Of a stretch of 64,000 bases of DNA, positions 1 to 64,000 are shown piece by piece. Location of the stretch: assembly GCF_000473325.1 (NCBI RefSeq), contig NZ_AXBI01000020.1:248001-312000 (forward strand), written 5' to 3'. Each line of letters starts with the position of its first letter. Position 1 is the first letter of the stretch. The DNA comes from Leisingera caerulea DSM 24564. GTDB taxonomy: Bacteria > Pseudomonadota > Alphaproteobacteria > Rhodobacterales > Rhodobacteraceae. The notes beneath the pieces were generated by a model. The model worked only from the letters and a program-made list of their open reading frames with translations. It ran no database searches and was not told where the DNA came from. The position numbers and the translations under genes were made by a program.

Positions 1-28
1 CGCCTTGGGGGCTTCGTCAAAAGATCAC

Positions 29-104
29 GGGCCTTTAGCTCAGTTGGGAGAGCGCCTGCTTTGCAAGCAGGATGTCGCCGGTTCGAGCCCGGCAAGGTCC
101 ACCA
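29..104 (+). tRNA. tRNA-Ala(TGC)
   Basis: Full cloverleaf: acceptor GGGCCTT pairs with AAGGTCC, D-stem GCTC/GAGC, anticodon loop TTTGCAA, T-loop TTCGAGC, encoded CCA. First tRNA of the array as seen here; the array may start left of the window. Confidence 0.97.
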
Positions 105-240
105 AATTCCTGAATGATGCGGGCGTGTGCAAAGCGTTTGCATCGGGGCGAGAGCCGGTGAATGCCATAGGTAGCCGGCCAAGTGGAGGATCCAGGCAAG
201 GATCATGGCGTGCCCGGTCGCGCCCTCGCCCGCAAATGAG

Positions 241-292
241 CCTGTAGCTCCCCTCTTGTTGATCTTGAGATCAACAAGAGGGGAGCTACAGG
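241..292. repeat. Perfect 24-bp inverted repeat (hairpin, TTGA loop)
   Basis: Arms 241-264 and 269-292 are exact reverse complements and are separated only by TTGA. The outer arm begins CCTGTAGCTC, resembling the 5' end and D-stem of the tRNA that follows at 319. No T-run follows, so it is not a typical terminator. It could be an RNA processing hairpin between tRNAs 29 and 319, or an assembly fold-back. Confidence 0.85.
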
Positions 293-318
293 AAAAGCAT
301 AAGGCCATCTGGCCTCAT

Positions 319-394
319 GGTGCTGTAGCTCAGTGGTAGAGCGCCGGACTCATAATCCGATTGTCGTTGGTTCAAATCCAACCATGCACCACCA
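319..394 (+). tRNA. tRNA-Met-like (CAT) with bulged acceptor stem
   Basis: D-stem GCTC/GAGC, anticodon loop CTCATAA, T-arm GTTGG/CCAAC and CCA are present. The acceptor pairs GGTGCTG with CA-T-GCACC only if T386-region base T384 is bulged out, and anticodon-stem pair 27-43 is C-A. The CAT anticodon could mean elongator Met, or Ile2 if lysidine-modified. Function is uncertain because of the bulge. Confidence 0.75.
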
Positions 395-622
395 GCTTCG
401 CGTTGAGAGCCTTGCGCTCTCCGCATATCCTACGCCCCGTGCGAAAGGCCGGGGCCAGCCGGTCCCATCCGGGACGCCCCGACGATCCGCAAGGTATGGG
501 GAAGCAGGGTTCCATCCCTTCGCCGGCGAATGCGGCAGCAGCTCAGTTCCTCTCATCGTTGCCGGCCAATGCCGGAACGACTGTCGGGTGAGCTGCTCCG
601 CGGCCTGCACTGCAGGCCGGAT

Positions 623-697
623 GCGGCAGTAGCTCAGGGGTAGAGCGATACCTTGCCAAGGTATAGGTCGCGGGTTCGATACCCGCCTGCCGCTCCA
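623..697 (+). tRNA. tRNA-Gly(GCC)
   Basis: Acceptor GCGGCAG/CTGCCGC, anticodon stem ATACC/GGTAT with loop TTGCCAA, T-loop TTCGATA, discriminator T and encoded CCA. Confidence 0.97.
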
Positions 698-851
698 GAA
701 TACACGGAATGCCGAAGCGGCCGGGGTCACGCGGACCCTGCCCGGACGGCGGCCGGAAGGACAACTCGAGGAAAAGCAGTGTTAGACCCGGCAGGGCATC
801 CCGCGCCTTCGGACCGCGCCTTCCGGTCAATATTTTGCGGCCGCATCTCAC

Positions 852-941
852 GGAGGGATGGCAGAGTGGTCGAATGCACCGCCTTGGAAAGGCGGCGGGC
901 CTTTACGGGTCCCGCCGGTTCGAATCCGGCTCCCTCCGCCA
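852..941 (+). tRNA. tRNA-Ser(GGA)
   Basis: Class II tRNA of 90 nt: acceptor GGAGGGA/TCCCTCC, anticodon stem CCGCC/GGCGG with loop TTGGAAA, a long variable arm (about 898-916), T-arm GCCGG/CCGGC and CCA. Confidence 0.97.
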
Positions 942-990
942 CTCAAAGAACCAACAGCTTGATATGCTGACGAAATCAGGAGGAACCATC

Positions 991-1338
991 ATGTCCGGAT
1001 GGACACTTTTTCTGGACGATGAGCGGTTCCCGGCGCAAGGGGGCGACGAGCTCCAGGTTTGCCGGACCTCGATGGAGGCAATCTCTCTGATGCGTGAGCG
1101 CGGATGCCCGTCCCTGATGCTCCTCGATCACGATCTTGGACCGCAGGACGATGCCACGTCCATCTTCTATCCGGCCTTTGAAGAGCTTGTGCTGGATAGG
1201 GTGATCACAATTCCGGAGCAGTTTGAGGTTCATATCCATTCGATGAATTCGGTTGGAGGCCCCTACCTGCGCGGAAAGATCGAGAGCCTGGTCGGGGAGA
1301 TGCGCCGCCGCGCGGCAGCATCAGCCATTCCGAACTGA
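991..1338 (+). CDS. Cyclic-phosphate-processing receiver-domain protein
   Basis: 115 aa, preceded by an excellent ribosome binding site (AGGAGG, 9 nt before ATG). It starts with a receiver-like first strand and acidic cluster (LFLDDER, residues 6-12) and has a second acidic motif LLDHDLGPQDDAT at about residues 44-56. This matches the family called cyclic-phosphate processing receiver domain, predicted from comparative genomics to act on 2',3'-cyclic phosphate RNA ends in RNA repair. It is a stand-alone receiver without output domain or kinase partner. Its position between tRNA-Ser(GGA) and tRNA-Ser(CGA) fits a role in tRNA maintenance or repair after anticodon-nuclease damage; that role is inference. 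Confidence 0.75.
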   Translation: MSGWTLFLDDERFPAQGGDELQVCRTSMEAISLMRERGCPSLMLLDHDLGPQDDATSIFYPAFEELVLDRVITIPEQFEVHIHSMNSVGGPYLRGKIESLVGEMRRRAAASAIPN

Positions 1339-1579
1339 ACGCCCCCGCAGCGCGGCATCTGCCGCAGCGCGCAGCGGGCATGGCGGGGCTCCCAACCGGG
1401 CCTCGCCATCAAATCCTGCCGGAGATCGATCGGTGTGCCGCCATGACGCGGACGAAGCCGGCATCCGGCCCTCGGGCGGATCAACCGCGGTCAAGCCTTC
1501 AGCGAGGTCAAAAAAATGAGGGTGAGCTCTTGGCGTCCGCTTTCACTAGGAGAGGCGCCAGCCAAACCACACTCTTCCC

Positions 1580-1669
1580 GGGCAGGTGGCAGAGTGGTCG
1601 AATGCACCGGTTTCGAAAACCGGCGAACCTGAAAGGGTTCCGGGGGTTCAAATCCCTTCCTGCCCGCCA
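1580..1669 (+). tRNA. tRNA-Ser(CGA)
   Basis: Class II, 90 nt: acceptor GGGCAGG/CCTGCCC, anticodon stem CCGGT/ACCGG with loop TTCGAAA, long variable arm, T-loop TTCAAAT and CCA. Confidence 0.97.
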
Positions 1670-2000
1670 ATACCATGCACGGCCGGCCTTTTCAGGCCTG
1701 TGCCGGCTTATGGGGGCATAGCAAACTTGCGGGCCCGCGGATTGATCACCGCGGCCGCTGCCTTGCCGGCAGCGCATGCCCGAACAGCCGGGGAAGGACC
1801 GGCGGCCTCCACCATTTTCCGCGCGACGCCGGTCAATCCCGACCGCCGCGCAACCCGACAAGCCGGGGAAACCCGGCCGGCCGGTTTTGCCAACCGGTCG
1901 AGACCAGGGGCAACTGTCCTCCACGCTGAAAAGCGGCGGGATCCGTGGCTGGATCACGGACATCTCCTGGTTATCATTTTTCCGCACAAGCGGAGGCTGC
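1670..2000. other. Non-coding spacer between tRNAs (331 bp)
   Basis: No ORF here has a ribosome binding site or recognisable protein. The stretch is GC-rich with several short inverted repeats. At 1947-1957 it carries GGCTGGATCAC, identical to the 11 bases before the anti-Shine-Dalgarno sequence of 16S rRNA, placed in the loop of a small TCCGT/ACGGA hairpin; the anti-SD itself is not continuous. Confidence 0.5.
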
Positions 2001-2076
2001 TGGGGTGTAGCCAAGTTGGTAAGGCAGCGGTTTTTGGTACCGTGTACCGCAGGTTCGAGCCCTGCCACCCCAGCCA
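2001..2076 (+). tRNA. tRNA-Gln(TTG)
   Basis: Acceptor TGGGGTG/CACCCCA, anticodon stem GCGGT/ACCGT with loop TTTTGGT, T-arm GCAGG/CCTGC and CCA. The U1-A72 pair is typical of tRNA-Gln. Confidence 0.95.
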
Positions 2077-2143
2077 ATTCATTCTCCTTCGGAACGCAAT
2101 CCGTCCCGGAGTTCGACCCTGCGCAGAGATGCGCAAAACACCT

Positions 2144-2233
2144 GGGTGGCTGGCCGAGCGGTCGAAGGCGGCAGTCTTGAAAACTGATGGGCGTGAAAGC
2201 GTCCCGGGGGTTCGAATCCCTCGCCACCCGCCA
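2144..2233 (+). tRNA. tRNA-Ser(TGA)
   Basis: Class II, 90 nt: acceptor GGGTGGC/GCCACCC, anticodon loop CTTGAAA in CAGT/ACTG, variable arm, T-loop TTCGAAT and CCA. Confidence 0.97.
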
Positions 2234-2242
2234 CTTCCAAGC

Positions 2243-2276
2243 TCCTCTGGATGCTGAGTTTTTCTTCATCCAGAGG
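2243..2276. repeat. Imperfect inverted repeat
   Basis: CCTCTGGATG and CATCCAGAGG flank a T-rich loop; the arms extend to AGCT on both sides with one bulged A. It lies just after tRNA-Ser(TGA). It could be a processing hairpin or weak terminator. Confidence 0.6.
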
Positions 2277-2368
2277 AAGCTGCACCGAATACCCTGGCCG
2301 CCCGCCTGACCGTACCGGGAGGTAAGAGCAGAGGTCCAAAATCTCATGACGCCAGGCATCAGACCCGT

Positions 2369-2444
2369 GGGGGGTTAGCTCAGCTGGTAGAGCGTCTCGT
2401 TTACACCGAGAATGCCGGCGGTTCGATCCCGTCACCCCTCACCA
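2369..2444 (+). tRNA. tRNA-Val(TAC)
   Basis: Acceptor GGGGGGT/ACCCCTC (one G-T pair), anticodon stem TCTCG/CGAGA with loop TTTACAC, T-loop TTCGATC and CCA. It ends one base before tRNA-Lys, so the two are certainly co-transcribed. Confidence 0.96.
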
Positions 2445-2445
2445 T

Positions 2446-2521
2446 GGACGGTTAGCTCAGTTGGTAGAGCGCGGAACTTTTAATTCTGAGGTCCAGGGTT
2501 CGATCCCCTGACCGTTCACCA
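2446..2521 (+). tRNA. tRNA-Lys(TTT)
   Basis: Acceptor GGACGGT/ACCGTTC, D-stem GCTC/GAGC, anticodon loop CTTTTAA, T-arm CAGGG/CCCTG and CCA. Confidence 0.96.
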
Positions 2522-2847
2522 CCTGTCAAGCCGGTAGAGAGCCCTGCGCTATCCCGGCCAGATCTTGCGGTAGCTTAAACACCCCCAAGGGTGAGAAAGA
2601 GCCCCTCACGGCGTGAGGGAAGTCCGGGTGAGATACCCGGCCGCATGCCAACTTCGGGCATCCCCGCAGGCGCGGTGCCCGGGCCGTGAGTGTAGTGTGC
2701 CGAAACATCTCTGCGGCGGCCGCGCGCCGCCGGCCTGGGTAACGTGCGCCTGGGGAGTCAGAGCTCCAGACGGGCGTGATGCTCACGCCCTGCCGGGTAA
2801 ATGGCACTGAAACCGGCCGCCCCGCATGGGTGAAGCCCAAGAAATGC
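2522..2847. ncRNA. Candidate structured RNA between tRNA-Lys and tRNA-His
   Basis: This 326-bp gap has no credible ORF but is full of short helices, for example CCTCA/TGAGG and CCGGG/CCCGG at 2603-2635. GAGGGAAGTCCGGG (2615-2628) differs by one base from the universally conserved CR-I string of bacterial RNase P RNA. Strings further on (CCTGGGTAACG at 2733, CCGGGTAAATGG near 2794) loosely recall other RNase P elements. The CR-V partner CCCGGCTTA is absent, so a functional RNase P RNA is not shown. It may be an unknown tRNA-linked RNA. Confidence 0.3.
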
Positions 2848-2924
2848 TCCGGTATGGCGCAGTTGGTTAGCGCGCCTGATTGTGGATCAGGAGGTCCCCA
2901 GTTCGAGCCTGGGTGCCGGACCCA
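2848..2924 (+). tRNA. tRNA-His(GTG)
   Basis: Acceptor TCCGGTA/TGCCGGA, anticodon loop TTGTGGA, T-arm CCCAG/CTGGG and CCA. The base before position 1 is C and the discriminator is C73, so the usual G-1:C73 pair is not encoded. Confidence 0.95.
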
Positions 2925-3004
2925 TTTCCTTTTTCGCACTTCTCCTTTTCACGGTTCTGCCTCAGCCTGCAGCAGGTGAATTCAATATGGAAAGGTCGCG
3001 AAAC

Positions 3005-3220
3005 ATGCCACTGGCTGAAAAACTTACTGCAGATGACTGGCAGCACGATGCAGGTGCTGACCGGGTAGAGAATATCGCAGTTTACGATCCGAAGATCAGC
3101 GAAGCTCTTCCGCGCCTTGCGTTGCGCTTCATTTCTGAAAAGGGGTTGTCTGAAGAATTCGCAGATGTGCTGGAGGAGATCCAGAGCATCGAAGCAGAGA
3201 GCAACGACCCGGCCCCTTGA
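3005..3220 (+). CDS. Small hypothetical protein, 71 aa
   Basis: The chosen ATG (peptide MPLAEKLTADDW) has GGAAAGG about 9 nt upstream. An alternative ATG at 2987 is less well spaced. The protein is acidic and predicted alpha-helical, ending EEIQSIEAESNDPAP. TTTTCGCA at 2931-2938 lies 67 bp upstream, the usual relation of this octamer to genes of the element. It sits between tRNA-His and the tRNA-like gene at 3234, which begins 13 bp after its stop. No family recognised. Confidence 0.7.
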   Translation: MPLAEKLTADDWQHDAGADRVENIAVYDPKISEALPRLALRFISEKGLSEEFADVLEEIQSIEAESNDPAP

Positions 3221-3233
3221 GGCCGCCGCTCTC

Positions 3234-3308
3234 TTGACCGTAGCTCAGCCTGGGAGAGCAGCCCTGAATGGCGGGGTGGTCGCGGGTTCAAATCCCGCCG
3301 GTCAGGCA
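3234..3308 (+). tRNA. tRNA-like gene, isotype unclear (degenerate)
   Basis: The acceptor TTGACCG/CGGTCAG, D-stem GCTC/GAGC and T-arm GCGGG-TTCAAAT-CCCGC are good. The anticodon arm GCCCT/GGGGT leaves loop GAATGGC, which lacks U33 and would read ATG. If two bases were lost from the 5' side of the stem the anticodon would be GAA (Phe). The 3' end is GGCA rather than encoded CCA, unlike its neighbours. Probably decaying. Confidence 0.55.
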
Positions 3309-3365
3309 CTTCCGGCGACAGCCTGCCTATGCGCACGGCGCGCCTTGAGGGGACACCCCCTCTGC

Positions 3366-3440
3366 TTCCCAGTAGCTCAATGGTAGAGCGTCCGACTGTT
3401 AATCGGCAGGTTGAAGGTTCGAGTCCTTCCTGGGGAGCCA
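3366..3440 (+). tRNA. tRNA-Asn(GTT)
   Basis: Acceptor TTCCCAG/CTGGGGA, anticodon loop CTGTTAA, T-arm GAAGG/CCTTC and CCA. Confidence 0.96.
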
Positions 3441-3497
3441 GTTTCAGCCTTGAGCTCCAGTGGTCACGCCCGCTGTTGAGCTCGGCCTCCAACCCAT

Positions 3498-3572
3498 GCC
3501 CTTATAGCTCAGCTGGTAGAGCAACGGATTTGTAATCCGTGCGCCCGGGTTCGACCCCTGGTGGGGGCACCA
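3498..3572 (+). tRNA. tRNA-Thr(TGT)
   Basis: Acceptor GCCCTTA/TGGGGGC, anticodon stem ACGGA/TCCGT with loop TTTGTAA, T-loop TTCGACC and CCA. Confidence 0.96.
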
Positions 3573-3695
3573 TTTTCCACGGTCTTCGCAACATGTGCAG
3601 GCCGCGGCATCGACCCTGCCGCCGAACGGCTGCCGGGCTATCGAGGCTTCGGCCGCTGAGCCAGCATAGCAGATCAGCGGCCCCTCACCCCATGC

Positions 3696-3783
3696 GGAGC
3701 GGGGGCAGGATGGTAATGCAGCGGATTGCTAATCCGTAGGGCCTTCACGGGCTCACCGGGTTCGACTCCCGGTCGCTCCGCCA
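3696..3783 (+). tRNA. tRNA-Ser(GCT)
   Basis: Class II, 88 nt: acceptor GGAGCGG/TCGCTCC, anticodon loop TTGCTAA in CGGA/TCCG, variable arm, T-arm CCGGG/CCCGG and CCA. Fourth serine tRNA of the array, covering AGY codons. Confidence 0.96.
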
Positions 3784-3844
3784 CCATTCCAAGACGGGTT
3801 GCAGCGCTGCAGTTGAAGCGCTCCCCGATATCGTAGAACTTCCA

Positions 3845-3896
3845 TGGTCGCGTCCTTGTATGGGCGTCGAAGGGTTCGAATCCCTCCGGTCCCTGA
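3845..3896 (+). pseudogene. tRNA fragment (T-arm and acceptor 3' half)
   Basis: AGGG-TTCGAAT-CCCT at about 3871-3885 is a canonical T-arm, followed by CCGGTCC, which would be an acceptor 3' strand. No matching GGACCGG 5' strand or plausible D-arm occurs in the 90 bases upstream. I read it as the 3' remnant of a lost tRNA. Confidence 0.4.
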
Positions 3897-4057
3897 CGGG
3901 GCCGCGGGCGGGCGGTCCGCGCCAGGTCATGGAAAGCCGCGCAGTGCCCTCGGGCCTGCGCGGAAGAAATACGCCCGGGTTGCTGGCAGTCGATATGACG
4001 GCACGTTTTTTCGCACACGCATGTTAACCTCTGCTGGAGCAATCAAGAGAGGCAATC

Positions 4058-4468
4058 ATGTCGAACCACGCAAAACTCAGCCACTTCATCGTATATCCTG
4101 TAAAGGGAACCGAGCGCTGCGCTCCCGGCGAACATGATGCCTGGGCAATCGACGGCGCGCGCGACGGCGCCCCGGATCTTCACGCAGGCGTTGTCGGTCC
4201 GGACCGCGAGGTCAGCCAGGTCCTTGGAGGGCTTCTGAACGCCTACCCGGACATGGAGGGGCGGGTCTCGGTCCGCTGGATCGATGAGGCGGGCGCCACG
4301 CAGGAGACCGGTGCCGGAACTCCGGATGACGTCATGGATGAATTGATGGAGATCGTCAGCGATGAAACGCCGGACGATGCGCCAAACACTGATGAGCATC
4401 CGCTGGAGGAGGCCCGCAGCTTTCTTCTCGAACTGTCTGACCTGGGACAGGACGGCCCGGAGCCCTGA
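4058..4468 (+). CDS. Hypothetical acidic protein, 136 aa
   Basis: ATG preceded by GAGAGGCAATC. TTTTTTCGCAC (octamer 4007-4014) lies 44 bp upstream as likely promoter signal. The N-terminal part (HFIVYPVKGTERC) looks like a small alpha/beta domain. The C-terminal 50 residues are strongly acidic (VSDETPDDAPNTDEHPLEEA). The ending LLELSDLGQDGPEP resembles the Pro/Glu-rich tails of other orphan genes here (16301, 16812, 19769). Single gene between a tRNA remnant and tRNA-Arg(CCT). No family recognised. Confidence 0.75.
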   Translation: MSNHAKLSHFIVYPVKGTERCAPGEHDAWAIDGARDGAPDLHAGVVGPDREVSQVLGGLLNAYPDMEGRVSVRWIDEAGATQETGAGTPDDVMDELMEIVSDETPDDAPNTDEHPLEEARSFLLELSDLGQDGPEP

Positions 4469-4499
4469 TGGCTCCCTCCTGCCGGCAATAGCTGGAATT

Positions 4500-4576
4500 G
4501 TCCTTGTAACTCAGCTGGATAGAGTGCCGCATTCCTAGTGCGGAAGTCAGGGGTTCGACTCCTCTCAGGGACGCCA
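4500..4576 (+). tRNA. tRNA-Arg(CCT)
   Basis: Acceptor GTCCTTG/CAGGGAC, D-stem ACTC/GAGT, anticodon stem CCGCA/TGCGG with loop TTCCTAG, T-loop TTCGACT and CCA. Confidence 0.96.
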
Positions 4577-4606
4577 AAATCACCGCGGCTATCCAGGCCG
4601 CACCGG

Positions 4607-4680
4607 GCGGGTGTAGCTCAGTGGTAGAGCAACGGTCTCCAAAACCGCGTGCGAGGGTTCAATTCCTTCCACCCGTGCCA
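4607..4680 (+). tRNA. tRNA-Trp(CCA)
   Basis: Acceptor GCGGGTG/CACCCGT, anticodon loop CTCCAAA, T-loop TTCAATT, discriminator G and CCA. The 27-43 pair is A-C. Confidence 0.93.
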
Positions 4681-4710
4681 ATTCAACCTCAGCGGCGAAA
4701 GGAGCCGGTT

Positions 4711-5058
4711 ATGACCTTGACTGACGTCATCAATAAGCACCGCGCAGCCCGCGGCGCTGACCAGCTTCGGGCCACTCTGGGACCTGAAGCCACACCCGAG
4801 GCGCTCGATCGCGATCTGACGCGCCTGTTTTCCGATGTGAATGCATGGGCGGCTTACCGGCCCGAAGAGATCGAGGCAGCCAAGGTGGCCCGTCTCCGCA
4901 GCCTTTTGGGCGAGATCAGCACGCTCGCCGCGAAAGGCGACACCTCCCGCATCTGGGATCTGACCGACATGATCGCCGATGTCGACATCGAGGCTGACAC
5001 AGCCTGGATGCGTGCCGAGCGCGAGAAGCGCGGCGAACCCCTTCCCGTTGCAGCCTGA
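4711..5058 (+). CDS. Hypothetical helical protein, 115 aa
   Basis: Start chosen at the ATG with AAAGGAG 8 nt upstream, 30 bp after tRNA-Trp. The sequence is helical throughout, rich in Ala, Arg, Asp and Glu (for example EEIEAAKVARLRSLLGEISTL), with no Cys. It ends ERGEPLPVAA-like (REKRGEPLPVAA). It has no TTTTCGCA copy upstream, so it is probably read from the tRNA transcript. No family recognised. Confidence 0.75.
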   Translation: MTLTDVINKHRAARGADQLRATLGPEATPEALDRDLTRLFSDVNAWAAYRPEEIEAAKVARLRSLLGEISTLAAKGDTSRIWDLTDMIADVDIEADTAWMRAEREKRGEPLPVAA

Positions 5059-5089
5059 AAGCTGCACCGGGAGATCCGAATTTCATCGT

Positions 5090-5173
5090 GGGCCGGATGC
5101 CGCAATGGTGTGGCAGCGGACTGTAACTCCGTGGCGGAAACGCGGCCGGGTTCGATCCCCGGGCGGCCCACCA
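5090..5173 (+). tRNA. tRNA-Tyr(GTA)
   Basis: Class II, 84 nt: acceptor GGGCCG(G)/(G)CGGCCC with a G-G mismatch at 7-66, anticodon loop CTGTAAC in CGGA/TCCG, variable arm, T-arm CCGGG/CCCGG and CCA. Confidence 0.93.
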
Positions 5174-5220
5174 TTAAATTCAGACACACCCCGGCTGGAA
5201 GTCCAGCCGGCAATAGAATT

Positions 5221-5295
5221 GGTCATGTAGCTCAGGGGTAGAGCATTCGCCTGATAAGCGAAAGGTCGGAAGTTCGAGACTTCCCATGACCACCA
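5221..5295 (+). tRNA. tRNA-Ile(GAT)
   Basis: Acceptor GGTCATG/CATGACC, anticodon stem TTCGC/GCGAA with loop CTGATAA, T-arm GGAAG/CTTCC and CCA. Confidence 0.97.
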
Positions 5296-5648
5296 TTCTC
5301 CCGCCCGGCCCATTTCCGGTTCCGGCCTGGCGCGGAATGAAGAACCGGGTGCTTCCCGGTTGGGCGTCGGCCGGGACTAAGACAACGGTGAGCCCAAGCG
5401 GCAAACCGTAGGGCGCCCCGCATTTCAGATCTGGCCCTTGATGGCCTTCCAGAATTTCGTGCAGCTCCGGCAGAGCGCCGTCCGCGGAGGACGGAGGCCG
5501 CCTGTAAGCCCCAGGGCGGAGCCGAAAGTAGAGAGCCCACCCGGGATGCCTCTCGAAACCGGTGTAATCAGGCCGCGAAATACAGTTTGGCAGCCCCGCC
5601 AAGGGCCGGGTTGCCCCGGGGCGCGTTCCGGCGCGCCCTGCCCCATTT
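5296..5648. other. Non-coding spacer (353 bp)
   Basis: Contains short GC-rich inverted repeats (for example CCGTCCGCGGAGGACGG at 5480-5496). ORFs exist on both strands, but none has a ribosome binding site, a family motif or normal composition. No tRNA or octamer copy seen. Confidence 0.5.
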
Positions 5649-5723
5649 GCCTCTGTAGCTTAATGGTAGAGCAAGGCGCTCATAACGCCCAGGTCCCTGG
5701 TTCAATTCCAGGCAGAGGCCCCA
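5649..5723 (+). tRNA. tRNA-Met or Ile2 (CAT)
   Basis: Acceptor GCCTCTG/CAGAGGC, D-stem GCTT/GAGC, anticodon loop CTCATAA in GGCG/CGCC, T-arm CCTGG/CCAGG and CCA. Perfect acceptor pairing rules out an initiator; elongator Met and lysidine-modified Ile2 cannot be told apart by eye. Confidence 0.95.
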
Positions 5724-5812
5724 AACACTTCGCGCATGCCGGCGCTCTCAGCGCCGCGCGCGGAAGTGATGGGCCAGACGAACACCCTCCCGGCGGGAAA
5801 TTCCGCCGGCAC

Positions 5813-5889
5813 GCCTGCATAGCTCAGCTGGATAGAGCGCCGCCCTCCGAAGGCGGAGGTCCTTGGTTCAAGTCCAAGTGCAGGCGCCA
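5813..5889 (+). tRNA. tRNA-Arg(CCG)
   Basis: Acceptor GCCTGCA/TGCAGGC, anticodon stem CCGCC/GGCGG with loop CTCCGAA, T-loop TTCAAGT and CCA. Confidence 0.97.
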
Positions 5890-6125
5890 GAATACCGGAA
5901 TGCCCAAGGCGCGCTGTGTGCCTTGGGCTGGCGGACCGGCGACCTTGCGATGATCCGTTCAGCGCAGGCGCTCCGCGTGACCCGCGAGGCACCCCTCGCG
6001 GTTGATAGCGCGGCCGCCCACAAATCGCCCGCCAGAGCGCGGGGCCAGCATGCAGCGCGGTTCAAGTCCGCAAACGGGGCAGGAGCGATCCTGTCAGCCG
6101 TGCAGGAGCAAGAGGGCTGGCACTT

Positions 6126-6211
6126 GCCCAGGTGGTGGAATGGTAGACACGTCGTCTTGAGGGGGCGATGGCCGACTGGCCGTGCGGGTTCGAGTCCCGC
6201 CCTGGGCACCA
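6126..6211 (+). tRNA. tRNA-Leu(GAG)
   Basis: Class II, 86 nt: acceptor GCCCAGG/CCTGGGC, anticodon stem TCGTC/GGCGA with loop TTGAGGG, variable arm, T-arm GCGGG/CCCGC and ACCA end. Confidence 0.96.
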
Positions 6212-6278
6212 ATTTTTTCATCCTTGGCGCGCGGGCCGGCGCATTCGAGCCCCGCCATGGAAACAAATGACACAAAGT

Positions 6279-6362
6279 GCGGGTGTGGTGGAATGGTAGA
6301 CACGCTGGCTTCAAACCCCAGTGCCTTCGTGCGTGCGAGTTCAAGTCTCGCCACCCGTACCA
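6279..6362 (+). tRNA. tRNA-Leu(CAA)
   Basis: Class II, 84 nt: acceptor GCGGGTG/CACCCGT, D-region TGGTGGAATGG as in tRNA-Leu, T-arm GCGAG/CTCGC, A73 and CCA. The anticodon arm CTGGC/CCCAG has a C-C mismatch next to loop TTCAAAC, giving CAA. Confidence 0.9.
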
Positions 6363-6410
6363 TTGCCAAGAAACACCTCGTCCGTCAGTCGCTTTGCGAA
6401 GCCATTGACG

Positions 6411-6489
6411 CGCGCGGTGGAGAAGTCTGGTCTATCTCGGGTGGCTCATAACCACCATGTCGCCGGTTCAAATCCGGCCCGCACAACCA
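6411..6489 (+). tRNA. Initiator-like tRNA-fMet(CAT)
   Basis: The 5' base C1 faces A72, the mismatch that marks bacterial initiator tRNA. D-stem is GAGA/TCTC, anticodon stem GGTGG/CCACC with loop CTCATAA, T-arm GCCGG/CCGGC, ACCA end. There is one extra acceptor mismatch (C3-A70), and the usual three G:C pairs of the anticodon stem are TGG/CCA here. Probably a diverged initiator. Confidence 0.8.
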
Positions 6490-6649
6490 GCAATTCGAAT
6501 TTGGCAGCCGCCCGCGGGTGGCGCCAATTCCCGGTGCCCTGCAGGCGGCTGCCTGCGCGAAGGGGCATACGGTGCGCCCGGAGTGCCGGGGGCCCTGGCC
6601 CCTGGCGGGCATTCGCCCTTCAGATGGATTTCTGGAGGGCGAGATCTTC

Positions 6650-6725
6650 GCCGGACTAGCTCAGATGGTAGAGCAACCGCTTCGTAAGCGGTGGGTCGTG
6701 GGTTCAAGTCCCTCGTCCGGCACCA
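6650..6725 (+). tRNA. tRNA-Thr(CGT)
   Basis: Acceptor GCCGGAC/GTCCGGC, anticodon stem ACCGC/GCGGT with loop TTCGTAA, T-loop TTCAAGT and CCA; one T-T mismatch in the T-stem. Confidence 0.96.
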
Positions 6726-7105
6726 CCATATTTGGTTCCACCTGACACAGGCATGTCTGTGCCAGGAGGGCAGATCGGCAGCGTGGAAAGCAGACACGCC
6801 CATTATGTGAACGCACTGGTGAAGGCTGGCTGAGCTGGAGGAAGTCCGCCTCCGGCGAGAGACCGTCGAGGGACAATCGGGAGTGGACGCCCGTGTGAAG
6901 CCCTAAGCGCCGCGAACTGACGGGTTAGCGCTCGGTTGAGGAACGCGGGAGATGTCGAAAAATGCCAGAGCCGGAGTAGCGACCGGCCCGATCTGATTCA
7001 TTACCATCCAAAGGATGGCTTCCGGCCTGGCATGGCCCAGCAGCTGGGCGGAACAGCCTAATCCCGATCATGTGGACAACCTTTGAGAGCCACGTGACCG
7101 GCGCT
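6726..7105. ncRNA. Candidate structured RNA after tRNA-Thr(CGT)
   Basis: About 380 bp without a credible ORF, directly downstream of the last close-packed tRNA. It has a hairpin CCTGACACAG/CTGTGCCAGG at 6740-6765, AGCGC/GCGCT arms near 6907-6932 and a GCCCAGCAGCTGGGC hairpin at 7035-7049. GAGGAAGTCCG at 6838-6848 is one base short of the RNase P CR-I string and resembles the string at 2615. Large tRNA-linked RNAs (GOLLD, ROOL) are known from phages, but I cannot match either. Confidence 0.3.
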
Positions 7106-7158
7106 CAGTTTTTCTCATACAGTTTGACGACCTTGATAATCATCGAACGGGTATCGAC

Positions 7159-7419
7159 ATGGATTGGGCGCCGCTGCTGCTGACGGGTCTGGCCTTTGCG
7201 GCCATTCCGGAGGACGACAAGAAAATGCACTTCGCCGCGGGTGCGGCCATCGCCAAGACCAGCGAGCAGGTCTTCGAGCTGACCCCTCTGCAAGCTTGCG
7301 GCGTGGCCCTCGTGGCTGGCGTTGCCAAGGAGGCTTATGACCGCCGTTTCGGCGGGAACGTCGAAGGCGCAGATGCGCTGGCCACAATGGGCGGCTGCAT
7401 GATCACCTTCCGGTTCTGA
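7159..7419 (+). CDS. Small membrane protein, YfiM-like, 86 aa
   Basis: The N-terminus MDWAPLLLTGLAFAAIP can insert in the membrane. Motifs DKKMHFAAGAAIA (about residues 20-32) and GVAKEAYDRRFGG (about 55-67) followed by EGADALATMGG recall the DUF2279/YfiM-type family of small envelope proteins with conserved DK-H-GA and AGxxKExxD signatures. The ribosome binding site is weak (CGAACGGG). TTTTTCTCATAC at 7109-7120, a one-base variant of the octamer, lies about 45 bp upstream. Role unknown. Confidence 0.65.
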   Translation: MDWAPLLLTGLAFAAIPEDDKKMHFAAGAAIAKTSEQVFELTPLQACGVALVAGVAKEAYDRRFGGNVEGADALATMGGCMITFRF

Positions 7420-7434
7420 TCTATTCCTGCTGAT

Positions 7435-7770
7435 CTAGCATGTATACCGGGCGAGACCGGAACAAGAGCTGCCGCCTCCGAAGAGAAGAAGCCCGACAAC
7501 GAACAGGATGCCTCCGGCGATCATGAGCACGGCGCAGCCCATTTCGCCAGCTTCCGCAACGACATCCTCCTCCGATGGCTCTGTGCCACCCCCCTTTCGC
7601 TCCGCTTGCAGCTTCGCGCGCGCCTTGGGCAGGAGGATGAGGTAATACAGGCCATTCCATCCAAAATAGGTTATCGCAAGCATCCAGATCATGGTTGGCG
7701 TGTTTTTGTTGTTGTAGAGCAGGCTAAGGCCTGCCAGTCCCCAAAATGCCAGATGCACATACCAAGACAT
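7435..7770 (-). CDS. Membrane protein, 111 aa
   Basis: Start placed at the internal ATG preceded by AGGGAAG; an upstream ATG at 7803 has no ribosome binding site. Three hydrophobic stretches: residues about 5-18 (HLAFWGLAGLSLL), 24-48 (MIWMLAITYFGWNGLYYLILL) and 84-102 (VLMIAGGILFVVGLLLF), with a charged loop between the last two. Convergent with the gene ending at 7419. No family recognised. Confidence 0.65.
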   Translation of the reverse strand: MSWYVHLAFWGLAGLSLLYNNKNTPTMIWMLAITYFGWNGLYYLILLPKARAKLQAERKGGGTEPSEEDVVAEAGEMGCAVLMIAGGILFVVGLLLFGGGSSCSGLARYTC

Positions 7771-7925
7771 CAGCTCACTTCCCTCTGAAATTATGAAACT
7801 CACCCTATCACATCACAAGTGATGGGCAGCGAATTCGAGATCCCGGGGCGGGACGCCGCCCGAGCGCGCCATTTCCCGGCCGCCCTGAGTGTACATTAGG
7901 GGCTGTTGAGCGGAGGGTTCGCGGG

Positions 7926-7997
7926 ATCAGTGTAGCTCAGCCAGGTAGAGCAGCGGAGAGAATCCGCGTGTCGCAGGTTCAAATCCTGCCACATCGA
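7926..7997 (+). pseudogene. tRNA pseudogene, Phe-like
   Basis: D-arm GCTC/GAGC, anticodon stem GCGGA/TCCGC and T-arm GCAGG-TTCAAAT-CCTGC are intact and recall tRNA-Phe. The anticodon loop is only five bases (GAGAA), the acceptor pairs at three of seven positions, and there is no CCA. Almost certainly non-functional. Confidence 0.7.
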
Positions 7998-8037
7998 AGG
8001 CCCGACGGGGCCACCCCTATGACCGGCACCAAGACTG

Positions 8038-8057
8038 AAAGGAGGTCCGCCATGTAG
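8038..8057 (+). promoter_or_regulatory. Strong SD followed by a start-stop (ATG TAG)
   Basis: AAAGGAGGT is followed 6 nt later by ATGTAG at 8052-8057, a minimal one-codon ORF. It lies 26 bp before the start of the 56-aa gene at 8083, which has its own AAGGAG. Ribosomes caught at a start-stop could tune that gene; a decayed gene start is the alternative. Confidence 0.45.
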
Positions 8058-8082
8058 GAAACAACCTGCAAGGAGACCCGAT

Positions 8083-8253
8083 ATGGCGCATGACCGCTGG
8101 AGCAAGCGCAATCCGCGCTATTGGGACAAGGTTTTCCATATCCGCCCGGCGCGCCGCCGGACGCACGCTCAGGAGCACGCAATTCTGCGCGGTGAGGATC
8201 CCGACAACATGGTCTGGCCGACCGGCCGGAAGCCCCGCGTCTACTACTGGTGA
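8083..8253 (+). CDS. Small basic hypothetical protein, 56 aa
   Basis: ATG with AAGGAGACCCG 2-9 nt upstream. The peptide begins MAHDRWSKRNPRYWDKVFH and continues with a strongly basic, aromatic-rich sequence (RPARRRTH, TGRKPRVYYW at the end). Composition suggests nucleic-acid binding. It follows the tRNA-Phe remnant and the start-stop element. No family recognised. Confidence 0.65.
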   Translation: MAHDRWSKRNPRYWDKVFHIRPARRRTHAQEHAILRGEDPDNMVWPTGRKPRVYYW

Positions 8254-8486
8254 GGGACAATCAAGATGAGCATGCGGTCCCCGCCCCGGGGACCGCACCG
8301 CCATACCGCGCTTGGCCCGTCGCGGTTTATAAGTCCCGCGCGCAGGCGTTGATAACCGGTGCGGGGGTAGGATGCTGCGGAGTCCATCCCGCGGCCGCTA
8401 ACGGGCCGCCAATTCCTCCTGTCCAGGCGGCACAGCGCGGCGCTGGATCCAGCGCCATTTGAACCATTCCCTCTGGAGAGACCGCC

Positions 8487-8897
8487 ATGTCAGACCCGCT
8501 ACTTGATCGGCCCGCTTTCAAAGCGGCCGTCTTTGCCCGCGACAACCATGCCTGCGTGATCTGTGGCGCGCCTGCGGATGCCGCGCACCACATCCTGGAG
8601 CGAAAACTGTTCAGGGATGGGGGCTACTACCTCTCTAACGGCGCCTCGCTCTGCCCCGATTGCCACTACGAGGCCGAAAAGACGACGCTCAGCGTAGAGG
8701 AGGTCCGCGCCGCTTGCCGCATCGACAATCCGGCTCTGCCGCCCGGGTTCTCCGCGAAAGCCGCCTACGACAAATGGGGCAACGAGATCCATTCGGACGG
8801 GACGCGCAGCCGCGGCCCGCTCTTCAATGACCCCGGCGCCAGGAAGATCCTTGCGGAAGCCGGGATCCTCTACGACGGCACCTTTGGCTTCGGCTGA
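8487..8897 (+). CDS. HNH endonuclease-like protein, 136 aa
   Basis: Residues about 21-62 hold an HNH zinc-finger pattern: CVICG, then DAAHHILERK with the catalytic His pair, then LSNGASLCPDCHYEAE with Asn, CxxC and the last His. TCTGGAGAG precedes the ATG. The C-terminal half (KWGNEIHSDGTRSRGPLFNDPGARKIL) is probably substrate-specific. Stand-alone HNH genes are common in phages as homing or packaging nucleases; no intron or terminase neighbour helps choose. All metal ligands appear present. Confidence 0.85.
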   Translation: MSDPLLDRPAFKAAVFARDNHACVICGAPADAAHHILERKLFRDGGYYLSNGASLCPDCHYEAEKTTLSVEEVRAACRIDNPALPPGFSAKAAYDKWGNEIHSDGTRSRGPLFNDPGARKILAEAGILYDGTFGFG

Positions 8898-8998
8898 GCG
8901 CCGTTGCGGCGAACAGCTGCTTGCCGCATGCTGGCCTGGCGCCAGCACAGCAACGCAGACCTTCAATTTCGCGAACGGCCATTCAAAAGGAGTTTCCC

Positions 8999-9421
8999 AT
9001 GAGCCTGCTCGAAAAAATCCGCGCTGACGCGCTTGCAGCGCGCAAGGCCAAGGCGCCCGAAGCGGGCGGCCTTGTGACCCTGATCGGCGAAATCGACACC
9101 AAGACCAAGAGCTTCAACCCGGCACGCGAGATGACCGATGAAGAGGTCGTGGGGGTCGTGAAGAAGTTCCTCAAGAACATCGGCGAGACGCTGTCTCACG
9201 CCGGAAGCCGCGCTGACGGCAAGATCCTGGCCGAGAAGGCCGCCCTCGAACAGTATCTGCCCGCGCAGATGTCTGATGAAGAGCTGCGGGCCTTCGCTGA
9301 AGCCAAAGCTGCCGAAGGCATGAACATGGGTCAGATCATGGGTGCGCTGAAAGCGGAACGCGGCGGCCAGTATGACGGCAAGAAGGCCTCGGGCATCGTG
9401 AAGGCTGCCCTGGCGGGATGA
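8999..9421 (+). CDS. YqeY/GatB-like protein, 140 aa
   Basis: Start ATG has AAAAGGAG 6 nt upstream. The sequence follows the GatB/YqeY pattern: an N-terminal helix (LLEKIRADALAARKAK), a central LVTLIGEI, then EKAALEQYLPAQMSDEELRAF and a C-terminal MNMGQIMGALKAERGGQYDGKKASGIVKAAL, the hallmark YqeY tail that in related proteins is the tRNA-binding helical domain of GatB. Its stop overlaps the start of the ATP-grasp gene (ATGA), so the two are translationally coupled. Function in tRNA charging or turnover is inferred from the family. Confidence 0.85.
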   Translation: MSLLEKIRADALAARKAKAPEAGGLVTLIGEIDTKTKSFNPAREMTDEEVVGVVKKFLKNIGETLSHAGSRADGKILAEKAALEQYLPAQMSDEELRAFAEAKAAEGMNMGQIMGALKAERGGQYDGKKASGIVKAALAG

Positions 9422-10203
9422 TCCATTGGATCGTCTCCCGGCAAGCGGCCTTCCGGCTTGCCGGGCTGAGGACCGGCCGCAGGAACCTTCTTGAGGCGAT
9501 CCCGGCTTCTGGCGGCATCTTGTCGATTGCAGAGTGGGACGGCATTGAGGCCATCCTGCCCTCCGAGGCTGGCACCGCGGGCCAGCAGGTGGCCGTATAT
9601 GGCGGCCATCCTTTCCTGGAAGCGGTAAAGCGGCAGAGGCCGGAATGGTCTGGCGGGATCTTCCACGATCCGTACCTCCTCTCCAGCCAGGCCGTGATCC
9701 GCGCGATCGGTCCGTTGGCGCTGAACTCTCACTCCAGCCTGATGTGCTTGAGAGAGGCTCGGGAAATGGTGCTGGCGGGGGAAAGCCTGTTCCTGCGCCC
9801 GGACCGCGCAGACAAGACCTTTGCCGGACGGGTGTTCACCCGGAAAGATCTTGATCTGCTGCCGGATGATCCGGACCTCGCGGTCATTGCCTCCGCGCCC
9901 CGGGAGATCTTTGCGGAATACCGCTTCGTTGTCGTGGACCGTGAGGTCGTGACAGGCTCGCAATACGCCCGCGCCGGGAAGCTCGATGTCCGTGTGGATG
10001 TCGATCCTGCCTGTAGGGCGGTCGCGAAACAGGCTGCATGCCTTTACGCACCGGTTCCGGCCTATGTCTGCGATGTCGCGGAAACCCCGGAAGGGCCCAG
10101 GGTGGTGGAGTACAACTCCTTCAGCGCCGCCGGCCTTTATGCCTGTGACGCATCGGCAATTGCCGATGCGCTGGCTCAGCACTTCGAACCGCCCGCAGCC
10201 TGA
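9418..10203 (+). CDS. ATP-grasp domain protein, 261 aa
   Basis: The ATG overlaps the stop of the YqeY-like gene. The last third reads as an ATP-grasp core: FAEYRFVVVDREVVTGSQY at about residues 162-180 and PRVVEYNSFSAAGLYACD at about 229-246, with the metal-binding E-x-N. The first third has a substrate-like domain with FLRPDRADKTFAGRVF at about 124-139. Similar single-domain ATP-grasp proteins occur in phages and are thought to ligate a carboxylate to an amine; the substrate cannot be read here. Coupling to YqeY suggests one pathway. Confidence 0.75.
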   Translation: MIHWIVSRQAAFRLAGLRTGRRNLLEAIPASGGILSIAEWDGIEAILPSEAGTAGQQVAVYGGHPFLEAVKRQRPEWSGGIFHDPYLLSSQAVIRAIGPLALNSHSSLMCLREAREMVLAGESLFLRPDRADKTFAGRVFTRKDLDLLPDDPDLAVIASAPREIFAEYRFVVVDREVVTGSQYARAGKLDVRVDVDPACRAVAKQAACLYAPVPAYVCDVAETPEGPRVVEYNSFSAAGLYACDASAIADALAQHFEPPAA

Positions 10204-10230
10204 CGGCTCCGGGCGGTCTGGCCTGCCCGG

Positions 10231-10800
10231 TCAGAAAACCGGGCAGCCGCTTTCCGATATCGCACCGGAATAGACCGGGTATCCCGGCTTCGGGTTCAGA
10301 ATGACGTTCTGAAGACCGGTAATGCGGTACATGCAGGCATCCGACGCGGCTTTTCCGACGCCCTTGCCGTCGACGTAGATGTCGATCCAATCGTGACCCT
10401 GGTAGCCGCTGTGGCAGGGGCCGTCCTGCGGGGACGGGCCATCGCCGCAAAGATCCTCAACAATTGCGTATTTTCGCAAACGCTCGATGTAGAAGCGGGT
10501 TCCGGCGGGATAGTCCATGATGCTGCGGCCGTTTTTCTTGACATGGCCGACAGCCAGTGTGACCGGGTCATCATAGGTGCCGGTTCCGCCTGCCTTGCGA
10601 TGGATCACCGGGCGCGCAATCTGCGCGGATCCTGGCGGAGTATTATCCCAGTAGCTGTAGCCGGTCAGGTACATTGTCCGGCGGGCTTCACCGCTCGAGG
10701 TTTCCGTCTTGACCGGCTCTGCGCTCCCGCCGCCTCCGCAGGCAGTGGTGAGAGCAACCGCCGCAAATGCAGCAAGGGTTTTCGCAATCGAATTTTTCAT
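10231..10800 (-). CDS. Secreted lipoprotein with barwin/RlpA-like fold, 189 aa
   Basis: The N-terminus is a lipoprotein signal peptide (KNSIAKTLAAFAAVALTTAC, Cys at about residue 21), then a Gly/Glu linker. The mature part has TMYLTGYSYWDN, GGTGTYDDPVTLAV (about residues 92-105), YPAGTRFYIERLRKYAIVEDLCGDG and GHDWIDIYVDGKG. These resemble double-psi beta-barrel proteins in which GTGTYDDP and YxxVED are conserved. Four Cys in the second half may form disulfides. It would sit in the envelope, perhaps acting on peptidoglycan. The octamer at 10849 lies 49 bp upstream; another copy (10471) lies inside the gene. Confidence 0.7.
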   Translation of the reverse strand: MKNSIAKTLAAFAAVALTTACGGGGSAEPVKTETSSGEARRTMYLTGYSYWDNTPPGSAQIARPVIHRKAGGTGTYDDPVTLAVGHVKKNGRSIMDYPAGTRFYIERLRKYAIVEDLCGDGPSPQDGPCHSGYQGHDWIDIYVDGKGVGKAASDACMYRITGLQNVILNPKPGYPVYSGAISESGCPVF

Positions 10801-11226
10801 GAGTTTTCCCGACTAATCTGACAAGCGGAAACCTGAACTGTTTCTGTTTTTTCGCATAGTCGCAAACGTGCGGGCGGGATTGTTTATCCACACGAAAATG
10901 TTCCTGCCCCGTTCTATAGCAGGAACAAATGGCGCCGGATGGCCCGGCGCTTCCGGGGATACCCTTCGGCAGGTTGGCTTAGAGGCAGCCACCCTCTAAG
11001 GAGTGACCCCCTTGCATCGCAAAAGTTGGGCCTTATCCCTGCGGCAGCCGGCCGCCACGCCGGACCTGCAGGAGAATGGTCACCGCGTCTTCCCGGGTGA
11101 CGGGAAGAACCCGCTGAGAAGCGCAGGCGCCCTGCCCGGGTCGCTGTGCCTGCGCCGCGGGGGTGCTGATCCGGGAGGAGAAGACAGGTCTTTGGCGTAG
11201 CAGCACATCGAAGGCCCCCGGAATAT
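10801..11226. other. Non-coding gap with promoter motif and rRNA-like segment
   Basis: 426 bp between the lipoprotein start and tRNA-Thr(GGT). It holds the octamer at 10849-10856 and a second partial copy, then the 23S-like segment 10971-11005 (separate entry). No credible ORF. Confidence 0.6.
10967..11012 (+). ncRNA. 23S rRNA GTPase-associated-centre-like segment
   Basis: Bases 10971-11005 match the consensus of bacterial 23S rRNA helices 43/44 (E. coli about 1054-1090, the L11- and thiostrepton-binding loop) at about 32 of 35 positions, from memory of that consensus. The core is GTTGGCTTAGAGGCAGCCA; the invariant A1067 equivalent is kept and A1070 is G. The H43 stem TGGCT/AGCCA is intact. 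The match stops after GGAGTG, where rRNA would continue CGTAATAGCTC. It is not part of an rRNA gene. A poor tRNA-like fold (loop CTCTAAG) is the alternative. Confidence 0.55.
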
Positions 11227-11301
11227 GCTGCAGTAGCTCAGTGGTAGAGCACTCGCTTGGTACGCGAGAGGCCGGGAGTTCAATCCTCCCCTGCAGCACC
11301 A
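11227..11301 (+). tRNA. tRNA-Thr(GGT)
   Basis: Acceptor GCTGCAG/CTGCAGC, anticodon stem CTCGC/GCGAG with loop TTGGTAC, T-loop TTCAATC and ACCA end. Third threonine tRNA; with TGT and CGT it completes the box. Confidence 0.97.
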
Positions 11302-11335
11302 GTTTCAGGCATTTCGGGATCCAGCGCCATGACCC

Positions 11336-11551
11336 TCAGAATGGGGTGTTCCAATGATTGTACAGGTAAAGAACGATCAGCCCTATCAAACCAGGCCCGA
11401 ACAAAGAGAAGGAAATGCGGCCAAGCCAATACTTGACCGCGCTGGTGGAGAACATGTCCGCCCTGGATAGCGTGTGCGGATAGATCCACCAGAAGAGCAC
11501 GGAGAATGTGGCGTAGCCCAGGTATACGAGCACAGTGGTTAAACTCTCCAC
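11336..11551 (-). CDS. Small membrane protein, 71 aa
   Basis: GTG start with GAAGGAGGG 6 nt upstream. Two hydrophobic segments, about residues 5-24 (TTVLVYLGYATFSVLFWWIY) and 46-66 (ISFSLFGPGLIGLIVLYLY), joined by a polar loop. Likely an inner-membrane hairpin protein. It is convergent with tRNA-Thr(GGT). No family recognised. Confidence 0.7.
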   Translation of the reverse strand: MESLTTVLVYLGYATFSVLFWWIYPHTLSRADMFSTSAVKYWLGRISFSLFGPGLIGLIVLYLYNHWNTPF

Positions 11552-11921
11552 GCGGCCCTCCTTCTGTGGTCTTTGAATGCGCTCAAGGTCAGCGAGCTCA
11601 AATCAGCTGCTGATTGAGTGATATTGCCCCGAGGGGAAGAGCGCAAGCACTCCGGCCGCATCGAGGATGCGGCCGGCATCGAATCCCGTAAGGGACGGGT
11701 GGCTCCGTAACGAGCCCGCGCGCCGGCACGGTGAACGTCGCTCCCCTGCCCCTCAAGGTGCAGGTATGGCTTCCGCCTCGTGAGCCCGATAATCACGGGG
11801 CAACACCTTTCGACACATGTTCCGCCAGCCGCCTCTCTGAGAGGTCTCCCCTCCATTCCTGGAATGGGAAGTTGTCGAGGCTGTGTAAAAGCAGGTCCCA
11901 GCACAAGGTGCCCTCTTTTGA
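11552..11921. other. Non-coding gap (about 370 bp) with a strong hairpin
   Basis: CCGGCCGCATC-GAG-GATGCGGCCGG at 11651-11675 forms an 11-bp stem with no T-run. The remainder shows tRNA-like scraps but no full cloverleaf. ORFs on the minus strand here lack a ribosome binding site and protein-like composition. Confidence 0.5.
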
Positions 11922-11949
11922 TTGCGTTTTCTCTTTTTTCGCATACTCT
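11922..11949 (+). promoter_or_regulatory. Promoter with TTTTCGCA in the spacer
   Basis: TTGCGT (11922-11927), 16-bp spacer ending in TTTTTTCGCA, then TACTCT (11944-11949). The octamer abuts the -10. It serves the gene starting at 11979. The same arrangement is seen at 14330. Confidence 0.5.
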
Positions 11950-11978
11950 TGCCTAGCCTCAATGCGAAAGTTGACCAG

Positions 11979-12605
11979 ATGAGCTTCCAGGAACGCGGCC
12001 GGATGGCCTTCCCCGAATACACAGGCGCCCGCTGCTACATGATGCCTTTCATCCAAGGCCGCGGTGACAGTCTCCCTGAGGCCTTCGCCTCCTACCGCGA
12101 GGTTGTCGACCGCTTTGCGCTTCCTGACCAGGAAGGCGAGCTGGGCCTGATCACGATCGATGAAAGCTTCGTGGAAGCGGGAAGGTCTCAGCGCGGGTAC
12201 GGCGCGGGCGGCCGCACCATCCACACAGAGGCTTGCCTCAGCGGGGAAAACCTGAGCTGGGGCCCCACATGGGGGCCAAGCCCGTTTGTCCGCCTGGAGC
12301 GCAGCACCCGCGCCCTGATCGCCAACTCCCTCCCGGACACCTGCATGGTTTGGGATGTTGATGTGGAAGACACAACCCGCGACGGCGATCTCTCGGCCCG
12401 CGCCGATCAGTTCCCGCGGGAAGCCGGCCGCATGATGGATGCCGGCGAGGTTATCGAAATCGGGATCTTCACGCCCCATGAGCCGATCCGGCAAAGGCAC
12501 AGCGGGCCCAGGCAGTTCTTCCGCATTGTGGGTCATGGCGTTCATGGCCGGGAGGACTACTTCACACGGAACGAACACCTCGAGCGCATGGGGTTGCTGC
12601 ACTGA
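11979..12605 (+). CDS. Hypothetical protein, 208 aa
   Basis: Start taken at the ATG 30 bp after the putative -10; the next ATG (12003, MAFPEYTG) has a better AGGAAC site and may be the true start. The protein is a mixed alpha/beta sequence with an aromatic-rich middle (GENLSWGPTWGPSPFVRLE) and C-terminal FFRIVGHGVHGREDYF. No signal peptide or motif recognised. It is followed at 25 bp by the hexapeptide-repeat gene, so probably one operon to 14252. Confidence 0.7.
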   Translation: MSFQERGRMAFPEYTGARCYMMPFIQGRGDSLPEAFASYREVVDRFALPDQEGELGLITIDESFVEAGRSQRGYGAGGRTIHTEACLSGENLSWGPTWGPSPFVRLERSTRALIANSLPDTCMVWDVDVEDTTRDGDLSARADQFPREAGRMMDAGEVIEIGIFTPHEPIRQRHSGPRQFFRIVGHGVHGREDYFTRNEHLERMGLLH

Positions 12606-12630
12606 GGCTGCTCGCGAAGAAGGACGGCAC

Positions 12631-13230
12631 ATGTTCAACATTCTGAAACGCACCCGAGCCCAGGCGGCTGGCCGGATCCCGGCCAGCGTCAAAACGGGCC
12701 AATGGACCAAAGTCCATCCCACCACCTTGATTGGCGAGCGCGTCAGGCTCGGCAACTGGAGCAGTGTCGGCCCCGGCTCTGATATCGCGGAGGATTGCAT
12801 CTTTGGCGATTGGGCAAGGACCGGCAGGCGTGTCACTCTTGGCCGCGGGGTCCGCCTTGGCAGCCATACGATCATCCAGGATGATGTGTCCGTACCGGCT
12901 GGCACGGTCTTCGAAGACCACGACCTCGTGACCCCGGATGGCGTTATCGCGAACCGGACCGGTGGATCCATCACTTCCCTCTTTGATGGCATCTACCAGA
13001 TCACCACCGTATCTGGCGTGTATCTGGTTCGCGAAGAGGCTTACGATCGCAGCCTTCTTGAAGACTTCCAATGGGGCCGATCCGACGACCTGGAGGATTG
13101 CAGGGTCCCAAGGCTCCCAGCCACACAGGAGGAGCGTGAAATGATGCTGCGCGATGCGGAAGCCGCCTGCCGGCGGGCCAGGTTCCGAGTGGTTACCCCT
13201 GAAGGCGATGACCTGGGGCCAGGATTGTAA
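12631..13230 (+). CDS. Left-handed beta-helix (hexapeptide repeat) protein, 199 aa
   Basis: GAAGGAC precedes the ATG. Residues about 33-98 show the imperfect six-residue periodicity of hexapeptide transferases: TTLIGERVRLGNWSSVGPG, DIAEDCIFGDWARTG, RVTLGRGVRLGSHTII, DDVSVPAGTVFEDH. The coil is short, so it may be a structural or degenerate acyltransferase; no catalytic His in the usual loop is obvious. The C-terminal 80 residues are helical and acidic (LLEDFQWGRSDDLEDC). Substrate unknown. Confidence 0.65.
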   Translation: MFNILKRTRAQAAGRIPASVKTGQWTKVHPTTLIGERVRLGNWSSVGPGSDIAEDCIFGDWARTGRRVTLGRGVRLGSHTIIQDDVSVPAGTVFEDHDLVTPDGVIANRTGGSITSLFDGIYQITTVSGVYLVREEAYDRSLLEDFQWGRSDDLEDCRVPRLPATQEEREMMLRDAEAACRRARFRVVTPEGDDLGPGL

Positions 13231-13309
13231 TAGGCATTGAAGGCGCGTGTTGCAGTTCCCTTCTGCCTGGGCGCCGCTTACGATAGCCGAGCAACAAGAT
13301 GGAGCAGAA

Positions 13310-13861
13310 ATGTCTGAACGTACTCTGATGCCGGAACTTGAGCGCCACTTCCAGGCTCTCGCGGACAGGCTGGGAAACCTGAAAACGCCCGTTCACGCCT
13401 ACATCGCCGGAGGCGTGGCCATCAACTACCACACCGGATACCGGATGTCCGATGATGTGGATGTGAAATGGTCGCATCGGGTTGCAATTCCTCCCGACAT
13501 GCAGGTTTTCGAAGTCGTCAACCCTGACGATCAAGACGATGTGATGCTCGTCGGGATGGATGGGAACTTCTCCGATACGCTTGGGTCTTTCCCGCCCAAT
13601 TGGGAGGAGAACTCACTGGAAGTCTGCCGGGTCGGGGATATCGTTTTGCACATCATGGATCCTGTCGACCTGGCAGTTTCCAAGGTTGGCCGTTTTATCG
13701 AGCGCGACCGCGACGATATCAAGGAACTGGCCGCGCACGGGCTGATCGACATTGAGAAGTTCAAAAAACGCGTCGAGGAGGCATTGGATTATTATGTTGG
13801 CGACACAACATTCATTAAGTACAATGTTGCCGATGCGATCGAACTGATCGAACAGGAATGA
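13310..13861 (+). CDS. DUF6036-type nucleotidyltransferase, 183 aa
   Basis: Start chosen at MSERTLMPELE. The motif AYIAGGVAINYHTGYRMSDDVDVKWSHR at residues about 29-56 carries the GG...R.S.D.D pattern of minimal nucleotidyltransferases of the AbiEii/DUF6036 group (two catalytic Asp in DDVDV). It continues with a helical LAVSKVGRFIERDRDDIKELA, also typical. Such enzymes often form toxin-antitoxin or abortive-infection pairs. The next gene begins 2 bp after the stop and is the likely partner. Confidence 0.75.
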   Translation: MSERTLMPELERHFQALADRLGNLKTPVHAYIAGGVAINYHTGYRMSDDVDVKWSHRVAIPPDMQVFEVVNPDDQDDVMLVGMDGNFSDTLGSFPPNWEENSLEVCRVGDIVLHIMDPVDLAVSKVGRFIERDRDDIKELAAHGLIDIEKFKKRVEEALDYYVGDTTFIKYNVADAIELIEQE

Positions 13862-13862
13862 A

Positions 13863-14252
13863 ATGGCGAATGCGAACCGAAATAACGGGCTGAGCCCGGC
13901 ACGGCGCCGCGAGAAGGATATGCTTGACCTTCTCGCGCGTGTTGCCGTGCATGGGTTCACCCCTACCGGTTCGGAGGATGAAGGGCACCTTCGGCAATTG
14001 GGTTATGCGGCGAATGTTGCACGCGGCCGTGTCGAAGATCCCCAGGACTACCTCGGCAAGGTCGTCAAGTATTGCCGGTCGCATCTGCCTGAGCGGCCAG
14101 CCCCTGCGGGCGTGTACCGGGACCCGGTGCAAAAGCGCTGGGGGGCAAAGTGGAATCTGGACGTGGGCAAGGTCAGATCAGAGCTTCCGCTGCATGTTCA
14201 GAAGCTGAAGCGCTCCGCCTTGAAGGCCGAGCAGCAGAGCCCCGGCTTATAA
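13863..14252 (+). CDS. Hypothetical protein coupled to nucleotidyltransferase, 129 aa
   Basis: ATG 1 bp after the TGA of the upstream gene (TGAA-ATGG), so translation is coupled. The protein is basic and helical: NGLSPARRREKDMLDLLARVAVHG, then DYLGKVVKYCRSHLP and a Lys/Arg-rich C-terminus. Size, charge and coupling fit an antitoxin-like or nucleic-acid-binding partner; no family motif is visible. Confidence 0.65.
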   Translation: MANANRNNGLSPARRREKDMLDLLARVAVHGFTPTGSEDEGHLRQLGYAANVARGRVEDPQDYLGKVVKYCRSHLPERPAPAGVYRDPVQKRWGAKWNLDVGKVRSELPLHVQKLKRSALKAEQQSPGL

Positions 14253-14329
14253 ATCCGCCAGCTGAGACCACTCTGCAGCGCGCTGCCTCTGCGTGGAGCT
14301 GCCGCGCGCGGCGAAGCTGCGATAAACCC

Positions 14330-14356
14330 TTGCGTTTATACTTTTTCGCATATAGC
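14330..14356 (+). promoter_or_regulatory. Promoter with TTTTCGCA in the spacer
   Basis: TTGCGT (14330-14335), a 15-bp spacer ending TTTTTCGCA, then TATAGC (14351-14356), 44 bp before the MazG-like gene. The -35 and the octamer position match the promoter at 11922. Confidence 0.5.
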
Positions 14357-14399
14357 TTGCGTCGCAATAGGGCCCCTGGCCGAATTACATTCGAGGATT

Positions 14400-14885
14400 A
14401 TGCCAATGCCAATTCCGCAAATTCTTTCCTGGTTCCGCAAGGCGGTCCCCGCTCCCGAGAAGAAGAACTTCAACACCCAGACCGGTGTGCATTTCGAAGA
14501 GGTCGCCGAAATGATGGACGCCCTGAAGGGCGATGATGCCGCATCTGAAGCGAGCCTGGCCGCGGTGCGCAGCGCGCTGCATGACTTCGCAACAGATATG
14601 AAATCAGGCGCGGTCCAGGTGAGCGTTTCTGATCCGGTGGAGCTGACGGATGCGATCTGCGACCAGATCGTGACTGGTGTCGGCGTCGCCCATATGGCCG
14701 CGATCGACATCGTCCCGGCTGTGCAGGAGGTTGCGGATTCCAACGACAGCAAGTTCGATGCCGATGGCAAACCGATCTTCAATGCAGACAAGAAGATCAT
14801 GAAGGGGCCGAACTATTTCAAAGCCCGCCTGGGCCGTTTTGCCCAGCACGCAAGATTCCTGTCCGCGCCGGCCAAAGCCTGCTGA
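14400..14885 (+). CDS. MazG-like nucleotide pyrophosphohydrolase, 161 aa
   Basis: All-alpha NTP pyrophosphohydrolase pattern: FNTQTGVHFEEVAEMMDALKG at about residues 24-44 (metal-binding E-x2-E), LTDAICDQIVTGVGVAHMAAIDI at about 82-104 (D for the second metal site), then EVADSNDSKFDADGKPIFNADKKIMKGPNYF, the tail shared by phage MazG-like proteins. It would hydrolyse (d)NTPs or alarmones; phages use such enzymes in nucleotide-pool control. Read from the promoter at 14330. Confidence 0.85.
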   Translation: MPMPIPQILSWFRKAVPAPEKKNFNTQTGVHFEEVAEMMDALKGDDAASEASLAAVRSALHDFATDMKSGAVQVSVSDPVELTDAICDQIVTGVGVAHMAAIDIVPAVQEVADSNDSKFDADGKPIFNADKKIMKGPNYFKARLGRFAQHARFLSAPAKAC

Positions 14886-15125
14886 AGCCGGGCATAGAGG
14901 TCTGCGCCACGGAGTGATCCATGGCGCCACCCGGCCGGCTTGGCATGCTGCCGGGACATGGGGTGCAGGTCCCCGAATTCCTGCTTTGCCAACGTGTGAT
15001 ATCAGCCGCCGCGACGAAACTGCGGCCCGGGATCATGGTAACCCGGACACCTTCCATACCACCAGGAGACAGCGCCAGGAGAGCAAGCTCTGCGCTCCAA
15101 TTCCATGTGACAGAAAGGAAATTCC

Positions 15126-15239
15126 ATGAACCAGGCTCAAATCGATGCTATCGCCGACGCCGTCCGCTGTGCCGTCCGCCAGATGGGGCTGGACCGCATC
15201 AAGGCCGGGGAGTTCTTCGGCATGAAACAGGCGCGCTAA
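15126..15239 (+). CDS. Very small protein, 37 aa
   Basis: GAAAGGAA lies 4 nt before the ATG. Peptide: MNQAQIDAIADAVRC, then a helical basic segment ending EFFGMKQAR. It is 36 bp upstream of tRNA-Arg(TCT). Short, but the ribosome binding site and helix-like composition support translation. Confidence 0.5.
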   Translation: MNQAQIDAIADAVRCAVRQMGLDRIKAGEFFGMKQAR

Positions 15240-15274
15240 GCGCCCCCTGGAGCAAGGCTCCTGATCCCGAAAAT

Positions 15275-15350
15275 GCGTCCGTAGCTCAACTGGAAGAGCA
15301 AGGAAATTCTAGTTCCAAGGCTGCGAGTTCGACCCTCGCCGGGCGCTCCA
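15275..15350 (+). tRNA. tRNA-Arg(TCT)
   Basis: Acceptor GCGTCCG/CGGGCGC, D-stem GCTC/GAGC, anticodon stem GGAA/TTCC with loop ATTCTAG, T-arm GCGAG/CTCGC, T73 and CCA. A CTA (amber) reading needs a worse stem. Confidence 0.93.
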
Positions 15351-15383
15351 TCATCCCTCCGATCAATTGAGAAAGCCGTCGCT

Positions 15384-15806
15384 ATGAACGCAGAATTTCC
15401 CTGCCGCCTGCGCATTCGCCCCGAATGCGAAGCGGATATCAAATCCCTCGAAGCCCTGATCGCTGACCCGCTCGGACCGGACCGGCTGGTCCTGGTGAAC
15501 CCGGCGCCCGCGGATGCCAGCGAAAGCGCCAAGCTCATGCATCAGCTCGGCGGCATGGTCTGGGAGTTTGAAGCCCGCTCCGCAGATGAGGCCGCCCATC
15601 TCATCAGCTGCATGGCCAGGGTTCCCGACGGGCACCGGATGCTGCAAACCATCGATCTGGCTGATGCCTTCACCGGAGACGCCTTCGACGGCGAAGCCGA
15701 GCGCGCCCAGAGGATCACAGCGCTCATCGGCGCCGATCATGACGATGCCCTGGAGGCTTACCGCATGTTCATGCCCGGCGTTGAGGCGTCTCCCGGCACG
15801 CCCTGA
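15384..15806 (+). CDS. Hypothetical acidic protein, 140 aa
   Basis: ATG 34 bp after tRNA-Arg(TCT), with GAGAAAG upstream. Begins MNAEFPCRLRIRPECEADIKSLE, with alternating strand and helix and many Asp/Glu/Ala residues. TTTTTTTCACATT (15868-15880), a variant octamer, follows the stop and serves the next gene. No family recognised. Confidence 0.7.
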   Translation: MNAEFPCRLRIRPECEADIKSLEALIADPLGPDRLVLVNPAPADASESAKLMHQLGGMVWEFEARSADEAAHLISCMARVPDGHRMLQTIDLADAFTGDAFDGEAERAQRITALIGADHDDALEAYRMFMPGVEASPGTP

Positions 15807-15929
15807 TTCCGCAGAACACCCCGCCCCGCCGGATGGCGGGGCGGGGTCAATTCCCGTGGTGTTTTCTTTTTTTCACATTTCATCGTTATGCTTCCGCTAA
15901 CAATACGAGCAGATCATGAAGGAAGCTCA

Positions 15930-16301
15930 ATGTCTCTGAATACCGATATCCTCCGGGACGCAATCACCCACCGCCGGGCCTGGCTTGATGGCTTGCATGC
16001 ATTCGCCAAGACCCACCCGCACCGCGCAGCCGACATTGAGGCAGCCTCGGGCGCGCTGAACTCGGCCCCCTCCGGCCCATCAGAGGCCGATGCGGTCTCG
16101 GCCGCCACCGGCGTGGAATATGCGCTCCCGGTCATCCGTGACGCTCTGGAGGCTCAAATTGCCCAGGCCGAACGGGAATGGGACGGAGAGGACAGCAACG
16201 ACGGCGGCTACTGGAAGCACGAGTTGCGCGCGCTGAACCGCCTGGACGCCGAAATCAAACATAACCCGGAGCCAGACCAGGCACCTGAGCCCGCGCTCTG
16301 A
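15930..16301 (+). CDS. Hypothetical helical protein, 123 aa
   Basis: GAAGGAAGC is 4-5 nt before the ATG. The variant octamer TTTTTTCACAT ends 52 bp upstream. Ala/Glu/Asp-rich helices throughout, with WKHELRALNRLDAEIK near the end and a Pro/Glu tail (PEPDQAPEPAL) like that of neighbouring orphan genes. First of two genes 19 bp apart. No family recognised. Confidence 0.7.
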   Translation: MSLNTDILRDAITHRRAWLDGLHAFAKTHPHRAADIEAASGALNSAPSGPSEADAVSAATGVEYALPVIRDALEAQIAQAEREWDGEDSNDGGYWKHELRALNRLDAEIKHNPEPDQAPEPAL

Positions 16302-16320
16302 ATCCGGCTGGAGACACGAC

Positions 16321-16812
16321 ATGTCATCTGCAGACAGCTCCTGGCGCGTTGGCGCTATTTTCCGCAGCTGCGTCCGCAACGGAAGAGACCGCGAATGGGC
16401 CGAAGCCCGGCTGACCGAGAGCATTGGCAAGAGAAATGCCGCAAGCCTGGCGGAGACTTGGTTCCGTCAGGACCCCTTCTTCAATACGATCGATGACGCC
16501 AGGGGCCCGGGGCTCAAGACCCCTGCCGGCTTTAGCGCCAGCGTGATCGACAAAGAGCGGGAGCGGTTCCGGGTGCGCGTTGCCGAGAACGAAGCGATCC
16601 GCTTCCTGTCAAACACTCCGCCTCCTGATGAGGAGAGGGTACACGCCGCTCTGGCGGAGATCTGCGCTGATGGCGAACCGGGCGCCCTCTATGAGCTGCG
16701 CAAGTCGGGCATGTTCGGGATGATCAAGGAGTTTTTCCTACAGGGTAAAAGCCAGGAGGAAGTGCGGGATCTCATCGCGGATCCCGCGCCGGCCTGCGAG
16801 CCATCGCTCTAG
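16321..16812 (+). CDS. Hypothetical protein, 163 aa
   Basis: CTGGAGAC precedes the ATG. Helical, charged sequence (DKERERFRVRVAENEAIRFL) with tail PAPACEPSL. Co-directional and 19 bp after the 15930 gene, so probably one transcript. The TAG stop is used normally, against amber recoding. No family recognised. Confidence 0.7.
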   Translation: MSSADSSWRVGAIFRSCVRNGRDREWAEARLTESIGKRNAASLAETWFRQDPFFNTIDDARGPGLKTPAGFSASVIDKERERFRVRVAENEAIRFLSNTPPPDEERVHAALAEICADGEPGALYELRKSGMFGMIKEFFLQGKSQEEVRDLIADPAPACEPSL

Positions 16813-16827
16813 CCCGGAAATAATGTC

Positions 16828-16856
16828 TTGCAATTCTTTTTCGCATAACTTATCTA
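16828..16856 (+). promoter_or_regulatory. Promoter with TTTTCGCA in the spacer
   Basis: TTGCAA (16828-16833), a 17-bp spacer containing TTTTTCGCA, then TATCTA (16851-16856). It is 81 bp before the 16938 gene. Confidence 0.5.
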
Positions 16857-16937
16857 AGGTGCTGCGACTTCTGGCAGCCCTAGCGTGGCAGTCGAAAAAA
16901 ACGAGGTCGATCCCCAAACTCAATTGTGAGGCTCGAT

Positions 16938-17360
16938 ATGAGGATCGTTACCGCTGTTGTTTTCGACGGCAGCACTGACAGGCAGATCGTAAACCGGTTC
17001 CGGATGCTTCAAGGCCGGTCGAATATCGACCGGCGTGCTCCGGAAGATCCGGACTTCAAGGCATTCCGCCGGATTTCCGGCAATGCCGCAACACTCGATG
17101 ACATCGAGACGGCGCTCGGCGCCGCGCTCAGGTCAGCGGCCGATATGGAGCGGGAGGCGGAGACACTCCCCTGCCCGTTTCCGGAAATCCCAGGCCGGCA
17201 AGGGTCCGTGGAGGAAGATTGGCGCGAAGGATTGCGCCAGATGCCTTCCATGATCCGGCGCGAGATCGAAACCATCCTCGATCAGATCGAGGATGAACTC
17301 GGGTTCAGGCCCGAGCCCAAGGATACCGAGGCCCGCCCGGAGGGCGCGCCCGGTATCTGA
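16938..17360 (+). CDS. Hypothetical protein, 140 aa
   Basis: ATG preceded by GTGAGG; an in-frame GTG at 16926 is possible. The N-terminus MRIVTAVVFDGSTDRQIVNRF looks like a beta strand plus helix. The C-terminal half is a long acidic helix (RREIETILDQIEDELGF) and then a Pro/Glu-rich tail. No family recognised. Confidence 0.7.
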   Translation: MRIVTAVVFDGSTDRQIVNRFRMLQGRSNIDRRAPEDPDFKAFRRISGNAATLDDIETALGAALRSAADMEREAETLPCPFPEIPGRQGSVEEDWREGLRQMPSMIRREIETILDQIEDELGFRPEPKDTEARPEGAPGI

Positions 17361-17531
17361 CAGGCGCCATTGAGGCGCGCTCTGCAAGCGGCCCGGACCA
17401 CCGGAAGCTTCACCGCAGGGCCGCCTAGCCCCAAGCGGGGCATCGACACATCAATGCCCGCACGGTGCGGGCGCATGCAAACCGGATCAGGCGGCATTCC
17501 GCCCGGTCCGCAAGAAAAAAGGATACCCATC

Positions 17532-17777
17532 ATGGGACTGAAACTGCATCACATCGACATTCACGGCTCGGCAGGCGAGCTGGACGGCCAGCCTTTCCGC
17601 CTGGAAGCGGATGATACCGGCTGGCGAGCGGAGATCGGCACAGGCGGCGGCGCCTGGAAGCACAAGAGCCCCCTTGCCGCTTCCGGCCGCCGGGCCGCTG
17701 CGGAAATCCGCAATCTGACGTACCAGGCGATCGCCGTGTACCGCCAGTTCCAGCGCGGCCGCACCTTGCACGCCTGA
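17532..17777 (+). CDS. Hypothetical protein, 81 aa
   Basis: AAAGGA lies 9 nt before the ATG. MGLKLHHIDIHGSAGELDGQ opens a probable small beta domain. DTGWRAEIGTGGGAWKHKS and an Arg-rich helix (AASGRRAAAEIRNLTYQAIAVYRQFQRGR) follow. A strong hairpin terminator comes 24 bp later. No family recognised. Confidence 0.65.
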   Translation: MGLKLHHIDIHGSAGELDGQPFRLEADDTGWRAEIGTGGGAWKHKSPLAASGRRAAAEIRNLTYQAIAVYRQFQRGRTLHA

Positions 17778-17800
17778 CATTCCGGTCGTTCAATAAGAAA

Positions 17801-17828
17801 GGGCGCTGCTTGCAGCGCCCTTCTCATT
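17801..17828. terminator. Bidirectional-type terminator
   Basis: GGGCGCTG-CTTG-CAGCGCCC followed by TTCTCATTT, between convergent genes ending at 17777 (+) and 17828 (-). Confidence 0.75.
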
Positions 17829-18421
17829 TATGGCCCCGGATAGGTGCCGGTCGGCGGCGGGTTGTAGGCAGTGTGCGGCCCCGTTGCCATCCGGTCAGCT
17901 TCGCAGAGCTGCACGCTGAACTGCCCCGACCAAACTTTTTCAGCAGTGAGTGTCTTCGTTGCGCTCTTCGAGATCCAACTGCGTGCCGGCGCGCATTGCC
18001 CCGTATCCGGGTTGAAGAAGGTGGCCTGAGGGATTCGCATGCTGTATCCCATCCAGTAACCCTGCGCAATCGGGGTCTTCGACCCGTTATTCCAGGTGTA
18101 GTAGGTCGTCGACCCCTCCTTGACATAAATGGTTGGCGCGCCGCCACGCGTACCGACCCAATTGCAGTCATGGAGTTTGACCCTATCCATATCTGCGATG
18201 TTCCGGGTGAAGGCACCGCTGCCGTTGGACCATTCGGGCGCGGAGCGGACCGGCGCCATGATGCGGGTGTTGCCGTCGTTTTCGACGATGCGGCAGGTGC
18301 CGTGCTTATCGATTTTCACACGCTCCCCGACCTGAATTGGCAACATGTTCTGAGCGGCCGCGGGAAGCGCACCCCCTGCGAGCACCATGCAGCACGCCAC
18401 TGCCTGCGCGAATTTGTTCAT
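17828..18421 (-). CDS. Secreted hypothetical protein, 197 aa
   Basis: Start set at the Met that opens a good signal peptide (NKFAQAVACCMVLAGGALPAAAQ, cleavage after AAA about residue 22). The mature part is rich in Trp, Tyr and Gly, with QVGERVKIDKHGTCRIVEN (SH3-like), YYTWNNGSKTPIAQGYWMG and several Cys. Likely periplasmic or extracellular beta protein. The octamer at 18496-18503 lies 75 bp upstream. No enzyme motif recognised. Confidence 0.7.
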   Translation of the reverse strand: MNKFAQAVACCMVLAGGALPAAAQNMLPIQVGERVKIDKHGTCRIVENDGNTRIMAPVRSAPEWSNGSGAFTRNIADMDRVKLHDCNWVGTRGGAPTIYVKEGSTTYYTWNNGSKTPIAQGYWMGYSMRIPQATFFNPDTGQCAPARSWISKSATKTLTAEKVWSGQFSVQLCEADRMATGPHTAYNPPPTGTYPGP

Positions 18422-18589
18422 AACTAAGTATCCGTTCCACTGGGTCCCGTAATGTCGGACAGTATAGCACCATATTATGAAACCAGATAGTATCGTTTTC
18501 GCACAAACAATCAGGTCGGCACGATTGGGCATTCAGGCAAGGATGTGCCCGCCCCGCGCAATGCCGAGGTGCAGACTTGCCCGGCCCCG

Positions 18590-19210
18590 TCAGACGTTGA
18601 TCAGGATTGGTTCCGTCGCAACCTGTTCAGGGTCATAACCGGCCGCAAGCCTTGCCCGCATTTCCGCAGCCAGGCGGCGATCGTATGCGGGATCCAATGA
18701 AAGGCGCCGCGGAACGTCCTGCCCGAAGATATGAAGCGCCAGCGTGCCATCCGCACTAACCCTTTCGATCATCGGATCCTCAGCGAAATACAGGTATGAG
18801 GTGTCCTCTCCGGGGCTCGCATACACGGGCGTGACGCAAATCAGCCTGCCGTTTTCCTCAATCACAGAATGGAAAACAAAACCATGTCCGTTCTGCCACC
18901 ATCCGTGAATAGCCTTTCGACTGCCGCTCCAGTCGTTGCGCTCCATCAGGACCGCATTGTCATGGCAGCACAGATGCAGCATGCCATTCTGTTCCGCAAG
19001 CTCCCAGCGCGGGATCGGCTGGAAGTCCAGTTCGAGGATGTGGCTGAGCACTCTCTCATCATGTTCGGTGTAATGAATTTCAAGCAGGTCACATTCTGCC
19101 AGAAGTTCAGAAGCAAGGGTCGATACCCCTTTAATGCCCTGGTCCAAGCGCAAGACTCCAAAAGAGCCACGATGTGGCGATGCTGTAATATGCGCTGTTG
19201 TTTTTCGCAA
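18590..19210 (-). CDS. Hypothetical protein, 206 aa
   Basis: The first ATG is itself part of an octamer copy (ATGCGAAAAAC, 19202-19209 region), so either the motif overlaps the start codon or translation starts further in. The protein has HILELDFQPIPRWELAEQNGMLHLCCHDNAV and GTLALHIFGQDVPRRLSLDP, a mixed fold. It diverges from the 19326 gene; the 115-bp gap holds a second octamer (19240-19247). No family recognised. Confidence 0.65.
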   Translation of the reverse strand: MRKTTAHITASPHRGSFGVLRLDQGIKGVSTLASELLAECDLLEIHYTEHDERVLSHILELDFQPIPRWELAEQNGMLHLCCHDNAVLMERNDWSGSRKAIHGWWQNGHGFVFHSVIEENGRLICVTPVYASPGEDTSYLYFAEDPMIERVSADGTLALHIFGQDVPRRLSLDPAYDRRLAAEMRARLAAGYDPEQVATEPILINV

Positions 19211-19325
19211 ATAAAGTAAAATATGATGGCGATTGATGCTTTTCGCATTTTCGCTGAGCGCAGGTAGGCTGCTCAGGTATCAACTGCTGGGCCGGGACCA
19301 GCAGCTTAAGAGGGACGGCTCACGC

Positions 19326-19769
19326 ATGAAGACTTACCATCTGTTTCGGTTTCACATGTCCGCAGAGCAACAGGCCCGCATGGACGCCGGCGACACGCAC
19401 CTGCGGACCGCGGCCATGAAAGCTGGCCTGGGCCAAATCGGCGATGCTCTTGCGATGAATATGTACCGCCACGTGGCCAGCCTGAAAGCGCTGGATGAGG
19501 ATGAAGCCTTTTTGAAGGTCCGCGCCAAGGCAAAGACCAGCTGCGCCGCGGGCGAGCGCTTCGAGGATCAGGGAAAGGACACCCGCGAAACAGGGGTCGG
19601 GGACATTGTCATTGATGTCGAGGACGGAGACGCGTGGGTGCGGGCACCTTCGGCATGGGAAAACCTCAGCTGGGATCGGTGCGCGAAGTTTTTCATGATG
19701 GCGCATGAGCTTGAGCTTGATCTGTCAGACCCGGAACCGGAGGACACCTCTCTGGAGCCAGCTCTGTAA
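19326..19769 (+). CDS. Hypothetical protein, 147 aa
   Basis: Start ATG preceded by AAGAGGGAC. Helical N-terminal half (SAEQQARMDAGDTHLRTAAMKAG), short strand region VGDIVIDVEDGDAWV, then an acidic tail (LELDLSDPEPEDTSLEPAL) of the type shared by several orphan genes here. The octamer at 19240 is 79 bp upstream. No family recognised. Confidence 0.7.
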   Translation: MKTYHLFRFHMSAEQQARMDAGDTHLRTAAMKAGLGQIGDALAMNMYRHVASLKALDEDEAFLKVRAKAKTSCAAGERFEDQGKDTRETGVGDIVIDVEDGDAWVRAPSAWENLSWDRCAKFFMMAHELELDLSDPEPEDTSLEPAL

Positions 19770-19782
19770 GCCCGGCGCAGCT

Positions 19783-20082
19783 GTGACACCGGAGATCATA
19801 TTCACGCTCGCGGCGATTGTTCCGGCCGCAGCCGGCTGCCTCATGCGGAAACTCCCCTGGGCCGTTCCTGCCGCGCTCGCGACGGTGGCCGCGGGTGTCG
19901 CCGGCTATTTGCTCTGGCTTGCCCCTGATGCGGGGCTTGCAGGCACTGGCCTGGCCATAATCGCGCTCTGCGCGGCCGCGCCCACAGCCATCGCCCTGCT
20001 CACAGGATACTGGCTTGGCCGTGCTTTGTCCGTGCGGGGGCGGCGCAGCACAAAAGACCTTGCGGGACCCAAGTCGCGCTAG
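19783..20082 (+). CDS. Small membrane protein, 99 aa
   Basis: GTG start chosen because residues before it are unlike a protein; the ribosome binding site is weak. Three or four hydrophobic segments (IIFTLAAIVPAAAGCLM, AVPAALATVAAGVAGYLLWL, GLAIIALCAAAPTAIALLTGYWLG) and a basic end (VRGRRSTKDLAGPKSR). It lies 13 bp after the 19326 gene and is probably co-transcribed. Confidence 0.6.
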   Translation: MTPEIIFTLAAIVPAAAGCLMRKLPWAVPAALATVAAGVAGYLLWLAPDAGLAGTGLAIIALCAAAPTAIALLTGYWLGRALSVRGRRSTKDLAGPKSR

Positions 20083-20131
20083 TTTTCCCTTTTCTCGCAA
20101 AATCCGACGTGTTAGCCAGCCCCAACATTAT

Positions 20132-20941
20132 TTGGATTTCACCGGGCAGATTCGAAGGTCTCATCAGAAACGTCTTGTGGTCTTCAGTGGCGCCGGGCTT
20201 TCGGCCGACAGCGGCATCTCCACATTCAGAGGCGAGGATGGCACTTGGGCCAGCCACAGCCTGGATGAGGTATGCAACATCCACAGCTGGAAGCGCAATT
20301 TCGACCTCGTCCATCGGTTCTACAATGATCTCCGGACCGGCCTGCAGACGGTGCAGCCGAACGCCATGCACAAGCTGCTCGCCGACTGGCAGAGACGCTT
20401 CGGTGCGGAGTTGATCACGCAAAACATCGACAATCTCCTTGAGCGCTCTGGAGCGGAAAACGTGCTCCACCTGCATGGATCCCTGCCGGAGATGAAATGT
20501 GAAGCCTGCGGGCGCATCTGGCAGATCGGGCTCCGCGAATGGGATCAGGATAGGGAACGCTGCACATGCAATTCGCGCAAGGGCGTGAAGCCGAACGCCA
20601 TCTTCTTCGGCGAAACCGCCCCGGCATATTTGCAGCTGCGCAAGACCATGAAGACCCTGAAGCGGGATGACGTTCTGGTTGTTATCGGCACGGATGGCGC
20701 TGTGGTGCCGATCGGCTCCTTCGCTGCTGAAGCGCCCTGCCGAACAGTGATCAACACCCTGGCACCCGTTCCTGCGGAACGCTGGCGCCCGGGCATGGTC
20801 AAGCCGGAGATGTTTGACCGCACCGTGTACCGCCGCGCGGTCGAAGCGGTGGATGATATTGATGAAATCGTGACGGCCTGGATGAAAGCCAGCCCCGTCG
20901 AAAAAACCTTCACTGAGGAGTCAAAAAATGACCATGAGTAA
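20132..20941 (+). CDS. Sirtuin (SIR2-family NAD-dependent deacylase), about 269 aa
   Basis: No ATG precedes the core; a TTG at 20132 is a plausible start, and the ORF is open from about 20015. Motifs in order: VVFSGAGLSADSGISTFRG (NAD-binding GAG...GI..FR), TQNIDNLLERSG, catalytic His in VLHLHGS, zinc Cys in CEACG and CTCNSRKG, then VVIGTDGAVVPIG where most sirtuins have GTS. Length matches the family. It would remove acyl groups from lysine using NAD+. TTTCTCGCAAAA (20092) is a variant octamer upstream. Its stop overlaps the next gene by 14 bp. Confidence 0.88.
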   Translation: MDFTGQIRRSHQKRLVVFSGAGLSADSGISTFRGEDGTWASHSLDEVCNIHSWKRNFDLVHRFYNDLRTGLQTVQPNAMHKLLADWQRRFGAELITQNIDNLLERSGAENVLHLHGSLPEMKCEACGRIWQIGLREWDQDRERCTCNSRKGVKPNAIFFGETAPAYLQLRKTMKTLKRDDVLVVIGTDGAVVPIGSFAAEAPCRTVINTLAPVPAERWRPGMVKPEMFDRTVYRRAVEAVDDIDEIVTAWMKASPVEKTFTEESKNDHE

Positions 20942-21698
20942 TGAGAAAATTGAAGTTGGGGATTCCATCCGTCATGCGAAACGCAACTCCCGGTACCGCG
21001 TCTTCAGCCGCCTGACTGTGCCGCTTGCGGATTTGCAGGACGAGGCCCGGATGTGGCTCAGCGAAACGGATGGTCCCTCCACTGAGGAACGCGGGCTGAA
21101 ACTGCAGCCCATTGGTTCAATCGATCCTGGCCGGACGGAACGGTTCCGCTTGAATGTAATGGTGCAAATCGATGAGGAAACCCGGTTGCACCAGGCAGCG
21201 AGCGGGCAGTCCGAAATTGATGTCTACGTTTACATGAGCCTGGATCACGCAGGCCAGAACTTCGTGCGGCCGGTCTGCGAGTTTACGGACAGCAGATTTT
21301 ACTGCCTTTCGGATGATCATCCGGCTTCGTGGACGGTCCAGTCCCTTTTCCCCTCCGAGCAGCGGCAGGTTTTTGAGGATTACAAGGCGGTGAAATTGGG
21401 CGCTGATGCGGAGGGCACTCTCCTCGAGGCAGTAGTACGCGGCTATTCGGGCGAACTGGCACCCAGCCCCGTAGATAGGACAATGATTGCCGCTCATATC
21501 TCTGAAGAATTTGCCGGAATGGGCATCGCGGACAAGTTTTACCACGAGTTCAGCCCCGAGGAGACACTTGCGATCAAGGAACTGTGCGCCCTGCAGGATC
21601 TTAGCCCGAGCGCTGTCGTGCGTCAGGCCTTGCGCCTGTATCAGTCGCAAGTGAAGGGACCTCTGCCCAGACCTGTCACGGGTTGCATGGACGACTGA
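20928..21698 (+). CDS. Sirtuin-coupled hypothetical protein, 256 aa
   Basis: AGGAG lies 8 nt before the ATG, inside the end of the sirtuin gene, so the two are coupled. The N-terminus EVGDSIRHAKRNSRYRVFSRL resembles short DUF1653-type beta domains. The middle is mixed. The C-terminal ELCALQDLSPSAVVRQALRLYQSQ looks like a ribbon-helix-helix or helical DNA-binding end. It could be a substrate, regulator or partner of the sirtuin. Confidence 0.7.
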   Translation: MTMSNEKIEVGDSIRHAKRNSRYRVFSRLTVPLADLQDEARMWLSETDGPSTEERGLKLQPIGSIDPGRTERFRLNVMVQIDEETRLHQAASGQSEIDVYVYMSLDHAGQNFVRPVCEFTDSRFYCLSDDHPASWTVQSLFPSEQRQVFEDYKAVKLGADAEGTLLEAVVRGYSGELAPSPVDRTMIAAHISEEFAGMGIADKFYHEFSPEETLAIKELCALQDLSPSAVVRQALRLYQSQVKGPLPRPVTGCMDD

Positions 21699-21791
21699 CA
21701 CGACCAGCCGGACGCCTCGCCATAGCGGGCGTCCGGCTTTAACTTCCTGACGCATCCGTCTATTCGGCTTCACAAAAGTCCGAATCGAGGG

Positions 21792-22394
21792 ATGACCATG
21801 CCAGCCTGCGCGAACTGCGACGCCCCAGAAGCCGCCTCCTTCTCAGATGGCCGGCTCATTGATGGCGGGTACGGGCAATTCGATGAGATCAGTCTGGTCT
21901 GGCTCGATCGCAGCGCTGCCGTTGAGGGCGCGCTGTGTGATGCATGCCTCGAAAGCCTTCTGACCCAATCGACCATCGAAATTTACGATGAGCCGGGCAT
22001 GTTCGAGGCGGGGCGCCGCCCCGGCCTGGCCGCATACCAGGCGCTTTTTGAGGCCGGCGCAGACCGCATTCGGCACAGCTTCCATGATCTCAACGGAACA
22101 AGGGTGTATGCCAGCCGCCCCCTCGGCGGCGATGGCTGGAAGGCCATAGTGGAGCTGCGCGCGCAGCTCTGCAATGACGACACCTTCAGCGAGGTTGCCC
22201 AGCGTGAACACAAACAGCCCGGCATCCTGGCGCTGCGCACTGGTGAGGCTCACGCGATCTCCGCCATTGCCCTGGGGTATGGGGAAGAGGATCCGGGCTT
22301 CAAACAGGCTGCGGCGCAATGGGCTGCAAGACGCGTCGAGATCGATGATCGAATAGAGCGCAACCGGCAGAGCTTGCTTGGCCCCATGATGTAG
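21792..22394 (+). CDS. Zinc-binding hypothetical protein, 200 aa
   Basis: ATG at 21792, with a second Met at 21798 better spaced from CGAGGG. Paired Cys motifs CANCDAP (about residue 6) and CDACLES (about residue 49) suggest a zinc knuckle around an otherwise acidic N-terminus. The remainder is helical and ends RIERNRQSLLGPMM. No enzyme motif recognised. The region 22395-22645 after it carries an imperfect inverted repeat (GCATCTACAC/GTGTAGAGATGC). Confidence 0.65.
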   Translation: MTMPACANCDAPEAASFSDGRLIDGGYGQFDEISLVWLDRSAAVEGALCDACLESLLTQSTIEIYDEPGMFEAGRRPGLAAYQALFEAGADRIRHSFHDLNGTRVYASRPLGGDGWKAIVELRAQLCNDDTFSEVAQREHKQPGILALRTGEAHAISAIALGYGEEDPGFKQAAAQWAARRVEIDDRIERNRQSLLGPMM

Positions 22395-22645
22395 CAGCGC
22401 TTCCGCATCTACACAGAAACGTAACCCTTGGATTCCACAAGTGTAGAGATGCAGTAGTCCAGCATTGGCGCCATACCATTTGTAGATTGCGATAATGTCT
22501 AAACCGGCACCGGCTGCCGCGAAGCGCCGCCCCAACCTGCGGATGTTCATTTTTCGCATTTCCCCTTTTGCAGTTTGCGAAAATATATTAGATTTCCTTT
22601 GAAATGTCTTAGAGCAACAGAATTCATCAAATAGGATATCCCGGC
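22395..22645. promoter_or_regulatory. Promoter region with two octamer copies
   Basis: TTTTCGCA at 22551-22558 and TGCGAAAA at 22576-22583, 25 bp apart and in opposite orientation. TATATT immediately after the second copy is a likely -10 for the 22646 gene. Confidence 0.5.
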
Positions 22646-23623
22646 ATGAGCAAGAAACTCGGAACCGTACTGATCGCTGGCGGCATCGTGCTGATTGGGG
22701 CCATTGGCGCCGCGGCCCTGCTCTCCCCTTCAACGCCCGTTGACGACAAGCCCTATGCGCGGGTCCAGGCCCCAGAGCCGGTCGCTCCCCGTGCGAAGGA
22801 CTACACCGCGCAGGTGATCGACCAATGCCTGTCGTCGACCGACCTGTCGTACCAGGAGTGCGCCGAGATCGCACCGGAGGTGACTGAGGACCTGGTAAGC
22901 ATCCGGCCCCACCCTTCTCAAAACGTTTGCGAAAACGAATACGGAGTCGGTGCATGCCATCAAGACGGCGCCGGAATGTTCCTGCCGATCGCCGCCATGC
23001 TGATCGCGACCGAACTCGTCGATGAGGTCGGCGACTACTACGAGAAGAAGACCCGGGCAGGCCGCACGGGCGTGCAGCCCATTCGCACCGGTAAGCCTGC
23101 AGCTTCGGATGGATCCGCGAAGAGCTGGTCCGCCGCCTCAGCGCCGAAGCCAGCGGTTCTTTCCAAGCCCGAACCGAAGACGATGCCCGCAACAGGCGGC
23201 TCAACCGAGAACTGGGCGGCGACATCGCGCAGCGTGCCCGCAACCGCCCCGGCCACAAAGCCGGTAAGCCTCTCAAAGCCCGCTCCGGCCGCAGCACCGA
23301 AACCCGCGCCCTCCCCTGCCGCCGCAGGCGGCTCTACCGAGAACTGGGCGGCCACCTCGCGCAGCGTGCCCGCAACGGCTTCGGCCGCAAAGCCGGTGAG
23401 CCTCTCGAAGCCCGCCCCGGCCGCAGCGGCGAAGCCCGCACCCAAGACTGTGCCTGCCGCATCGTCTTCCGCAGCGCCGGTTCAGAAGAGCGCTCCGAAA
23501 CCGCAGAGGCCTGCGGTCAAAAGCCCACCCGTTCAACGCCAGCGGGCCACTCCGAAACGGCACAGCTCTTCGAAGAGCTCCACAAGAAGGTCTTCCGGCA
23601 ACAGCCGCCGCAGGCGGCGCTGA
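22646..23623 (+). CDS. DUF1190/YgiB-like membrane-anchored protein with repeats, 325 aa
   Basis: N-terminal membrane anchor (TVLIAGGIVLIGAIGAAALL). Then a DUF1190-like domain: QVIDQCLSSTDLSYQECAE, NVCENEYGVGACHQDGAGMFLP and IAAMLIATELVDE (about residues 54-128). Two imperfect repeats of about 42 residues follow (each starting GGSTENWAATSRSVPAT and ending in a KPAP run). The last 50 residues are extremely basic and Ser-rich, ending RRSSGNSRRRRR. The layout suggests an inner-membrane anchor with a long periplasmic or envelope-binding tail. Family members are envelope proteins of unknown function. Confidence 0.7.
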   Translation: MSKKLGTVLIAGGIVLIGAIGAAALLSPSTPVDDKPYARVQAPEPVAPRAKDYTAQVIDQCLSSTDLSYQECAEIAPEVTEDLVSIRPHPSQNVCENEYGVGACHQDGAGMFLPIAAMLIATELVDEVGDYYEKKTRAGRTGVQPIRTGKPAASDGSAKSWSAASAPKPAVLSKPEPKTMPATGGSTENWAATSRSVPATAPATKPVSLSKPAPAAAPKPAPSPAAAGGSTENWAATSRSVPATASAAKPVSLSKPAPAAAAKPAPKTVPAASSSAAPVQKSAPKPQRPAVKSPPVQRQRATPKRHSSSKSSTRRSSGNSRRRRR

Positions 23624-23748
23624 ATGCGCGCCACAGCCTGAACCAGGAGGCCAGCCACCAGGCTGGCCTTTTATTTTGAGCAGGCGGCCAGGCGGCGCAG
23701 ATGCACCAAGAGAACATTCAATCAGGCAAGCGGCACCAGGAGGCTATG

Positions 23749-23934
23749 ATGCGTATCGGGAATGTGGAGAAAGAACTGCTGGAAAAGGCCCTGTTGGACG
23801 GAAGGCTTACGGGGATGGCCCGCGCAAGGCGGGCCGAGCGCGACGCGCTGGAGCGGCTTCGATCCAAAGGGCTGATGCATGAGGCGGGTGGTATCTGGTT
23901 TCCTACCAGCGCCGCGGAAGAGCTGATGTCCTGA
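23749..23934 (+). CDS. Small helix-turn-helix-like protein, 61 aa
   Basis: AGGAGG just before tandem ATGs (23746, 23749). The peptide MRIGNVEKELLEKALLDGRLTG is followed by a basic helix (ARARRAERDALERLRSKG) and GGIWFPTSAAEELMS, which resembles a winged-helix or excisionase-size regulator, though no clear HTH motif is seen. A terminator follows at 24000. Confidence 0.6.
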   Translation: MRIGNVEKELLEKALLDGRLTGMARARRAERDALERLRSKGLMHEAGGIWFPTSAAEELMS

Positions 23935-24000
23935 ACGAGCGCGCAGGGCGCTAGCGGGCCTGGCAGAGTGGCAGACCGCTCTTCAAGCCTTGAAAATAAG

Positions 24001-24035
24001 AACGGGCGGCCAGATCTCTCCGGCCGCCCGTTTCA
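24001..24035. terminator. Terminator between convergent genes
   Basis: ACGGGCGGCC and GGCCGCCCGT, exact 10-bp arms around AGATCTCTCC, between the 23749 (+) and 24051 (-) genes. Confidence 0.75.
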
Positions 24036-24050
24036 CCTCTTCGATGCTCC

Positions 24051-25088
24051 TTAGGCTGCCGCGGGCAGCCTGCCCAGAGACCGCTGGAACGCCTGCAGGC
24101 CAATCCGCTCTGTCGCAATGTAGTGCAGCTGCATTCCGGTCAGGTCATGGTCGTCAGGCAAATGGAACACATGGGCCTTCTGTTCCCGGCAGCGTGTGCC
24201 CACAAAGACGGCGCCAATCCGGTCGAAGGCGGCCTTGGCCTCCCCGGCCGTGATCTTGAGGCCGCCCGCATCCAGCGCAAAAATCGTGCTATTGACCTGA
24301 GCGGATGACAGATCAGTCAGGGCCTCTGCGGAGCCAGGATCCTGAACCTCCCGCACCAGAATGCCCACCGATTGGCTGACTTCACACACCGCCCCGGTAT
24401 GGGCGCGCAGCAGTTCCGCCTTCTCCTCATCATCAAAATGCGCGACCAGATGCACATCTTCATTCAGGGCCGCAACGGCCATACCCGCGGCCAGGGTCAT
24501 GTCATCGTTATCCGCATAAACGAGCACGTTTCTGGCACTCTGAACACCGGCCCGGAGTAGATCTTCCTTGCTGGACAGAGATTCAGCGCGCACGAAGGAG
24601 ATCTGGCTGTGATCGATGTTCACATCCTGCCGCGCAACGAGGATGAGGGGGCCGCAGCGCTTATTGCCCGCCTTGATCTCATCGATCATCTTGCGGGTCC
24701 GCACCGGGTGATATCCAATCAGGACGGTCGCGCCCTGAACGTCGCTGAAATCGCCGTTACCGTTCATTCGTTTTCTCCAGATATGCGCAAATGCAATGCC
24801 GACTTTCGCAAGCATCAGCGGGGTAATCGTCAAGCTGCCAGGCACCAGCCACAGTGCGACCACCATTTTCCCCCAGCTTGTCAGGGGGGAAAGGTCACCG
24901 TAACCAAAGGTCGAGATTGAGACCATATAGTAGTAGATGAACTCCACCGCCGGGGTGAGATGGCCCTCTCCCGCGAGCCAGAGACCGGCCCAAGTGACAG
25001 CGGCGTGAATAGAAAACATGGCCAGCAGAACCTGCCAGCGCATCTCTGCGGCCATTACATAGAGCCGCAGCACCAAGTGATTGATCAT
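24051..25088 (-). CDS. Two-TM potassium channel with RCK (TrkA-N) domain, 345 aa
   Basis: Start set at MINHLVLRLY. TM1 is about residues 18-38 (WQVLLAMFSIHAAVTWAGLWL), the pore helix and filter follow (SISTFGYGD, T-x-GYGD signature at about 58-66), then TM2 (MVVALWLVPGSLTITPLMLAKVG). Residues about 118-250 form an RCK/TrkA-N Rossmann domain (ATVLIGYHPVRTRKMIDEI), and a second RCK-like half follows. Such channels are gated by ions or nucleotides. Complete channels are rare on phage or plasmid elements. The promoter at 25121-25149 is clear and bracketed by two octamers. Confidence 0.88.
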   Translation of the reverse strand: MINHLVLRLYVMAAEMRWQVLLAMFSIHAAVTWAGLWLAGEGHLTPAVEFIYYYMVSISTFGYGDLSPLTSWGKMVVALWLVPGSLTITPLMLAKVGIAFAHIWRKRMNGNGDFSDVQGATVLIGYHPVRTRKMIDEIKAGNKRCGPLILVARQDVNIDHSQISFVRAESLSSKEDLLRAGVQSARNVLVYADNDDMTLAAGMAVAALNEDVHLVAHFDDEEKAELLRAHTGAVCEVSQSVGILVREVQDPGSAEALTDLSSAQVNSTIFALDAGGLKITAGEAKAAFDRIGAVFVGTRCREQKAHVFHLPDDHDLTGMQLHYIATERIGLQAFQRSLGRLPAAA

Positions 25089-25120
25089 TCTCTCACCCAA
25101 TTTGCGAAAATTATTTCCGC

Positions 25121-25149
25121 AATATTTCAATCAGCGCCAGGCGTGTCAA
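25121..25149 (-). promoter_or_regulatory. Sigma70-type promoter bracketed by two octamers
   Basis: On the minus strand: TTGACA (25149-25144), 17-bp spacer, AATATT (25126-25121). Octamers lie at 25159-25166 (about 10 bp upstream of the -35) and 25103-25110 (just after the expected transcription start). It drives the K+ channel gene. Confidence 0.7.
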
Positions 25150-25413
25150 TCATATTGTTTTTCGCATCTTCTTGTTCGCGGCGGGCTTACCGGGAACCCA
25201 GCGGAAGTTCCGCAAGGTGCTGAGGGCATAGATGCCCCCGCAGCCAATCAAAACGCTCCACAAAACGGATTCCTGAAGGATGCCGACCGCGGCTGCGAAG
25301 AAAAATGGCCCGCTCAGGAGGCCGCGCAGGTCGCGTTTGAGCTTTGCACCGCATTTGGGGCAATCGAGTTGCCCTGGCTTCAGCTCCCCGCCACAAATCC
25401 CGCATCCGATCAT
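25150..25413 (-). CDS. Zinc-ribbon membrane protein, 87 aa
   Basis: Start at the Met with GGAG 6 nt upstream (an earlier in-frame ATG lies at 25425). N-terminal CGICGGELKPGQLDCPKCG is a four-Cys zinc ribbon. A hydrophobic pair follows (PFFFAAAVGILQESVLWSVLIGCGGIYAL), then a basic end NKKMRKTI, which is encoded by an octamer copy. Family of zinc-ribbon membrane proteins; role unknown. Its end reaches into the promoter of the K+ channel gene downstream. Confidence 0.7.
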   Translation of the reverse strand: MIGCGICGGELKPGQLDCPKCGAKLKRDLRGLLSGPFFFAAAVGILQESVLWSVLIGCGGIYALSTLRNFRWVPGKPAANKKMRKTI

Positions 25414-25594
25414 GCTCGTCTCCATTAAAAGGCTTTCCCGGACGTGGCCGGATTGTTCCGTGCGTCAAATCTACCACCGTCCAGCCTGGAGCAGGAACGC
25501 CGGGTCGCGTGGAAATTGTGGATAACTGGATAGTTTTCTTCTTCTTTTCGCAGGCCCGTGCTGAACTGAAGGAGCAACAGCAAGGAGGTACGCC

Positions 25595-25729
25595 ATGCGC
25601 AACACCCTGTCCTCCACCCTCAGCACGCGGGGCATGTCTTTTGACCGCCTCCGCTCCGGGCCCAGGGAGGGCTCTGAGCTGAACGGCCTCTGTTGCGGCT
25701 GGGAGATCCCCCGCCTTGACCCGGGATAG
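25595..25729 (+). CDS. Very small protein, 44 aa
   Basis: Excellent ribosome binding site (AAGGAGGT, 6 nt before ATG) and TTTTCGCA at 25545-25552, 43 bp upstream, give it a complete gene-like 5' end. Peptide begins MRNTLSSTLSTRGMSFDRLR and ends GWEIPRLDPG, with CC in the middle. No homologue recognised. Confidence 0.6.
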   Translation: MRNTLSSTLSTRGMSFDRLRSGPREGSELNGLCCGWEIPRLDPG

Positions 25730-25947
25730 TCTCCGATCCAGGCCCGCCGGGCCATGACCCCTGCGATGTCTGATCGCATAAAAAAGGCCGCGTCATCTGG
25801 CGCGGTCACCGCTATCCGAAACCTTACGCAAGGAATGCGAATAATTTATTTGCATGCCAGTGAAAAATCGTGCAACTGTCCCGCGCATGGGACGGGCAGC
25901 ATTGTTCGCGATGCCTGGCCAAGCACATTGATTGAATAGAGACTGAT

Positions 25948-26586
25948 ATGCCTGACTACTGCCAGCGCACGGATTCCCTGCGCCCTGTCGCTTCTGCTTT
26001 TCCAGCCGACTCCATCCCCGCCCCGTCGAATGGCGAACCGCGCAAAAGTGCGAAAAATCCCGGCGCAGGTGATGGCCTGCATCAAACTGCCAGCATCATA
26101 AAAAACTACTGCGTGCCGCTGATCGAGCACCTGAACCGCGGCATGACAAAGGGGCAGATCCCCCTGCCAGCCCTGGATGCCGCCTTTCTTGCTTTGGAGG
26201 CCCTCAAGGATGCAGACCTGCCTGGCGCCGGTTGGCGTGTGGTCGCAGGACGCATCACCATGATTGAAGGATCCGGTTCGCTGTATCAGAAGGGTTTCTG
26301 GCTGCAAGCCGACGATGGCCGCATTCTGGATCTTAACCGTCCGGACCTGGACGCCGGTGTCCGCGTTACCAGGGCGGAAGACAGCCTGATCGCGGAGTAC
26401 CGCTTTGAGAAGGCGCTTACCGACCGCAAAACCAGCCCGCTCTACCGGATCTGGAAGGGCGAAATCGAAGGCTACACCGACTTTGCCAGCCGGGCCGCCA
26501 TGCGCAGCGCCTATGAGGGAATGAAACAGAAGGTGGCTCAGGCGCTGGCTGCCTCCCTGTCTGCCGGAAACGCCGGCCGCCATTAG
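25948..26586 (+). CDS. Hypothetical protein, paralogue of the next gene, 212 aa
   Basis: A disordered N-terminus (about 40 residues, crossed by an octamer copy at 26049) precedes a domain with DLPGAGWRVVAGRITM...GFWLQADDGRILDLNRPDL at about residues 90-132. The same W-R-x-V-x-G ... W-L-x-x-D-G-x-I-L-D pattern recurs in the 26645 gene. The C-terminus is helical. This pattern recalls small papain-like or transglutaminase-like folds, but no catalytic Cys is evident, so I leave function open. Confidence 0.7.
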   Translation: MPDYCQRTDSLRPVASAFPADSIPAPSNGEPRKSAKNPGAGDGLHQTASIIKNYCVPLIEHLNRGMTKGQIPLPALDAAFLALEALKDADLPGAGWRVVAGRITMIEGSGSLYQKGFWLQADDGRILDLNRPDLDAGVRVTRAEDSLIAEYRFEKALTDRKTSPLYRIWKGEIEGYTDFASRAAMRSAYEGMKQKVAQALAASLSAGNAGRH

Positions 26587-26644
26587 CCCTTCTGGTTTTC
26601 ACGCTTTGCCGCGATCATCACTTCAATCATTGAGGAGATCCTGC

Positions 26645-27304
26645 GTGAGCCCCCAGAGAAATCTCATCCCCGGCCCCTGGCCGGTCCCCGCACAAGCTGC
26701 TGAGCGCCCGGTGCGCCTGGAGCGTTCCGATGGAACCGTTCTTGATGCATTTGCGGATTTCGAAACAGCAATCCGCTACCGTGAAGAGCAGGAACTGGGC
26801 GCCGAATGGGAGATCCGGGATGCCCGCGGAGAACCCACCGACATGGATCGGATGCTCCTCCTCGGGATGGTGCTGCGGGACCATCTGCGGTCGATCTGGC
26901 GCCACAAGCAATTCGATCTGCTCCTGCATGGAGAAGTGCGAAAATTGCCGAACGTTTCTTGCGATGGCTTGCAGGACCTCTCCGCTCTGAGCGCCGCAGC
27001 GGCCCTGAATGACGCGGGCCATGACAACTGGCGCGCCGTCACCGGCCTTGTTCATTCCGGCAGGCTCAGCACGAAACACGCCTGGCTGGAGCGCGAGGAC
27101 GGGCTGATCCTTGATTTCATGGCCGACAGGTTCGGCCGCGGCCCTCTGGCGCTCATTGAACCGAACGGCCGGCAAGACGCGTGCTACGAAGCTGAAGGAA
27201 GCCCTTCAGGCCATGATGAATGGTCACCCTGGACAGAAAGGCTTCCCTCGAAAATATCCGCCATCCTCCCGGAGCCGGAACGGGATCTCGCACCTGCAAT
27301 GTGA
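26645..27304 (+). CDS. Hypothetical protein, paralogue of the previous gene, 219 aa
   Basis: GTG start with GAGGAG 9 nt upstream. The C-terminal half carries DNWRAVTGLVHSGRLSTKHAWLERED followed by GLILDFMADR, matching the core of the 25948 protein. The N-terminal half has a beta segment (RPVRLERSDGTVLDAFADFETAIRYREEQE). Stop is 3 bp before an octamer (27308). The pair probably arose by duplication and divergence. Confidence 0.7.
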   Translation: MSPQRNLIPGPWPVPAQAAERPVRLERSDGTVLDAFADFETAIRYREEQELGAEWEIRDARGEPTDMDRMLLLGMVLRDHLRSIWRHKQFDLLLHGEVRKLPNVSCDGLQDLSALSAAAALNDAGHDNWRAVTGLVHSGRLSTKHAWLEREDGLILDFMADRFGRGPLALIEPNGRQDACYEAEGSPSGHDEWSPWTERLPSKISAILPEPERDLAPAM

Positions 27305-27605
27305 CAATGCGAAAAACCTTCGCCGCCCAGATCTCAGGCCAGCTCACAGGGCGCGTTATACGCAGATTGCCATCAGCCCACACGGGAGGCGTCTGTAATT
27401 TTGCCTAACATTTTAGGCACCAGATTTGCGAAATACGGATTGCCAAATTTGGGGGGATTGGATAGGGTCACCGCACACGCTGACAGCTTCCCATCTGCGG
27501 GTATCTGCCAGCAGTTTTTTCTTGTACCCGTAGTAAATTTTACCTGCCCCAAAACCGTGGGCCATCCGAGCCTGAATGGCGAAAAACTGAAAAGGACGTT
27601 GGAAT
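27305..27605. other. AT-richer non-coding gap (301 bp)
   Basis: Less GC-rich than its surroundings. It holds the octamer at 27308-27315, a near-copy TTTGCGAAAT at 27423 and a small palindrome TGCCTAA-CAT-TTTAGGCA near 27403-27419. No ORF or tRNA. It could be a regulatory or replication site; nothing decisive. Confidence 0.4.
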
Positions 27606-27992
27606 ATGCTTACGACTGCCATGCATTGCGACGGAGACCAGGAGCGTATGGGATACGCAGACTTCCCAATGATCTCCCTGTTCGAAAGCAACGCATCGCG
27701 CCTTTCCGATAATCAACGGCGCTACCTGACCCTGCCCATTATCGCGGATGCTATCGACATGAACCTCTCCGACCCCGAGCTTCTCGGCGCGGTCGAGGCC
27801 CTGGTCAATGCGGGCAAAATCGAGCGGCGGGCTCATTTTGTCGATGCGCAGGACAACGTTCATGACTTCGATGCGGCAACCTATGAAGAGGCAATCCGCC
27901 AGGGGAAGTTCAGCCACCCGGACACCGGCGAGGTGATCGAGGGCGTTGACTTTCTGGCCCCTTACTGGGCAGTTCCGTCAGCCGCCTCCTGA
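27606..27992 (+). CDS. Hypothetical protein, 128 aa
   Basis: AAAAGGACG precedes the ATG. The middle LSDPELLGAVEALVNAGKIERRAHFVDAQDNVH could be a winged-helix: helices, then a two-strand wing. It ends DFLAPYWAVPSAAS. Convergent with the next gene, 3 bp apart. No family recognised. Confidence 0.65.
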   Translation: MLTTAMHCDGDQERMGYADFPMISLFESNASRLSDNQRRYLTLPIIADAIDMNLSDPELLGAVEALVNAGKIERRAHFVDAQDNVHDFDAATYEEAIRQGKFSHPDTGEVIEGVDFLAPYWAVPSAAS

Positions 27993-27995
27993 TCC

Positions 27996-29078
27996 TCACA
28001 AGTCTCGACCCGGGGGTGCCAGATTGTCCTCATTGCCCTCGGGAGACCCGCTCAAACAGCTCTTCAGCTCAAGCACCTGCTCCTCCAGGTGCCGCACCCT
28101 GGCAAGGGCGCGGGAGAGAACGTCAACGCTCTCAGGGTTTCCGGACCCGCGGCGGTAGTTCGCATAGATGTCAAAGAAGGTTTTCTCGAACTCACTGCCC
28201 CTGAGCAAGTCGATATAATTGGCATCCCGCAATGCCTGGTCATCCGCTCGCCGGATCGCCAAGCTCCGGGCGTCGGAGAGCGCCTCCTCAAGGATCCTGC
28301 AGCGCGCCATGAGAGCGGCATCGCCCGCCCCGGCCCCAATCTTGGCCGCCAGAACCTCCAGCAAACCCTCGTGCAGAATCTGGTCCTGCGCCCCCTCGGA
28401 GACTTCGGCCCCATATTGTGAGATGGCAGCCGCGCGCACGTCTTCGAACGCCTCCTGAAGGGACGGAAAGGCACGGATCGGCAGTCCGGCGTCGCCAACA
28501 GAGGACACCGGAATTCCACGCGCCATCGCCGCACCTGCCAGCATCAGCTCATGCGGTGTCGGGCTCCTGCGCACGATAAGCCCGCGAAATCTCTTGAGAT
28601 CCGCCATATCATCAATGGGCTGCACTGTGATGCGGTTGCGGACCTGCAGGTCCCGCGCAAAGCCGCCCTGCCCGCACCATGCATGATCCGGGTGGTCGGG
28701 TGCGGGCTGGGTGATGCCATAGGTGTGGGCGGGAAATGGCATGTGCCAAACGCCTTGCAGGATCGACTTCAGGCTTCGGGCTGCGGCCGCAAGCTCAGCT
28801 GGGTCCAGCCGCCCCTCCTCTGCAGACGCAATCAGCGGGTCAAAGATGGCCGCGGCCAGATCATCCGGCTCCTCTCGCTCATTGATCACCCCGGACCGGG
28901 CCGTTTCCATCTGGCGGATCAGCCCGTAAAAGAACTGCCGCGCCTTCCTGCTGCCGGTCTCAAATTCAGGCTGGCCATCGCCCCCCAGGAGGCGGGAGCA
29001 GAGTTCCTCTGCCGCTTGCCGGAAGCCGTCGCCTCGCAGCTGCGCAAGAATATAAGAGAATTCCCGGGCTTCACGCAT
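27996..29078 (-). CDS. Hypothetical protein with C-terminal coiled coil, 360 aa
   Basis: Start set at MREAREFSYILAQLRGDGF, overlapping the stop of the upstream gene by 8 bp. The middle contains a beta/alpha stretch (DMADLKRFRGLIVRRSPTPHELMLAGAAMARGIPVSSVG). The end forms a heptad-like helix (VLSRALARVRHLEEQVLELKSCLSG). Helical N-terminal third. Possibly a structural or scaffold-type protein; no family recognised. Confidence 0.7.
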   Translation of the reverse strand: MREAREFSYILAQLRGDGFRQAAEELCSRLLGGDGQPEFETGSRKARQFFYGLIRQMETARSGVINEREEPDDLAAAIFDPLIASAEEGRLDPAELAAAARSLKSILQGVWHMPFPAHTYGITQPAPDHPDHAWCGQGGFARDLQVRNRITVQPIDDMADLKRFRGLIVRRSPTPHELMLAGAAMARGIPVSSVGDAGLPIRAFPSLQEAFEDVRAAAISQYGAEVSEGAQDQILHEGLLEVLAAKIGAGAGDAALMARCRILEEALSDARSLAIRRADDQALRDANYIDLLRGSEFEKTFFDIYANYRRGSGNPESVDVLSRALARVRHLEEQVLELKSCLSGSPEGNEDNLAPPGRDL

Positions 29079-29373
29079 GTTGTGTTTTCCTAGCCTCTTT
29101 CCAGGCCGCCGCCAGATCGAAGGTTTCACCTCCGACTTCAAGAACGGGGCGTGTTTCAAATTCGTGCCGGCACCGCGAGCACCGCAGCAGAAAGTAGCTT
29201 GGGCCGCCGCCGCTCGGCGGCTCGATCTCGCTCATGCGCACCCGCGCACCGCATCGTGCGCAGGCGCAGGGCGCAAAGGGCGCGCAATCCCATCGCGAGA
29301 TCCCCGCGATCTCCGCCGCGGGCGTGCCGCTGCGGCGGCTCTTGCGGGGCTTTGCTCGTTGCGAAGCGCTCAT
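29071..29373 (-). CDS. Zinc-ribbon protein, 100 aa
   Basis: CAGGAGAG precedes the ATG. Basic N-terminus, then CACARCGARVRM and FLLRCSRCRHEFETRPVL, two CxxC pairs forming a zinc ribbon (residues about 37-72). Overlaps the start of the next gene on the same strand. A nucleic-acid-binding role is plausible. Confidence 0.7.
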   Translation of the reverse strand: MSASQRAKPRKSRRSGTPAAEIAGISRWDCAPFAPCACARCGARVRMSEIEPPSGGGPSYFLLRCSRCRHEFETRPVLEVGGETFDLAAAWKEARKTQHA

Positions 29374-29422
29374 CGCTGCTCTCCTGGCATGCCGCCAGCG
29401 GATGGCTGGTGCCCCGTCCGCA

Positions 29423-30697
29423 TCACGTCATCATCGGCACAGCATTGCGCCTCTCCATGAAACTGCGGACACGCTCATCAAACAGAATGTGCCGCTCCTC
29501 CACGGGTGCCGCCAGGGTCAGCCCGCTCAGCCGCGTGGCCCGGCTGAGAGCAACATAGGCCTGCCCGGGGGCAAAACTGCCTCGGGTGTCGACATGCAGA
29601 CTGTCGAGCGACATGCCCTGAGAGCGGTGGATCGTAATCGCCCAGCCCGGCAGCAGCGGAAGCTGCCGGTAGGTCCCGACCACGCGGCGCTCCATAGTTC
29701 CGTCGACCGATGCCTCATAGCGGACATTCTCCCACTTGTGCTGGGTAACAGTGACCTCTTCACCGCTGTCGAGCTTAACGACCGCCACGGGGCGGGTCTT
29801 GCTGTCCCGCTCGCAGCGCACAAGCGTGCCCGCAGATCCGTTCGTGTAACCGGCCTTCATATCATTTGCGCAGATCACCACCCTGGTGCCTGGCTTCAGC
29901 ATCATCTTTGGCGGCACGCGCATCATGCGGGGATCGAATGTGTCCTTCACCTCGCCTTCGATGCGGTATCTGCCACCCGGGAGACGGTTCATTGCCTCGA
30001 TGTTGATGCGCGTCGCCGCATCATTGGTTGCCACGAGGCGGGTTGCCCCTGCTTCCGGCGGCCCTACACGGCTATTGATCAGGGAGAGGTCAGGCACCTG
30101 CCCCTTGCGCATCTCATTCAGCCATGCGGCAAACTCGAGATCGTCAGCCTGGCGGTGAATGCTGGTGAGTTCGACCTCCTTGAGCCCGCTCCAGTACCTG
30201 GATTGGAACGCAAAATGATTTCCGGCCCCGTAGAGTGCATCCAAAGCCTGCAGTTCATGCCTCGGGATGACCGGCGGCAGCTGGGCAAAATCCCCCACCA
30301 CGATAAGCTGGTATCCCGCGAAATCCCCGAACCCGCGCGCAGCGCCGAAGAGGCGGTCCCGGATACCCTGAAAGTGGTCAATGCGCGCCATGGAGATCTC
30401 ATCCAGGATGAAGCATTTTGCCATCCGGATCCGCTTTTTCACGCGGTCATCCACACGCAGATCATGGGGCGTGTGGATCTTGCCGCCCAGCCCGAAAAAG
30501 CTGTGCAGCGTCTGCCCGCCGATCATTTGCGCCGCATTGCCTGTGGTTCCCAGATGGACCGTCACACGGTTCGGATTGCGCCGGGCAAACTCCCGGATGA
30601 CTTCAGACTTGCCGGAACCAGCCCCTCCGGTCAGAAAGACAGATTCCCCATGCCCCATCAAATCGAGAGCCTTTTCCTGATCTGAGGAAAACTTCAT
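29423..30697 (-). CDS. PIF1/RecD-like SF1 helicase, 424 aa
   Basis: Start taken at MKFSSDQEKALDLM. Helicase motifs in order: Walker A FLTGGAGSGKSEV (about residues 20-32), motif Ia HLGTTGNAA, Walker B FILDEISM (about 95-102), motif III VVGDFAQLPPV, motif V WAITIHRSQGMSLD (about 370) and motif VI YVALSRATRLSGL (about 393). This is the PIF1 pattern of a 5'-3' SF1B helicase, as used in replication or recombination. It diverges from thymidylate kinase; the 126-bp gap holds octamers at 30710 and 30763. Confidence 0.92.
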   Translation of the reverse strand: MKFSSDQEKALDLMGHGESVFLTGGAGSGKSEVIREFARRNPNRVTVHLGTTGNAAQMIGGQTLHSFFGLGGKIHTPHDLRVDDRVKKRIRMAKCFILDEISMARIDHFQGIRDRLFGAARGFGDFAGYQLIVVGDFAQLPPVIPRHELQALDALYGAGNHFAFQSRYWSGLKEVELTSIHRQADDLEFAAWLNEMRKGQVPDLSLINSRVGPPEAGATRLVATNDAATRINIEAMNRLPGGRYRIEGEVKDTFDPRMMRVPPKMMLKPGTRVVICANDMKAGYTNGSAGTLVRCERDSKTRPVAVVKLDSGEEVTVTQHKWENVRYEASVDGTMERRVVGTYRQLPLLPGWAITIHRSQGMSLDSLHVDTRGSFAPGQAYVALSRATRLSGLTLAAPVEERHILFDERVRSFMERRNAVPMMT

Positions 30698-30823
30698 TGC
30701 AGTATCCAATTTTCGCATATTGGCAACACGCTACAGAGGTGGTAAAAAATATTCAACTTGCTTTTTCGCATTCCGGCAGCAAGCGGAGCCAGATTGCACA
30801 GCTTTTCGGACAGGAGACCCCAA
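30698..30823. promoter_or_regulatory. Divergent promoter region with two octamers
   Basis: TTTTCGCA at 30710-30717 and 30763-30770. On the minus strand a TTGAAT lies 5 bp beyond the second copy with TAGCGT 17 bp later, so the pif1-like promoter would be bracketed by the two copies as at the K+ channel gene. The plus-strand gene starts 53 bp after the second copy. Confidence 0.5.
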
Positions 30824-31480
30824 TTGTTCATCACATTCGAGGGCGGCGACGGGTCAGGTAAAACAACCCAGGTCCGCAAGCTGGCCGAATACCTTGAGAT
30901 GCAGGGCATTGAAGTCGTGACCACGCGGGAACCTGGCGGCTCAATCGGGGCCGAAGAGATCCGCGCCCTGCTGCTGTCGGGCGACGTGGACCGGTGGTCG
31001 GCGGAGAGCGAGCTACTTCTGTTCACGGCCGCGCGGCGTGACCATCTCGAAAAGACCGTATGGCCAGCGCTGAAGCGCGGCGCCGTGGTCATTTCAGACC
31101 GGTACGTCGATAGCACGCGGGTCTACCAGGGTCTGAGATCAGCCGAACTGCGCGACAAGGTGGACCGGCTGCACGATCTGATGATCGGATATGATCCGGC
31201 CCGGACCTTCATCCTGGATATCGACCCCAAGGCCGCACTCACGCGCGGCATGGCCCGGCTTGCGCAGTCGGGCGTTGATGAGGATCGGTTTGAAAATATG
31301 GGCCTCGAGTTTCAGATGCGTCTGCGCACGGGTTTCAAGGAAATTGCCGCGTCCGGTCCGGGCCGGTACCGGCTGATCGACGCTGCGGGCGGCGCCGATG
31401 AAGTCTTCTCCCGGATTTGCGAAAATCTTCCGCAAGGCTTGCGGGATCGCTTCACCTCGCCCGGCTGTGAGCCGGCATGA
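30824..31480 (+). CDS. tmk: Thymidylate kinase, 218 aa
   Basis: TTG start with AGGAGA 7-8 nt upstream. Motifs: P-loop FITFEGGDGSGKTTQ, TTREPGGS, then the DRYVDSTRVYQG base-binding motif (about residues 91-102) and lid RGMARLAQSGVDEDRFEN (about 146-163). Length is normal for the family. It phosphorylates dTMP to dTDP with ATP. Together with the MazG-like protein it supports dNTP supply. An octamer lies in the last codons (31418-31425), and the next gene follows 13 bp later. Confidence 0.95.
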   Translation: MFITFEGGDGSGKTTQVRKLAEYLEMQGIEVVTTREPGGSIGAEEIRALLLSGDVDRWSAESELLLFTAARRDHLEKTVWPALKRGAVVISDRYVDSTRVYQGLRSAELRDKVDRLHDLMIGYDPARTFILDIDPKAALTRGMARLAQSGVDEDRFENMGLEFQMRLRTGFKEIAASGPGRYRLIDAAGGADEVFSRICENLPQGLRDRFTSPGCEPA

Positions 31481-31493
31481 CAAAGGACAGATT

Positions 31494-32183
31494 ATGAGCC
31501 CCAACAACCCCACCCCTGCGCCGGAAATCATCAATTCCGCACCCGGGCCGGAAATCATCAAACCCGCCCCCGCGCCGGAGATCATTCACCCGATCCCGCA
31601 GCGCCGGCAGAAGCTCGCTGACGACTTCGGCCACATCATGTTTGGCCTGCCCGGTCCCGCCATCAAGAAGGCGGAAGATGCAGCGATGCCCCTCGCCCAG
31701 GAGCTTTTGCCGGATGTCAGCCCGGAGTTGCAGCGGGCTCTGATCCGGATCGCGGGCCTTTACACGAAGGATGCCCGGGGGGTCACGGACTTCATGGCGA
31801 CGCGCTATTTCGACCTTCTCGAAACCTATGCCTACGGTATTGAGCGGGACAATGCCCGGGCCGAAGGCGCATCCGCGTACTGGCTGTTCCTCGCCACCAA
31901 CAATCAGCTGCGGATCCTGGATCAGGTCCACATCCCGGTCCTGTCCGAGCACCTGCTCGCCAACACCCACCAGGTTCTGGCCGCGCGCAGCTTGCTGCGC
32001 ATTGGCGCCCTGGTAATGGACATCGGCAAAATCGGCAGCTTTGAGAAGATCCATGAGATCATCAAAAGGTCGAAAGCGGTTGGCAAGGTCGGCTACAACC
32101 TGCCCGACCCGGAAGCCTTCACACCGCACACCCCACCGGCGGCTGTGACCCAGGCATCGGAACCGCCCAGTCTGCCCGCATAA
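31494..32183 (+). CDS. Hypothetical protein with PAPEII repeats, 229 aa
   Basis: AAAGGAC is 6 nt before the ATG. The first 35 residues contain three copies of a PGPEII/PAPEII repeat, then a helical body (ALIRIAGLYTKDARGVTDFMATRYFDLLETYAYG, LLRIGALVMDIGKIGSFEKIHEIIKRSKAVGKVG). It precedes the TelA-like gene, and the two are separated by a hairpin. It may belong to the TelA/AAA module. No family recognised. Confidence 0.7.
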   Translation: MSPNNPTPAPEIINSAPGPEIIKPAPAPEIIHPIPQRRQKLADDFGHIMFGLPGPAIKKAEDAAMPLAQELLPDVSPELQRALIRIAGLYTKDARGVTDFMATRYFDLLETYAYGIERDNARAEGASAYWLFLATNNQLRILDQVHIPVLSEHLLANTHQVLAARSLLRIGALVMDIGKIGSFEKIHEIIKRSKAVGKVGYNLPDPEAFTPHTPPAAVTQASEPPSLPA

Positions 32184-32204
32184 ATCCTCGCCCTATCGAG
32201 GCAA

Positions 32205-32230
32205 ACACCTCCCCTTGTTCGGGGAGGTGT
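32205..32230 (+). terminator. Hairpin terminator (weak tail)
   Basis: ACACCTCCCC-TTGTTC-GGGGAGGTGT, a 10-bp stem after the 31494 gene; only a short T tail. Confidence 0.6.
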
Positions 32231-32280
32231 TCCAGCGGGCGCTTCGCCTGCACATCAACCCACCACAAACATGATAATGT

Positions 32281-32335
32281 TTTTCGCATTTCTCTTGCCG
32301 GGCCACCCGTGCTCCTGTAAACATGTTTGCGAAAA
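32281..32335 (+). promoter_or_regulatory. Octamer pair upstream of the TelA-like gene
   Basis: TTTTCGCA at 32281-32288 and TGCGAAAA at 32328-32335, 47 bp apart in opposite orientation; the second ends 21 bp before the start codon. Confidence 0.5.
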
Positions 32336-32356
32336 ACTTTAACACCGGAGATGCGA

Positions 32357-33415
32357 ATGTCGTTTGAAACGAAAATCCAAGAAACCGAGGCTATGGTTCG
32401 GGAATCCCAGACCCTCGTCACCCGTGTCAGCGGCCAAATCGCTGAGGCCGGCAGCACCGCCGAGCTGGACATTGAAAACGCCACGCTGGAAGACGTGCAT
32501 GGGCACACCGATGTGATGAACGCGAATATCGCTGATCTGATCATGGGCCTCGATGATGTGACCCAGAAATTCCAGGGCGACTTCGATGCCATGCGCTCCA
32601 AGACCATGGGGGAGAAGCTGGTCGGCTTTTTCGCCCGCGGCAAATCCGAGTCCATGCGTGCCGAACGCATCCGGGAAGCCTCGATCGACGACAAGCTGGA
32701 AGACCTCATCAGCAAGTCCAACACCATCGTTGGCCTGCTGGACAATCAGCTGAACGTGCTTCAGGACCAGAAAGGCAAGGTGGAAGTCCAGCTGACGTCG
32801 ACCCTGCAGCAGCGTGAAGCCGCGGTCTCAGAACTGGAAGGCACGCGCCAGCAGATCGCGGCGATGGACCCGGCCATCATCGAGCTGGAGAACAAGATCT
32901 CCGTCGAGACCGATGCGGCGGCGCGGACCCAGCTGGAAACCGAGCTGGCAAGCCAGAACAAGGCCTACAATGAGCTGGTCCAGCTGGAACAGGTGAAGCT
33001 CGCGGAGAGCCAGACCCTGGAACGCTACATCGAGAAGGGCAAGACCTGGGTCGACTCTCTGCAGAACCAGATCGCGACCCAGATGGTCCTTATCAACAAG
33101 CTGAAGACAGACACCCAGCAGCGTGTGGTTCTCTATGATGCGCTGACCAAATCGCTCAAGACCGCCCAGCAGCAGGATGTGGCCCACCGCATCAACGAGA
33201 TCGGCGTGAAAACCGACCAGGAGGCCCAGGCGGCCATGGCGGGTATCGGCGCGGCCACAAACCGCCATATGGCCGACATGATGGAGGCTCACGAAGACCA
33301 TATGGTGTTCGCCCGCAAGGTGCTGGAAGATAAGGCCAAGGCCGATGACCGCTTCTCCCGCCGGTTCGCGGATATCGTCGCCAAACACGACGCCAACGCC
33401 TACGGCGGCCAGTAA
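32357..33415 (+). CDS. TelA-like (toxic anion resistance) protein, 352 aa
   Basis: GGAG is 6 nt before the chosen ATG. Almost entirely long helices, with the TelA-like C-terminal half: DKLEDLISKSNTIVGLLDNQLNVL, IEKGKTWVDSLQNQIATQMVL and QQRVVLYDALTKSLKTAQQQD. TelA proteins accompany Ter-type stress systems and are linked to tellurite or anion resistance and membrane stress; the molecular role is unsettled. Here it is coupled (TAATG overlap) to the next gene and followed by an AAA ATPase. Confidence 0.75.
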   Translation: MSFETKIQETEAMVRESQTLVTRVSGQIAEAGSTAELDIENATLEDVHGHTDVMNANIADLIMGLDDVTQKFQGDFDAMRSKTMGEKLVGFFARGKSESMRAERIREASIDDKLEDLISKSNTIVGLLDNQLNVLQDQKGKVEVQLTSTLQQREAAVSELEGTRQQIAAMDPAIIELENKISVETDAAARTQLETELASQNKAYNELVQLEQVKLAESQTLERYIEKGKTWVDSLQNQIATQMVLINKLKTDTQQRVVLYDALTKSLKTAQQQDVAHRINEIGVKTDQEAQAAMAGIGAATNRHMADMMEAHEDHMVFARKVLEDKAKADDRFSRRFADIVAKHDANAYGGQ

Positions 33416-34506
33416 TGGCTGAAATCGACCTCACACAAGGTTTTGCAGAGCTCGGCCAGGAGGCCGAGCTCAAGCCCTACCTGCAGCGGCTGGCAGATCT
33501 GGCCAACCGTCTGCCAGGGGCGGTCGATGAGCTCGTATCCTATGAGGATCTCAACCCCCATGAAGGCAAGGTGCTGCAAAACTTTGCCATCAGCTGGGCG
33601 CGCGGCGCGGAAGCGCTCGTGATGAAATACCTCATGTCCGGCCGTGTGGCCGGAAAGTCCGGCCACCTGACTGTCGACCGGCTCGGGTCCGGCTTGCCGA
33701 TCTGGCAGGAAATGGTGACGCTTTCGCAGGACAAGGAGGCGGCGGCCGAAATCCTGACCTCGATGCGCAGCCGTGAGGAGCTTAAGGCGTCCATGCTCAA
33801 AGCCATGCTGCGCGATCAGCTGTCGCCAGCACCGCAGCAATATGCCATGAGCCAGCGCATCTATCAGGAGACGCTGGCCGAAGGGGATGTCGCCCTCCCC
33901 CGCAGCCCTCTCACATTTGACCGCCTTGAGCCTTCGGACTGCGGCCGCCAGCGCTACATGGTCGGCTGGTCCGTCATTGACGTGCAATCCAACTGTCCAG
34001 TGGTCTACACGATGCTGCTCGAAGACAGCTCCGGGGGCACTGCAGATGAAAATGATGCACGTCTTCATCGGCTTCGGGCCGCACTGCACGGGCAGTCCAA
34101 CCTGGAAACCGGCCTGCTCGACATGGCCATTGGGGTTGATCACGCTGTCAGCAGCCTTCACCCCAAGAAGATCCGCCGTTTCACATTCGGCCCCTTCCTG
34201 TCGCCAGCATTCTCCGCCGCGTCCGGCCCCATGATGGACCTGTTGCGGGCCGCGGCCCCGGCTTCGGAAGAAGAGTGGGCATTGCGGATCCGGATGGAGA
34301 CGGTCCGCTCGCATGGGGAATTCCAAAGCGGCGGCATTCTCAGCTCGACCCGGCGCCAGGAGTTCTCCCCCTCGCCGCAGCAACGGGACGGCTACCTGAT
34401 GACCACGCTGGCCTTTCAGGCGGTTTGCGAAAATCATTCTGATGATTTCCGCGGCGTCCGGAAGTATGTGATCACCGGTAAAAACCAGATCACCGCCCAC
34501 AGCTGA
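33415..34506 (+). CDS. Hypothetical partner of TelA/AAA module, 363 aa
   Basis: ATG overlaps the TAA of the TelA-like gene. N-terminal helical segment, then a mixed alpha/beta body (RYMVGWSVIDVQSNCPVVYTMLLEDSS; HPKKIRRFTFGPFLSPAFS; SRQEFSPSPQQRD-like region). An octamer lies near the 3' end (34426-34433). Gene order in Rhodobacterales genomes containing TelA, an AAA ATPase and DUF proteins suggests a conserved module; I recognise no domain here. Confidence 0.7.
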   Translation: MAEIDLTQGFAELGQEAELKPYLQRLADLANRLPGAVDELVSYEDLNPHEGKVLQNFAISWARGAEALVMKYLMSGRVAGKSGHLTVDRLGSGLPIWQEMVTLSQDKEAAAEILTSMRSREELKASMLKAMLRDQLSPAPQQYAMSQRIYQETLAEGDVALPRSPLTFDRLEPSDCGRQRYMVGWSVIDVQSNCPVVYTMLLEDSSGGTADENDARLHRLRAALHGQSNLETGLLDMAIGVDHAVSSLHPKKIRRFTFGPFLSPAFSAASGPMMDLLRAAAPASEEEWALRIRMETVRSHGEFQSGGILSSTRRQEFSPSPQQRDGYLMTTLAFQAVCENHSDDFRGVRKYVITGKNQITAHS

Positions 34507-34549
34507 TCCCCGCATCCCCGCAAGACATTCAAAACGAAAGCTGACTGAC

Positions 34550-36487
34550 ATGAATCAGAATGAGATGCCCCTGTCCGAGGCAGAAATCCAGTCCCACTAC
34601 AGCGCCGCAACTGCGGTCCTGACATCCCTCACCCACGCGCCCCGCATTGCCAAGCCGGTTGCTGAAGCCGTGGCGCCGACGGCCGCCCGTTCGCCCGGGA
34701 TCACCGCACCGCCGCGCCGTTTGCGGTCAACAACTCCCGGCCTGGCCACCCGCGCCCCGCGCGCGGCCACCGGCTCTGTCCGGCTGATCGACCGCATCTC
34801 AGGCCTGGGCGACGATGAGTTGCCTGGTCCGGTTCAGGCGGCGACGGTGCGCGCCCTGCGCCGTGCGGTTGCCATTGCCTATTCCGTCGGGGATGCATTT
34901 GCGCAGCGCTGCGCGCTGGCCGAGATGAAGCAGGCCAACAAGACCGGAACGCTGGCGGCAGCAAGCCGTGCGGAATTTTCCCAGCTTCTGACCGCGGAAT
35001 CTTTGATCGTGCTGTCGGTCTTCGGAAATGCTGCATCCTACCTGCTGGCCTCCCATGCGGGAGAAGCGCAGGTCGAAATCGGCCCGGTTGAGGAGATCCT
35101 GACCGACAATGCGCCTCAGGCCATTCAGGGCGCCCTGTGGGAATTGGATCAGGACATCGCGGCCTTCGCGGGCGGCGATGAGGCCAAGCTCGTCCCGGTC
35201 GTCCTGGCCTACTGCGAGGCGCTCATGTCGCGTGTCCGCGATCGCGCGGCAACAACTCCGCACCTGGAAGCCTTCACCGACGCGGCATGGCGCGTTGAAG
35301 CGGATGATCTGCCGATTTCCGGCTTTGACCCGGCGCGCAAGGCAAAGGGCAGCCAGCTGGTCATGGCCTTCAAAAAGCCGGAAGAGGTGATCGGCAACGC
35401 CGTTGCCAAATCGCAGGCGCTGCGCCTGTCAAAGATGCTGATGGCCTACGATTTCCAGCGCAAGCTGAACCCCTTCGCCGAGCTGGGCGGGTTCATCTTC
35501 ACCTTCATGGGGGATGGGAACCCGGGCACCGGTAAGACCACGCTCATTCAGATGATGGGCGGCCTGCTGAACGATTACTGCCAGAATGCCGGCTACCCGT
35601 TCCGCTATGAGAACTTCGGCATCGATCAGATCGACAGCTACCAGGGCAAGTCCGGCCAGAACGCCAAAGCCTTCATCAACAATGTGATGGATCCGGCCGT
35701 CATCGGCTTTGGCACGGTTGACGACATCGACCAGATCGCAGGCAAGCGCGGCGACAGCCAGTCCTCCGCTGGCCAGCAGGAGGTGACCGCGGTGCTGATG
35801 GAGGCATTCGCCGGCGCGAACACCATCGTGCGCGGCAACGCGACGTTTGGCATGTTCTCGAACTATCCCGAGAACGTTGATGATGCGCTGCGCCAGCGCG
35901 CTGGGGCCCGCTTCCTGATCGATGGCCCTCAGAGCCGCGAGGACTACATCGACATCCTGACCCTGCTCCTGGGCAAGAACCACGCGATCCCGGTTGGTGA
36001 TCACGACCTCTTTGCCACCCAGGAGATCTCCCGGGCCGTGAAGGCTTCCTACGATCGCCATTCGCGTCCGCAGGAAGACGCCCTGGCACAGGTGTTCGAT
36101 GCCGTGACAGGCCGCGTAGGCGAGCTGGACACTCTGGAGAAGATCGGCACCTATCTGAAGGCGATCCAGGAGGCCGACGGCCGCTTTACGGGCCGCGCCA
36201 TCAAGAACATCACCGACGCCGTGAAAGTCCGCGCGATGGACTTTGAACTGCCGGATGAATGGATGGAGAATCCGGAGCTGTTCCTGTTCAAGGACTATGA
36301 CGCCAAGAAGGCAATGATCGAGGAGCTGCGTGAACCGATCACCACCGCAATGGTGATCCAGGAGATCAACCGCTACGCCGACAGCGAATTCCGCTACGCG
36401 GGCAAGTCCGATGAGGCGGAAATCTCCAAGATGGTTCGCAATATGGGCCTGCAACAGGAAGCCATGCGGCGTTTCGCGCCCGCCTGA
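34550..36487 (+). CDS. AAA ATPase of the TelA-linked module, 645 aa
   Basis: Pro/Ala/Arg-rich linker in residues about 35-80. AAA core: F-M-G-D-GNPGTGKTTLIQMMGGLL (Walker A at about 322-331), Walker B-like IGFGTVDDIDQIA (about 383-395), a sensor-like NATFGMFSNYPENVDDAL and arginine-finger region RQRAGARFLIDGP. The N-terminal 300 residues are helical and non-enzymatic. Related single-ring ATPases occur next to TelA in stress operons. Terminated by the strong hairpin at 36515. Confidence 0.8.
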   Translation: MNQNEMPLSEAEIQSHYSAATAVLTSLTHAPRIAKPVAEAVAPTAARSPGITAPPRRLRSTTPGLATRAPRAATGSVRLIDRISGLGDDELPGPVQAATVRALRRAVAIAYSVGDAFAQRCALAEMKQANKTGTLAAASRAEFSQLLTAESLIVLSVFGNAASYLLASHAGEAQVEIGPVEEILTDNAPQAIQGALWELDQDIAAFAGGDEAKLVPVVLAYCEALMSRVRDRAATTPHLEAFTDAAWRVEADDLPISGFDPARKAKGSQLVMAFKKPEEVIGNAVAKSQALRLSKMLMAYDFQRKLNPFAELGGFIFTFMGDGNPGTGKTTLIQMMGGLLNDYCQNAGYPFRYENFGIDQIDSYQGKSGQNAKAFINNVMDPAVIGFGTVDDIDQIAGKRGDSQSSAGQQEVTAVLMEAFAGANTIVRGNATFGMFSNYPENVDDALRQRAGARFLIDGPQSREDYIDILTLLLGKNHAIPVGDHDLFATQEISRAVKASYDRHSRPQEDALAQVFDAVTGRVGELDTLEKIGTYLKAIQEADGRFTGRAIKNITDAVKVRAMDFELPDEWMENPELFLFKDYDAKKAMIEELREPITTAMVIQEINRYADSEFRYAGKSDEAEISKMVRNMGLQQEAMRRFAPA

Positions 36488-36514
36488 TGCCTGGCGGCAT
36501 GTCTCGATGTGCAA

Positions 36515-36544
36515 AGCGGCCCGCCAGATTGCTGGCGGGCCGCT
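36515..36544. terminator. Strong terminator between convergent genes
   Basis: AGCGGCCCGCCAG-ATTG-CTGGCGGGCCGCT, 13-bp perfect stem followed by CCGTTT. Confidence 0.8.
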
Positions 36545-36569
36545 CCGTTTGCGCAGGCCGTCCGCTGCG

Positions 36570-37934
36570 TCATCCAGCGATGCTGAACATCTCCGCGGCC
36601 TTGCGCCAGTGATTTGGGTTCAGATTCGCAGCCTTCCCGGCAATCAGCTCAAAGCTGCCCTCCGGCATGTCCTCCCTGGGAACGATCTGCGTGCGCTCTG
36701 AGTGGCGGAGCCAGGTTAAGAGGTTCTTGCGCAGCACATTGTCCGCATCTTCGCGGCTCAGTCTCCATTCTCGGAACGCCCCATTCCGAAAGGTCAGGAT
36801 TTTCCAGTCAGCGCTGATATGGCGCTGATAATTTCGCCCGAAGTCCGTGTCGTGGACCACCGCCTGAATGAACAGAGGGTCGGTGCAATCCACCTGTTGA
36901 GCTCGTAGGGCCAGATCGAGAGCCTCGCCGAGAATGTACTCGAAGTCCCGCGCGCGGGTGGTTTCCAGGCGCGACATGGCTTCTGCCCACTCATGCCCGG
37001 GGCCGGGGCGGGCGTAGATCCCATGGTCCAGGACATCTTCTGGCAGGCCCGGCACTGCCGCTCCGGCCAGCGCCGGCTCCGGCGCCGCGGCATCAAGGTC
37101 AATCCGGAAGTCCCCTCCCACGCTCGCCCCCCAATCCAAGGCAAGATCGCCAAGCCCCCGGGAAATCAGGCGAGCCATTGCAGCGGTATCTCTCATTGCG
37201 TCCGCGCCGCTATCGGGGTCTGCAATCAAGCGGACCGCATCAGTATCCATCCGCCCCACGCTTTCGTTTGCGTTCATGCGGTCGAACAGGTCCAGCGGGA
37301 TCAGGCCGATGCAGCGTGCAGGACCAAGCACAAGGAGGCCCTGACTTACCCCTTCCGCGGCAAGAAGAGCGCTCCAGTCAATCCTGCCGGCGCAGGTGAT
37401 CACTTGCAGCAGTGCTGCGCCAGCTTGTGCTGTCAGAGCCTCCACCTCCAGGTCTTCGGTGAAGATCTCATTGTCTGCAGACAGCAGCACTGAGAAGTCG
37501 GTATCAAACTGCGCCCGGGCATGGGTGCCGATGACCCGGATGACCATCCCTGCGACGGCGGCCCTATCCGTCGTTGTACCTTCAACCAGGGCTTCGGAAA
37601 TCCGGCCCCGAAGAAATGGCGGATCCGCGAGCAGCGGCCCTGCTTGGCTGAACCGGACAAGCCTTGCACCGATCGGGGCAGCGTCCGGCCGGGAAGGCTT
37701 CAGCCCATTCATGATCTTCGCGAGCCGGGCCGGGCCAGCTTCATCGGATGGCTTTGCAGATGCAGCGGCCAGCAGTCCGCCCCAATTTTTCCCCGGCATG
37801 ATTTCCGCCGCAAAATCATTGAGAAGCATCGGCTTGGTGACGGGTTTGCCGCTGCGCCTAAGAAACCTGTCTGCGACGCGGCTCACCTGCTCGGCGGTTG
37901 CAACAAAGTTGGCTCGGGATTTGTCCCTGGGCAT
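36570..37934 (-). CDS. Hypothetical protein, 454 aa
   Basis: ATG chosen with GTGGAGTG upstream; a GTG two codons earlier is possible. N-terminal SRVADRFLRRSGKPVTKPMLLNDFAAEIMPGKNWGGLLAA looks like a small helical domain with a KP-x-x repeat. The C-terminal 170 residues are mixed (EYILGEALDLALRAQQVDCTDPLFIQAVVHDTDF) and end in a helical ERTQIVPREDMPEG. Convergent to the AAA ATPase. No family recognised. Confidence 0.7.
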   Translation of the reverse strand: MPRDKSRANFVATAEQVSRVADRFLRRSGKPVTKPMLLNDFAAEIMPGKNWGGLLAAASAKPSDEAGPARLAKIMNGLKPSRPDAAPIGARLVRFSQAGPLLADPPFLRGRISEALVEGTTTDRAAVAGMVIRVIGTHARAQFDTDFSVLLSADNEIFTEDLEVEALTAQAGAALLQVITCAGRIDWSALLAAEGVSQGLLVLGPARCIGLIPLDLFDRMNANESVGRMDTDAVRLIADPDSGADAMRDTAAMARLISRGLGDLALDWGASVGGDFRIDLDAAAPEPALAGAAVPGLPEDVLDHGIYARPGPGHEWAEAMSRLETTRARDFEYILGEALDLALRAQQVDCTDPLFIQAVVHDTDFGRNYQRHISADWKILTFRNGAFREWRLSREDADNVLRKNLLTWLRHSERTQIVPREDMPEGSFELIAGKAANLNPNHWRKAAEMFSIAG

Positions 37935-38190
37935 GCTCACTCCACACTCGAAGCGCCTGATACGGGCAACAGACAGTCATGGACCCTTTGACCGGTCCCG
38001 CTGGCGCTTCCTGGCATGAGGATGCGTTCAAGATCGGGTTCAGCTACCCCTCTGGATCCAATGGGTCCGGATCCTTCAGGCCGGGTTTGCTTTCGCTGCC
38101 GCGCCAGCCCGTGTGATACGGTGCAACGGCCCCGGGACGGCAGGGCCGTCACCTGCACGTTAGGCTGAAGGGGGAAGATTGGGCAAGCCT

Positions 38191-38499
38191 TTAAATTGCG
38201 TTGCTCCCGCGGCAACTGGCGGCAGCTGAACGGCCCTCCTCTGTCAGTTCGAGGAAGGCGGTGAAGGTGAACATCTCGCCGTCGCCCAGATCGATCGATT
38301 CTTCCTCTGGGATCAGAACGAGCCCCTTGCGCACCAGCCCCATCCAGACCCGGCGGCCCGGCACCGGCATGCCCCATAAGTCCAGGCCATTGCGTTCGGG
38401 AAGGTCGTCCTCACTGATGGGACGCGCGCGACCGGTGTCGGATAAGCGCAGCGCATTCAGCGCGGCCTGCTCCATCTCGCTCAGCTTCAAATCTTGCAT
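38191..38499 (-). CDS. Small regulator-like protein, 102 aa
   Basis: GGCAGGACGAGCC precedes the ATG. Residues 5-60 (LSEMEQAALNALRLSD...RRVWMGLVRKGLVLIPEE) resemble a winged-helix core, and a beta wing (IDLGDGEMFTFTAFLELTEEG) follows. It diverges from the DUF6638 gene; the gap holds octamers at 38537 and 38579, which such a regulator might bind. That link is a guess. Confidence 0.6.
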   Translation of the reverse strand: MQDLKLSEMEQAALNALRLSDTGRARPISEDDLPERNGLDLWGMPVPGRRVWMGLVRKGLVLIPEEESIDLGDGEMFTFTAFLELTEEGRSAAASCRGSNAI

Positions 38500-38631
38500 G
38501 GCTCGTCCTGCCTCCCCCTCCGGAATACCTTATATTTTTTCGCATTTCAATTGCGGCGCACCACCCCGTCTGGTATCTTTTTCGCATATCGCGCCGCTCG
38601 CCGGCCAGAACACCTTTACTCGGAGCAATCG
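38500..38631. promoter_or_regulatory. Divergent promoter region with two octamers
   Basis: TTTTTTCGCATT (octamer 38537-38544) and TTTTTCGCATAT (octamer 38579-38586), 42 bp apart in the same orientation; the second is 45 bp before the 38632 start. Confidence 0.55.
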
Positions 38632-39927
38632 ATGATCAGACTGATCGAACGCGGCCTCATGTTCGGCAACCTGGTCCGGGTTGAAAGCCCGGTGCAAGTT
38701 GCCCGTTACAACCGCGCCCTCAAACAGCTGACCGGCTTGCAGACCGCGCTCACGGATTTTCATATCGACATTTCAGGCTACAGCCCGGAAATCGGTGACG
38801 AACTCAACGACCGCCGGTACCTGAATCACAATGGCTGCAACCGCCAGTTCATCCTGTTGACCGTCGAGCAGAAGTCGGCGCCCTTGCTGAATGCGCATTT
38901 CTCGACCAACAGGGAAATCCTGAAGCGCTTCATCGAGGCAAACGAAGCAGCTCTGGCCAGCCTGACCGCCAGGGATGCCTTTGCCGGCGAAATGGAGAAC
39001 TCGGTCTTCTCGATCGATACAACGGAACACCTCCTGAACCACCGGCAGGTGGTTGTGTGCGGTGATACGACCTCAAACCACATTGCGGCGGCCGATCAGC
39101 TCAAAGGAAAAATCGCCCGGTTTGAAACCGAGCGGGATGCCTGGCGCGATGATGTGCTGATCGCTGAGATCGTCGAGCTGGCCCGGCAGACAGGAGACAT
39201 CACCCGGCATCCGCTATCCTTGAAGGAATGCGAGTTTGAGACGCCGGACTATTGGACATCCCACCTGGGCGGCGCATATGTGTTTGCGAGCCTGGCGGAG
39301 CCTGTGATCATCGCTTGCGACCCGGCCCGCCTGAACTGCGACCGCAGCGCGGAGGTGATCCCCTTGGAGCACCGCAACCGGCTGGCGTCTTTCCTGGAGC
39401 AGAACGGTCTCGTCGAGAACCTGTTCGCGGCGCCGCGCGAGAAAGCGATCCGGATCCTGCGCCAGAAGATGGATTTCATCCTGATCGGCATGGCGGCCGA
39501 GACCGGCCAATTCACCGGCGGCGTCTCCCGTCGCGAGATCAACGCGCTCCCGCGCATCCTGGGGGATGCCCTGCCCTGCTCGTACCGGGCGCTGCAGGAC
39601 GTCATGCACTGGGCCGAACACGGCGGCAGCTGGCCTTTCATCGAGAGCACCCACCCCGCCTATTTCTACATGCTGCGCGCAGCTCCCGGCCCGAACCGGG
39701 ATCTCGTCAACATGCTTCTCTCCGAACTCTGCCCGAGGGATGTCCAGAAGATGTACATCTTCCACAAGGAGATGTTCTACGGGGCGTACCGCGGATGGAC
39801 TGATGCGAAAAAGGAGTTTGTCTCTGACTTTCTGGCGCGGTCCTACGCCATGAACAAGTCCGGGGTCCGAGAAGAGCTCTTCGGCCCCGGGAACCAAGAA
39901 GCCATCAGCAGCGAGGCCGCACAATGA
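38632..39927 (+). CDS. DUF6638 family protein, 431 aa
   Basis: GGAGCAATCG precedes the ATG. The sequence follows, as I recall it, the DUF6638 family of Rhodobacterales almost collinearly: IRLIERGLMFGNLVRV, QLTGLQTALTDFHIDISGYS, GCNRQFILLTVEQKSAPLLN and a C-terminal Tyr/Phe-rich IFHKEMFYGAYRGWTDAKKEF. Function unknown; in host genomes it accompanies TelA, AAA ATPase and DUF1523 genes. Its stop overlaps the start of the next gene (ATGA). Confidence 0.85.
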   Translation: MIRLIERGLMFGNLVRVESPVQVARYNRALKQLTGLQTALTDFHIDISGYSPEIGDELNDRRYLNHNGCNRQFILLTVEQKSAPLLNAHFSTNREILKRFIEANEAALASLTARDAFAGEMENSVFSIDTTEHLLNHRQVVVCGDTTSNHIAAADQLKGKIARFETERDAWRDDVLIAEIVELARQTGDITRHPLSLKECEFETPDYWTSHLGGAYVFASLAEPVIIACDPARLNCDRSAEVIPLEHRNRLASFLEQNGLVENLFAAPREKAIRILRQKMDFILIGMAAETGQFTGGVSRREINALPRILGDALPCSYRALQDVMHWAEHGGSWPFIESTHPAYFYMLRAAPGPNRDLVNMLLSELCPRDVQKMYIFHKEMFYGAYRGWTDAKKEFVSDFLARSYAMNKSGVREELFGPGNQEAISSEAAQ

Positions 39928-40172
39928 TTGCCCTGCTTATTGCCCTGGTAGTCGCCTACGGGGTTCGCACGCTCATGCACTATGATCTCGAGGAGCGGAT
40001 CTATCTTGGCTGGCAGTTCCAGGAAGAACTGGGCTCTCCTGCCAAACTGAGCTTCGAGGAATTTACCGACCATCACACCAGGGCGGCGCGCCCGCAGATC
40101 TGGTTCATCTCTGGCCTTGCCGGCCTCTTTACGGCGGGCATCGTTCAATACCTGGCGGAACGGCTGATCTGA
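39924..40172 (+). CDS. Small membrane protein of the DUF6638 operon, 82 aa
   Basis: ATGA overlap with DUF6638. N-terminal TM (IALLIALVVAYGVRTLM) and C-terminal TM (IWFISGLAGLFTAGIVQYLAERL) with an acidic central part (KLSFEEFTDHH). Presumably anchors or regulates the module at the inner membrane. Confidence 0.75.
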   Translation: MIALLIALVVAYGVRTLMHYDLEERIYLGWQFQEELGSPAKLSFEEFTDHHTRAARPQIWFISGLAGLFTAGIVQYLAERLI

Positions 40173-40240
40173 TCCGCCGCGCTGTTTGAGAGGGAGATCC
40201 CTGTGAAATTAATGAAGCCGCCCCGCGCATGGAGGCCAGT

Positions 40241-40519
40241 ATGATCATCAGCCTGATCCGCCTGATCATCTTTGCCACAATCGGGATGTCCATCGCTTAT
40301 CTGATGGCGCGCTACTACATCAGCTCCGCTCTGCGTGAGGAGCTCGAGAGGGAGTGGCAAGAGCTGCCGATCGCTGTCCGCGGCCCATCCTGCGACCTGT
40401 GGGTCGGCATGCGCATGGCTCGCAGCGCGAACTCCATCCGGCTCCGCGCCTTCCTGATCGCTTTCGCGGTTCCGACACTGTCGGGGCTTGCCATCATTCT
40501 GACAATCAACTTCCTCTGA
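40241..40519 (+). CDS. Small membrane protein of the DUF6638 operon, 92 aa
   Basis: TGGAGG lies 5 nt before the chosen ATG. N-terminal TM (IISLIRLIIFATIGMSIAYLMA) and C-terminal TM (AFLIAFAVPTLSGLAIILTI) around a charged middle. Eleven bases before the DUF1523 gene, which has AAAGGA overlapping this stop, so operonic. Confidence 0.75.
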   Translation: MIISLIRLIIFATIGMSIAYLMARYYISSALREELEREWQELPIAVRGPSCDLWVGMRMARSANSIRLRAFLIAFAVPTLSGLAIILTINFL

Positions 40520-40530
40520 AAGGATATTCT

Positions 40531-41217
40531 GTGAAAAAGATTCTGAAATGGGGTGCGCGCCTTGTCTTTGCAGCCGCCGCCGGCGTCTTCCTCCACTACA
40601 CGCTCCCGCAGCATGACATCGTTCAGGTTGTGGGGACTGAGAACCGCCGGATCGACTTCGGCGAAAACTCCATGTTCTGGGCTTCGCCGGACTCCGGCAC
40701 GGAGAAGCGCTCCAACCGGGATGTGTTCTTCATCCAGACCAAGATGGCCAACGGGGCAACCATGGTCTACCGCAACGAAGACACCGGATGGGACTGGCCG
40801 CCCTACTTCAAATTCGACAGCCAGAACCTTCAGGCGGAAGCCGCGGGCGCGGTCTCGCCCAACAGCGACCCGCAATACTATGCGATCACCCATTACGGCT
40901 GGCGGATCAAATGGTTTTCCATCTTCCCCAACGCTGTAGCCCTGAAGCCCGTTGCCGGTCCGGATGCCTATGTCGTGCCATGGGTGAGCGCCGCGATCCT
41001 GACCATGCTGGCCGCCGCCTCCCTGGGCGTGCTGGCCGTCGCGCGCCGCTTCAAGCGCCGCTTTATTCAGCCCAAACTGGATGAGGCGCGCGAGCTTGCC
41101 GGGGACGGCATCGAGGGTTTGAGCGCCGCCGGCGATGCAGTGGCCGGACAGGCCCGCAAGAGCCTGTTCTCCTTCTCGCGCTGGCTCGACACCTTCAAAG
41201 GCAAGCCGCGCCACTGA
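40531..41217 (+). CDS. DUF1523 family membrane protein, 228 aa
   Basis: GTG start with AAAGGAT upstream. N-terminal TM (LVFAAAAGVFLHYTLP), then the DUF1523 pattern: DIVQVVGTENRR, NRDVFFIQTKM, VYRNEDTGWDWPPYFKFDS and a second TM (VSAAILTMLAAASLGVLAV). Positive C-terminal tail. Periplasmic domain of about 120 residues. Conserved in Rhodobacteraceae; function unknown. Confidence 0.85.
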   Translation: MKKILKWGARLVFAAAAGVFLHYTLPQHDIVQVVGTENRRIDFGENSMFWASPDSGTEKRSNRDVFFIQTKMANGATMVYRNEDTGWDWPPYFKFDSQNLQAEAAGAVSPNSDPQYYAITHYGWRIKWFSIFPNAVALKPVAGPDAYVVPWVSAAILTMLAAASLGVLAVARRFKRRFIQPKLDEARELAGDGIEGLSAAGDAVAGQARKSLFSFSRWLDTFKGKPRH

Positions 41218-41239
41218 TCCGAAGGCACAGACCAATCGG

Positions 41240-41267
41240 AAAGCCGGGCCCTTGCGGCCCGGCTTTT
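41240..41267. terminator. Terminator after DUF1523 gene
   Basis: AAAGCCGGGCC-CTTGC-GGCCCGGCTTTT; the stem ends in a T-run and serves both convergent genes. Confidence 0.85.
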
Positions 41268-41847
41268 ACTTTGCGCAGGCGCGCACGACCGCATCCAGCT
41301 CGGCAGTTGCACCGCTGATCAGTTCGGTCGGATCACGGCCGTCCCATGATTGCTGATTTTCGGCGGCCAGCTTTTCAGACAGGGCTGCAAGCCGGCTGCC
41401 GGCCTCCTCCTGGCATGGGGCCTCTTCCGCGGACGCCTCTACAGCGTCGACAATCACTTCCACAATCGAGCCCACGGATTCCAATATGGTCTCGCTTACG
41501 TCTGAACAGGGAACTTCCCCGACAAAGTTACCGAAGACCACGCGGGCTGAAAAATCCCTGCCCTTCCGCGAGAACCGGATGAAGTCCGCCCCCGACATCA
41601 GCGTCAGGTCGCTATTCGCGATCGCCGCTGAGTATTCGGAATGCGGAGGCAGGGCCCAAACCTCACCCTCCTCGCTGAACTGGAAGCCGTAAACAATGAT
41701 GCGCTCTTCAAACGCGCAGGCCATGTACGACCTCAGTTTCAATGAGTCGATATCCGGTTTCGGCGCCTCGGCGCCAGCAGGCATGCCAGCGAAAGATGCC
41801 GCAAGGGCAAGCCAGGACAAGGCTTTCAGGCGTTCATGAAATGGCAT
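41266..41847 (-). CDS. Secreted hypothetical protein, 193 aa
   Basis: CAGGAGG 6 nt before the ATG. Signal peptide (ALSWLALAASFAGMPAGAEA). Mature protein is acidic with a beta-rich first half (EERIIVYGFQFSEEGEVWALPP) and a helical end (EEAGSRLAALSEKLAAENQ); two or three Cys. Periplasmic; no family recognised. Confidence 0.7.
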   Translation of the reverse strand: MPFHERLKALSWLALAASFAGMPAGAEAPKPDIDSLKLRSYMACAFEERIIVYGFQFSEEGEVWALPPHSEYSAAIANSDLTLMSGADFIRFSRKGRDFSARVVFGNFVGEVPCSDVSETILESVGSIVEVIVDAVEASAEEAPCQEEAGSRLAALSEKLAAENQQSWDGRDPTELISGATAELDAVVRACAK

Positions 41848-41935
41848 GCAGACCTCCTGAGGCGCCGGGAATACTGGGCTCCAGATGACCCGCGCCGCGC
41901 TGCCCTGTCAACTTACGGTGGCGCCAGGCCCAAAA

Positions 41936-41972
41936 AAGAACCGCCCCGCACATTCAGTGCGGGGCGGTTCTT
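41936..41972. terminator. Strong terminator before the Clp-like gene end
   Basis: AAGAACCGCCCCGCAC and GTGCGGGGCGGTTCTT, 16-bp perfect arms around ATTCA. On the minus strand it ends the Clp-like transcript with TTTTTTGGG beyond the stem. Confidence 0.85.
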
Positions 41973-41991
41973 CTGCATCTCGGGTCCATGC

Positions 41992-44433
41992 TCAGCGGAT
42001 TGCAAACCCGTCACCGGCGGGATCCAGGCCGATGCGGATCCCATCCCCGGTGCGCTTTTTCCAGATTTCGGAGACGACCAGGTTCCGGATCCGCCCCTGG
42101 ACCGCTGCACGGATCGCTTTGGCAGCCCCCTGAGCAGCCAGGACGTCCATGGCAGCCTTGTCCATGACCACAGCGAAGCCCATCTCCCGGAAGGTCGCGG
42201 CCAGCTGTGCGAACTCAGCGCTTGCCAGCGCGTGACCCAGCCCTTGCGAAGGCTGAGCAAGGCGGATGACGCGGCGCGCAGCTGCAAGCAGTCCGGCATC
42301 CAGCAGGCTCCGCAGATCCTCATTCTCCTCGCGTTCACGGGCAAACCCCAGAGCCTGACGGCTGCCGGCCGGATCACAGATACAGGACATGAAGATCCAG
42401 GCCCCGCGCAGCGAGACCAGCCGCCCGTCAGCCGCCCGGAACATGCCGGTCTTGAGGACTTCAGAGACCAGCTCCTGGACGGCCTGATCTGAGCGTTCGA
42501 TATTTTCGAGCATCAGAACCAGATCCCGGTGCCCGTCCCCCGCCTCGACCAGCTGACCGGTGCGGTCAGCGCCGACGGCGCCAGGCAGACCGATCAGCTG
42601 ATGCATGCTGCTGCGGTCCCGCATCTGACCCATATCGATGCGCACAAAAGGCAGCTCCATCGCGCTGGCGAAGGCCCGTGCGACCCGCGTCGGCGCGGCA
42701 GCCGCTGGCCCTGCCAGCAGCATGGAGGAGACCGGGCCGCTGACGTCCAGGTTCAGCACCGCGGCGCGGGCCTCTTCAGAGATCTCTGCGATCGCCGCTT
42801 TCTGATCCGAGAGACGATCATGGATCGAGGCTTCAAGGCGGGTGAGCCGGAAGATTTCATCCTCCGACGGCATCTTCGGCCGCCGCAGTCCGAGACGGTC
42901 CGCCGCTTCACGCACATGCTCGATGGTCAGCAGCGCTTCCTCGGAGGCATGCCTGCCTGCGGCTTCCTCAACGGCGACCACGCAGGCCGTATCGAGGAGG
43001 TCGAACGCTTTGTCAGGGAACCTGCGCTCCGGCTGATAGAGATCGGTGATCCGGCAGATTTCCTCCACAACCCCCTCGGTATCCTCGAGATCGTGGTGGC
43101 TCAGATATGACCATGCCGCGCCGCCAAGAATCTCGATGGCCTCTTCCCGGGTCGGCTCTTTGATCTGCATGGTGTCGAACCTGCGCATCAGCGCGGCGTC
43201 CTGGCGCAGTTCACGCATTTCGGCCGGTGTCGTGGCTCCGATCACGGTGATTTCGCCGCGGCCAAGCGCGGTCTTCAGCATGTTGGCGCCATCCATGCCG
43301 CGCCCATAGGTCGAGCCCGATCCGACCACCATGTGGAACTCATCCACGAACAGGATGGCCTTCTCATCGCGCAGGCGGGCGATCAGGATTTTCATGCGCT
43401 CCTCGAAATCGCCCCGGAACTTGGTGCCCGCAACAAGGTCCTGCAGCGCAAGCTCGTAAAAGGGGCGCCCTGCAAGCTTCTTGTCGGTAGCCGCCGAACG
43501 CAGCCGCAGCGCCAGTCCTTCCGCGATCGCGGTCTTGCCCACCCCGGCTTCGCCGGACAGGATGATGCTCGACTTCCGGCGGCGGCGCAGAACGGAGATG
43601 ATCCGGTCGATCTCCTCGTCCCGGCCGACAACCGGATCGATGTCGCCGCGGGCCGCCTTTGCGCCCAGGTCCAGCAGACATGCATCGACATCCTTGCCGA
43701 CGTCCGCCTCGCTCCGGCCGGCGCGGCGGCCGGCGGAGTTGTTGCTCTGAGGCTTTTCTGCCGCTTTCTCCGCCCGATGCTTGTTCACGAGATCCGCCAG
43801 CGGCGGATTGGCATCCTTCTCCTCGCCGAACAGCATGGCGTCGTCAAAGTCTTCGAGGCTCTTATCAAGGAGCGCCGTATCGCGCTGCTGCGCACTCTCA
43901 GCCGCCTCCGCATTCCGGGAAGCAATGTAGTCATAATCGGACTGATAAAAGTCCACATCCTCTGCATCCAGCAGCAGCGAACCGGCGCCGCAGTCCTGAA
44001 GGGCAGATTCAGCGATCATGGAGCCGAGTGCCGCACGCACCACCTTGAGGTAGAAGTCGGCCAGGGCCGTTTCCGGCTCATCCGCATCGGGGCCTTTGAA
44101 ATCCTCTCCCATCAGAGCAACGAGCTTGTTCATTTCAGCCGACAGCTCGAGGCTGGGCGAAGCGGAGCTGAACTGATGGTGCTCCCGGAAAGAGCGGGCC
44201 AGAGACCCGCGGCACGCGTCGACGTCGCCGCCTGCGCTCTGGATCAAAGCCCCGAAGCCGGGCTCATCAAGAAGCTCATGCATCAGATGCTCAACGCCAA
44301 ACAGCCTGAACTGAAACCGCCGCGCCAGGTCAGCCGCTGCCGAGAATATGCCCGCTTGCAAGGGGAAGCGGCGCAGATCAGGAAACCGGGGATCCGTTCC
44401 GTCAAAAGCAACGGCGCTGGAAACATCTTGCAT
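41992..44433 (-). CDS. ClpA/ClpB-like AAA+ unfoldase with degenerate second ring, 813 aa
   Basis: Start set at [10 protein letters not shown] with AAGGAAGAGG upstream. Clp-N-like domain ([23 protein letters not shown]). First AAA ring is intact: [19 protein letters not shown] (about residues 291-309), [14 protein letters not shown], sensor and arginine-finger region. The second ring follows ClpA collinearly, but Walker A is [17 protein letters not shown] instead of GPTGVGKT and Walker B is [11 protein letters not shown] instead of LLDEIEKA (about 570-645), so it cannot bind or cleave ATP normally. No ClpP-binding IGL loop was found. Probably an unfoldase or adaptor for the element's own proteins. 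Confidence 0.85.
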
Positions 44434-44554
44434 GACAACCTCTTCCTTCAAAAACTTTTGCAATCTGGGTGCCGCCACGGAAGCAATGACGGTGTTCGCG
44501 GATATTTACCTGAGAGGCATGCGAGAATCTATAGCATAACCACCACTGGAAGAA

Positions 44555-44583
44555 AATTTATTTCGATTATTCGCACTTGTCAA
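44555..44583 (-). promoter_or_regulatory. Sigma70-type promoter of the Clp-like gene
   Basis: Minus strand: TTGACA (44583-44578), exactly 17 bp, TAAATT (44560-44555). Expected start near 44548, leaving a 5' leader of about 115 nt. A degenerate octamer (GTGCGAATAAT) sits in the spacer. Confidence 0.75.
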
Positions 44584-44691
44584 ATGTGTGAATTTGTACA
44601 TCCGATCCACAAAAGCCATGCCGGCAGCCGAATCCGCACTCCGGCTTGGCAGAACGGCCATCCGGAGGGCTGCGCGCCTCACCGCAAAGGT

Positions 44692-45165
44692 TTAACGCAT
44701 GCCATAGGCGCTTCGCCCGGAGAGAACATCAAGGTAAGGATCCAGAGCTTCTCCGATGCTCTGGGGATCGGCGTCAATATCGCGCAGCGCCCTCAAGAGC
44801 GCCTCACCCGCGCCGTCGCCCATCTCATCCGGGTCGAGGTCATCTGCATCAAAGATATGTGTTGCTCCGCCGCGGGAGCGATCAGCCAATGCGTCAGCAA
44901 TAGCCATTTCCGGCAGCAGAACCGGCCAGCCGGTTTCAGAGTGCCCCATGGGGCAGCACCAGTTCAGCAGCATGTCGAAATGCTCCGGCCCCCGGCAGCG
45001 GATGCGCGCCCCTGTCAGCACCGCCGTTGTCCGCCCACGGACCAGGATCTCCGGCATTCGCTGGATTTGGGTCGTCCATCCGGCATCCGCAACAGCAGAT
45101 GAGCCGCCGACGATGAAATCGCACCCAAGGTGATTGCGCATGGAGTGTCTGCTCAGAAGCTGCAT
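44692..45165 (-). CDS. Hypothetical partner of AbiEii-type gene, 157 aa
   Basis: ATG overlaps the end of the upstream nucleotidyltransferase gene by 13 bp, so translation is coupled. The protein is acidic, with C-terminal EALLRALRDIDADPQSIGEALDPYLDVL and an N-terminal FIVGGSSAVADAG. Size and coupling fit a cognate antitoxin, though order (enzyme first) is reversed from the classical AbiEi-AbiEii. No domain recognised. Confidence 0.6.
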   Translation of the reverse strand: MQLLSRHSMRNHLGCDFIVGGSSAVADAGWTTQIQRMPEILVRGRTTAVLTGARIRCRGPEHFDMLLNWCCPMGHSETGWPVLLPEMAIADALADRSRGGATHIFDADDLDPDEMGDGAGEALLRALRDIDADPQSIGEALDPYLDVLSGRSAYGMR

Positions 45166-46085
45166 CCCACGGACTCTCCTGCATCTCCTGGCGCTGCCTC
45201 AAGCGCCATTTCTGAAACCATGCCCTGACCGATCGCAAACTCAGCTTCGAAATCGCCGAACAATTGCCGCAGTCGGCCGGTCTTTTCCAGCTCAGCCATC
45301 TCGGCTTCACTGAACCACCGCGCCATATTCTCGCGGTACCCCTCGAAGTCAACACGCCCCTCCGTCACCAGGTCCCGCGCAAGCCCCTGGTGGATCTCTT
45401 GAGCCGTGCGGCCGTAGATCCCCATCGTCGCGCTGAGCGCATCTTCGCGGTCATCGTCCGGGCTGACCAGCGGATGGAGGAAGCCCAGATCGTGAATATC
45501 GCGATGCTTCAATGCCGGCCGCTGCGCCATTGCAACGATTTTGTCTGCCCAGATCGATCGCGGAGTTGCGGCAAGCAGCTCGCTGCGGGAAACGGTGCCG
45601 CCCATCTCCGGCCGCGTGACTTCTGCAGAATATGCAGCAATGCGTTCTGGCGGGCAGATGTAAAATTCGACTTTCACTTTCACTGCACCAAGGTAGCCCG
45701 GATGCTCCCAGCGGATCTGCAGACGATCGACATCCCCCATTTTCGGCTGCGGGTTCGTCATCTTGCTGGTCAGCGAGACGCTTGAGCCAGGCATGATCAG
45801 AGAAGAACGCAGCTGCAGGGCAGCCTCGATATTCGCAGACCTTGACATGAGTTTTCGCACAGTTTCCGGCGCCCCCATGAAGTCCAGGTCTTCCGACCAC
45901 CTGGGAGATCCATGGATGATCGAAAGAGATGTTCCCCCATGGAAAACGAGATTGGCGCCCAGCTCGTCAGTCTTCATGTAGTGGCCGATTTCCTCCAGCG
46001 CCCGCAACTGCAACTCCTTGGAGATGCGGATTTTCATATCGCTGGTCAGAGGCTTCCGGTTCAGCCTGATCATCTTGTCGACCAC
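45153..46085 (-). CDS. AbiEii/AbiGii-type nucleotidyltransferase, about 310 aa
   Basis: GTG start proposed with AAAGGACG upstream; an ORF start at 46145 has no ribosome binding site. NLVFHGGTSLSIIHGSPRWSEDLDF (about residues 44-68) is the AbiEii pattern GGT...R.SEDLD with two catalytic Asp. The C-terminal half has RSIWADKIVAMAQRPALKHRDIHDLGFL, also typical. Family members are toxins of type IV abortive-infection systems that pyrimidinylate tRNA acceptor ends. Coupled to the 44692 gene. Confidence 0.8.
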   Translation of the reverse strand: MVDKMIRLNRKPLTSDMKIRISKELQLRALEEIGHYMKTDELGANLVFHGGTSLSIIHGSPRWSEDLDFMGAPETVRKLMSRSANIEAALQLRSSLIMPGSSVSLTSKMTNPQPKMGDVDRLQIRWEHPGYLGAVKVKVEFYICPPERIAAYSAEVTRPEMGGTVSRSELLAATPRSIWADKIVAMAQRPALKHRDIHDLGFLHPLVSPDDDREDALSATMGIYGRTAQEIHQGLARDLVTEGRVDFEGYRENMARWFSEAEMAELEKTGRLRQLFGDFEAEFAIGQGMVSEMALEAAPGDAGESVGCSF

Positions 46086-46182
46086 TTTGCTCGTCCTTTT
46101 TCTGTTTTTCTTCGCCTCTCCGGGCGATACCTGCCTGCCGGCCAACCGGCGGCATCATAGAATGGCGCTGCGCCGCGCCGCA

Positions 46183-46548
46183 TCACATGCCGGGGCCTTC
46201 AGCGCCCTCCTCAAGGTCAGCCATCCGGTCACTCAAAACGAAGATGTGGTCCGTCAGCGCGGCAAAATCCACGTCCTCCTCCTGAAGGTCCAGCATCGCA
46301 AGAACGCGCTCGCGCGTATTGATGACCGGATCATCCGTCCGGTCTTCATAGTTGCGCCCCGGCCGCAGATTGTCTCCGGTCACGCCCGCATCCCGCATGA
46401 TCTCGGCGATTGCATCGTTGAGGTCCTCTGCGATCTCCAGCTCACCCGCCTGGCGAAGCTGTTCAGCTGAGGTTCCGAAGGCGGGAAGGATCTTGTGAAC
46501 GATATCATCAACCCGCTCATCAAATTGTCTCTCCGCATGACTGCTCAT
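46183..46548 (-). CDS. Hypothetical acidic helical protein, 121 aa
   Basis: First base 2 bp after the stop of the YubB-like gene, so operonic. Helical: FDERVDDIVHKILPAFGTSAEQLRQAGELEIAEDLNDAIAEI, acidic throughout. No motif recognised. Confidence 0.65.
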   Translation of the reverse strand: MSSHAERQFDERVDDIVHKILPAFGTSAEQLRQAGELEIAEDLNDAIAEIMRDAGVTGDNLRPGRNYEDRTDDPVINTRERVLAMLDLQEEDVDFAALTDHIFVLSDRMADLEEGAEGPGM

Positions 46549-46550
46549 TT

Positions 46551-47363
46551 TCAGGGCTCCATTTCCGAATTGCTGTTCAAACCTGCGGAGGGATGCACAA
46601 AGGCGATCGCCTCCTCCACCGCATCGCGGCTGTCTTCCTCCACCCAGTAGATCTCCCCGGGCTCACCGTCATTTACAGCCGAGAAGGCGTAATCCGTGTC
46701 CTCATCGTAGCCCCAGCTCTGGATCTGCAGATCCGGAAACCGCTTAGCCAGCGCTTCGATGAATGCATGCGGAGAGGCGTTGACCGTGTCGAAGCGGACG
46801 GTAAAGCCGCCCTCTTCGGTGATCAGAAAAAGGGCGTCGTCAGCGTGCGCCCGGGTCCCCCAATGCTTCTCATGCCAGGCGGCCGGGTTGGAGTATCCGG
46901 TGGCATCAACGCTTCTGGCGAGAGCCTCGCCCGCCTCAAGAATGCCCGGGTGGTCCTGTTCCGCTTTGCGGCGGGCCTCATCATATGGCAGTCCGCCATA
47001 ACCGTGGCGCTCCAGCACGCTGATCCTTGTCCGGGAGAACTCCGGCGGCATCAGATGCTCGAACGGATCCTCATGAGAGGTCAGGGCAATGTAGTCGACA
47101 TCGCTTGAAGAGAGCGCCAGGGCAAGATCGCTCCGCCCCAGGAGCCGCTGAGGGACAGCTGCCGTGATATCCAAAAGCGGGACAACCCCCGCAAAAGTCA
47201 AAGGGCACCAGGCTCCGTATCCCGGCTCCCCAGCCCGAACCATCTTCAGCGCCTCATCAGCGGAGCGCCCAGTCAGGATGCTGGCGAGCCGCCCGAGATC
47301 CTCTTCAGAAATGGCCCCGCTGGATGCCGAAAGAGAAATGCGATTTGTAACCAGATTCCCCAT
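46551..47363 (-). CDS. YubB/Api92-like protein, 270 aa
   Basis: MGNLVTNRISLS is the standard opening of the YubB ferredoxin-like (DUF1281) family, whose members are found on plasmids and phages. Further agreement: AWHEKHWGTRAHADDALF, VRFDTVNASPHAFIEALAKRFPDLQIQSWGYDED and the closing EEDS-like acidic strand. Presumed role unknown, perhaps anti-restriction or conjugation-related. Flanked by small partners 2 bp away on both sides. Confidence 0.85.
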   Translation of the reverse strand: MGNLVTNRISLSASSGAISEEDLGRLASILTGRSADEALKMVRAGEPGYGAWCPLTFAGVVPLLDITAAVPQRLLGRSDLALALSSSDVDYIALTSHEDPFEHLMPPEFSRTRISVLERHGYGGLPYDEARRKAEQDHPGILEAGEALARSVDATGYSNPAAWHEKHWGTRAHADDALFLITEEGGFTVRFDTVNASPHAFIEALAKRFPDLQIQSWGYDEDTDYAFSAVNDGEPGEIYWVEEDSRDAVEEAIAFVHPSAGLNSNSEMEP

Positions 47364-47365
47364 TT

Positions 47366-48127
47366 TCAGAACTCGGCCCCGGCAGGCCCGTAATCTTTCT
47401 GCCGAACCGTTGCAGGGAATTCCTCCCGAAGGCGGCGGGCCAGGCTGTCAATCTGGTCTGAGCAATCCAGAGAGCGCGCATGGCGCAGAATGGTCCGATG
47501 CAGATCTCCGGCGTCCTGCCCCTCATCGATCTCGATGTCTTCCGCAAGATCAGCCAGCTCCAGCCGAGGCAGGCCAACGGATGCGCCCGGAATGCTCTCC
47601 AGTTCGTGCTGCAGGGCACGTACCACATTGGGATTTCCCGCATCGCAAATCTTGCGGGCCAGGACGGATGCAAGATCGATCCGGTCAGCAGGAGGCAGCG
47701 CCAGAATGGCTTCAGCTTCGCCCAGCTCCATTTCCCAAGAGCCGCGAAGGGGAAGCTGGTATCCGGTCCGGGTCCGCTCATCCTGGATGTCAAAGGCTGA
47801 AAACGCCTCCAGGGGCGCCCCGGCCGACACCATCATCAAGAGCCCCTCACCATTGAGGGTGCGCCCGCTTTCCACCCGAAAGCCCTCCAACCCGCGGCTG
47901 GCCAGCGCAGCCTCTGCAGCACGCGCCTCACCGGGAAGGTCGAAGATCATGAAACTGGGCCGTCCAGCACCTTCGAGCTCACCGCGCAAATCAGCGATAT
48001 TGCCCCCATGCACCAGCAGCTGCTCAGCGCCAGGTTCCAGCGAATACCCTGCCGGCAGGCCCTGGGCCTCGTTGCCCGGTTTGAGCCAAAGGGGGATCAT
48101 GTCTGCGGTTCGGGTCAATGCGGTCAC
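47366..48127 (-). CDS. Hypothetical protein, 253 aa
   Basis: GTG start with GGAGAGCGCAG upstream. Ala/Leu/Glu-rich, with ILALPPADRIDLASVLARKICDAGNPNVVRALQHELE and ARSLDCSDQIDSLARRLREEF. First gene of the operon reaching 46183. The leader contains TTTTTTCGCGAAAATT (48159-48174), a palindromic relative of the octamer, and an octamer at 48270. No family recognised. Confidence 0.7.
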   Translation of the reverse strand: MTALTRTADMIPLWLKPGNEAQGLPAGYSLEPGAEQLLVHGGNIADLRGELEGAGRPSFMIFDLPGEARAAEAALASRGLEGFRVESGRTLNGEGLLMMVSAGAPLEAFSAFDIQDERTRTGYQLPLRGSWEMELGEAEAILALPPADRIDLASVLARKICDAGNPNVVRALQHELESIPGASVGLPRLELADLAEDIEIDEGQDAGDLHRTILRHARSLDCSDQIDSLARRLREEFPATVRQKDYGPAGAEF

Positions 48128-48286
48128 CTGCGCTCTCCTGCTTTCTGATAGCCTAATGTTTTTTCGCGAAAATTCACGACAATCATTGCAAGCCGCATGC
48201 GGCCTTAGAAGCAGGAACGGCTGCCAATTCCGCCCCAGTATCTCCGGATAGGATTTTCAGCGCAATACTTTTTCGCATAACGAAAA

Positions 48287-48308
48287 ACGCCGCCCGAAAG
48301 GGCGGCGT
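48287..48308 (-). terminator. Terminator of the 48332 gene
   Basis: ACGCCGCCC-GAAA-GGGCGGCGT followed on the minus strand by TTTTTCG; octamer 48270-48277 lies just beyond. Confidence 0.85.
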
Positions 48309-48331
48309 CTGTTTGTCAGGTCCCGGAGGAA

Positions 48332-48925
48332 TTACATGCCGCCCGGAGCCATGTCGGCTTCCGGCGCCTCGAAGGAAGCGAACTGCACCTTGGCACCCTT
48401 TTCGATGCCGGCGACGTCCGGGAAGCGCTCCTGCAGCGCAGCCGCGGCTTCGTCGGTTTCCAGTTCCCAGGCGCGGCCCAGCTTGGTGACGGTGACGTCG
48501 GCACCGCCGGCGGTCACGGTGCCGCCTTCGGCAACGGAGCCTTCGATGACCGGGACGCGGGTCTTGTCGCGCTCGATCGCAGCCGCGCGGGCTTCTTCGG
48601 CCTTCGCAGCTTTTTCTTCTTCGGTCAGCTCTTTTTTCGGAGCGCTGGCGCCCTTGGCCGCCTTCAGCTCATCTTCGCGGGCCTTGCGGCCTTCTTTGCC
48701 GAGCGCGATGTCGCGGCGCGCCGCTTCGCGGATCTTGGGCTCGACTTCTGCCATCTTGGAGGTCTCGATCTCCCACTGGGAGCCCTTCCAGATGCCGCCG
48801 GCTTCCTTGATCGCGGCCTGCGCATCACGGTAGTTGAACGGCGTGAAGATGTAGGTTTTCGAGGGGTCCTTGGAGCCCGCAGTGAAGCCGATGTTGTCTT
48901 CCAGTTTCTTTTTCTCGTCAGCCAT
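48332..48925 (-). CDS. Hypothetical protein, Lys/Ala/Glu-rich, 197 aa
   Basis: GGAGGAC near the ATG. First 60 residues form a compact domain (TYIFTPFNYRDAQAAIKEAGGIWKGSQWEIETSK), then a long charged helix (KKELTEEEKAAKAEEARAAAIERD), then a C-terminal beta stretch (GGTVTAGGADVTVTKLGRAWELETDEAAAALQERF). Codon use and strong signals suggest high expression. Possibly DNA-binding or scaffolding. The octamer at 49005 is 80 bp upstream. Confidence 0.7.
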   Translation of the reverse strand: MADEKKKLEDNIGFTAGSKDPSKTYIFTPFNYRDAQAAIKEAGGIWKGSQWEIETSKMAEVEPKIREAARRDIALGKEGRKAREDELKAAKGASAPKKELTEEEKAAKAEEARAAAIERDKTRVPVIEGSVAEGGTVTAGGADVTVTKLGRAWELETDEAAAALQERFPDVAGIEKGAKVQFASFEAPEADMAPGGM

Positions 48926-49014
48926 AATGTCCTCCGTGGGTGGGCTGTTCAGGTTGATCGTCTGCCTACAAGGGTAGGAATCAGGCGTGAAAATTGAAAT
49001 ACCTTTTTCGCATT

Positions 49015-51177
49015 TCAGGGCCCGGCCGGTGCAGTTTCCTCCGCCTCAACAGCTTCCGGCGCGGGCTGCGGGCGCTTAGAGCGTTCGATAAGGATCGCTG
49101 CCGCTTTTGGGTTCATCGCAGCAACCAGGTCGCGGGCGCCTTTTTCCCGGAAAATAACCTCTGGAGAGGGAGATTTCCCGAATTGGCCGCCCATGATGTA
49201 GCGCCACTCTTCCCAGGCGGCTTGCCGCCTCTCAGGAGACTGCCACTCCATGCCGATGACACCTTTCCAGGTGACATTGAGCGCCGCGTCTGAGTTGAAA
49301 CCGGATCCGCCGGCCAGCTTCCATTCCTGGATTTCATTGAAATTGATCCAGAGGTCACCGTCTTTGAGCTTTTTGAACCACTCGGCTTCCGCATCCTTGC
49401 ACTCTTGCGGCGGGACGGCATTCGACATGGCCCGGTGCTGAGTGATGGAGAAGTTCCGGCAGGCCTGCCCCACGGTTTCTCCTTTGACCGGGCTGAGCTC
49501 GATCGTGGAATAGCTCTTGGAGGCATCCGCATTCTGAACAGAGAAGATGAAACAGCCCGCTTTCTGCGCCTTGCCGAGATACGCCCGGCCCACGCAGTGC
49601 TTGAGGCGGGAAGATTCCCTGCGCATCATCTCAAAGCTCGTCAGATTGCGGATGACCAGCCCATTGCTGGCCTGGAATGCATCCATCAGGCGGGGGAAGC
49701 TGTCTGCCCCATAGTGAGCAAATTGCCCCTCTGGCAGAATGTCGTCCTCCGTTTCATAGCCGGTTGCCTCGATGAGAGTTGGGATCCTGGAGGCATACCG
49801 GCGCGCCATCTCCAGCAGTGAGCCAGCGGTGTTCTTCGTCTGGCCGGTGCAGATGGCAGTTGCAACCTTGGTGGCCCAGGAGAAGAACTCGTTTGAGACC
49901 TCCGGCACCGCCTCGCCTGTTCCATCGATGGAATTCAGCGCGGTTGGCAGCACAGCCGTTCGGGAAAAATCCTCGATCGCCTCGATCGCATCAATGGTCG
50001 ACAGAGCAATGGCCCGGCGGTCAAAATCGGCCGGATCGAAGTCTGCGGCCTTGGCCAGGGTTGCGTGGAAAGCTTTCCAATCCCCCTTACAGGCTGCGAG
50101 TGTCTTGGACACAGGAATGCCGAGGGCATTTTCCAGCGGGATTGCACATCCCGCGAGCACATCATGATAAATCAGCCAGGACGCATCATCCTGCGGCATC
50201 CGGTCAGGCGGCAGTTCAGAAAGATGCTTGAGGGCGACATCCAGGCTGACAGTGCCGGATACCGTGAAGCGCCGCAGCCGGTTCACGCCGAGCGCATCCT
50301 CGCCCCTGGTTTCCTCACCTGCCTCAAAGAGCCGCCCTACAGGCAGCCCTTTCGAGAGCTTGCCCAAACGCTTCAGTGCCGCTTTGCTGAGGTGTGTCCG
50401 CTTGATAAGCAATGGCTGCAGGGACTCGCGGTTGTCGACGGCCCGGGCGAGGAGAGGATTGTCCGCGATCATCCCGGCAAGCACCGGAAAGGAGGCCGCG
50501 GCCTGGGCCCGGTCACGCGCAGTTTCACCTGTTGCGGAAGCGTACCAGTGAACCGCACGCGAGCTCGGGCGCTCCACCGCTGAAAGCGCTTTGCGGGCGG
50601 CCTCGATATCACCAGCGCTGCCGGACGGAATGTGACCAAAGACCTGAGCGATCGCCTTGCGCACCGCGAGAACCTGAAAGCCGGAAATCGGGGCGCCGAC
50701 CTGATGGGAGGAGGTCCGGATGGGCGTATAGATGCCGCCGGTATTCTTCATGAAGCGGTTGCTCACCAGCCAGTCGGCCTGCTCCGAAGTCAGGTCGACG
50801 CTTTCATCTTCGGACACCTCAGGCGCGGCTTCGCTTTCGGACTTGCCGGGTCCAGCCAGGAAACTCTCCCACTCGCTGAGCTGCTCCCGCATGGACATGG
50901 CCTGTTTCTGGCCAATCACGGTTCCGCGCAGGTTGGATGAGGCGATGAAAGTCCATAGCGCCATGCTGCCAACCGTTTCCGGCGTGATGGCAGCATGCTC
51001 CAGCGCCACCGGCCTTACTGTCGGCAAGCCGCCATGCGCCGGGCTCGCGGCGTATCCGGAGAGCCTTCCGGTTTCGCTCTGCCAGCGCAAAATCATCCAC
51101 GATGGATCCTTGCCGGATCCAGCCATGTAGATGTCGGCCCCGTCATCACGGGGCCGGAATTCAGTTTGGAGCTGCAT
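49015..51177 (-). CDS. PcfJ-domain protein, 720 aa
   Basis: ATG 3 bp after the stop of the giant helicase gene, with GGAGATAAG upstream, so operonic. Residues about 510-620 carry the PcfJ-like pattern: RESSRLKHCVGRAYLGKAQKAG (LxHCVG), SYSTIELSPVKG and QACRNFSITQHRAMSNAVPP. Remainder is a large helical region of unknown role. PcfJ-type proteins occur on conjugative plasmids and phages; molecular role unclear. Confidence 0.75.
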   Translation of the reverse strand: MQLQTEFRPRDDGADIYMAGSGKDPSWMILRWQSETGRLSGYAASPAHGGLPTVRPVALEHAAITPETVGSMALWTFIASSNLRGTVIGQKQAMSMREQLSEWESFLAGPGKSESEAAPEVSEDESVDLTSEQADWLVSNRFMKNTGGIYTPIRTSSHQVGAPISGFQVLAVRKAIAQVFGHIPSGSAGDIEAARKALSAVERPSSRAVHWYASATGETARDRAQAAASFPVLAGMIADNPLLARAVDNRESLQPLLIKRTHLSKAALKRLGKLSKGLPVGRLFEAGEETRGEDALGVNRLRRFTVSGTVSLDVALKHLSELPPDRMPQDDASWLIYHDVLAGCAIPLENALGIPVSKTLAACKGDWKAFHATLAKAADFDPADFDRRAIALSTIDAIEAIEDFSRTAVLPTALNSIDGTGEAVPEVSNEFFSWATKVATAICTGQTKNTAGSLLEMARRYASRIPTLIEATGYETEDDILPEGQFAHYGADSFPRLMDAFQASNGLVIRNLTSFEMMRRESSRLKHCVGRAYLGKAQKAGCFIFSVQNADASKSYSTIELSPVKGETVGQACRNFSITQHRAMSNAVPPQECKDAEAEWFKKLKDGDLWINFNEIQEWKLAGGSGFNSDAALNVTWKGVIGMEWQSPERRQAAWEEWRYIMGGQFGKSPSPEVIFREKGARDLVAAMNPKAAAILIERSKRPQPAPEAVEAEETAPAGP

Positions 51178-51180
51178 TTC

Positions 51181-54100
51181 TTATCTCCACTCGACAGTTT
51201 CAAAGCTCAATTCTTCAGCCTCTTCTTCAGGCTCGACGGCCGCCTCATCATGCCCTTGCGGGCATTCCTGATGAGCCGCCGCTTCTTCGCCGGCCTCAGG
51301 CGCGGCATCGAAGCTGTGTTCCGTTGCGCCAGGCTGATCGACTTCGTTGATCGCGCTGTTGATCAGGTTGCGGAACTTTCCGTCCGTCAGCAGCGGCACA
51401 TCGAGCGCCTCAAGGATGGCCAGTGCGCGCTGGCGCTCCTCATCGCTTTCAAAGCGGATGTGAACGATGTGGTCCCCTTTGGTGCCCGGGCGGCGGTACG
51501 CCTTGGCTGGCGCTTCAGAACGTGCCGGAAGAGGCTTATTGTACATCAGCTCGTAGAGCCCCGGACGCTCGGCGTAGAAGTCATAGGTCGTCCGGCGCAG
51601 CGGCAGCATGTCCAATTTGAACGATCTTGCGGTGACCGTGAGGATCAGCTCCGCATCATTGCGGTCGCCCATGCCGCGGTTGCCGCTTACGGCGCCCCAA
51701 GCCTTTGCAAGCCCCTCTTTCTCCACCAGGCCATCTTCCGTGAGGAAGCGATGCACGAATTTCGAAGCGACGCGCCCGTTGGGAATGGTCACCGGCAGAT
51801 TTTCCATGTTGACCTTGGATTTGTTCACGACAATCCCGCGATGCACATGGTCGTCCGTATCCCGGTAGAGGGAGACGGTTCCGAGATCGTGGCGGGCGGC
51901 CTCGTTGATGGCCTGCAGGATGTTGCCGGACAGGACCTGCACCGGCAGACGGCGGGTCATGAGGCTGTCACGGTCGAATTCCTCGAGGTAGCTTTCCTGG
52001 AAGCTTTCCGAGAGGCCCGGCCGGAAGAAGATGCGCTCCATGTCGATGCTGAGGATCCGCGACAGCGAAGTCGTTTCCGGCTTGGCCATGCCCGGCGAGA
52101 TGGTCTTGATCTTATACGCCGACGGAATGTCGTAGAACATGGGATCGTTCGGCGGCACCAGGCCGACGATGGTCCGGTTGGTGGACGCTTCAACATCGAA
52201 TTCGGTCGGGAACCGCAGTGAAACGCCCGGCTTCATGTTCTCCAGCAGCCATGCGAGATCCGTGAACCGGGAATGGCGGACGCGGAATTTCTGGCCGACC
52301 GCGCCCGGGTTCTCCAGCGCATCTTCCATCGCCACCCCTTCCGGCAGGAACGGCCGCATCAGGATGGGGAGGTTCTGGTAAATGCGGTCTGCCCATGGCT
52401 GGAAGCCGTCGGCACCATAAAGGCGGCGGCAGGCTTCTACCTCGGTCACGAGCTTGTCACCGCTCCAGGCCTCTTCATTGAAGTGGTGGATCCCGGTGTG
52501 GATGTAGAGCGGCGAGAGGAAGGCGGAGGTGTCCAGATCCCCCTCTTCGGTTTCCATGCCGGAATAGATTGTCGTGGCACGGACTTCGACCTGCCCATCG
52601 AGCTGTTTGGGGCGCAACGGGTTTGCATTGCGGCTCTCGAGCTCTTCGATCAGCGCATCGAACTCCATCCGGATCCGCTGGACCAGGTCATCCTGCTCCC
52701 GTGCGGTCAGCATGATGGAACGGGCGAGAACCTTGTTTGACAGAGAGTCGATGTCGGTCTTGGCAGTGCCGGACCCGGTATCGACCGCCTCGTTGCCGCG
52801 GTTCTGGTTCTGCGGGTCTTCGGCGAATTCCGGGAAGCCAAGGCGGCGGGACAGAGCCGGCATGGACATCAGAACGTTGCGGGTGGCCTCATCGCCAACC
52901 TTGTTCAGAAGATCCGGCACGTCATCCAGCAGAAGCGGATGCGAGCGGTTGCCATCAACCGATGCGCCGAGCGACCGCAGTTTGCGGTTACGCTGCTGCA
53001 GGATGCGCATTTCCGGTGTCAGGCCGGTCATAACGGATTTGACACGCGGGTTGTGAACCTGGCCATAGCGGTTGCCGCGGCCCTGGCTCTGCACGTATTT
53101 GATGACGTCAACAGGCGCTTCCAGCTCCAGCATCGTCCGCGGCCGCTGGTCGGCAAACTTCGGAGATGCGTGGTAGCTGCCACCGGTCGCGCCGGCAGAA
53201 TTGTAGATCAGGACGTCCAGGCCGCCAGCGTTGAAGTTGTCGACAGTCTCACGGCGGTTGCGCCCCTGACGGCGCTGGATGCGGTTGTCCCGGTAGCACA
53301 GCGTGCGGCCGGAGATCTCCCCGACGGTGACACCATTCTGCTCCAGTTTTTCAACCAGCGCATCAATCGGCGAAACCGGAAGGCTGTCCGGAATTTGCTC
53401 GATCTGCGCATCGATCATCTCAAAGGTGCGCGCGATATCCGGGTAGACCTCACGCGCATCGCGGAACTCCCCTTCGATTTTCACGCGATACATGCTCGCA
53501 TGAATACGGCGGATCTGGTCCTTCAGGGTCAGATCAGTCGCCGCGTTCATCGCTTCGACCGAAGTGCGGCCATCCGGCCCTTTCGACAACTCCTGCAGCA
53601 AGCTGGTGTTCGTCGAATGGAAGGTGATCAGCGGCTTGCGGCCTTCAGCGATTTCCTGCAGCGCGTCATCGACCACCTGATCGATCTTGATCGCATTCAT
53701 GGTGATACGGGCCAAGTTCGCCAGAGGGGAGCCCAGTGCAATGGAATACTGGTTCATCTCATTAGTCATGGCCCGCGCCGCTTCACGGGACATCCCCTGC
53801 CGCAGCATACCCATGTAGGCAGCCGACTGACGCCGTCCGAGATGCTCCCCGATCTGGCCCGAGCACTCGATCATCAGCTCAACGACCGGCGAGAAGGTGT
53901 TCATGATTTCCTGGTAGCGCAGCATCTGCTCGTCGTCGGGCAGAGACACCTGGAAATCGATGTTCGAGAGATCATGGTCGCGCCGCAGAAGAACACCGTC
54001 TTCAGCCAGCATGGTGGCAAAAGCCTCCTGGGCGACTTCACCGCCCGACACCATGTTGTCCAGAAGCTCATCGAGGCCAGCATCCGAAGTCTGCGGCAGC

Positions 54101-56319
54101 AGAGGCTTGTAGAGGTTCATGCCCGAAGGGTCGCGCGACGGCGTTGCGGTGCCGTAGACCACGTTGGCCGGCCCGACCTGGTCCAGCATGTTGCGGACAT
54201 TGCGCCCCTGCCGGGATTTCGGGTTCAGCGCATTATGCGCCTCATCCAGAATGATCAGGGTGCGCTCATCCACGGCGTTAGCAGCCCAGATCGAAGACGG
54301 GTCATCCTCCGCGCCACGGAAGGAAGAGTAGGTGCTGATGATCAGGTTGTTTTCCTCAGGCCATGCCTCAGAGGAAAAGATCTCCTTGCGGCGCGCGGCC
54401 GGCGGAGACGTCAGCTCCTGAACAATCTCCTCCCCGGTTTCGGGGTCGATAGTGACATCCCGCATCCGTGTGTTTGCGGTCATGAACAGCGTGCGGCATT
54501 CAGGCCAGGCGCCTACATCCTTCAGATCGCGGCCGACATCGGGCGCATTGATTTCGGCACTCTCAGTCAGGTAGAGAACCTTGTTGCGCGGATCTGCGCG
54601 CAGATGCTCACGGGCGATTGCGGCCAGAGAGCGCCCTTTGCCCACGCCGGTCTGGTCGGCAAGCAGGAAGCCGCGGCCGCGTTCGCGGGCGTTCATGCGC
54701 ATGGCAACCGCATCCACCTGCTCCGCAGTCAGGATGTCGCCAAGGCTATCGATCGACTGGCCGAGTGCGGCGGCAACAACCCCGTCCACGCCCCCGCGGT
54801 CTTCAAAGTCGCGGCGAACCCGGTCAAGCGCCTTGGAGGTGGCTCCCTCCAGGGCAACCGGGATCATCGTGAAGGGTTCCTTCACGGAAGACAGCGGCTG
54901 ATAGGGCTTCTGACGCAGGTTTTCTTCACGATCATCCTCAACATCCTTCGCGGAGGCTTCCACCCCGTTGTGGAAATCGCGGATCCTGGCCTGCGAGCGG
55001 GAGATCTCGCGCTCCAGGTTCATCAGATCGTCTGTGGTCAGCACGGAGAAGGTGCGCAGCGCAGCCTGCGGCAGAGCATCCAGTGGCTCCGGCCGGCGCT
55101 CACCGATCAGCATGATGGTTGATGGATCGCCGTCCTGCATCCCATCCGCAACGGCGGAATTGATTTCGGCCACCACCTCGAGCGCATAATTCCGGCCGAC
55201 TTCGGCGCGCAACTTCTGCATGGCGTCACTCGAGGCGCTCAGAGGAACGCGGAAAATGGTCCGGCCCGCTGCCGGGCGGCGCGCGAGGACGTTGGAAGCG
55301 TAAGCACTGAGGCCGTCGGCAGGCATGCCGCCCAGGTCATGAACCTGGAGCGGCGCATCATCACGGCTGATGCGCGGCATGGCGATGCGCAGGTCATCCG
55401 AACCGCGGAAGTCGACCGCGGTTTGACCGCGCACAGCCCGGCGCATGAACGCGATCATCGCTGGCGAAGGCGACAGAACGGAGTCTGGTTCGGACTTCGC
55501 CGAAAGAACAAAGCCGGTTGCTGTTGCGATCCGCAGCGCAGCGATGAATTTGTCCCTGGAGGCGTCGTTCTCGATGGCAATGGCAGAGATTTCGCGCAGC
55601 ATGTGGTAGCGCACCGCCGCATAGACCTCGTCCATTTCCATATCGAGCTGCCCGTGCGGACCCGGCTCGCAGGCGGCTTCAACGACACGGCGGTAATCTG
55701 CAGAGTGAAGGGTGCCCCGCGAGCCCATGACGACCAGGCTTGAGGCGATCACCTCAAGGTCTTCCTTCCGCCCCGCACGCAGGAACAGGGTTGCGTTCTC
55801 GCCCTCCCCCTCGTGAACAAAGCTGCTCCGGCCGTCTGCCTGGTTCACCCTGCGGAAAAAGCGGCCGGTGCCATCCCGCACAACTTCCTCGCCGCGGATG
55901 TTGAGGCCGATCGTTTCGATGTTCTTCGGATCCGGCTGATGGATTTTGGTTTTCGCAATTTGCGCAACAGCTGGCGCCCGTTCGGACAGGTTGATGGTCC
56001 ATTTGTCGGACAACAGGACATCACGGTCAACCGCAAAGGTCTCACCGCCCAGGGCCGCCGCAAGGGCGTTTGCGCCGAAGGGGATTTTCCCATCCGGGAA
56101 CAGCATCCGCAGGGTGCCCCGCGTTTTCAGCTCGGTGAAGCCGAAACTCAATGCTTTTTCGCGGATCGTTTCAGCAAGATCCCCTTCGGTGGTGCGCAGC
56201 AAGAGACCTTTGGCGCCACCCGGCACCAGCACGCGGCGCAAGATTGCGGCGTTATCGGCAAAACCCACCCAGGCTACAAGGTTCGCACGGTTATTCTCTG
56301 GCTGGTTCTGAGTTGCCAT
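51181..56319 (-). CDS. Strawberry-notch-type SF2 helicase, 1712 aa
   Basis: TGAGGGA precedes the ATG. Residues about 540-720 form the helicase first lobe: LTAEQVDAVAMRM (Q-like), RGFLLADQTGVGKGRSLAAIA (Walker A about 555-565), FMTANTRMRDV, LIISTYSSFRG, TLIILDEAHNALNPKS (DEAH about 688) and VVYGTATPSRDP. The second lobe at about 1020-1090 has LIYNSAGATGGSYHAS and SQGRGNRYGQVHNP, the SBNO-type helicase C-terminal pattern. About 500 residues precede and 600 follow, without recognised domains. Giant SBNO-like helicases are known from phages and alphaproteobacterial plasmids. It probably remodels DNA or nucleoprotein. Confidence 0.88.
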   Translation of the reverse strand: MATQNQPENNRANLVAWVGFADNAAILRRVLVPGGAKGLLLRTTEGDLAETIREKALSFGFTELKTRGTLRMLFPDGKIPFGANALAAALGGETFAVDRDVLLSDKWTINLSERAPAVAQIAKTKIHQPDPKNIETIGLNIRGEEVVRDGTGRFFRRVNQADGRSSFVHEGEGENATLFLRAGRKEDLEVIASSLVVMGSRGTLHSADYRRVVEAACEPGPHGQLDMEMDEVYAAVRYHMLREISAIAIENDASRDKFIAALRIATATGFVLSAKSEPDSVLSPSPAMIAFMRRAVRGQTAVDFRGSDDLRIAMPRISRDDAPLQVHDLGGMPADGLSAYASNVLARRPAAGRTIFRVPLSASSDAMQKLRAEVGRNYALEVVAEINSAVADGMQDGDPSTIMLIGERRPEPLDALPQAALRTFSVLTTDDLMNLEREISRSQARIRDFHNGVEASAKDVEDDREENLRQKPYQPLSSVKEPFTMIPVALEGATSKALDRVRRDFEDRGGVDGVVAAALGQSIDSLGDILTAEQVDAVAMRMNARERGRGFLLADQTGVGKGRSLAAIAREHLRADPRNKVLYLTESAEINAPDVGRDLKDVGAWPECRTLFMTANTRMRDVTIDPETGEEIVQELTSPPAARRKEIFSSEAWPEENNLIISTYSSFRGAEDDPSSIWAANAVDERTLIILDEAHNALNPKSRQGRNVRNMLDQVGPANVVYGTATPSRDPSGMNLYKPLLPQTSDAGLDELLDNMVSGGEVAQEAFATMLAEDGVLLRRDHDLSNIDFQVSLPDDEQMLRYQEIMNTFSPVVELMIECSGQIGEHLGRRQSAAYMGMLRQGMSREAARAMTNEMNQYSIALGSPLANLARITMNAIKIDQVVDDALQEIAEGRKPLITFHSTNTSLLQELSKGPDGRTSVEAMNAATDLTLKDQIRRIHASMYRVKIEGEFRDAREVYPDIARTFEMIDAQIEQIPDSLPVSPIDALVEKLEQNGVTVGEISGRTLCYRDNRIQRRQGRNRRETVDNFNAGGLDVLIYNSAGATGGSYHASPKFADQRPRTMLELEAPVDVIKYVQSQGRGNRYGQVHNPRVKSVMTGLTPEMRILQQRNRKLRSLGASVDGNRSHPLLLDDVPDLLNKVGDEATRNVLMSMPALSRRLGFPEFAEDPQNQNRGNEAVDTGSGTAKTDIDSLSNKVLARSIMLTAREQDDLVQRIRMEFDALIEELESRNANPLRPKQLDGQVEVRATTIYSGMETEEGDLDTSAFLSPLYIHTGIHHFNEEAWSGDKLVTEVEACRRLYGADGFQPWADRIYQNLPILMRPFLPEGVAMEDALENPGAVGQKFRVRHSRFTDLAWLLENMKPGVSLRFPTEFDVEASTNRTIVGLVPPNDPMFYDIPSAYKIKTISPGMAKPETTSLSRILSIDMERIFFRPGLSESFQESYLEEFDRDSLMTRRLPVQVLSGNILQAINEAARHDLGTVSLYRDTDDHVHRGIVVNKSKVNMENLPVTIPNGRVASKFVHRFLTEDGLVEKEGLAKAWGAVSGNRGMGDRNDAELILTVTARSFKLDMLPLRRTTYDFYAERPGLYELMYNKPLPARSEAPAKAYRRPGTKGDHIVHIRFESDEERQRALAILEALDVPLLTDGKFRNLINSAINEVDQPGATEHSFDAAPEAGEEAAAHQECPQGHDEAAVEPEEEAEELSFETVEWR

Positions 56320-56496
56320 ATCGATAATCCCTCAAGGTGCTTTGATCAGCGTCGTTTCAGATTTTCGCGTTTCGGGGTGAAAACAGCAAGCCGCTCGGAA
56401 GGGGAATAAATCAGGAAAATAGCAATGTTTGTGAAATTCTTTTTGGGGCAAGCGGCAGGCTGCTACAGATGCAGGGCGGCCTTGCGGACAGACATA

Positions 56497-56527
56497 AAAA
56501 AAACCGCCCGAAGGCGGTTTTTCTTTT
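56497..56527 (-). terminator. Terminator after the 56546 gene
   Basis: AAAACCGCC-CGAA-GGCGGTTTTT stem with an A/T tail on both sides; the octamer 56525-56532 abuts it. Confidence 0.85.
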
Positions 56528-56545
56528 TCGCATAAAGACCCTGTA

Positions 56546-57937
56546 TCAGGACATTGGCTCGTTGCCGATTTCGTTCAGCATGTCGTCGATGCTTGCGGCT
56601 TCCTCGGCCTGGGCTTCCGCCTGTTCCGCCGTCTGCTCAGCCTCGTTTGCAGCAGGCTTCTCAGCTTCAGCCGACTTGGCGGCGGGCGCCTCCTCTTTGG
56701 CTTCAGCAGTTGCGACCGGCGCTTTGACCACGGCCAGAACCGCGTCGTGCAGTTCGGTGGCATAGGCCGCACGCAGCTCATCGCAGCACTTCAGCGCCGG
56801 ATAGGGCGAGCCGTAGCGGTTGGCTTCGTGAGTCTTGGCCGCGAAGAAGTCGCTGCCGCCGTCGAACTTCTGCAGGTGGATGGACGCGTTGTTCCAGGTC
56901 ATCGAGGGGTGCTTCACCAGCGACACGCCATTGGCCTCGAAGAAGTCCTTCAGGTCGGTGTCGGAAACACCGCGCCAGCCGTCTGCGTGGAACGACGCTT
57001 TGGCATCTTCCTTGGCGGAGGACAGGAACGCATCTTTCAGGCGCTCGGCGTATTCAGCCGCGATTTCCAGGTTGCCATCACGGTCCTTGCGGGCCAGCGC
57101 GCCGGACAGGCGGATACCCAGGGACGGAGCTTCATAGGCATAGGGGTTGACGGTCATGATCCGGGCTTTTTCGCCAGCAGCTTCGGCTTTCTCGATCGAG
57201 GCCTTGGTTTCCTCGGCCGACTTCGGGCCGACGGTGATGTTGCGGACGGGCACGATGGTCAGGCCCTGGGTCGACAGGATATTGCTGAAGATTTCCTTCG
57301 CTTCCGGGTCCAGATCCTCGATCAGGCTCGCGGCGAATTCGATCGGGTCCTTGTGGACATAGGTGTCGCCTTCACGCTTGCCCGGCAGATAGTAGGACAT
57401 GGTCGCGAAACCTTCGGAGGTATCGACAACCATCGCCGAACGGCTCGAAGCGAAGGCGTCGGCCAGCGCGTCGCGCATTTCGTCCAGGCTGGTGACCTTC
57501 TGCTCGTTGTCGCGCTTCAGCACGCGCAGAGAGATGATCGGCTGATCGTTCGAGTTCGTGCGGCCGGTGTCGTAATAGGACACCTGCTGGTCTGCCAGCA
57601 GCTCGTGCTCATCGCCGGGGTTCTTGATCCAGGCGTTGGTCCATTTCGACTTGTAGGTGCCGTCGTTCTGCGCCGAAACGGAGTCAAAGCGCAGGATGCC
57701 GCCGACGGGGGTGTAGGAGGAGGTCTGTGCCTTCGATTCCTTCTCGAAGTCCTTGACCTTCTTGTTGCCGGGATCGATGTCGATCTCCTGGCCGGCGATC
57801 GGGCCGCTCAGGACCTCAACCTTGATGGTCTTCTCGCCGTACTCGAGTACCTTGCCCACCATATTGGCGCTGCCGCGCAGCGTGCGCGGGGTGTTCTTAC
57901 GCATGGACTTGTTCAGGGCTTTCAGCAGGGTCGACAT
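56546..57937 (-). CDS. Hypothetical abundant-type protein with acidic tail, 463 aa
   Basis: AAGGAAAA just before the ATG is itself fused to an octamer copy (57951-57958). The N-terminal 40 residues are basic (LLKALNKSMRKNTPRTLRG), then beta-rich domains (EYGEKTIKVEVLSGPIAGQEIDIDP) and a helical middle. The last 70 residues are Ala/Glu-rich and end SIDDMLNEIGNEPMS, an acidic tail like those of single-strand DNA-binding proteins. Position between a helicase and a topoisomerase supports a DNA-associated role; that is inference. Confidence 0.65.
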   Translation of the reverse strand: MSTLLKALNKSMRKNTPRTLRGSANMVGKVLEYGEKTIKVEVLSGPIAGQEIDIDPGNKKVKDFEKESKAQTSSYTPVGGILRFDSVSAQNDGTYKSKWTNAWIKNPGDEHELLADQQVSYYDTGRTNSNDQPIISLRVLKRDNEQKVTSLDEMRDALADAFASSRSAMVVDTSEGFATMSYYLPGKREGDTYVHKDPIEFAASLIEDLDPEAKEIFSNILSTQGLTIVPVRNITVGPKSAEETKASIEKAEAAGEKARIMTVNPYAYEAPSLGIRLSGALARKDRDGNLEIAAEYAERLKDAFLSSAKEDAKASFHADGWRGVSDTDLKDFFEANGVSLVKHPSMTWNNASIHLQKFDGGSDFFAAKTHEANRYGSPYPALKCCDELRAAYATELHDAVLAVVKAPVATAEAKEEAPAAKSAEAEKPAANEAEQTAEQAEAQAEEAASIDDMLNEIGNEPMS

Positions 57938-58106
57938 TTAGGTTTTCCTTTTTTCGCATCAGTAGTCGTCCTAACGCGGCACAAGGCCGTCGTTGACAAG
58001 GCGAGAATTAATCAGGTTCAAGAAAAGCGCAATGCGAAAAATATTCGTTGAGATGTTTTTTTCGCAAATTCGCCCCGGCCGCGCGGGCCGGGGCGATCAC
58101 CGCAGA
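57938..58106. promoter_or_regulatory. Regulatory gap with three octamers
   Basis: TTTTCGCA at 57951-57958, TGCGAAAA at 58033-58040 and TTTTCGCA at 58059-58066 within 169 bp, the densest cluster in the window, upstream of the 56546 gene. Confidence 0.55.
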
Positions 58107-60521
58107 TCACGCGGTCTGTTTGCGGCGGCTGCCGCTGGACTTCTTTGCGCCGCCCATCATCTTGTCGATGAATGCGGAACAGTCCTTCATGTTCTTCTTG
58201 ACCGCTGCCGGCAGGTCCACATTGTTTTCTTCGGCAAGCTTGGTGGCAAAGGCGAGCTGTTTTTCGGATGGCGGCCGGGGCGGCGCCTTCTTCATCGCGG
58301 CATCAATCCAGGCCGACAGCGCCTTTGAGGATTCCTTGGCATCGTCCGGAACCTGCGTGCCCGCCTCGCCTGCAAGCTTGGCGGCCAGGGCAAGCTGCTT
58401 CTCCGAGGGCGGATAGGTTCCGCCTTGCCCCGCGGGGGCGTTCGGGTCACGCTTGGGAAGATGCTCTTCAAGGAATGCCCGGCACACGGAAGCATCCGTT
58501 GTGCATTTCGCAGGAAGCTTGATCTTCTTGCGCTCAGAGACTGCCTTTGCCGCAGCAACCATCTTGGGGCTTGGCTTCACCGTCTTGCCGATCGTGATGC
58601 TCACCGATCCGGACGCGTTGGTGATATTCTGGATCTCCTTCTTTGTCTCCTGGAAGATTTTCTCCAGGGCATCCTCTGCGGCCAGCCTCCCCTGCTCCAC
58701 GAGATCGAAGATCGTCTCCCAGATCGCTGTGCGTGCCGGATCGACGACATTCGGGCAGGCTTGCATGAGCGCTTTGTAAAGCCGCATGCCGCCCTCTGTC
58801 GGGATGAAGCTCTTACCCTTCATCTTGACCTGCCCCTGCTCGATGAGCCCCTTCACAACATCACCGCGTGTCGCGGGTGTTCCGATGCCCTTGGCCGCCT
58901 TAAGCCGCTCGCGGTTCGGGCCGGGCGGCACCAGGCGCCAGGCCTCCTGCATCAGCTTGATCAGGCTGCCTTCGGTATACCGCGCAGGAGGCTTGGTCGT
59001 CACAGTGCGCAGCTTTGCGCTTTCGACGTTTCCTTTTTCGCCAGCATTGATGGCCGGAAGCTCCTGCTCGCCATCTTTCGCAGATGAGCCCGCGCCGCCA
59101 AGGATCTCTTTCCAGCCTGGAACCAGCGGGACCCGCCCGGATGTCCGGAAGTCCCAGTCATGCCCTTTCCAGGGGAACCGCATCTCGATGGTGGTTTGGC
59201 GGTACTCAAAATCAGGTGCCAGCGCCGCAAGGTACTGGCGGACGATGACATCAAACAGTTTCGCTTCATCCTGCGTCAGGCTTGGCACGGTCGCAGCGAA
59301 GCTTTCGGCCGTATTGACGTTGGGAATGATCGCATAGTGAGACAGCCCCTCGAGGGCCTTGTTGGAAAAATGCCCGCTTTTCCCTTTCCGCACTTGCGGA
59401 GACTGCAGGAGCGGCTGATGACGGCCGAATTCCGGCAGGCGCAGGAGTGCCGGCACCAGCTTGGGAATGTCCGCAATGTTGTTTTCGGGAAGGTATTTTG
59501 CTTCACCGCGCGGATAGGTGATCAAGGTTCGTTCTGAATAGAGCTTCTGAGCGATTTCCAGCGTCTTCTCACCGGTCCAGCCGAACTTGGAGGAAGCGGT
59601 CGACTGCAGGGCGGTGAGATCGAACAGCTTCGGAGGCCCTTGCCGCTTCTTCTCCGACTTAGAGCGCAGGTCGCCCTGAAAGCCCACAACCGCGGCACGC
59701 AGACCCTCCGCGATATCGCGCTTCATGATGCGGCCGGACGTGTTTTCCTGCTCCTGCAGAGCTGCCTGGTCTTCAGTCAGCTCCTCTTCATCCTCATCCT
59801 CCGCATCTTCGATCTGCTCTTTGAGAAGCGATTTCGGAAGCTTGGAGCAGGTCAGAGTGAAGGCGCCAGCGGCCACCGAGGTCTGAGCGTCGACTTCGAA
59901 CATGTCCTGCGGCTGGAAGTTTTCAATCTCCAGCTCGCGTTTGCAAATAATCCCGAGAACCGGGCTCTTCACCCGTCCGATGCCAATAGCGCCGCGCGAG
60001 CCCGGATCCTTGAGACAGGCGGTCGCGGTACGGGTCAGGGAGAGGTTCGTGGTCTGGTCGGCCTGTTCCCGGGCCTGACCGGACATGTAAAGGCCCCTGA
60101 ATTCTGAGTTCGGCCGAAGGTTTGCAAATGCCTGCTGCAGAGACTTCGGATCCTCGGCGTTGAAGATGCAGCGCAGCACCTCTCCGCGAAACCCGAGATA
60201 CTCGACGATCTCATCCCCGATCAGCTGACCTTCCCGGTCGCAGTCAGTTGCGATGATGATGCGGCTGGCGGAACGTGCCGCGCTGCGGATTGCGTCGAGC
60301 TTGGCCTTCGTCTGAGGCACCGGCTTCTTCTCATAAAAGCGCCCAGGCCACAGAAGCCCAGGGCGCCATTTCCCCGCCCATTCCTCACGAACCTCATCAG
60401 GCTCTTTCAGAGTGAGGATGTGCCCTTGCGCGGGCAGCACCTGGCCGAATTTGGAACCGACAGCCCGCTTGATCGCCTGGGCTTGTGTCCCTTTTTCGCA
60501 AATTACAATCGAAGAACTCAA
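58107..60521 (-). CDS. topB: Type IA DNA topoisomerase (TopB-like), 804 aa
   Basis: TTG start (MSSSIVICEKG) with AAAAGGAG upstream; the octamer at 60493 codes for the ICEKG residues. Toprim domain with IIIATDCDREGQLIGDE (about residues 86-102). Active-site Tyr region is ERTLITYPRGEAKYLP (about 331-346), where most family members have ITYPRTDS. IGIGRVKSPVL is the conserved strand-gate motif. Residues about 690-790 carry two PSEKQLALAAKLA-type repeats, seen on topoisomerases of plasmids. It relaxes negative supercoils or decatenates daughter molecules. Tail is basic. Confidence 0.92.
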   Translation of the reverse strand: MSSSIVICEKGTQAQAIKRAVGSKFGQVLPAQGHILTLKEPDEVREEWAGKWRPGLLWPGRFYEKKPVPQTKAKLDAIRSAARSASRIIIATDCDREGQLIGDEIVEYLGFRGEVLRCIFNAEDPKSLQQAFANLRPNSEFRGLYMSGQAREQADQTTNLSLTRTATACLKDPGSRGAIGIGRVKSPVLGIICKRELEIENFQPQDMFEVDAQTSVAAGAFTLTCSKLPKSLLKEQIEDAEDEDEEELTEDQAALQEQENTSGRIMKRDIAEGLRAAVVGFQGDLRSKSEKKRQGPPKLFDLTALQSTASSKFGWTGEKTLEIAQKLYSERTLITYPRGEAKYLPENNIADIPKLVPALLRLPEFGRHQPLLQSPQVRKGKSGHFSNKALEGLSHYAIIPNVNTAESFAATVPSLTQDEAKLFDVIVRQYLAALAPDFEYRQTTIEMRFPWKGHDWDFRTSGRVPLVPGWKEILGGAGSSAKDGEQELPAINAGEKGNVESAKLRTVTTKPPARYTEGSLIKLMQEAWRLVPPGPNRERLKAAKGIGTPATRGDVVKGLIEQGQVKMKGKSFIPTEGGMRLYKALMQACPNVVDPARTAIWETIFDLVEQGRLAAEDALEKIFQETKKEIQNITNASGSVSITIGKTVKPSPKMVAAAKAVSERKKIKLPAKCTTDASVCRAFLEEHLPKRDPNAPAGQGGTYPPSEKQLALAAKLAGEAGTQVPDDAKESSKALSAWIDAAMKKAPPRPPSEKQLAFATKLAEENNVDLPAAVKKNMKDCSAFIDKMMGGAKKSSGSRRKQTA

Positions 60522-60551
60522 TCGAACACTCCTTTTCGCCCGCGCGTCAGG

Positions 60552-61814
60552 TCAGAGGGCGGGCTCCATTTCATTATTCGCAAACCTATACGCAGAAAGG
60601 GGCCTTGTGCAATCATCCTCGAACAGGGGATCAAATGTTGTAACGATATGCATGGTCTGCTCATCGTCATGATCATGCCCGCGCAGCGCCATCGAGCAGC
60701 GCAGCTCGCGCGCTGCTTCCAGCAGGCTATCCGACATATGATCGCCCGACAGAAGATGCAGGAAGGCAGCCCGGCGGAACAGAAGGCCAGGCTCCATCGC
60801 GTGATCCGGGTGCGGACATCCCAGGATGATCTGCTCCTTGCCTTCCAGGGCGCCGCCGAACTCACCCAGCCAAAACTCCTCCAGGCTCCAGGCCTGGCGA
60901 AGCATTTGCATCAGCTCCCGCCCTGTCCGCAACGTGGCCCCGACGCTTGCAAGCCCTTCAGCCTGCTCCGGCCACACTTCACGCAGGGTGCGCGCAACGC
61001 TGTCGCGGAACGCGCGCAGGATCTCAAGATCAGAACTTGTTGTGTCACCGGCTTGAAGCGCCATGCCCGCCAGCCGGTCCTGAGAGGTTTTGCCGCCTTC
61101 AGGCGCCGAAGGCCGCTTGAGGGTTTCTGTCTTTCCATACCGGTCAAGCATGATCTTGGGGGAAGACAGGAATTCCGCCTCCATATCCGCGAGCCGTTCA
61201 TGCCCGCGCTCGTCAAGCTCCATGCCAAAGGCAAATACCGACGGATCAGCCGGGATGCCGCTGAACCAGTCCCCGAGGGGCTTTTCCCCAGATGAGAGCG
61301 GCGGCGGCGGACCCAGCAGGCTCAGGTAATCCAAGGGGATCTCAGGGCTGGCAGCCCGCTCCTGCGGGAAAAGGGTCAGGTCGGGCGGTCCGCCTGCAAA
61401 CCTGGCCGGACCGGATTGCTCCGCAGCAAGCTCGCGCCGGATATCGAGGGTCATGGTTTCCTGATCCGGTGCCTTGGATTCCGCCGCCGCCTGCTGTTCC
61501 GGCGCGGCCGTCACACCCTCACAGGACATGATCGCCTCGGTCAGAAGCCCCACAAGAAAGTTCCGCAGCTCGGCGCGGTCATCACGGCTGGCCCGGGCGT
61601 CCTCCATCAAGCGGCAGGAGACCAGCGTGGTTACGGTTCCTTTTTCAGAGTAGTCCTGACGATCTGGAACTTCATATTTCGCAGACAGGTGTCTGCAAAT
61701 CTTCTGCCGGAGTCCCGGGTCAGGAATCCGCTTTACGATTTTCTCGCAATGCATTGCGTTGAACATCCGGTTGACGTCCTCGGCAATGCTTTCCCGTGTT
61801 TGCTCTTCTGACAT
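60552..61814 (-). CDS. Hypothetical protein, 420 aa
   Basis: Start set at MSEEQTRESIAEDVNRMFN with AGGAGGG upstream (an ORF start at 61931 has no ribosome binding site). N-terminal 120 residues are helical with Cys and His (MHCEKIVKRIPDPGLRQKICRHL). A Pro-rich linker (LLGPPPPLSSGE) follows. The C-terminal half is a helical domain ending ALRGHDHDDEQTMHI. Member of the topoisomerase/SNF2 cluster. No family recognised. Confidence 0.7.
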   Translation of the reverse strand: MSEEQTRESIAEDVNRMFNAMHCEKIVKRIPDPGLRQKICRHLSAKYEVPDRQDYSEKGTVTTLVSCRLMEDARASRDDRAELRNFLVGLLTEAIMSCEGVTAAPEQQAAAESKAPDQETMTLDIRRELAAEQSGPARFAGGPPDLTLFPQERAASPEIPLDYLSLLGPPPPLSSGEKPLGDWFSGIPADPSVFAFGMELDERGHERLADMEAEFLSSPKIMLDRYGKTETLKRPSAPEGGKTSQDRLAGMALQAGDTTSSDLEILRAFRDSVARTLREVWPEQAEGLASVGATLRTGRELMQMLRQAWSLEEFWLGEFGGALEGKEQIILGCPHPDHAMEPGLLFRRAAFLHLLSGDHMSDSLLEAARELRCSMALRGHDHDDEQTMHIVTTFDPLFEDDCTRPLSAYRFANNEMEPAL

Positions 61815-61825
61815 TTGCAGCCCTC

Positions 61826-62281
61826 CTAGAGGCCATGATCCACACCGATACCGGCGCCGATGCGGGAGCGCCAGAACGTCACCGAAACCCCGCTCGGCAT
61901 GTCCGGATCGCTTTCTATGATGGTCCGGCACAACACCTTGATATCGCGATCAACCAGGTGGGAGCCCTCAATGATAATCTGGGGACAGTGCTCCAGCAAC
62001 GGCCTGGCAAAGTATTCAAGATCCGTTTCGGATGCCTCGAGCCCTTCGCTGTCGACCAGATATCCCATGACGCCCGGCCCTTCTGCACGCATCTCAAATC
62101 CCTCAAGGGTCGACCGCGCAGTGAACAGCGCGCCTTCCTCCCGGGGGATATGGAGATCGCAAGCAAGCATGCGGGTCATGACCTCACGGCCTTTCGCACC
62201 CTTGATGGGGCCCAGCTTGATGCTGCCATCCATCATGGGCACAAAAGACACAGGTTTTTCTGCTTCAGAGTCGAAGTTCAT
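61826..62281 (-). CDS. Hypothetical protein, 151 aa
   Basis: Eight bp after the SNF2 gene stop, with GGTCAGGC upstream. Sequence alternates strand and helix: VSFVPMMDGSIKLGPIKGAKGREVM, DLEYFARPLLEHCPQIIIEGSHLVDRDIKVLCRTIIES. Co-transcribed with the 60552 and SNF2 genes. No family recognised. Confidence 0.7.
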   Translation of the reverse strand: MNFDSEAEKPVSFVPMMDGSIKLGPIKGAKGREVMTRMLACDLHIPREEGALFTARSTLEGFEMRAEGPGVMGYLVDSEGLEASETDLEYFARPLLEHCPQIIIEGSHLVDRDIKVLCRTIIESDPDMPSGVSVTFWRSRIGAGIGVDHGL

Positions 62282-62289
62282 GCCTGACC

Positions 62290-64000
62290 TTATAACGGGA
62301 GCTCGGGCTGGGTTTCATCCACATTTGCGTTCTTCCCGGACCGGGTCCGGGTTTTGTTCACCCGTACTCCAGATGCGCCGGCGTCGCCAGTCACAATTTC
62401 CGATGAAGCGCGCCTCGTGGTCTTCATCCCCCGATAACTCATTGTATTCACTGCGCGCTCATCGGTTTCCATTTTTGCATGAAGTGCAAGTCCCATTTTC
62501 ACATCCAGTGAATTCGGCACAAACAGATATCCGATGTCGCAAGCCTGCTCTTGCCCAATCCTCCAGATGCGGTCCTCGATCTGCGTCATGTTCGAGGGGG
62601 ACCAGTCCGGCTCCACCACACGCATCCGGTGTGCCGCGGTCAGAGTGATCCCGGTTGCTCCCGAGAGCGACATGATGAACAAACGGGAATTCGGATTTTC
62701 CTGGAAGGCATCCACTTTGGCCTGCGCCTGCTGCGCATTGCCCTTGGAGCTGCCATCATAGACAAGCACCCCGCCTGGAAACTCGGCTTCCGCCATTTCG
62801 GCAATCTTGCGGATAACCTCTTTGTGGTGCGCAAAGACCACCGTCTTCCGGCGAAGATCGGCCGGAAGATCCTTATCGTCATGCAGCTCGTCAATGATGA
62901 AGCGGGCCGCATGGGGCGCCTTGAGAACGCCGAGGTTTTTTCGCACACGCGCGATTTCCGAGAAATGGGGGCTTCCCGGGTTCATGCCGCCGATTACGTC
63001 AATGACTTCACGGGCCTGCCGTGTCTGTCCGGCGGTCAGCTTCTTTCCGCGGATGCGATCGTGGATTTCATCCAGGTCCGCCTCAGCCTGCTTGAGAACC
63101 TCCAGATCCTCCTTGGAGAGGCGGAATGGCATCTCGATCGGGGTGCGCATCTTGGGCGGCAGATCCGTATCCCGCTTCAGGCGCCGGATGAAGGAACCCG
63201 ACCCGCGCATGCGCATCTGCAGTTCCAGCTCGCGGATCGGCTTGCCGGGCATTGGAACGATAATCTTGCGCGGCTTGCCCCCTTTGAACTTTGACTGCAC
63301 CTCCCGCTGGATCAGGATGGGAGGCTCATACCGGTTGAGAAAAGCCTGCCGCGCCTCAGGGCCCCTGCCCCAGATATCCGGCCGGCTTGAGGTGAGCAGC
63401 GGCCACAGCTCGGCGACCCGGTTCGGCTTGGGTGTACCGGTCAAATGGACCAGCTGCCCGTTCTTGTTCATCGGAATAGGTCCAAGGCCCTCAAAGCTGT
63501 CGAGATCGCCCAGAATGGCCTGGGTCCGCTGGGCCTCAGGGTTCTTCAGGTTATGGGCCTCGTCAGTGATCACCAGGTCCCAGTTGATCGTGCGGATCTT
63601 GTCGATGTTCTTTTGGGCGATATCGTAGTTGATCACTACGATATCCGTATCAGGGAAGGTTGAGCCTTCAGCGTAGCCCACGGTCAGATCACGGTTGATT
63701 TTCCACTTCTCAATTTCGCGAACCCATTTCAGCTTCATGTTCGCCTGGCAGAAAAAAATGGCCCGTTTCGCATCCGGGCGGCCATTGAGTACGCCGATAC
63801 CCTGAATGGTTTTCCCGAGCCCCATGTCGTCAGCAATGATGGCCCCCTTGCCGCTGTCCACCACCATTTGGATGCCGCCCTTCTGGAAATCGAAGTAATC
63901 GATCCCCTCCGGGGCCGGCACAGCGAAATCATCGGGAGCCTTCTGGGTCTTGCTCAGCGCGATATTGCGGCTGGCTGCGCCAAGCGCCTTTTGCATTTTC
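62290..64000 (-). CDS. SNF2-family ATPase, 5' end cut by the window edge, at least 568 aa
   Basis: An ATG at 63996 may be the true start, but only four bases upstream are visible, so the gene may extend beyond the window. Motifs: FQKGGIQMVV then GAIIADDMGLGKTIQGIGVL (Walker A), VINYDIAQ, LVITDEAHNLKNPEA (DEAH about residue 144), LTGTPKPNRVAEL, and the second lobe TVVFAHHKEVIRKIAEM, GVLVYDGSS, IMSLSGATGITLTAA and IEDRIWRIGQEQACDIGYLF. Resembles SMARCAL1/HARP-type single-chain SNF2 ATPases that reanneal or remodel DNA. An octamer lies at 62938. Confidence 0.88.
   Translation of the reverse strand, partial: KMQKALGAASRNIALSKTQKAPDDFAVPAPEGIDYFDFQKGGIQMVVDSGKGAIIADDMGLGKTIQGIGVLNGRPDAKRAIFFCQANMKLKWVREIEKWKINRDLTVGYAEGSTFPDTDIVVINYDIAQKNIDKIRTINWDLVITDEAHNLKNPEAQRTQAILGDLDSFEGLGPIPMNKNGQLVHLTGTPKPNRVAELWPLLTSSRPDIWGRGPEARQAFLNRYEPPILIQREVQSKFKGGKPRKIIVPMPGKPIRELELQMRMRGSGSFIRRLKRDTDLPPKMRTPIEMPFRLSKEDLEVLKQAEADLDEIHDRIRGKKLTAGQTRQAREVIDVIGGMNPGSPHFSEIARVRKNLGVLKAPHAARFIIDELHDDKDLPADLRRKTVVFAHHKEVIRKIAEMAEAEFPGGVLVYDGSSKGNAQQAQAKVDAFQENPNSRLFIMSLSGATGITLTAAHRMRVVEPDWSPSNMTQIEDRIWRIGQEQACDIGYLFVPNSLDVKMGLALHAKMETDERAVNTMSYRGMKTTRRASSEIVTGDAGASGVRVNKTRTRSGKNANVDETQPELPL

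Follow-up and report, generated by a model that had tools for sequence, protein, structure and literature searches.

The window, meaning the whole 64-kb stretch of DNA analysed here, lies on C5, a 564,457-bp RepABC replicon, and carries tRNA genes together with genes for several helicases, a thymidylate kinase, an AAA ATPase, a DUF6638 protein, an AbiEii-like protein and topB. The octamer TTTTCGCA occurs in it in 39 exact copies on the two strands, against 2.9 expected by chance (100 dinucleotide shuffles; mean 2.9, sd 1.6, maximum 8). The original prediction had located these copies correctly and counted about 38, while setting the chance expectation too low, at about 1. The copies, compiled from exact octamer matches and our own gene calls, are distributed as follows.

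2931..2938, +, motif copy with tRNA genes on either side
4008..4015, +, motif copy 42 bp ahead of the start called at 4058, with TANNNT at +17
10471..10478, +, motif copy within called gene 10231-10800(-)
10779..10786, +, motif copy at the 5' end of called gene 10231-10800(-)
10849..10856, +, motif copy 48 bp before the start of gene 10231-10800(-)
11936..11943, +, motif copy 59 bp ahead of the start called at 12003
14343..14350, +, motif copy 55 bp ahead of the start called at 14406
16838..16845, +, motif copy 92 bp ahead of the start called at 16938, with TANNNT at +17
18496..18503, +, motif copy in non-coding DNA upstream of gene 17828-18388(-)
19202..19247, +, motif pair (19202, 19240) in a divergent intergenic region
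22551..22583, both strands, motif pair (22551 +, 22576 -) at the start of gene 21843-22559(-)
22928..22935, -, motif copy, non-coding
25103..25166, both strands, motif pair (25103 -, 25159 +) upstream of gene 24051-25088(-)
25545..25552, +, motif copy, non-coding
26049..26056, -, motif copy 56 bp ahead of the start called at 26113
26937..26944, -, motif copy within called gene 26645-27304(+)
27308..27315, -, motif copy, non-coding
30710..30770, +, motif pair (30710, 30763) between the PIF1-type helicase gene (-) and the thymidylate kinase gene (+)
31418..31425, -, motif copy near the 3' end of the thymidylate kinase gene
32281..32335, both strands, motif pair (32281 +, 32328 -) before called start 32357
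34426..34433, -, motif copy near the 3' end of gene 33415-34506(+), upstream of AAA ATPase gene 34550
38537..38586, +, motif pair (38537, 38579) upstream of DUF6638 gene 38632
39804..39811, -, motif copy 116 bp from the 3' end of the DUF6638 gene
45852..45859, +, motif copy within AbiEii-like gene 45153-46085(-)
48270..48277, +, motif copy in non-coding DNA upstream of gene 47366-48127(-)
49005..49012, +, motif copy in non-coding DNA upstream of gene 48332-48925(-)
55950..55957, +, motif copy within the strawberry-notch helicase gene
56525..56532, +, motif copy upstream of strawberry-notch helicase gene 51181-56319(-)
57951..57958, +, motif copy 13 bp upstream of gene 56546-57937(-)
58033..58066, both strands, motif pair (58033 -, 58059 +) upstream of gene 56546-57937(-)
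60493..60500, +, motif copy at the 5' end of the topB gene
62938..62945, +, motif copy within the SNF2-type helicase gene

Non-coding DNA makes up 23.4% of the window by our gene calls, tRNA genes included, and holds 28 of the 39 copies, in keeping with the two thirds first proposed. All seven pairs named earlier, 25-56 bp apart, are real. In the tRNA array, the copy at 2931 was placed correctly, and the one assigned to 4007 begins one base later, at 4008. The extended octamer TTTTTCGCAT has 17 copies in the window; it was said to cover most non-coding copies, and does so by a bare majority (15/28).

Placement across the replicon

C5 carries 281 of the 391 copies in the genome, or 1 per 2 kb, against about 1 per 43 kb in the remainder, where the other eight contigs together hold 110 copies in 4.78 Mb. 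The enrichment thus persists across the complete element and is not matched by the host, and a host-wide motif was rejected on these counts. Non-coding DNA, 17.8% of C5, contains 203 of the 281 copies, only two of which lie between convergent genes. Copies stand upstream of genes in both orientations, with 71 antisense and 41 sense copies in front of co-directional genes, and among divergent and co-directional intergenic regions 60 bp or longer, about half contain the motif (139/281). Gaps between neighbouring copies are 120 bp or shorter in 47 of 280 cases, against 16.2 expected. Across C5, the copies are not randomly placed relative to genes.

Within genes, copies lean towards the 5' end, lying no more than 60 bp from the called start in 13 of 78 cases on C5 (expected share 7.3%) and in 17 of 54 on a related element of Gemmobacter caeni (expected share 6.6%). 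The 3' end accounts for 5/78 and 6/54, respectively; of the clustering at both gene ends proposed earlier, the 5' part is retained, while the 3' part is unsupported in C5 because so few in-gene copies lie there.

Distances from copy to start codon are broad overall, and those copies within 200 bp of co-directional starts are mostly within 120 bp. TANNNT follows exactly 17 bp past the start of sense copies in 19 of 162 cases, compared with a mean of 1.1% at other offsets, while antisense copies show it 36-37 bp downstream (10/175 and 10/174; mean 0.9%). The proposal that, in some promoters, the octamer occupies the spacer ahead of the -10 accordingly holds for a subset, the fixed distance being limited to about one tenth of sense copies and the rest having no hexamer there. 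A search for TTGAC/TATAAT-type hexamers near copies gave no clear signal.

The site, its relatives and a DnaA domain IV protein

The octamer is the core of a longer site, with W at -5, T at -1 and WAT after it, whose 9-mer form is mostly TTTTTCGCA, flanked by AT-rich sequence. This 9-mer is a version of the DnaA box TTWTNCACA that differs at positions 5 and 7, so that the earlier remark that no described system has this motif needs a qualifier. In non-coding element DNA, 257 copies of TTTTTCGCA stand against 13 of TTTTTCACA, and the dominant site is not the canonical DnaA box; canonical TTWTNCACA boxes are over-represented there as well (41 vs 8.6 expected). C at position 5, permitted in the DnaA box, shows no excess (6 vs 6.0), which counts against regulation by a DnaA_C protein. 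Most likely, judging from its sequence, the site is a re-specified DnaA box.

The motif recurs in related elements, with 179 copies of TTTTCGCA in that of Gemmobacter caeni (4.6 expected) and 66 and 51 on two contigs of Defluviimonas salinarum. These genomes stand out against 10 and 21 others of the same genus, and same-genus genomes without the DnaA_C protein described below show no excess. Further large relatives include those in Paracoccus sp. ME4 and Pseudosulfitobacter pseudonitzschiae. C5 and the Gemmobacter element have 173 reciprocal-best-hit genes in common, among which one HU-like and one XRE-like protein can be picked out by eye. Upstream copies precede 79/173 of the compared genes on C5, 64/173 on the Gemmobacter element and 32/100 in Defluviimonas. 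At orthologous promoters, copy position and orientation are not kept in detail, which argues against a DnaA_C regulator, and the Defluviimonas ortholog test weakens as at least 60, 100 or 150 bp of upstream DNA is required (p 0.085, 0.43 and 0.6).

The likeness to the DnaA box led to a search for PF08299 (DnaA domain IV), which was then found on all three elements. On C5, the candidate regulator is encoded outside the window, at C5:515920-516723 on the minus strand; it has 267 amino acids, and the profile search places PF08299 at residues 163-226 (E 7.3e-17), its C-terminal half being DnaA domain IV with the same fold as DnaA. In the called proteins of C5, Gemmobacter and Defluviimonas, PF08299 is the sole match at E up to 0.1, and AAA+ domain III is absent. 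These AAA+-less proteins are orthologous, and the motif precedes their own gene in all three elements; this sign of autoregulation is weak evidence by itself, since upstream copies are common among the compared genes.

DnaA contacts bases through R399, P423, D433, H434, T435 and H439, according to the available text of PMC7561715. In 12 of 14 relatives, including all three element proteins, R399, D433, H434 and T435 are kept and positions 423 and 439 are replaced, with P423 changed to T, S or A and H439 to N (E. coli numbering); among the 14 rows, P0080 and P0084 are near-duplicates of others. The two more distant rows, L115 and P0089, retain H439 and do not share the pattern. Structural re-alignment defined residues 151-252 as the region covered by at least one fifth of rows. 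A plasmid collection yielded three matches to the regulator, at 30-32% identity.

Wider surveys bear on the motif and the protein alike. Among 295 genomes, moderate excesses over the reversed control were seen in G120 (425 copies vs 111, the listed places scattered over contigs) and G109 (359 vs 148). Distant DnaA_C proteins in G102, G209, G059 and G014 were accompanied by 0, 0, 1 and 2 motif copies on the fetched stretches, with whole-genome copies against the reversed control of 52/61, 143/78, 80/43 and 458/192, and 80 viral-contig loci with DnaA_C relatives showed no excess (28 copies vs 49.6 expected); both the fetched stretches and the viral loci speak against the DnaA_C reading. At strawberry-notch homolog loci, 17 of 19 (L038-L041, L043-L055) contain between 0 and 3 copies apiece, with TTTTCGCA absent from the eight top octamers of those 17. 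In viral contigs, an alignment search found no helicase relatives, and the pair pattern appeared in two contigs with 2 copies each.

Interpretation, rival readings and known systems

The octamers are probably the operators of one element-encoded, DnaA-derived regulator, a prediction that bears out the original suggestion of a single element-encoded regulator and for which the DnaA domain IV protein on the same replicon is the candidate. This protein would bind the motif, and binding would alter transcription: it would occupy about half of the divergent and co-directional intergenic regions of C5, whichever way the motif points and often through two sites, setting transcription of the motif-bearing regions, its own gene included. 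In the sense subset, the site would lie in the spacer just before the -10-like hexamer, and in the antisense subset just upstream of the -35 position, a geometry that suits a regulator blocking or contacting RNA polymerase; our guess is that repression is the commoner effect. The protein is expected to prefer TTTTTCGCA strongly over TTTTCCGCA, TTATCCACA or scrambled sites. With confidence slightly better than even, an ATPase-less DnaA domain may be the master regulator of a giant, probably conjugative plasmid family, its box re-specified with two contact changes, acting at close to half of the promoters on elements from three genera, at two fixed positions on some promoters, with sites that separate native backbone from acquired cargo. 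If true, this would provide a wiring plan for very large plasmids, which have to keep the burden of hundreds of genes in check, with one short operator at a large share of promoters and one regulator; it would also make DnaA domain IV a dedicated transcription factor whose code has changed, testable by a two-residue/two-base exchange. The motif also offers an easy computational marker of the family's backbone genes and contigs.

Operators of an element-encoded regulator fit better than a dedicated promoter, a segregation signal or a host factor. It is unlikely that another element-encoded or host regulator occupies the sites, with the DnaA_C protein doing another job and the DnaA-box likeness being accidental. 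Binding of the motif by the DnaA_C protein is a prediction, and other DNA-binding proteins among the 173 shared genes, such as the HU-like and XRE-like ones, are excluded only in part; however, the box likeness itself led to the domain on three elements, and the contact residues are changed together with the box. A purely host factor is unlikely because the same-genus genomes without the DnaA_C protein have no excess. That the sites work by titrating or guiding the host's DnaA, or serve the initiation or timing of replication rather than transcription, is very improbable: the DnaA-box-like motif and the surplus of canonical boxes would suit such a role, but the consensus departs from the box at two positions, the copies track gene starts across the replicon and shun convergent regions, and C5 has a RepABC module of its own (381054-384674), close to the minimum of cumulative GC skew, with the nearest motif copy about 1.2 kb away.

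That a dedicated sigma factor or RNA polymerase reads the motif as a core or extended promoter element, also suggested originally, is if anything slightly less probable again; the fixed spacing of the sense subset, the smaller antisense peak and the proximity to co-directional starts favour it, but antisense copies outnumber sense copies before co-directional genes, about nine tenths of sense copies lack the hexamer at +17 and start distances are broad. Hardly credible is a signal of the KOPS, Chi or uptake-sequence kind that would serve segregation, dimer resolution, uptake or recombination. The copies are many, and their strand excess (170 + vs 111 -) is strong in the 140-380 kb arc of C5, but it is not reversed in the other arc (intergenic 55 vs 52) and partly follows gene direction, while the concentration of copies in non-coding DNA stands against such a signal and the avoidance of convergent regions is left unexplained. 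Strand counts and GC skew in 20-kb bins showed no consistent polarity with replication, the excess being present in one C5 arc with none consistent in the Gemmobacter element, and gene direction being a confounder.

Titles and abstract openings of the papers listed, with subscription journals mostly outside this coverage, contained no account of a system of TTTTCGCA and a DnaA domain IV plasmid regulator. A DnaA-type DNA-binding domain outside DnaA occurs in some TnpA_REP-type HuH proteins, where a Bac_DnaA_C-like domain is C-terminal and a new target may have evolved, as its authors suggest; these are transposase-type fusions, and the available text of PMC6006769 describes no promoter-site regulon. 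Chromosomal DnaA shares with the element protein its DNA-binding domain, fold and four kept contact residues, and the site keeps TTWT-C-CA; in contrast, the element protein has no AAA+ domain and has residues 423 and 439 replaced, and its site favours T5 and G7 and occurs in hundreds of promoter-proximal copies on a RepABC replicon. DnaA itself is known to act as a transcription factor.

The DnaA-like replicases of Rhodobacterales are plasmid proteins named for a weak resemblance to DnaA. They are listed as a replication type beside RepABC in the available text of PMC9025767. Both they and the candidate are plasmid-borne and DnaA-resembling, probably in the same host order, but C5 already has RepA, RepB and RepC genes. 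The repressor of mycobacteriophage L5 acts at a few tens of short asymmetric stoperators that are oriented with transcription. The likeness lies in one element-encoded protein, a candidate in the present case, with many short asymmetric sites at gene boundaries, whereas the sites described here occur in both orientations and number in the hundreds.

Abundance and placement of the octamer

The octamer TTTTCGCA, for which the original prediction counted about 38 copies, is present as 39 exact copies in the window, with a mean of 2.9 and a maximum of 8 in 100 dinucleotide shuffles, and all seven of the predicted close pairs were recovered. The predicted non-coding share of two thirds also held, as 28 of the 39 copies lie in non-coding DNA (23.4% of the window), an assignment made from our own gene calls, which introduce error into non-coding fractions and start distances. 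Counting over the full replicon assigned 281 of the genome's 391 copies to C5, whose bases 248001-312000 make up the window; the density of about 1 per 2 kb on C5 differs from that of the host, where 110 copies on the other 4.78 Mb amount to about 1 per 43 kb.

On C5, 203 of 281 copies occupy non-coding DNA (17.8% of the contig), including 89 in divergent, 71 in co-directional antisense, 41 in co-directional sense and 2 in convergent contexts. Among intergenic regions of at least 60 bp, a copy is carried by 57/76 divergent, 82/205 co-directional and 2/43 convergent regions on C5, and by 34/54, 49/119 and 3/19, respectively, on the related Gemmobacter caeni contig. The divergent/convergent contrast is smaller on both related Defluviimonas salinarum contigs (divergent 7/18 and 5/11; co-directional 13/27 and 14/42; convergent 3/15 and 2/13). 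Close pairs are enriched on C5, with 47 gaps of at most 120 bp against 16.2 expected. Copies within genes, 75 of 78 of which are antisense to the host gene, are given little weight, since dinucleotide and trinucleotide models leave codon-usage effects there. Roles in replication or segregation match this placement less well than regulation does.

The window's strawberry-notch helicase, used as a query, matched 79 proteins, several on contigs of 345-733 kb and others on larger contigs that reach 4.8 Mb; named matches include Defluviimonas, Paracoccus, Cereibacter, Gemmobacter and Pseudosulfitobacter. TTTTCGCA was the top enriched octamer at 2 of 19 such loci in genome contigs, those of Defluviimonas salinarum (75% helicase identity) and Gemmobacter caeni (55%), and was not the top one at the other 17, all from metagenome-assembled genomes. 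The full Gemmobacter contig (446,545 bp) holds 179 copies against 4.6 expected, and the two Defluviimonas contigs hold 66 (2.9 expected) and 51 (2.8 expected).

Motif presence at orthologous promoters is associated between C5 and Gemmobacter. Of 173 reciprocal best hits, 42 have the octamer in the 250 bp before the gene in both elements, 37 in C5 only, 22 in Gemmobacter only and 72 in neither (p 7e-5). Restricting the comparison to pairs with 60 bp or more of non-coding DNA before both genes gave an odds ratio of 7.9 (p 0.0006, 64 pairs), and the ratio was 12.4 at 100 bp (p 0.0007) and 8.7 at 150 bp (p 0.019). For C5 and Defluviimonas, the raw odds ratio was 7.5 (100 pairs), and the controlled ratios at 60, 100 and 150 bp were 4.25, 2.7 and 3.0 (p 0.085, 0.43 and 0.6). 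Copies at orthologous promoters differ in position and orientation between elements, as would be expected of the turnover of regulatory sites; a loose association would give the same.

A candidate regulator related to DnaA

C5:515920-516723, minus strand: candidate regulator of 267 aa, DnaA domain IV (PF08299) without an AAA+ domain
G102 contig C247, 989-1717 (L115): DnaA_C relative in a 609-aa open frame

A homolog of the candidate (E 1e-20) was found in 1 of 22 genomes of the genus of the Defluviimonas genome, which carries 92 copies of TTTTTCGCAW (control 5) against 0-26 in the remaining 21. Similarly, 1 of 11 genomes of Gemmobacter's genus encodes a homolog; that genome has 92 copies (control 3), and the remaining 10 have 5-22. 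Among 295 family genomes, homologs above 100 bits were confined to the source genome and G102, which has no motif excess (52 copies, control 61).

In the matrix built from non-coding C5 copies, the octamer is preceded by W at -5, T/C at -4 and T at -1 and followed by W A T. The non-coding DNA of C5, Gemmobacter G296:C2 and Defluviimonas G295:C3 and G295:C6 totals 209,128 bases and contains 257 copies of TTTTTCGCA, with 5.3 expected. Its position 1 is loose (excess of A 24x, G 7.0x, C 4.7x); the top excesses elsewhere are A at 3 (11.6x), A at 7 (4.9x), C at 4 (4.0x) and A at 2 (3.1x), and C at position 5 is at expectation. The site thus resembles a DnaA box, TTWTNCACA, that favours T5 and G7. 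In the same DNA, canonical TTWTNCACA is about fivefold over-represented (41 against 8.6 expected) and TTTTCCGCA shows no excess (6 against 6.0 expected); thus, two overlapping site specificities may be present on the elements.

According to a review (PMC5742627), the DnaA helix 434-451 reads TnCACA through the major groove, and TTA is read by Arg399 through the minor groove; PMC7561715 lists R399, P423, D433, H434, T435 and H439 as contacts. Fourteen relatives were compared, of which 12 (C5, Gemmobacter, Defluviimonas loci and P0080-P0088) retain R399, D433, H434 and T435, with T, S or A at 423 and N at 439; among these, P0080 is 98% identical to the C5 protein, and P0084 seems to be a fragment of the Defluviimonas one. 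The remaining two relatives are L115, with T at 423 and H at 439, and P0089, an AAA+-bearing protein with Q at 423, H at 439 and S at 435. Chromosomal DnaA has P at 423 and H at 439 in ten proteins from 11 loci (a 143-aa frame was missed by the scan).

Many viral contigs (L120-L199) carry DnaA domain IV relatives. N439 occurs in 23/23 readable of 80 such loci, with 423 being P in 13, M in 5, L in 2 and T, K and S in 1 each; TTTTCGCA excess is absent at these 80 loci, which means that N439 on its own is no predictor of the motif. The combination of N439 with T, S or A at 423 does predict it in the three elements tested, and we infer that residues 423 and 439 would read box positions 5 and 7.

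The open frame at L115 includes a long degenerate repeat region, and its DnaA_C relative retains H439; the 9.2-kb contig has 16 TTTCGCGT against 0.5 expected, which may be a mere repeat.

Promoter geometry and proposed regulation

TANNNT was counted by offset from copies upstream of same-direction genes on the four element contigs, excluding the motif's own flank. For sense copies, it lies at exactly +17 in 19/162 (mean 1.1% per other offset), and at least two of its three letters match there in 46/162 (mean 13%); when anchors were instead placed at random within those 358 upstream regions, no offset exceeded 13 in any of 300 trials. Eighteen examples come from C5 (14), Gemmobacter (3) and Defluviimonas (1), and 15 of these have their hexamer ending 15-48 bp upstream of the called start. 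Taking the hexamer as the -10 would place the sense octamer in the spacer, at roughly -29 to -22. For antisense copies, two weaker peaks occur at +36 (10/175) and +37 (10/174; mean 0.9%), which would put the octamer at about -48 to -41. Most copies have neither arrangement, or their -10 escapes TANNNT. The two geometries were observed in a minority of promoters, in upstream regions of C5, G296:C2 (Gemmobacter) and G295:C6 (Defluviimonas).

The simplest account would be a single regulator, derived from DnaA and encoded by the element, that would act on several hundred predicted operators, its own promoter among them. The spacer position in the sense subset would suit a repressor that occludes the promoter, and an antisense copy near -44 could serve either activation or repression; both directions are guesses. 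Neither the domain and its fold nor the concept of a regulator acting across a whole element is new; the portions of the literature searched yielded no case of a DnaA domain IV that lacks the ATPase, has a re-specified box and regulates a family of giant plasmids.

C5 as a replicon

C5:381054-384674: genes for RepA, RepB and RepC
C5:108923-141562 (L006, L007): largest motif-free gap, 32.6 kb
Window 29-6725, 11227-11301 and 15275-15350: 25 tRNA genes

C5 (564,457 bp, in a genome of nine contigs and 5.34 Mb) encodes RepABC close to the cumulative GC skew minimum, secretion/conjugation-type genes (three T2SSE-family ATPases, a secretin domain, DotM), and a DnaG-type zinc ribbon, NAD ligase, TopB, UvrD, and SNF2 and strawberry-notch helicases. 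From this gene content it is taken to be a RepABC giant plasmid that is probably conjugative; no exact overlap between the contig ends was found. Named relatives of the genome's genes belong to Rhodobacteraceae, and the host is taken to be a member of that family. The largest motif-free gap, much longer than expected by chance (about 2.5e-5), looks like acquired cargo rather than backbone: the 10 of ~18 genes scanned inside or at its edge (one partially) include phage-type integrases, an IS66 transposase, flavohaemoglobin, folE2, a peptidase, permeases and a Cas3-like helicase.

Of the 25 tRNA genes on this replicon, 23 lie within less than 7 kb, an array with just two motif copies. Intergenic copies are biased to the + strand in C5:140000-380000 (69 to 27) against 55 to 52 elsewhere, a bias that gene direction explains only partly.
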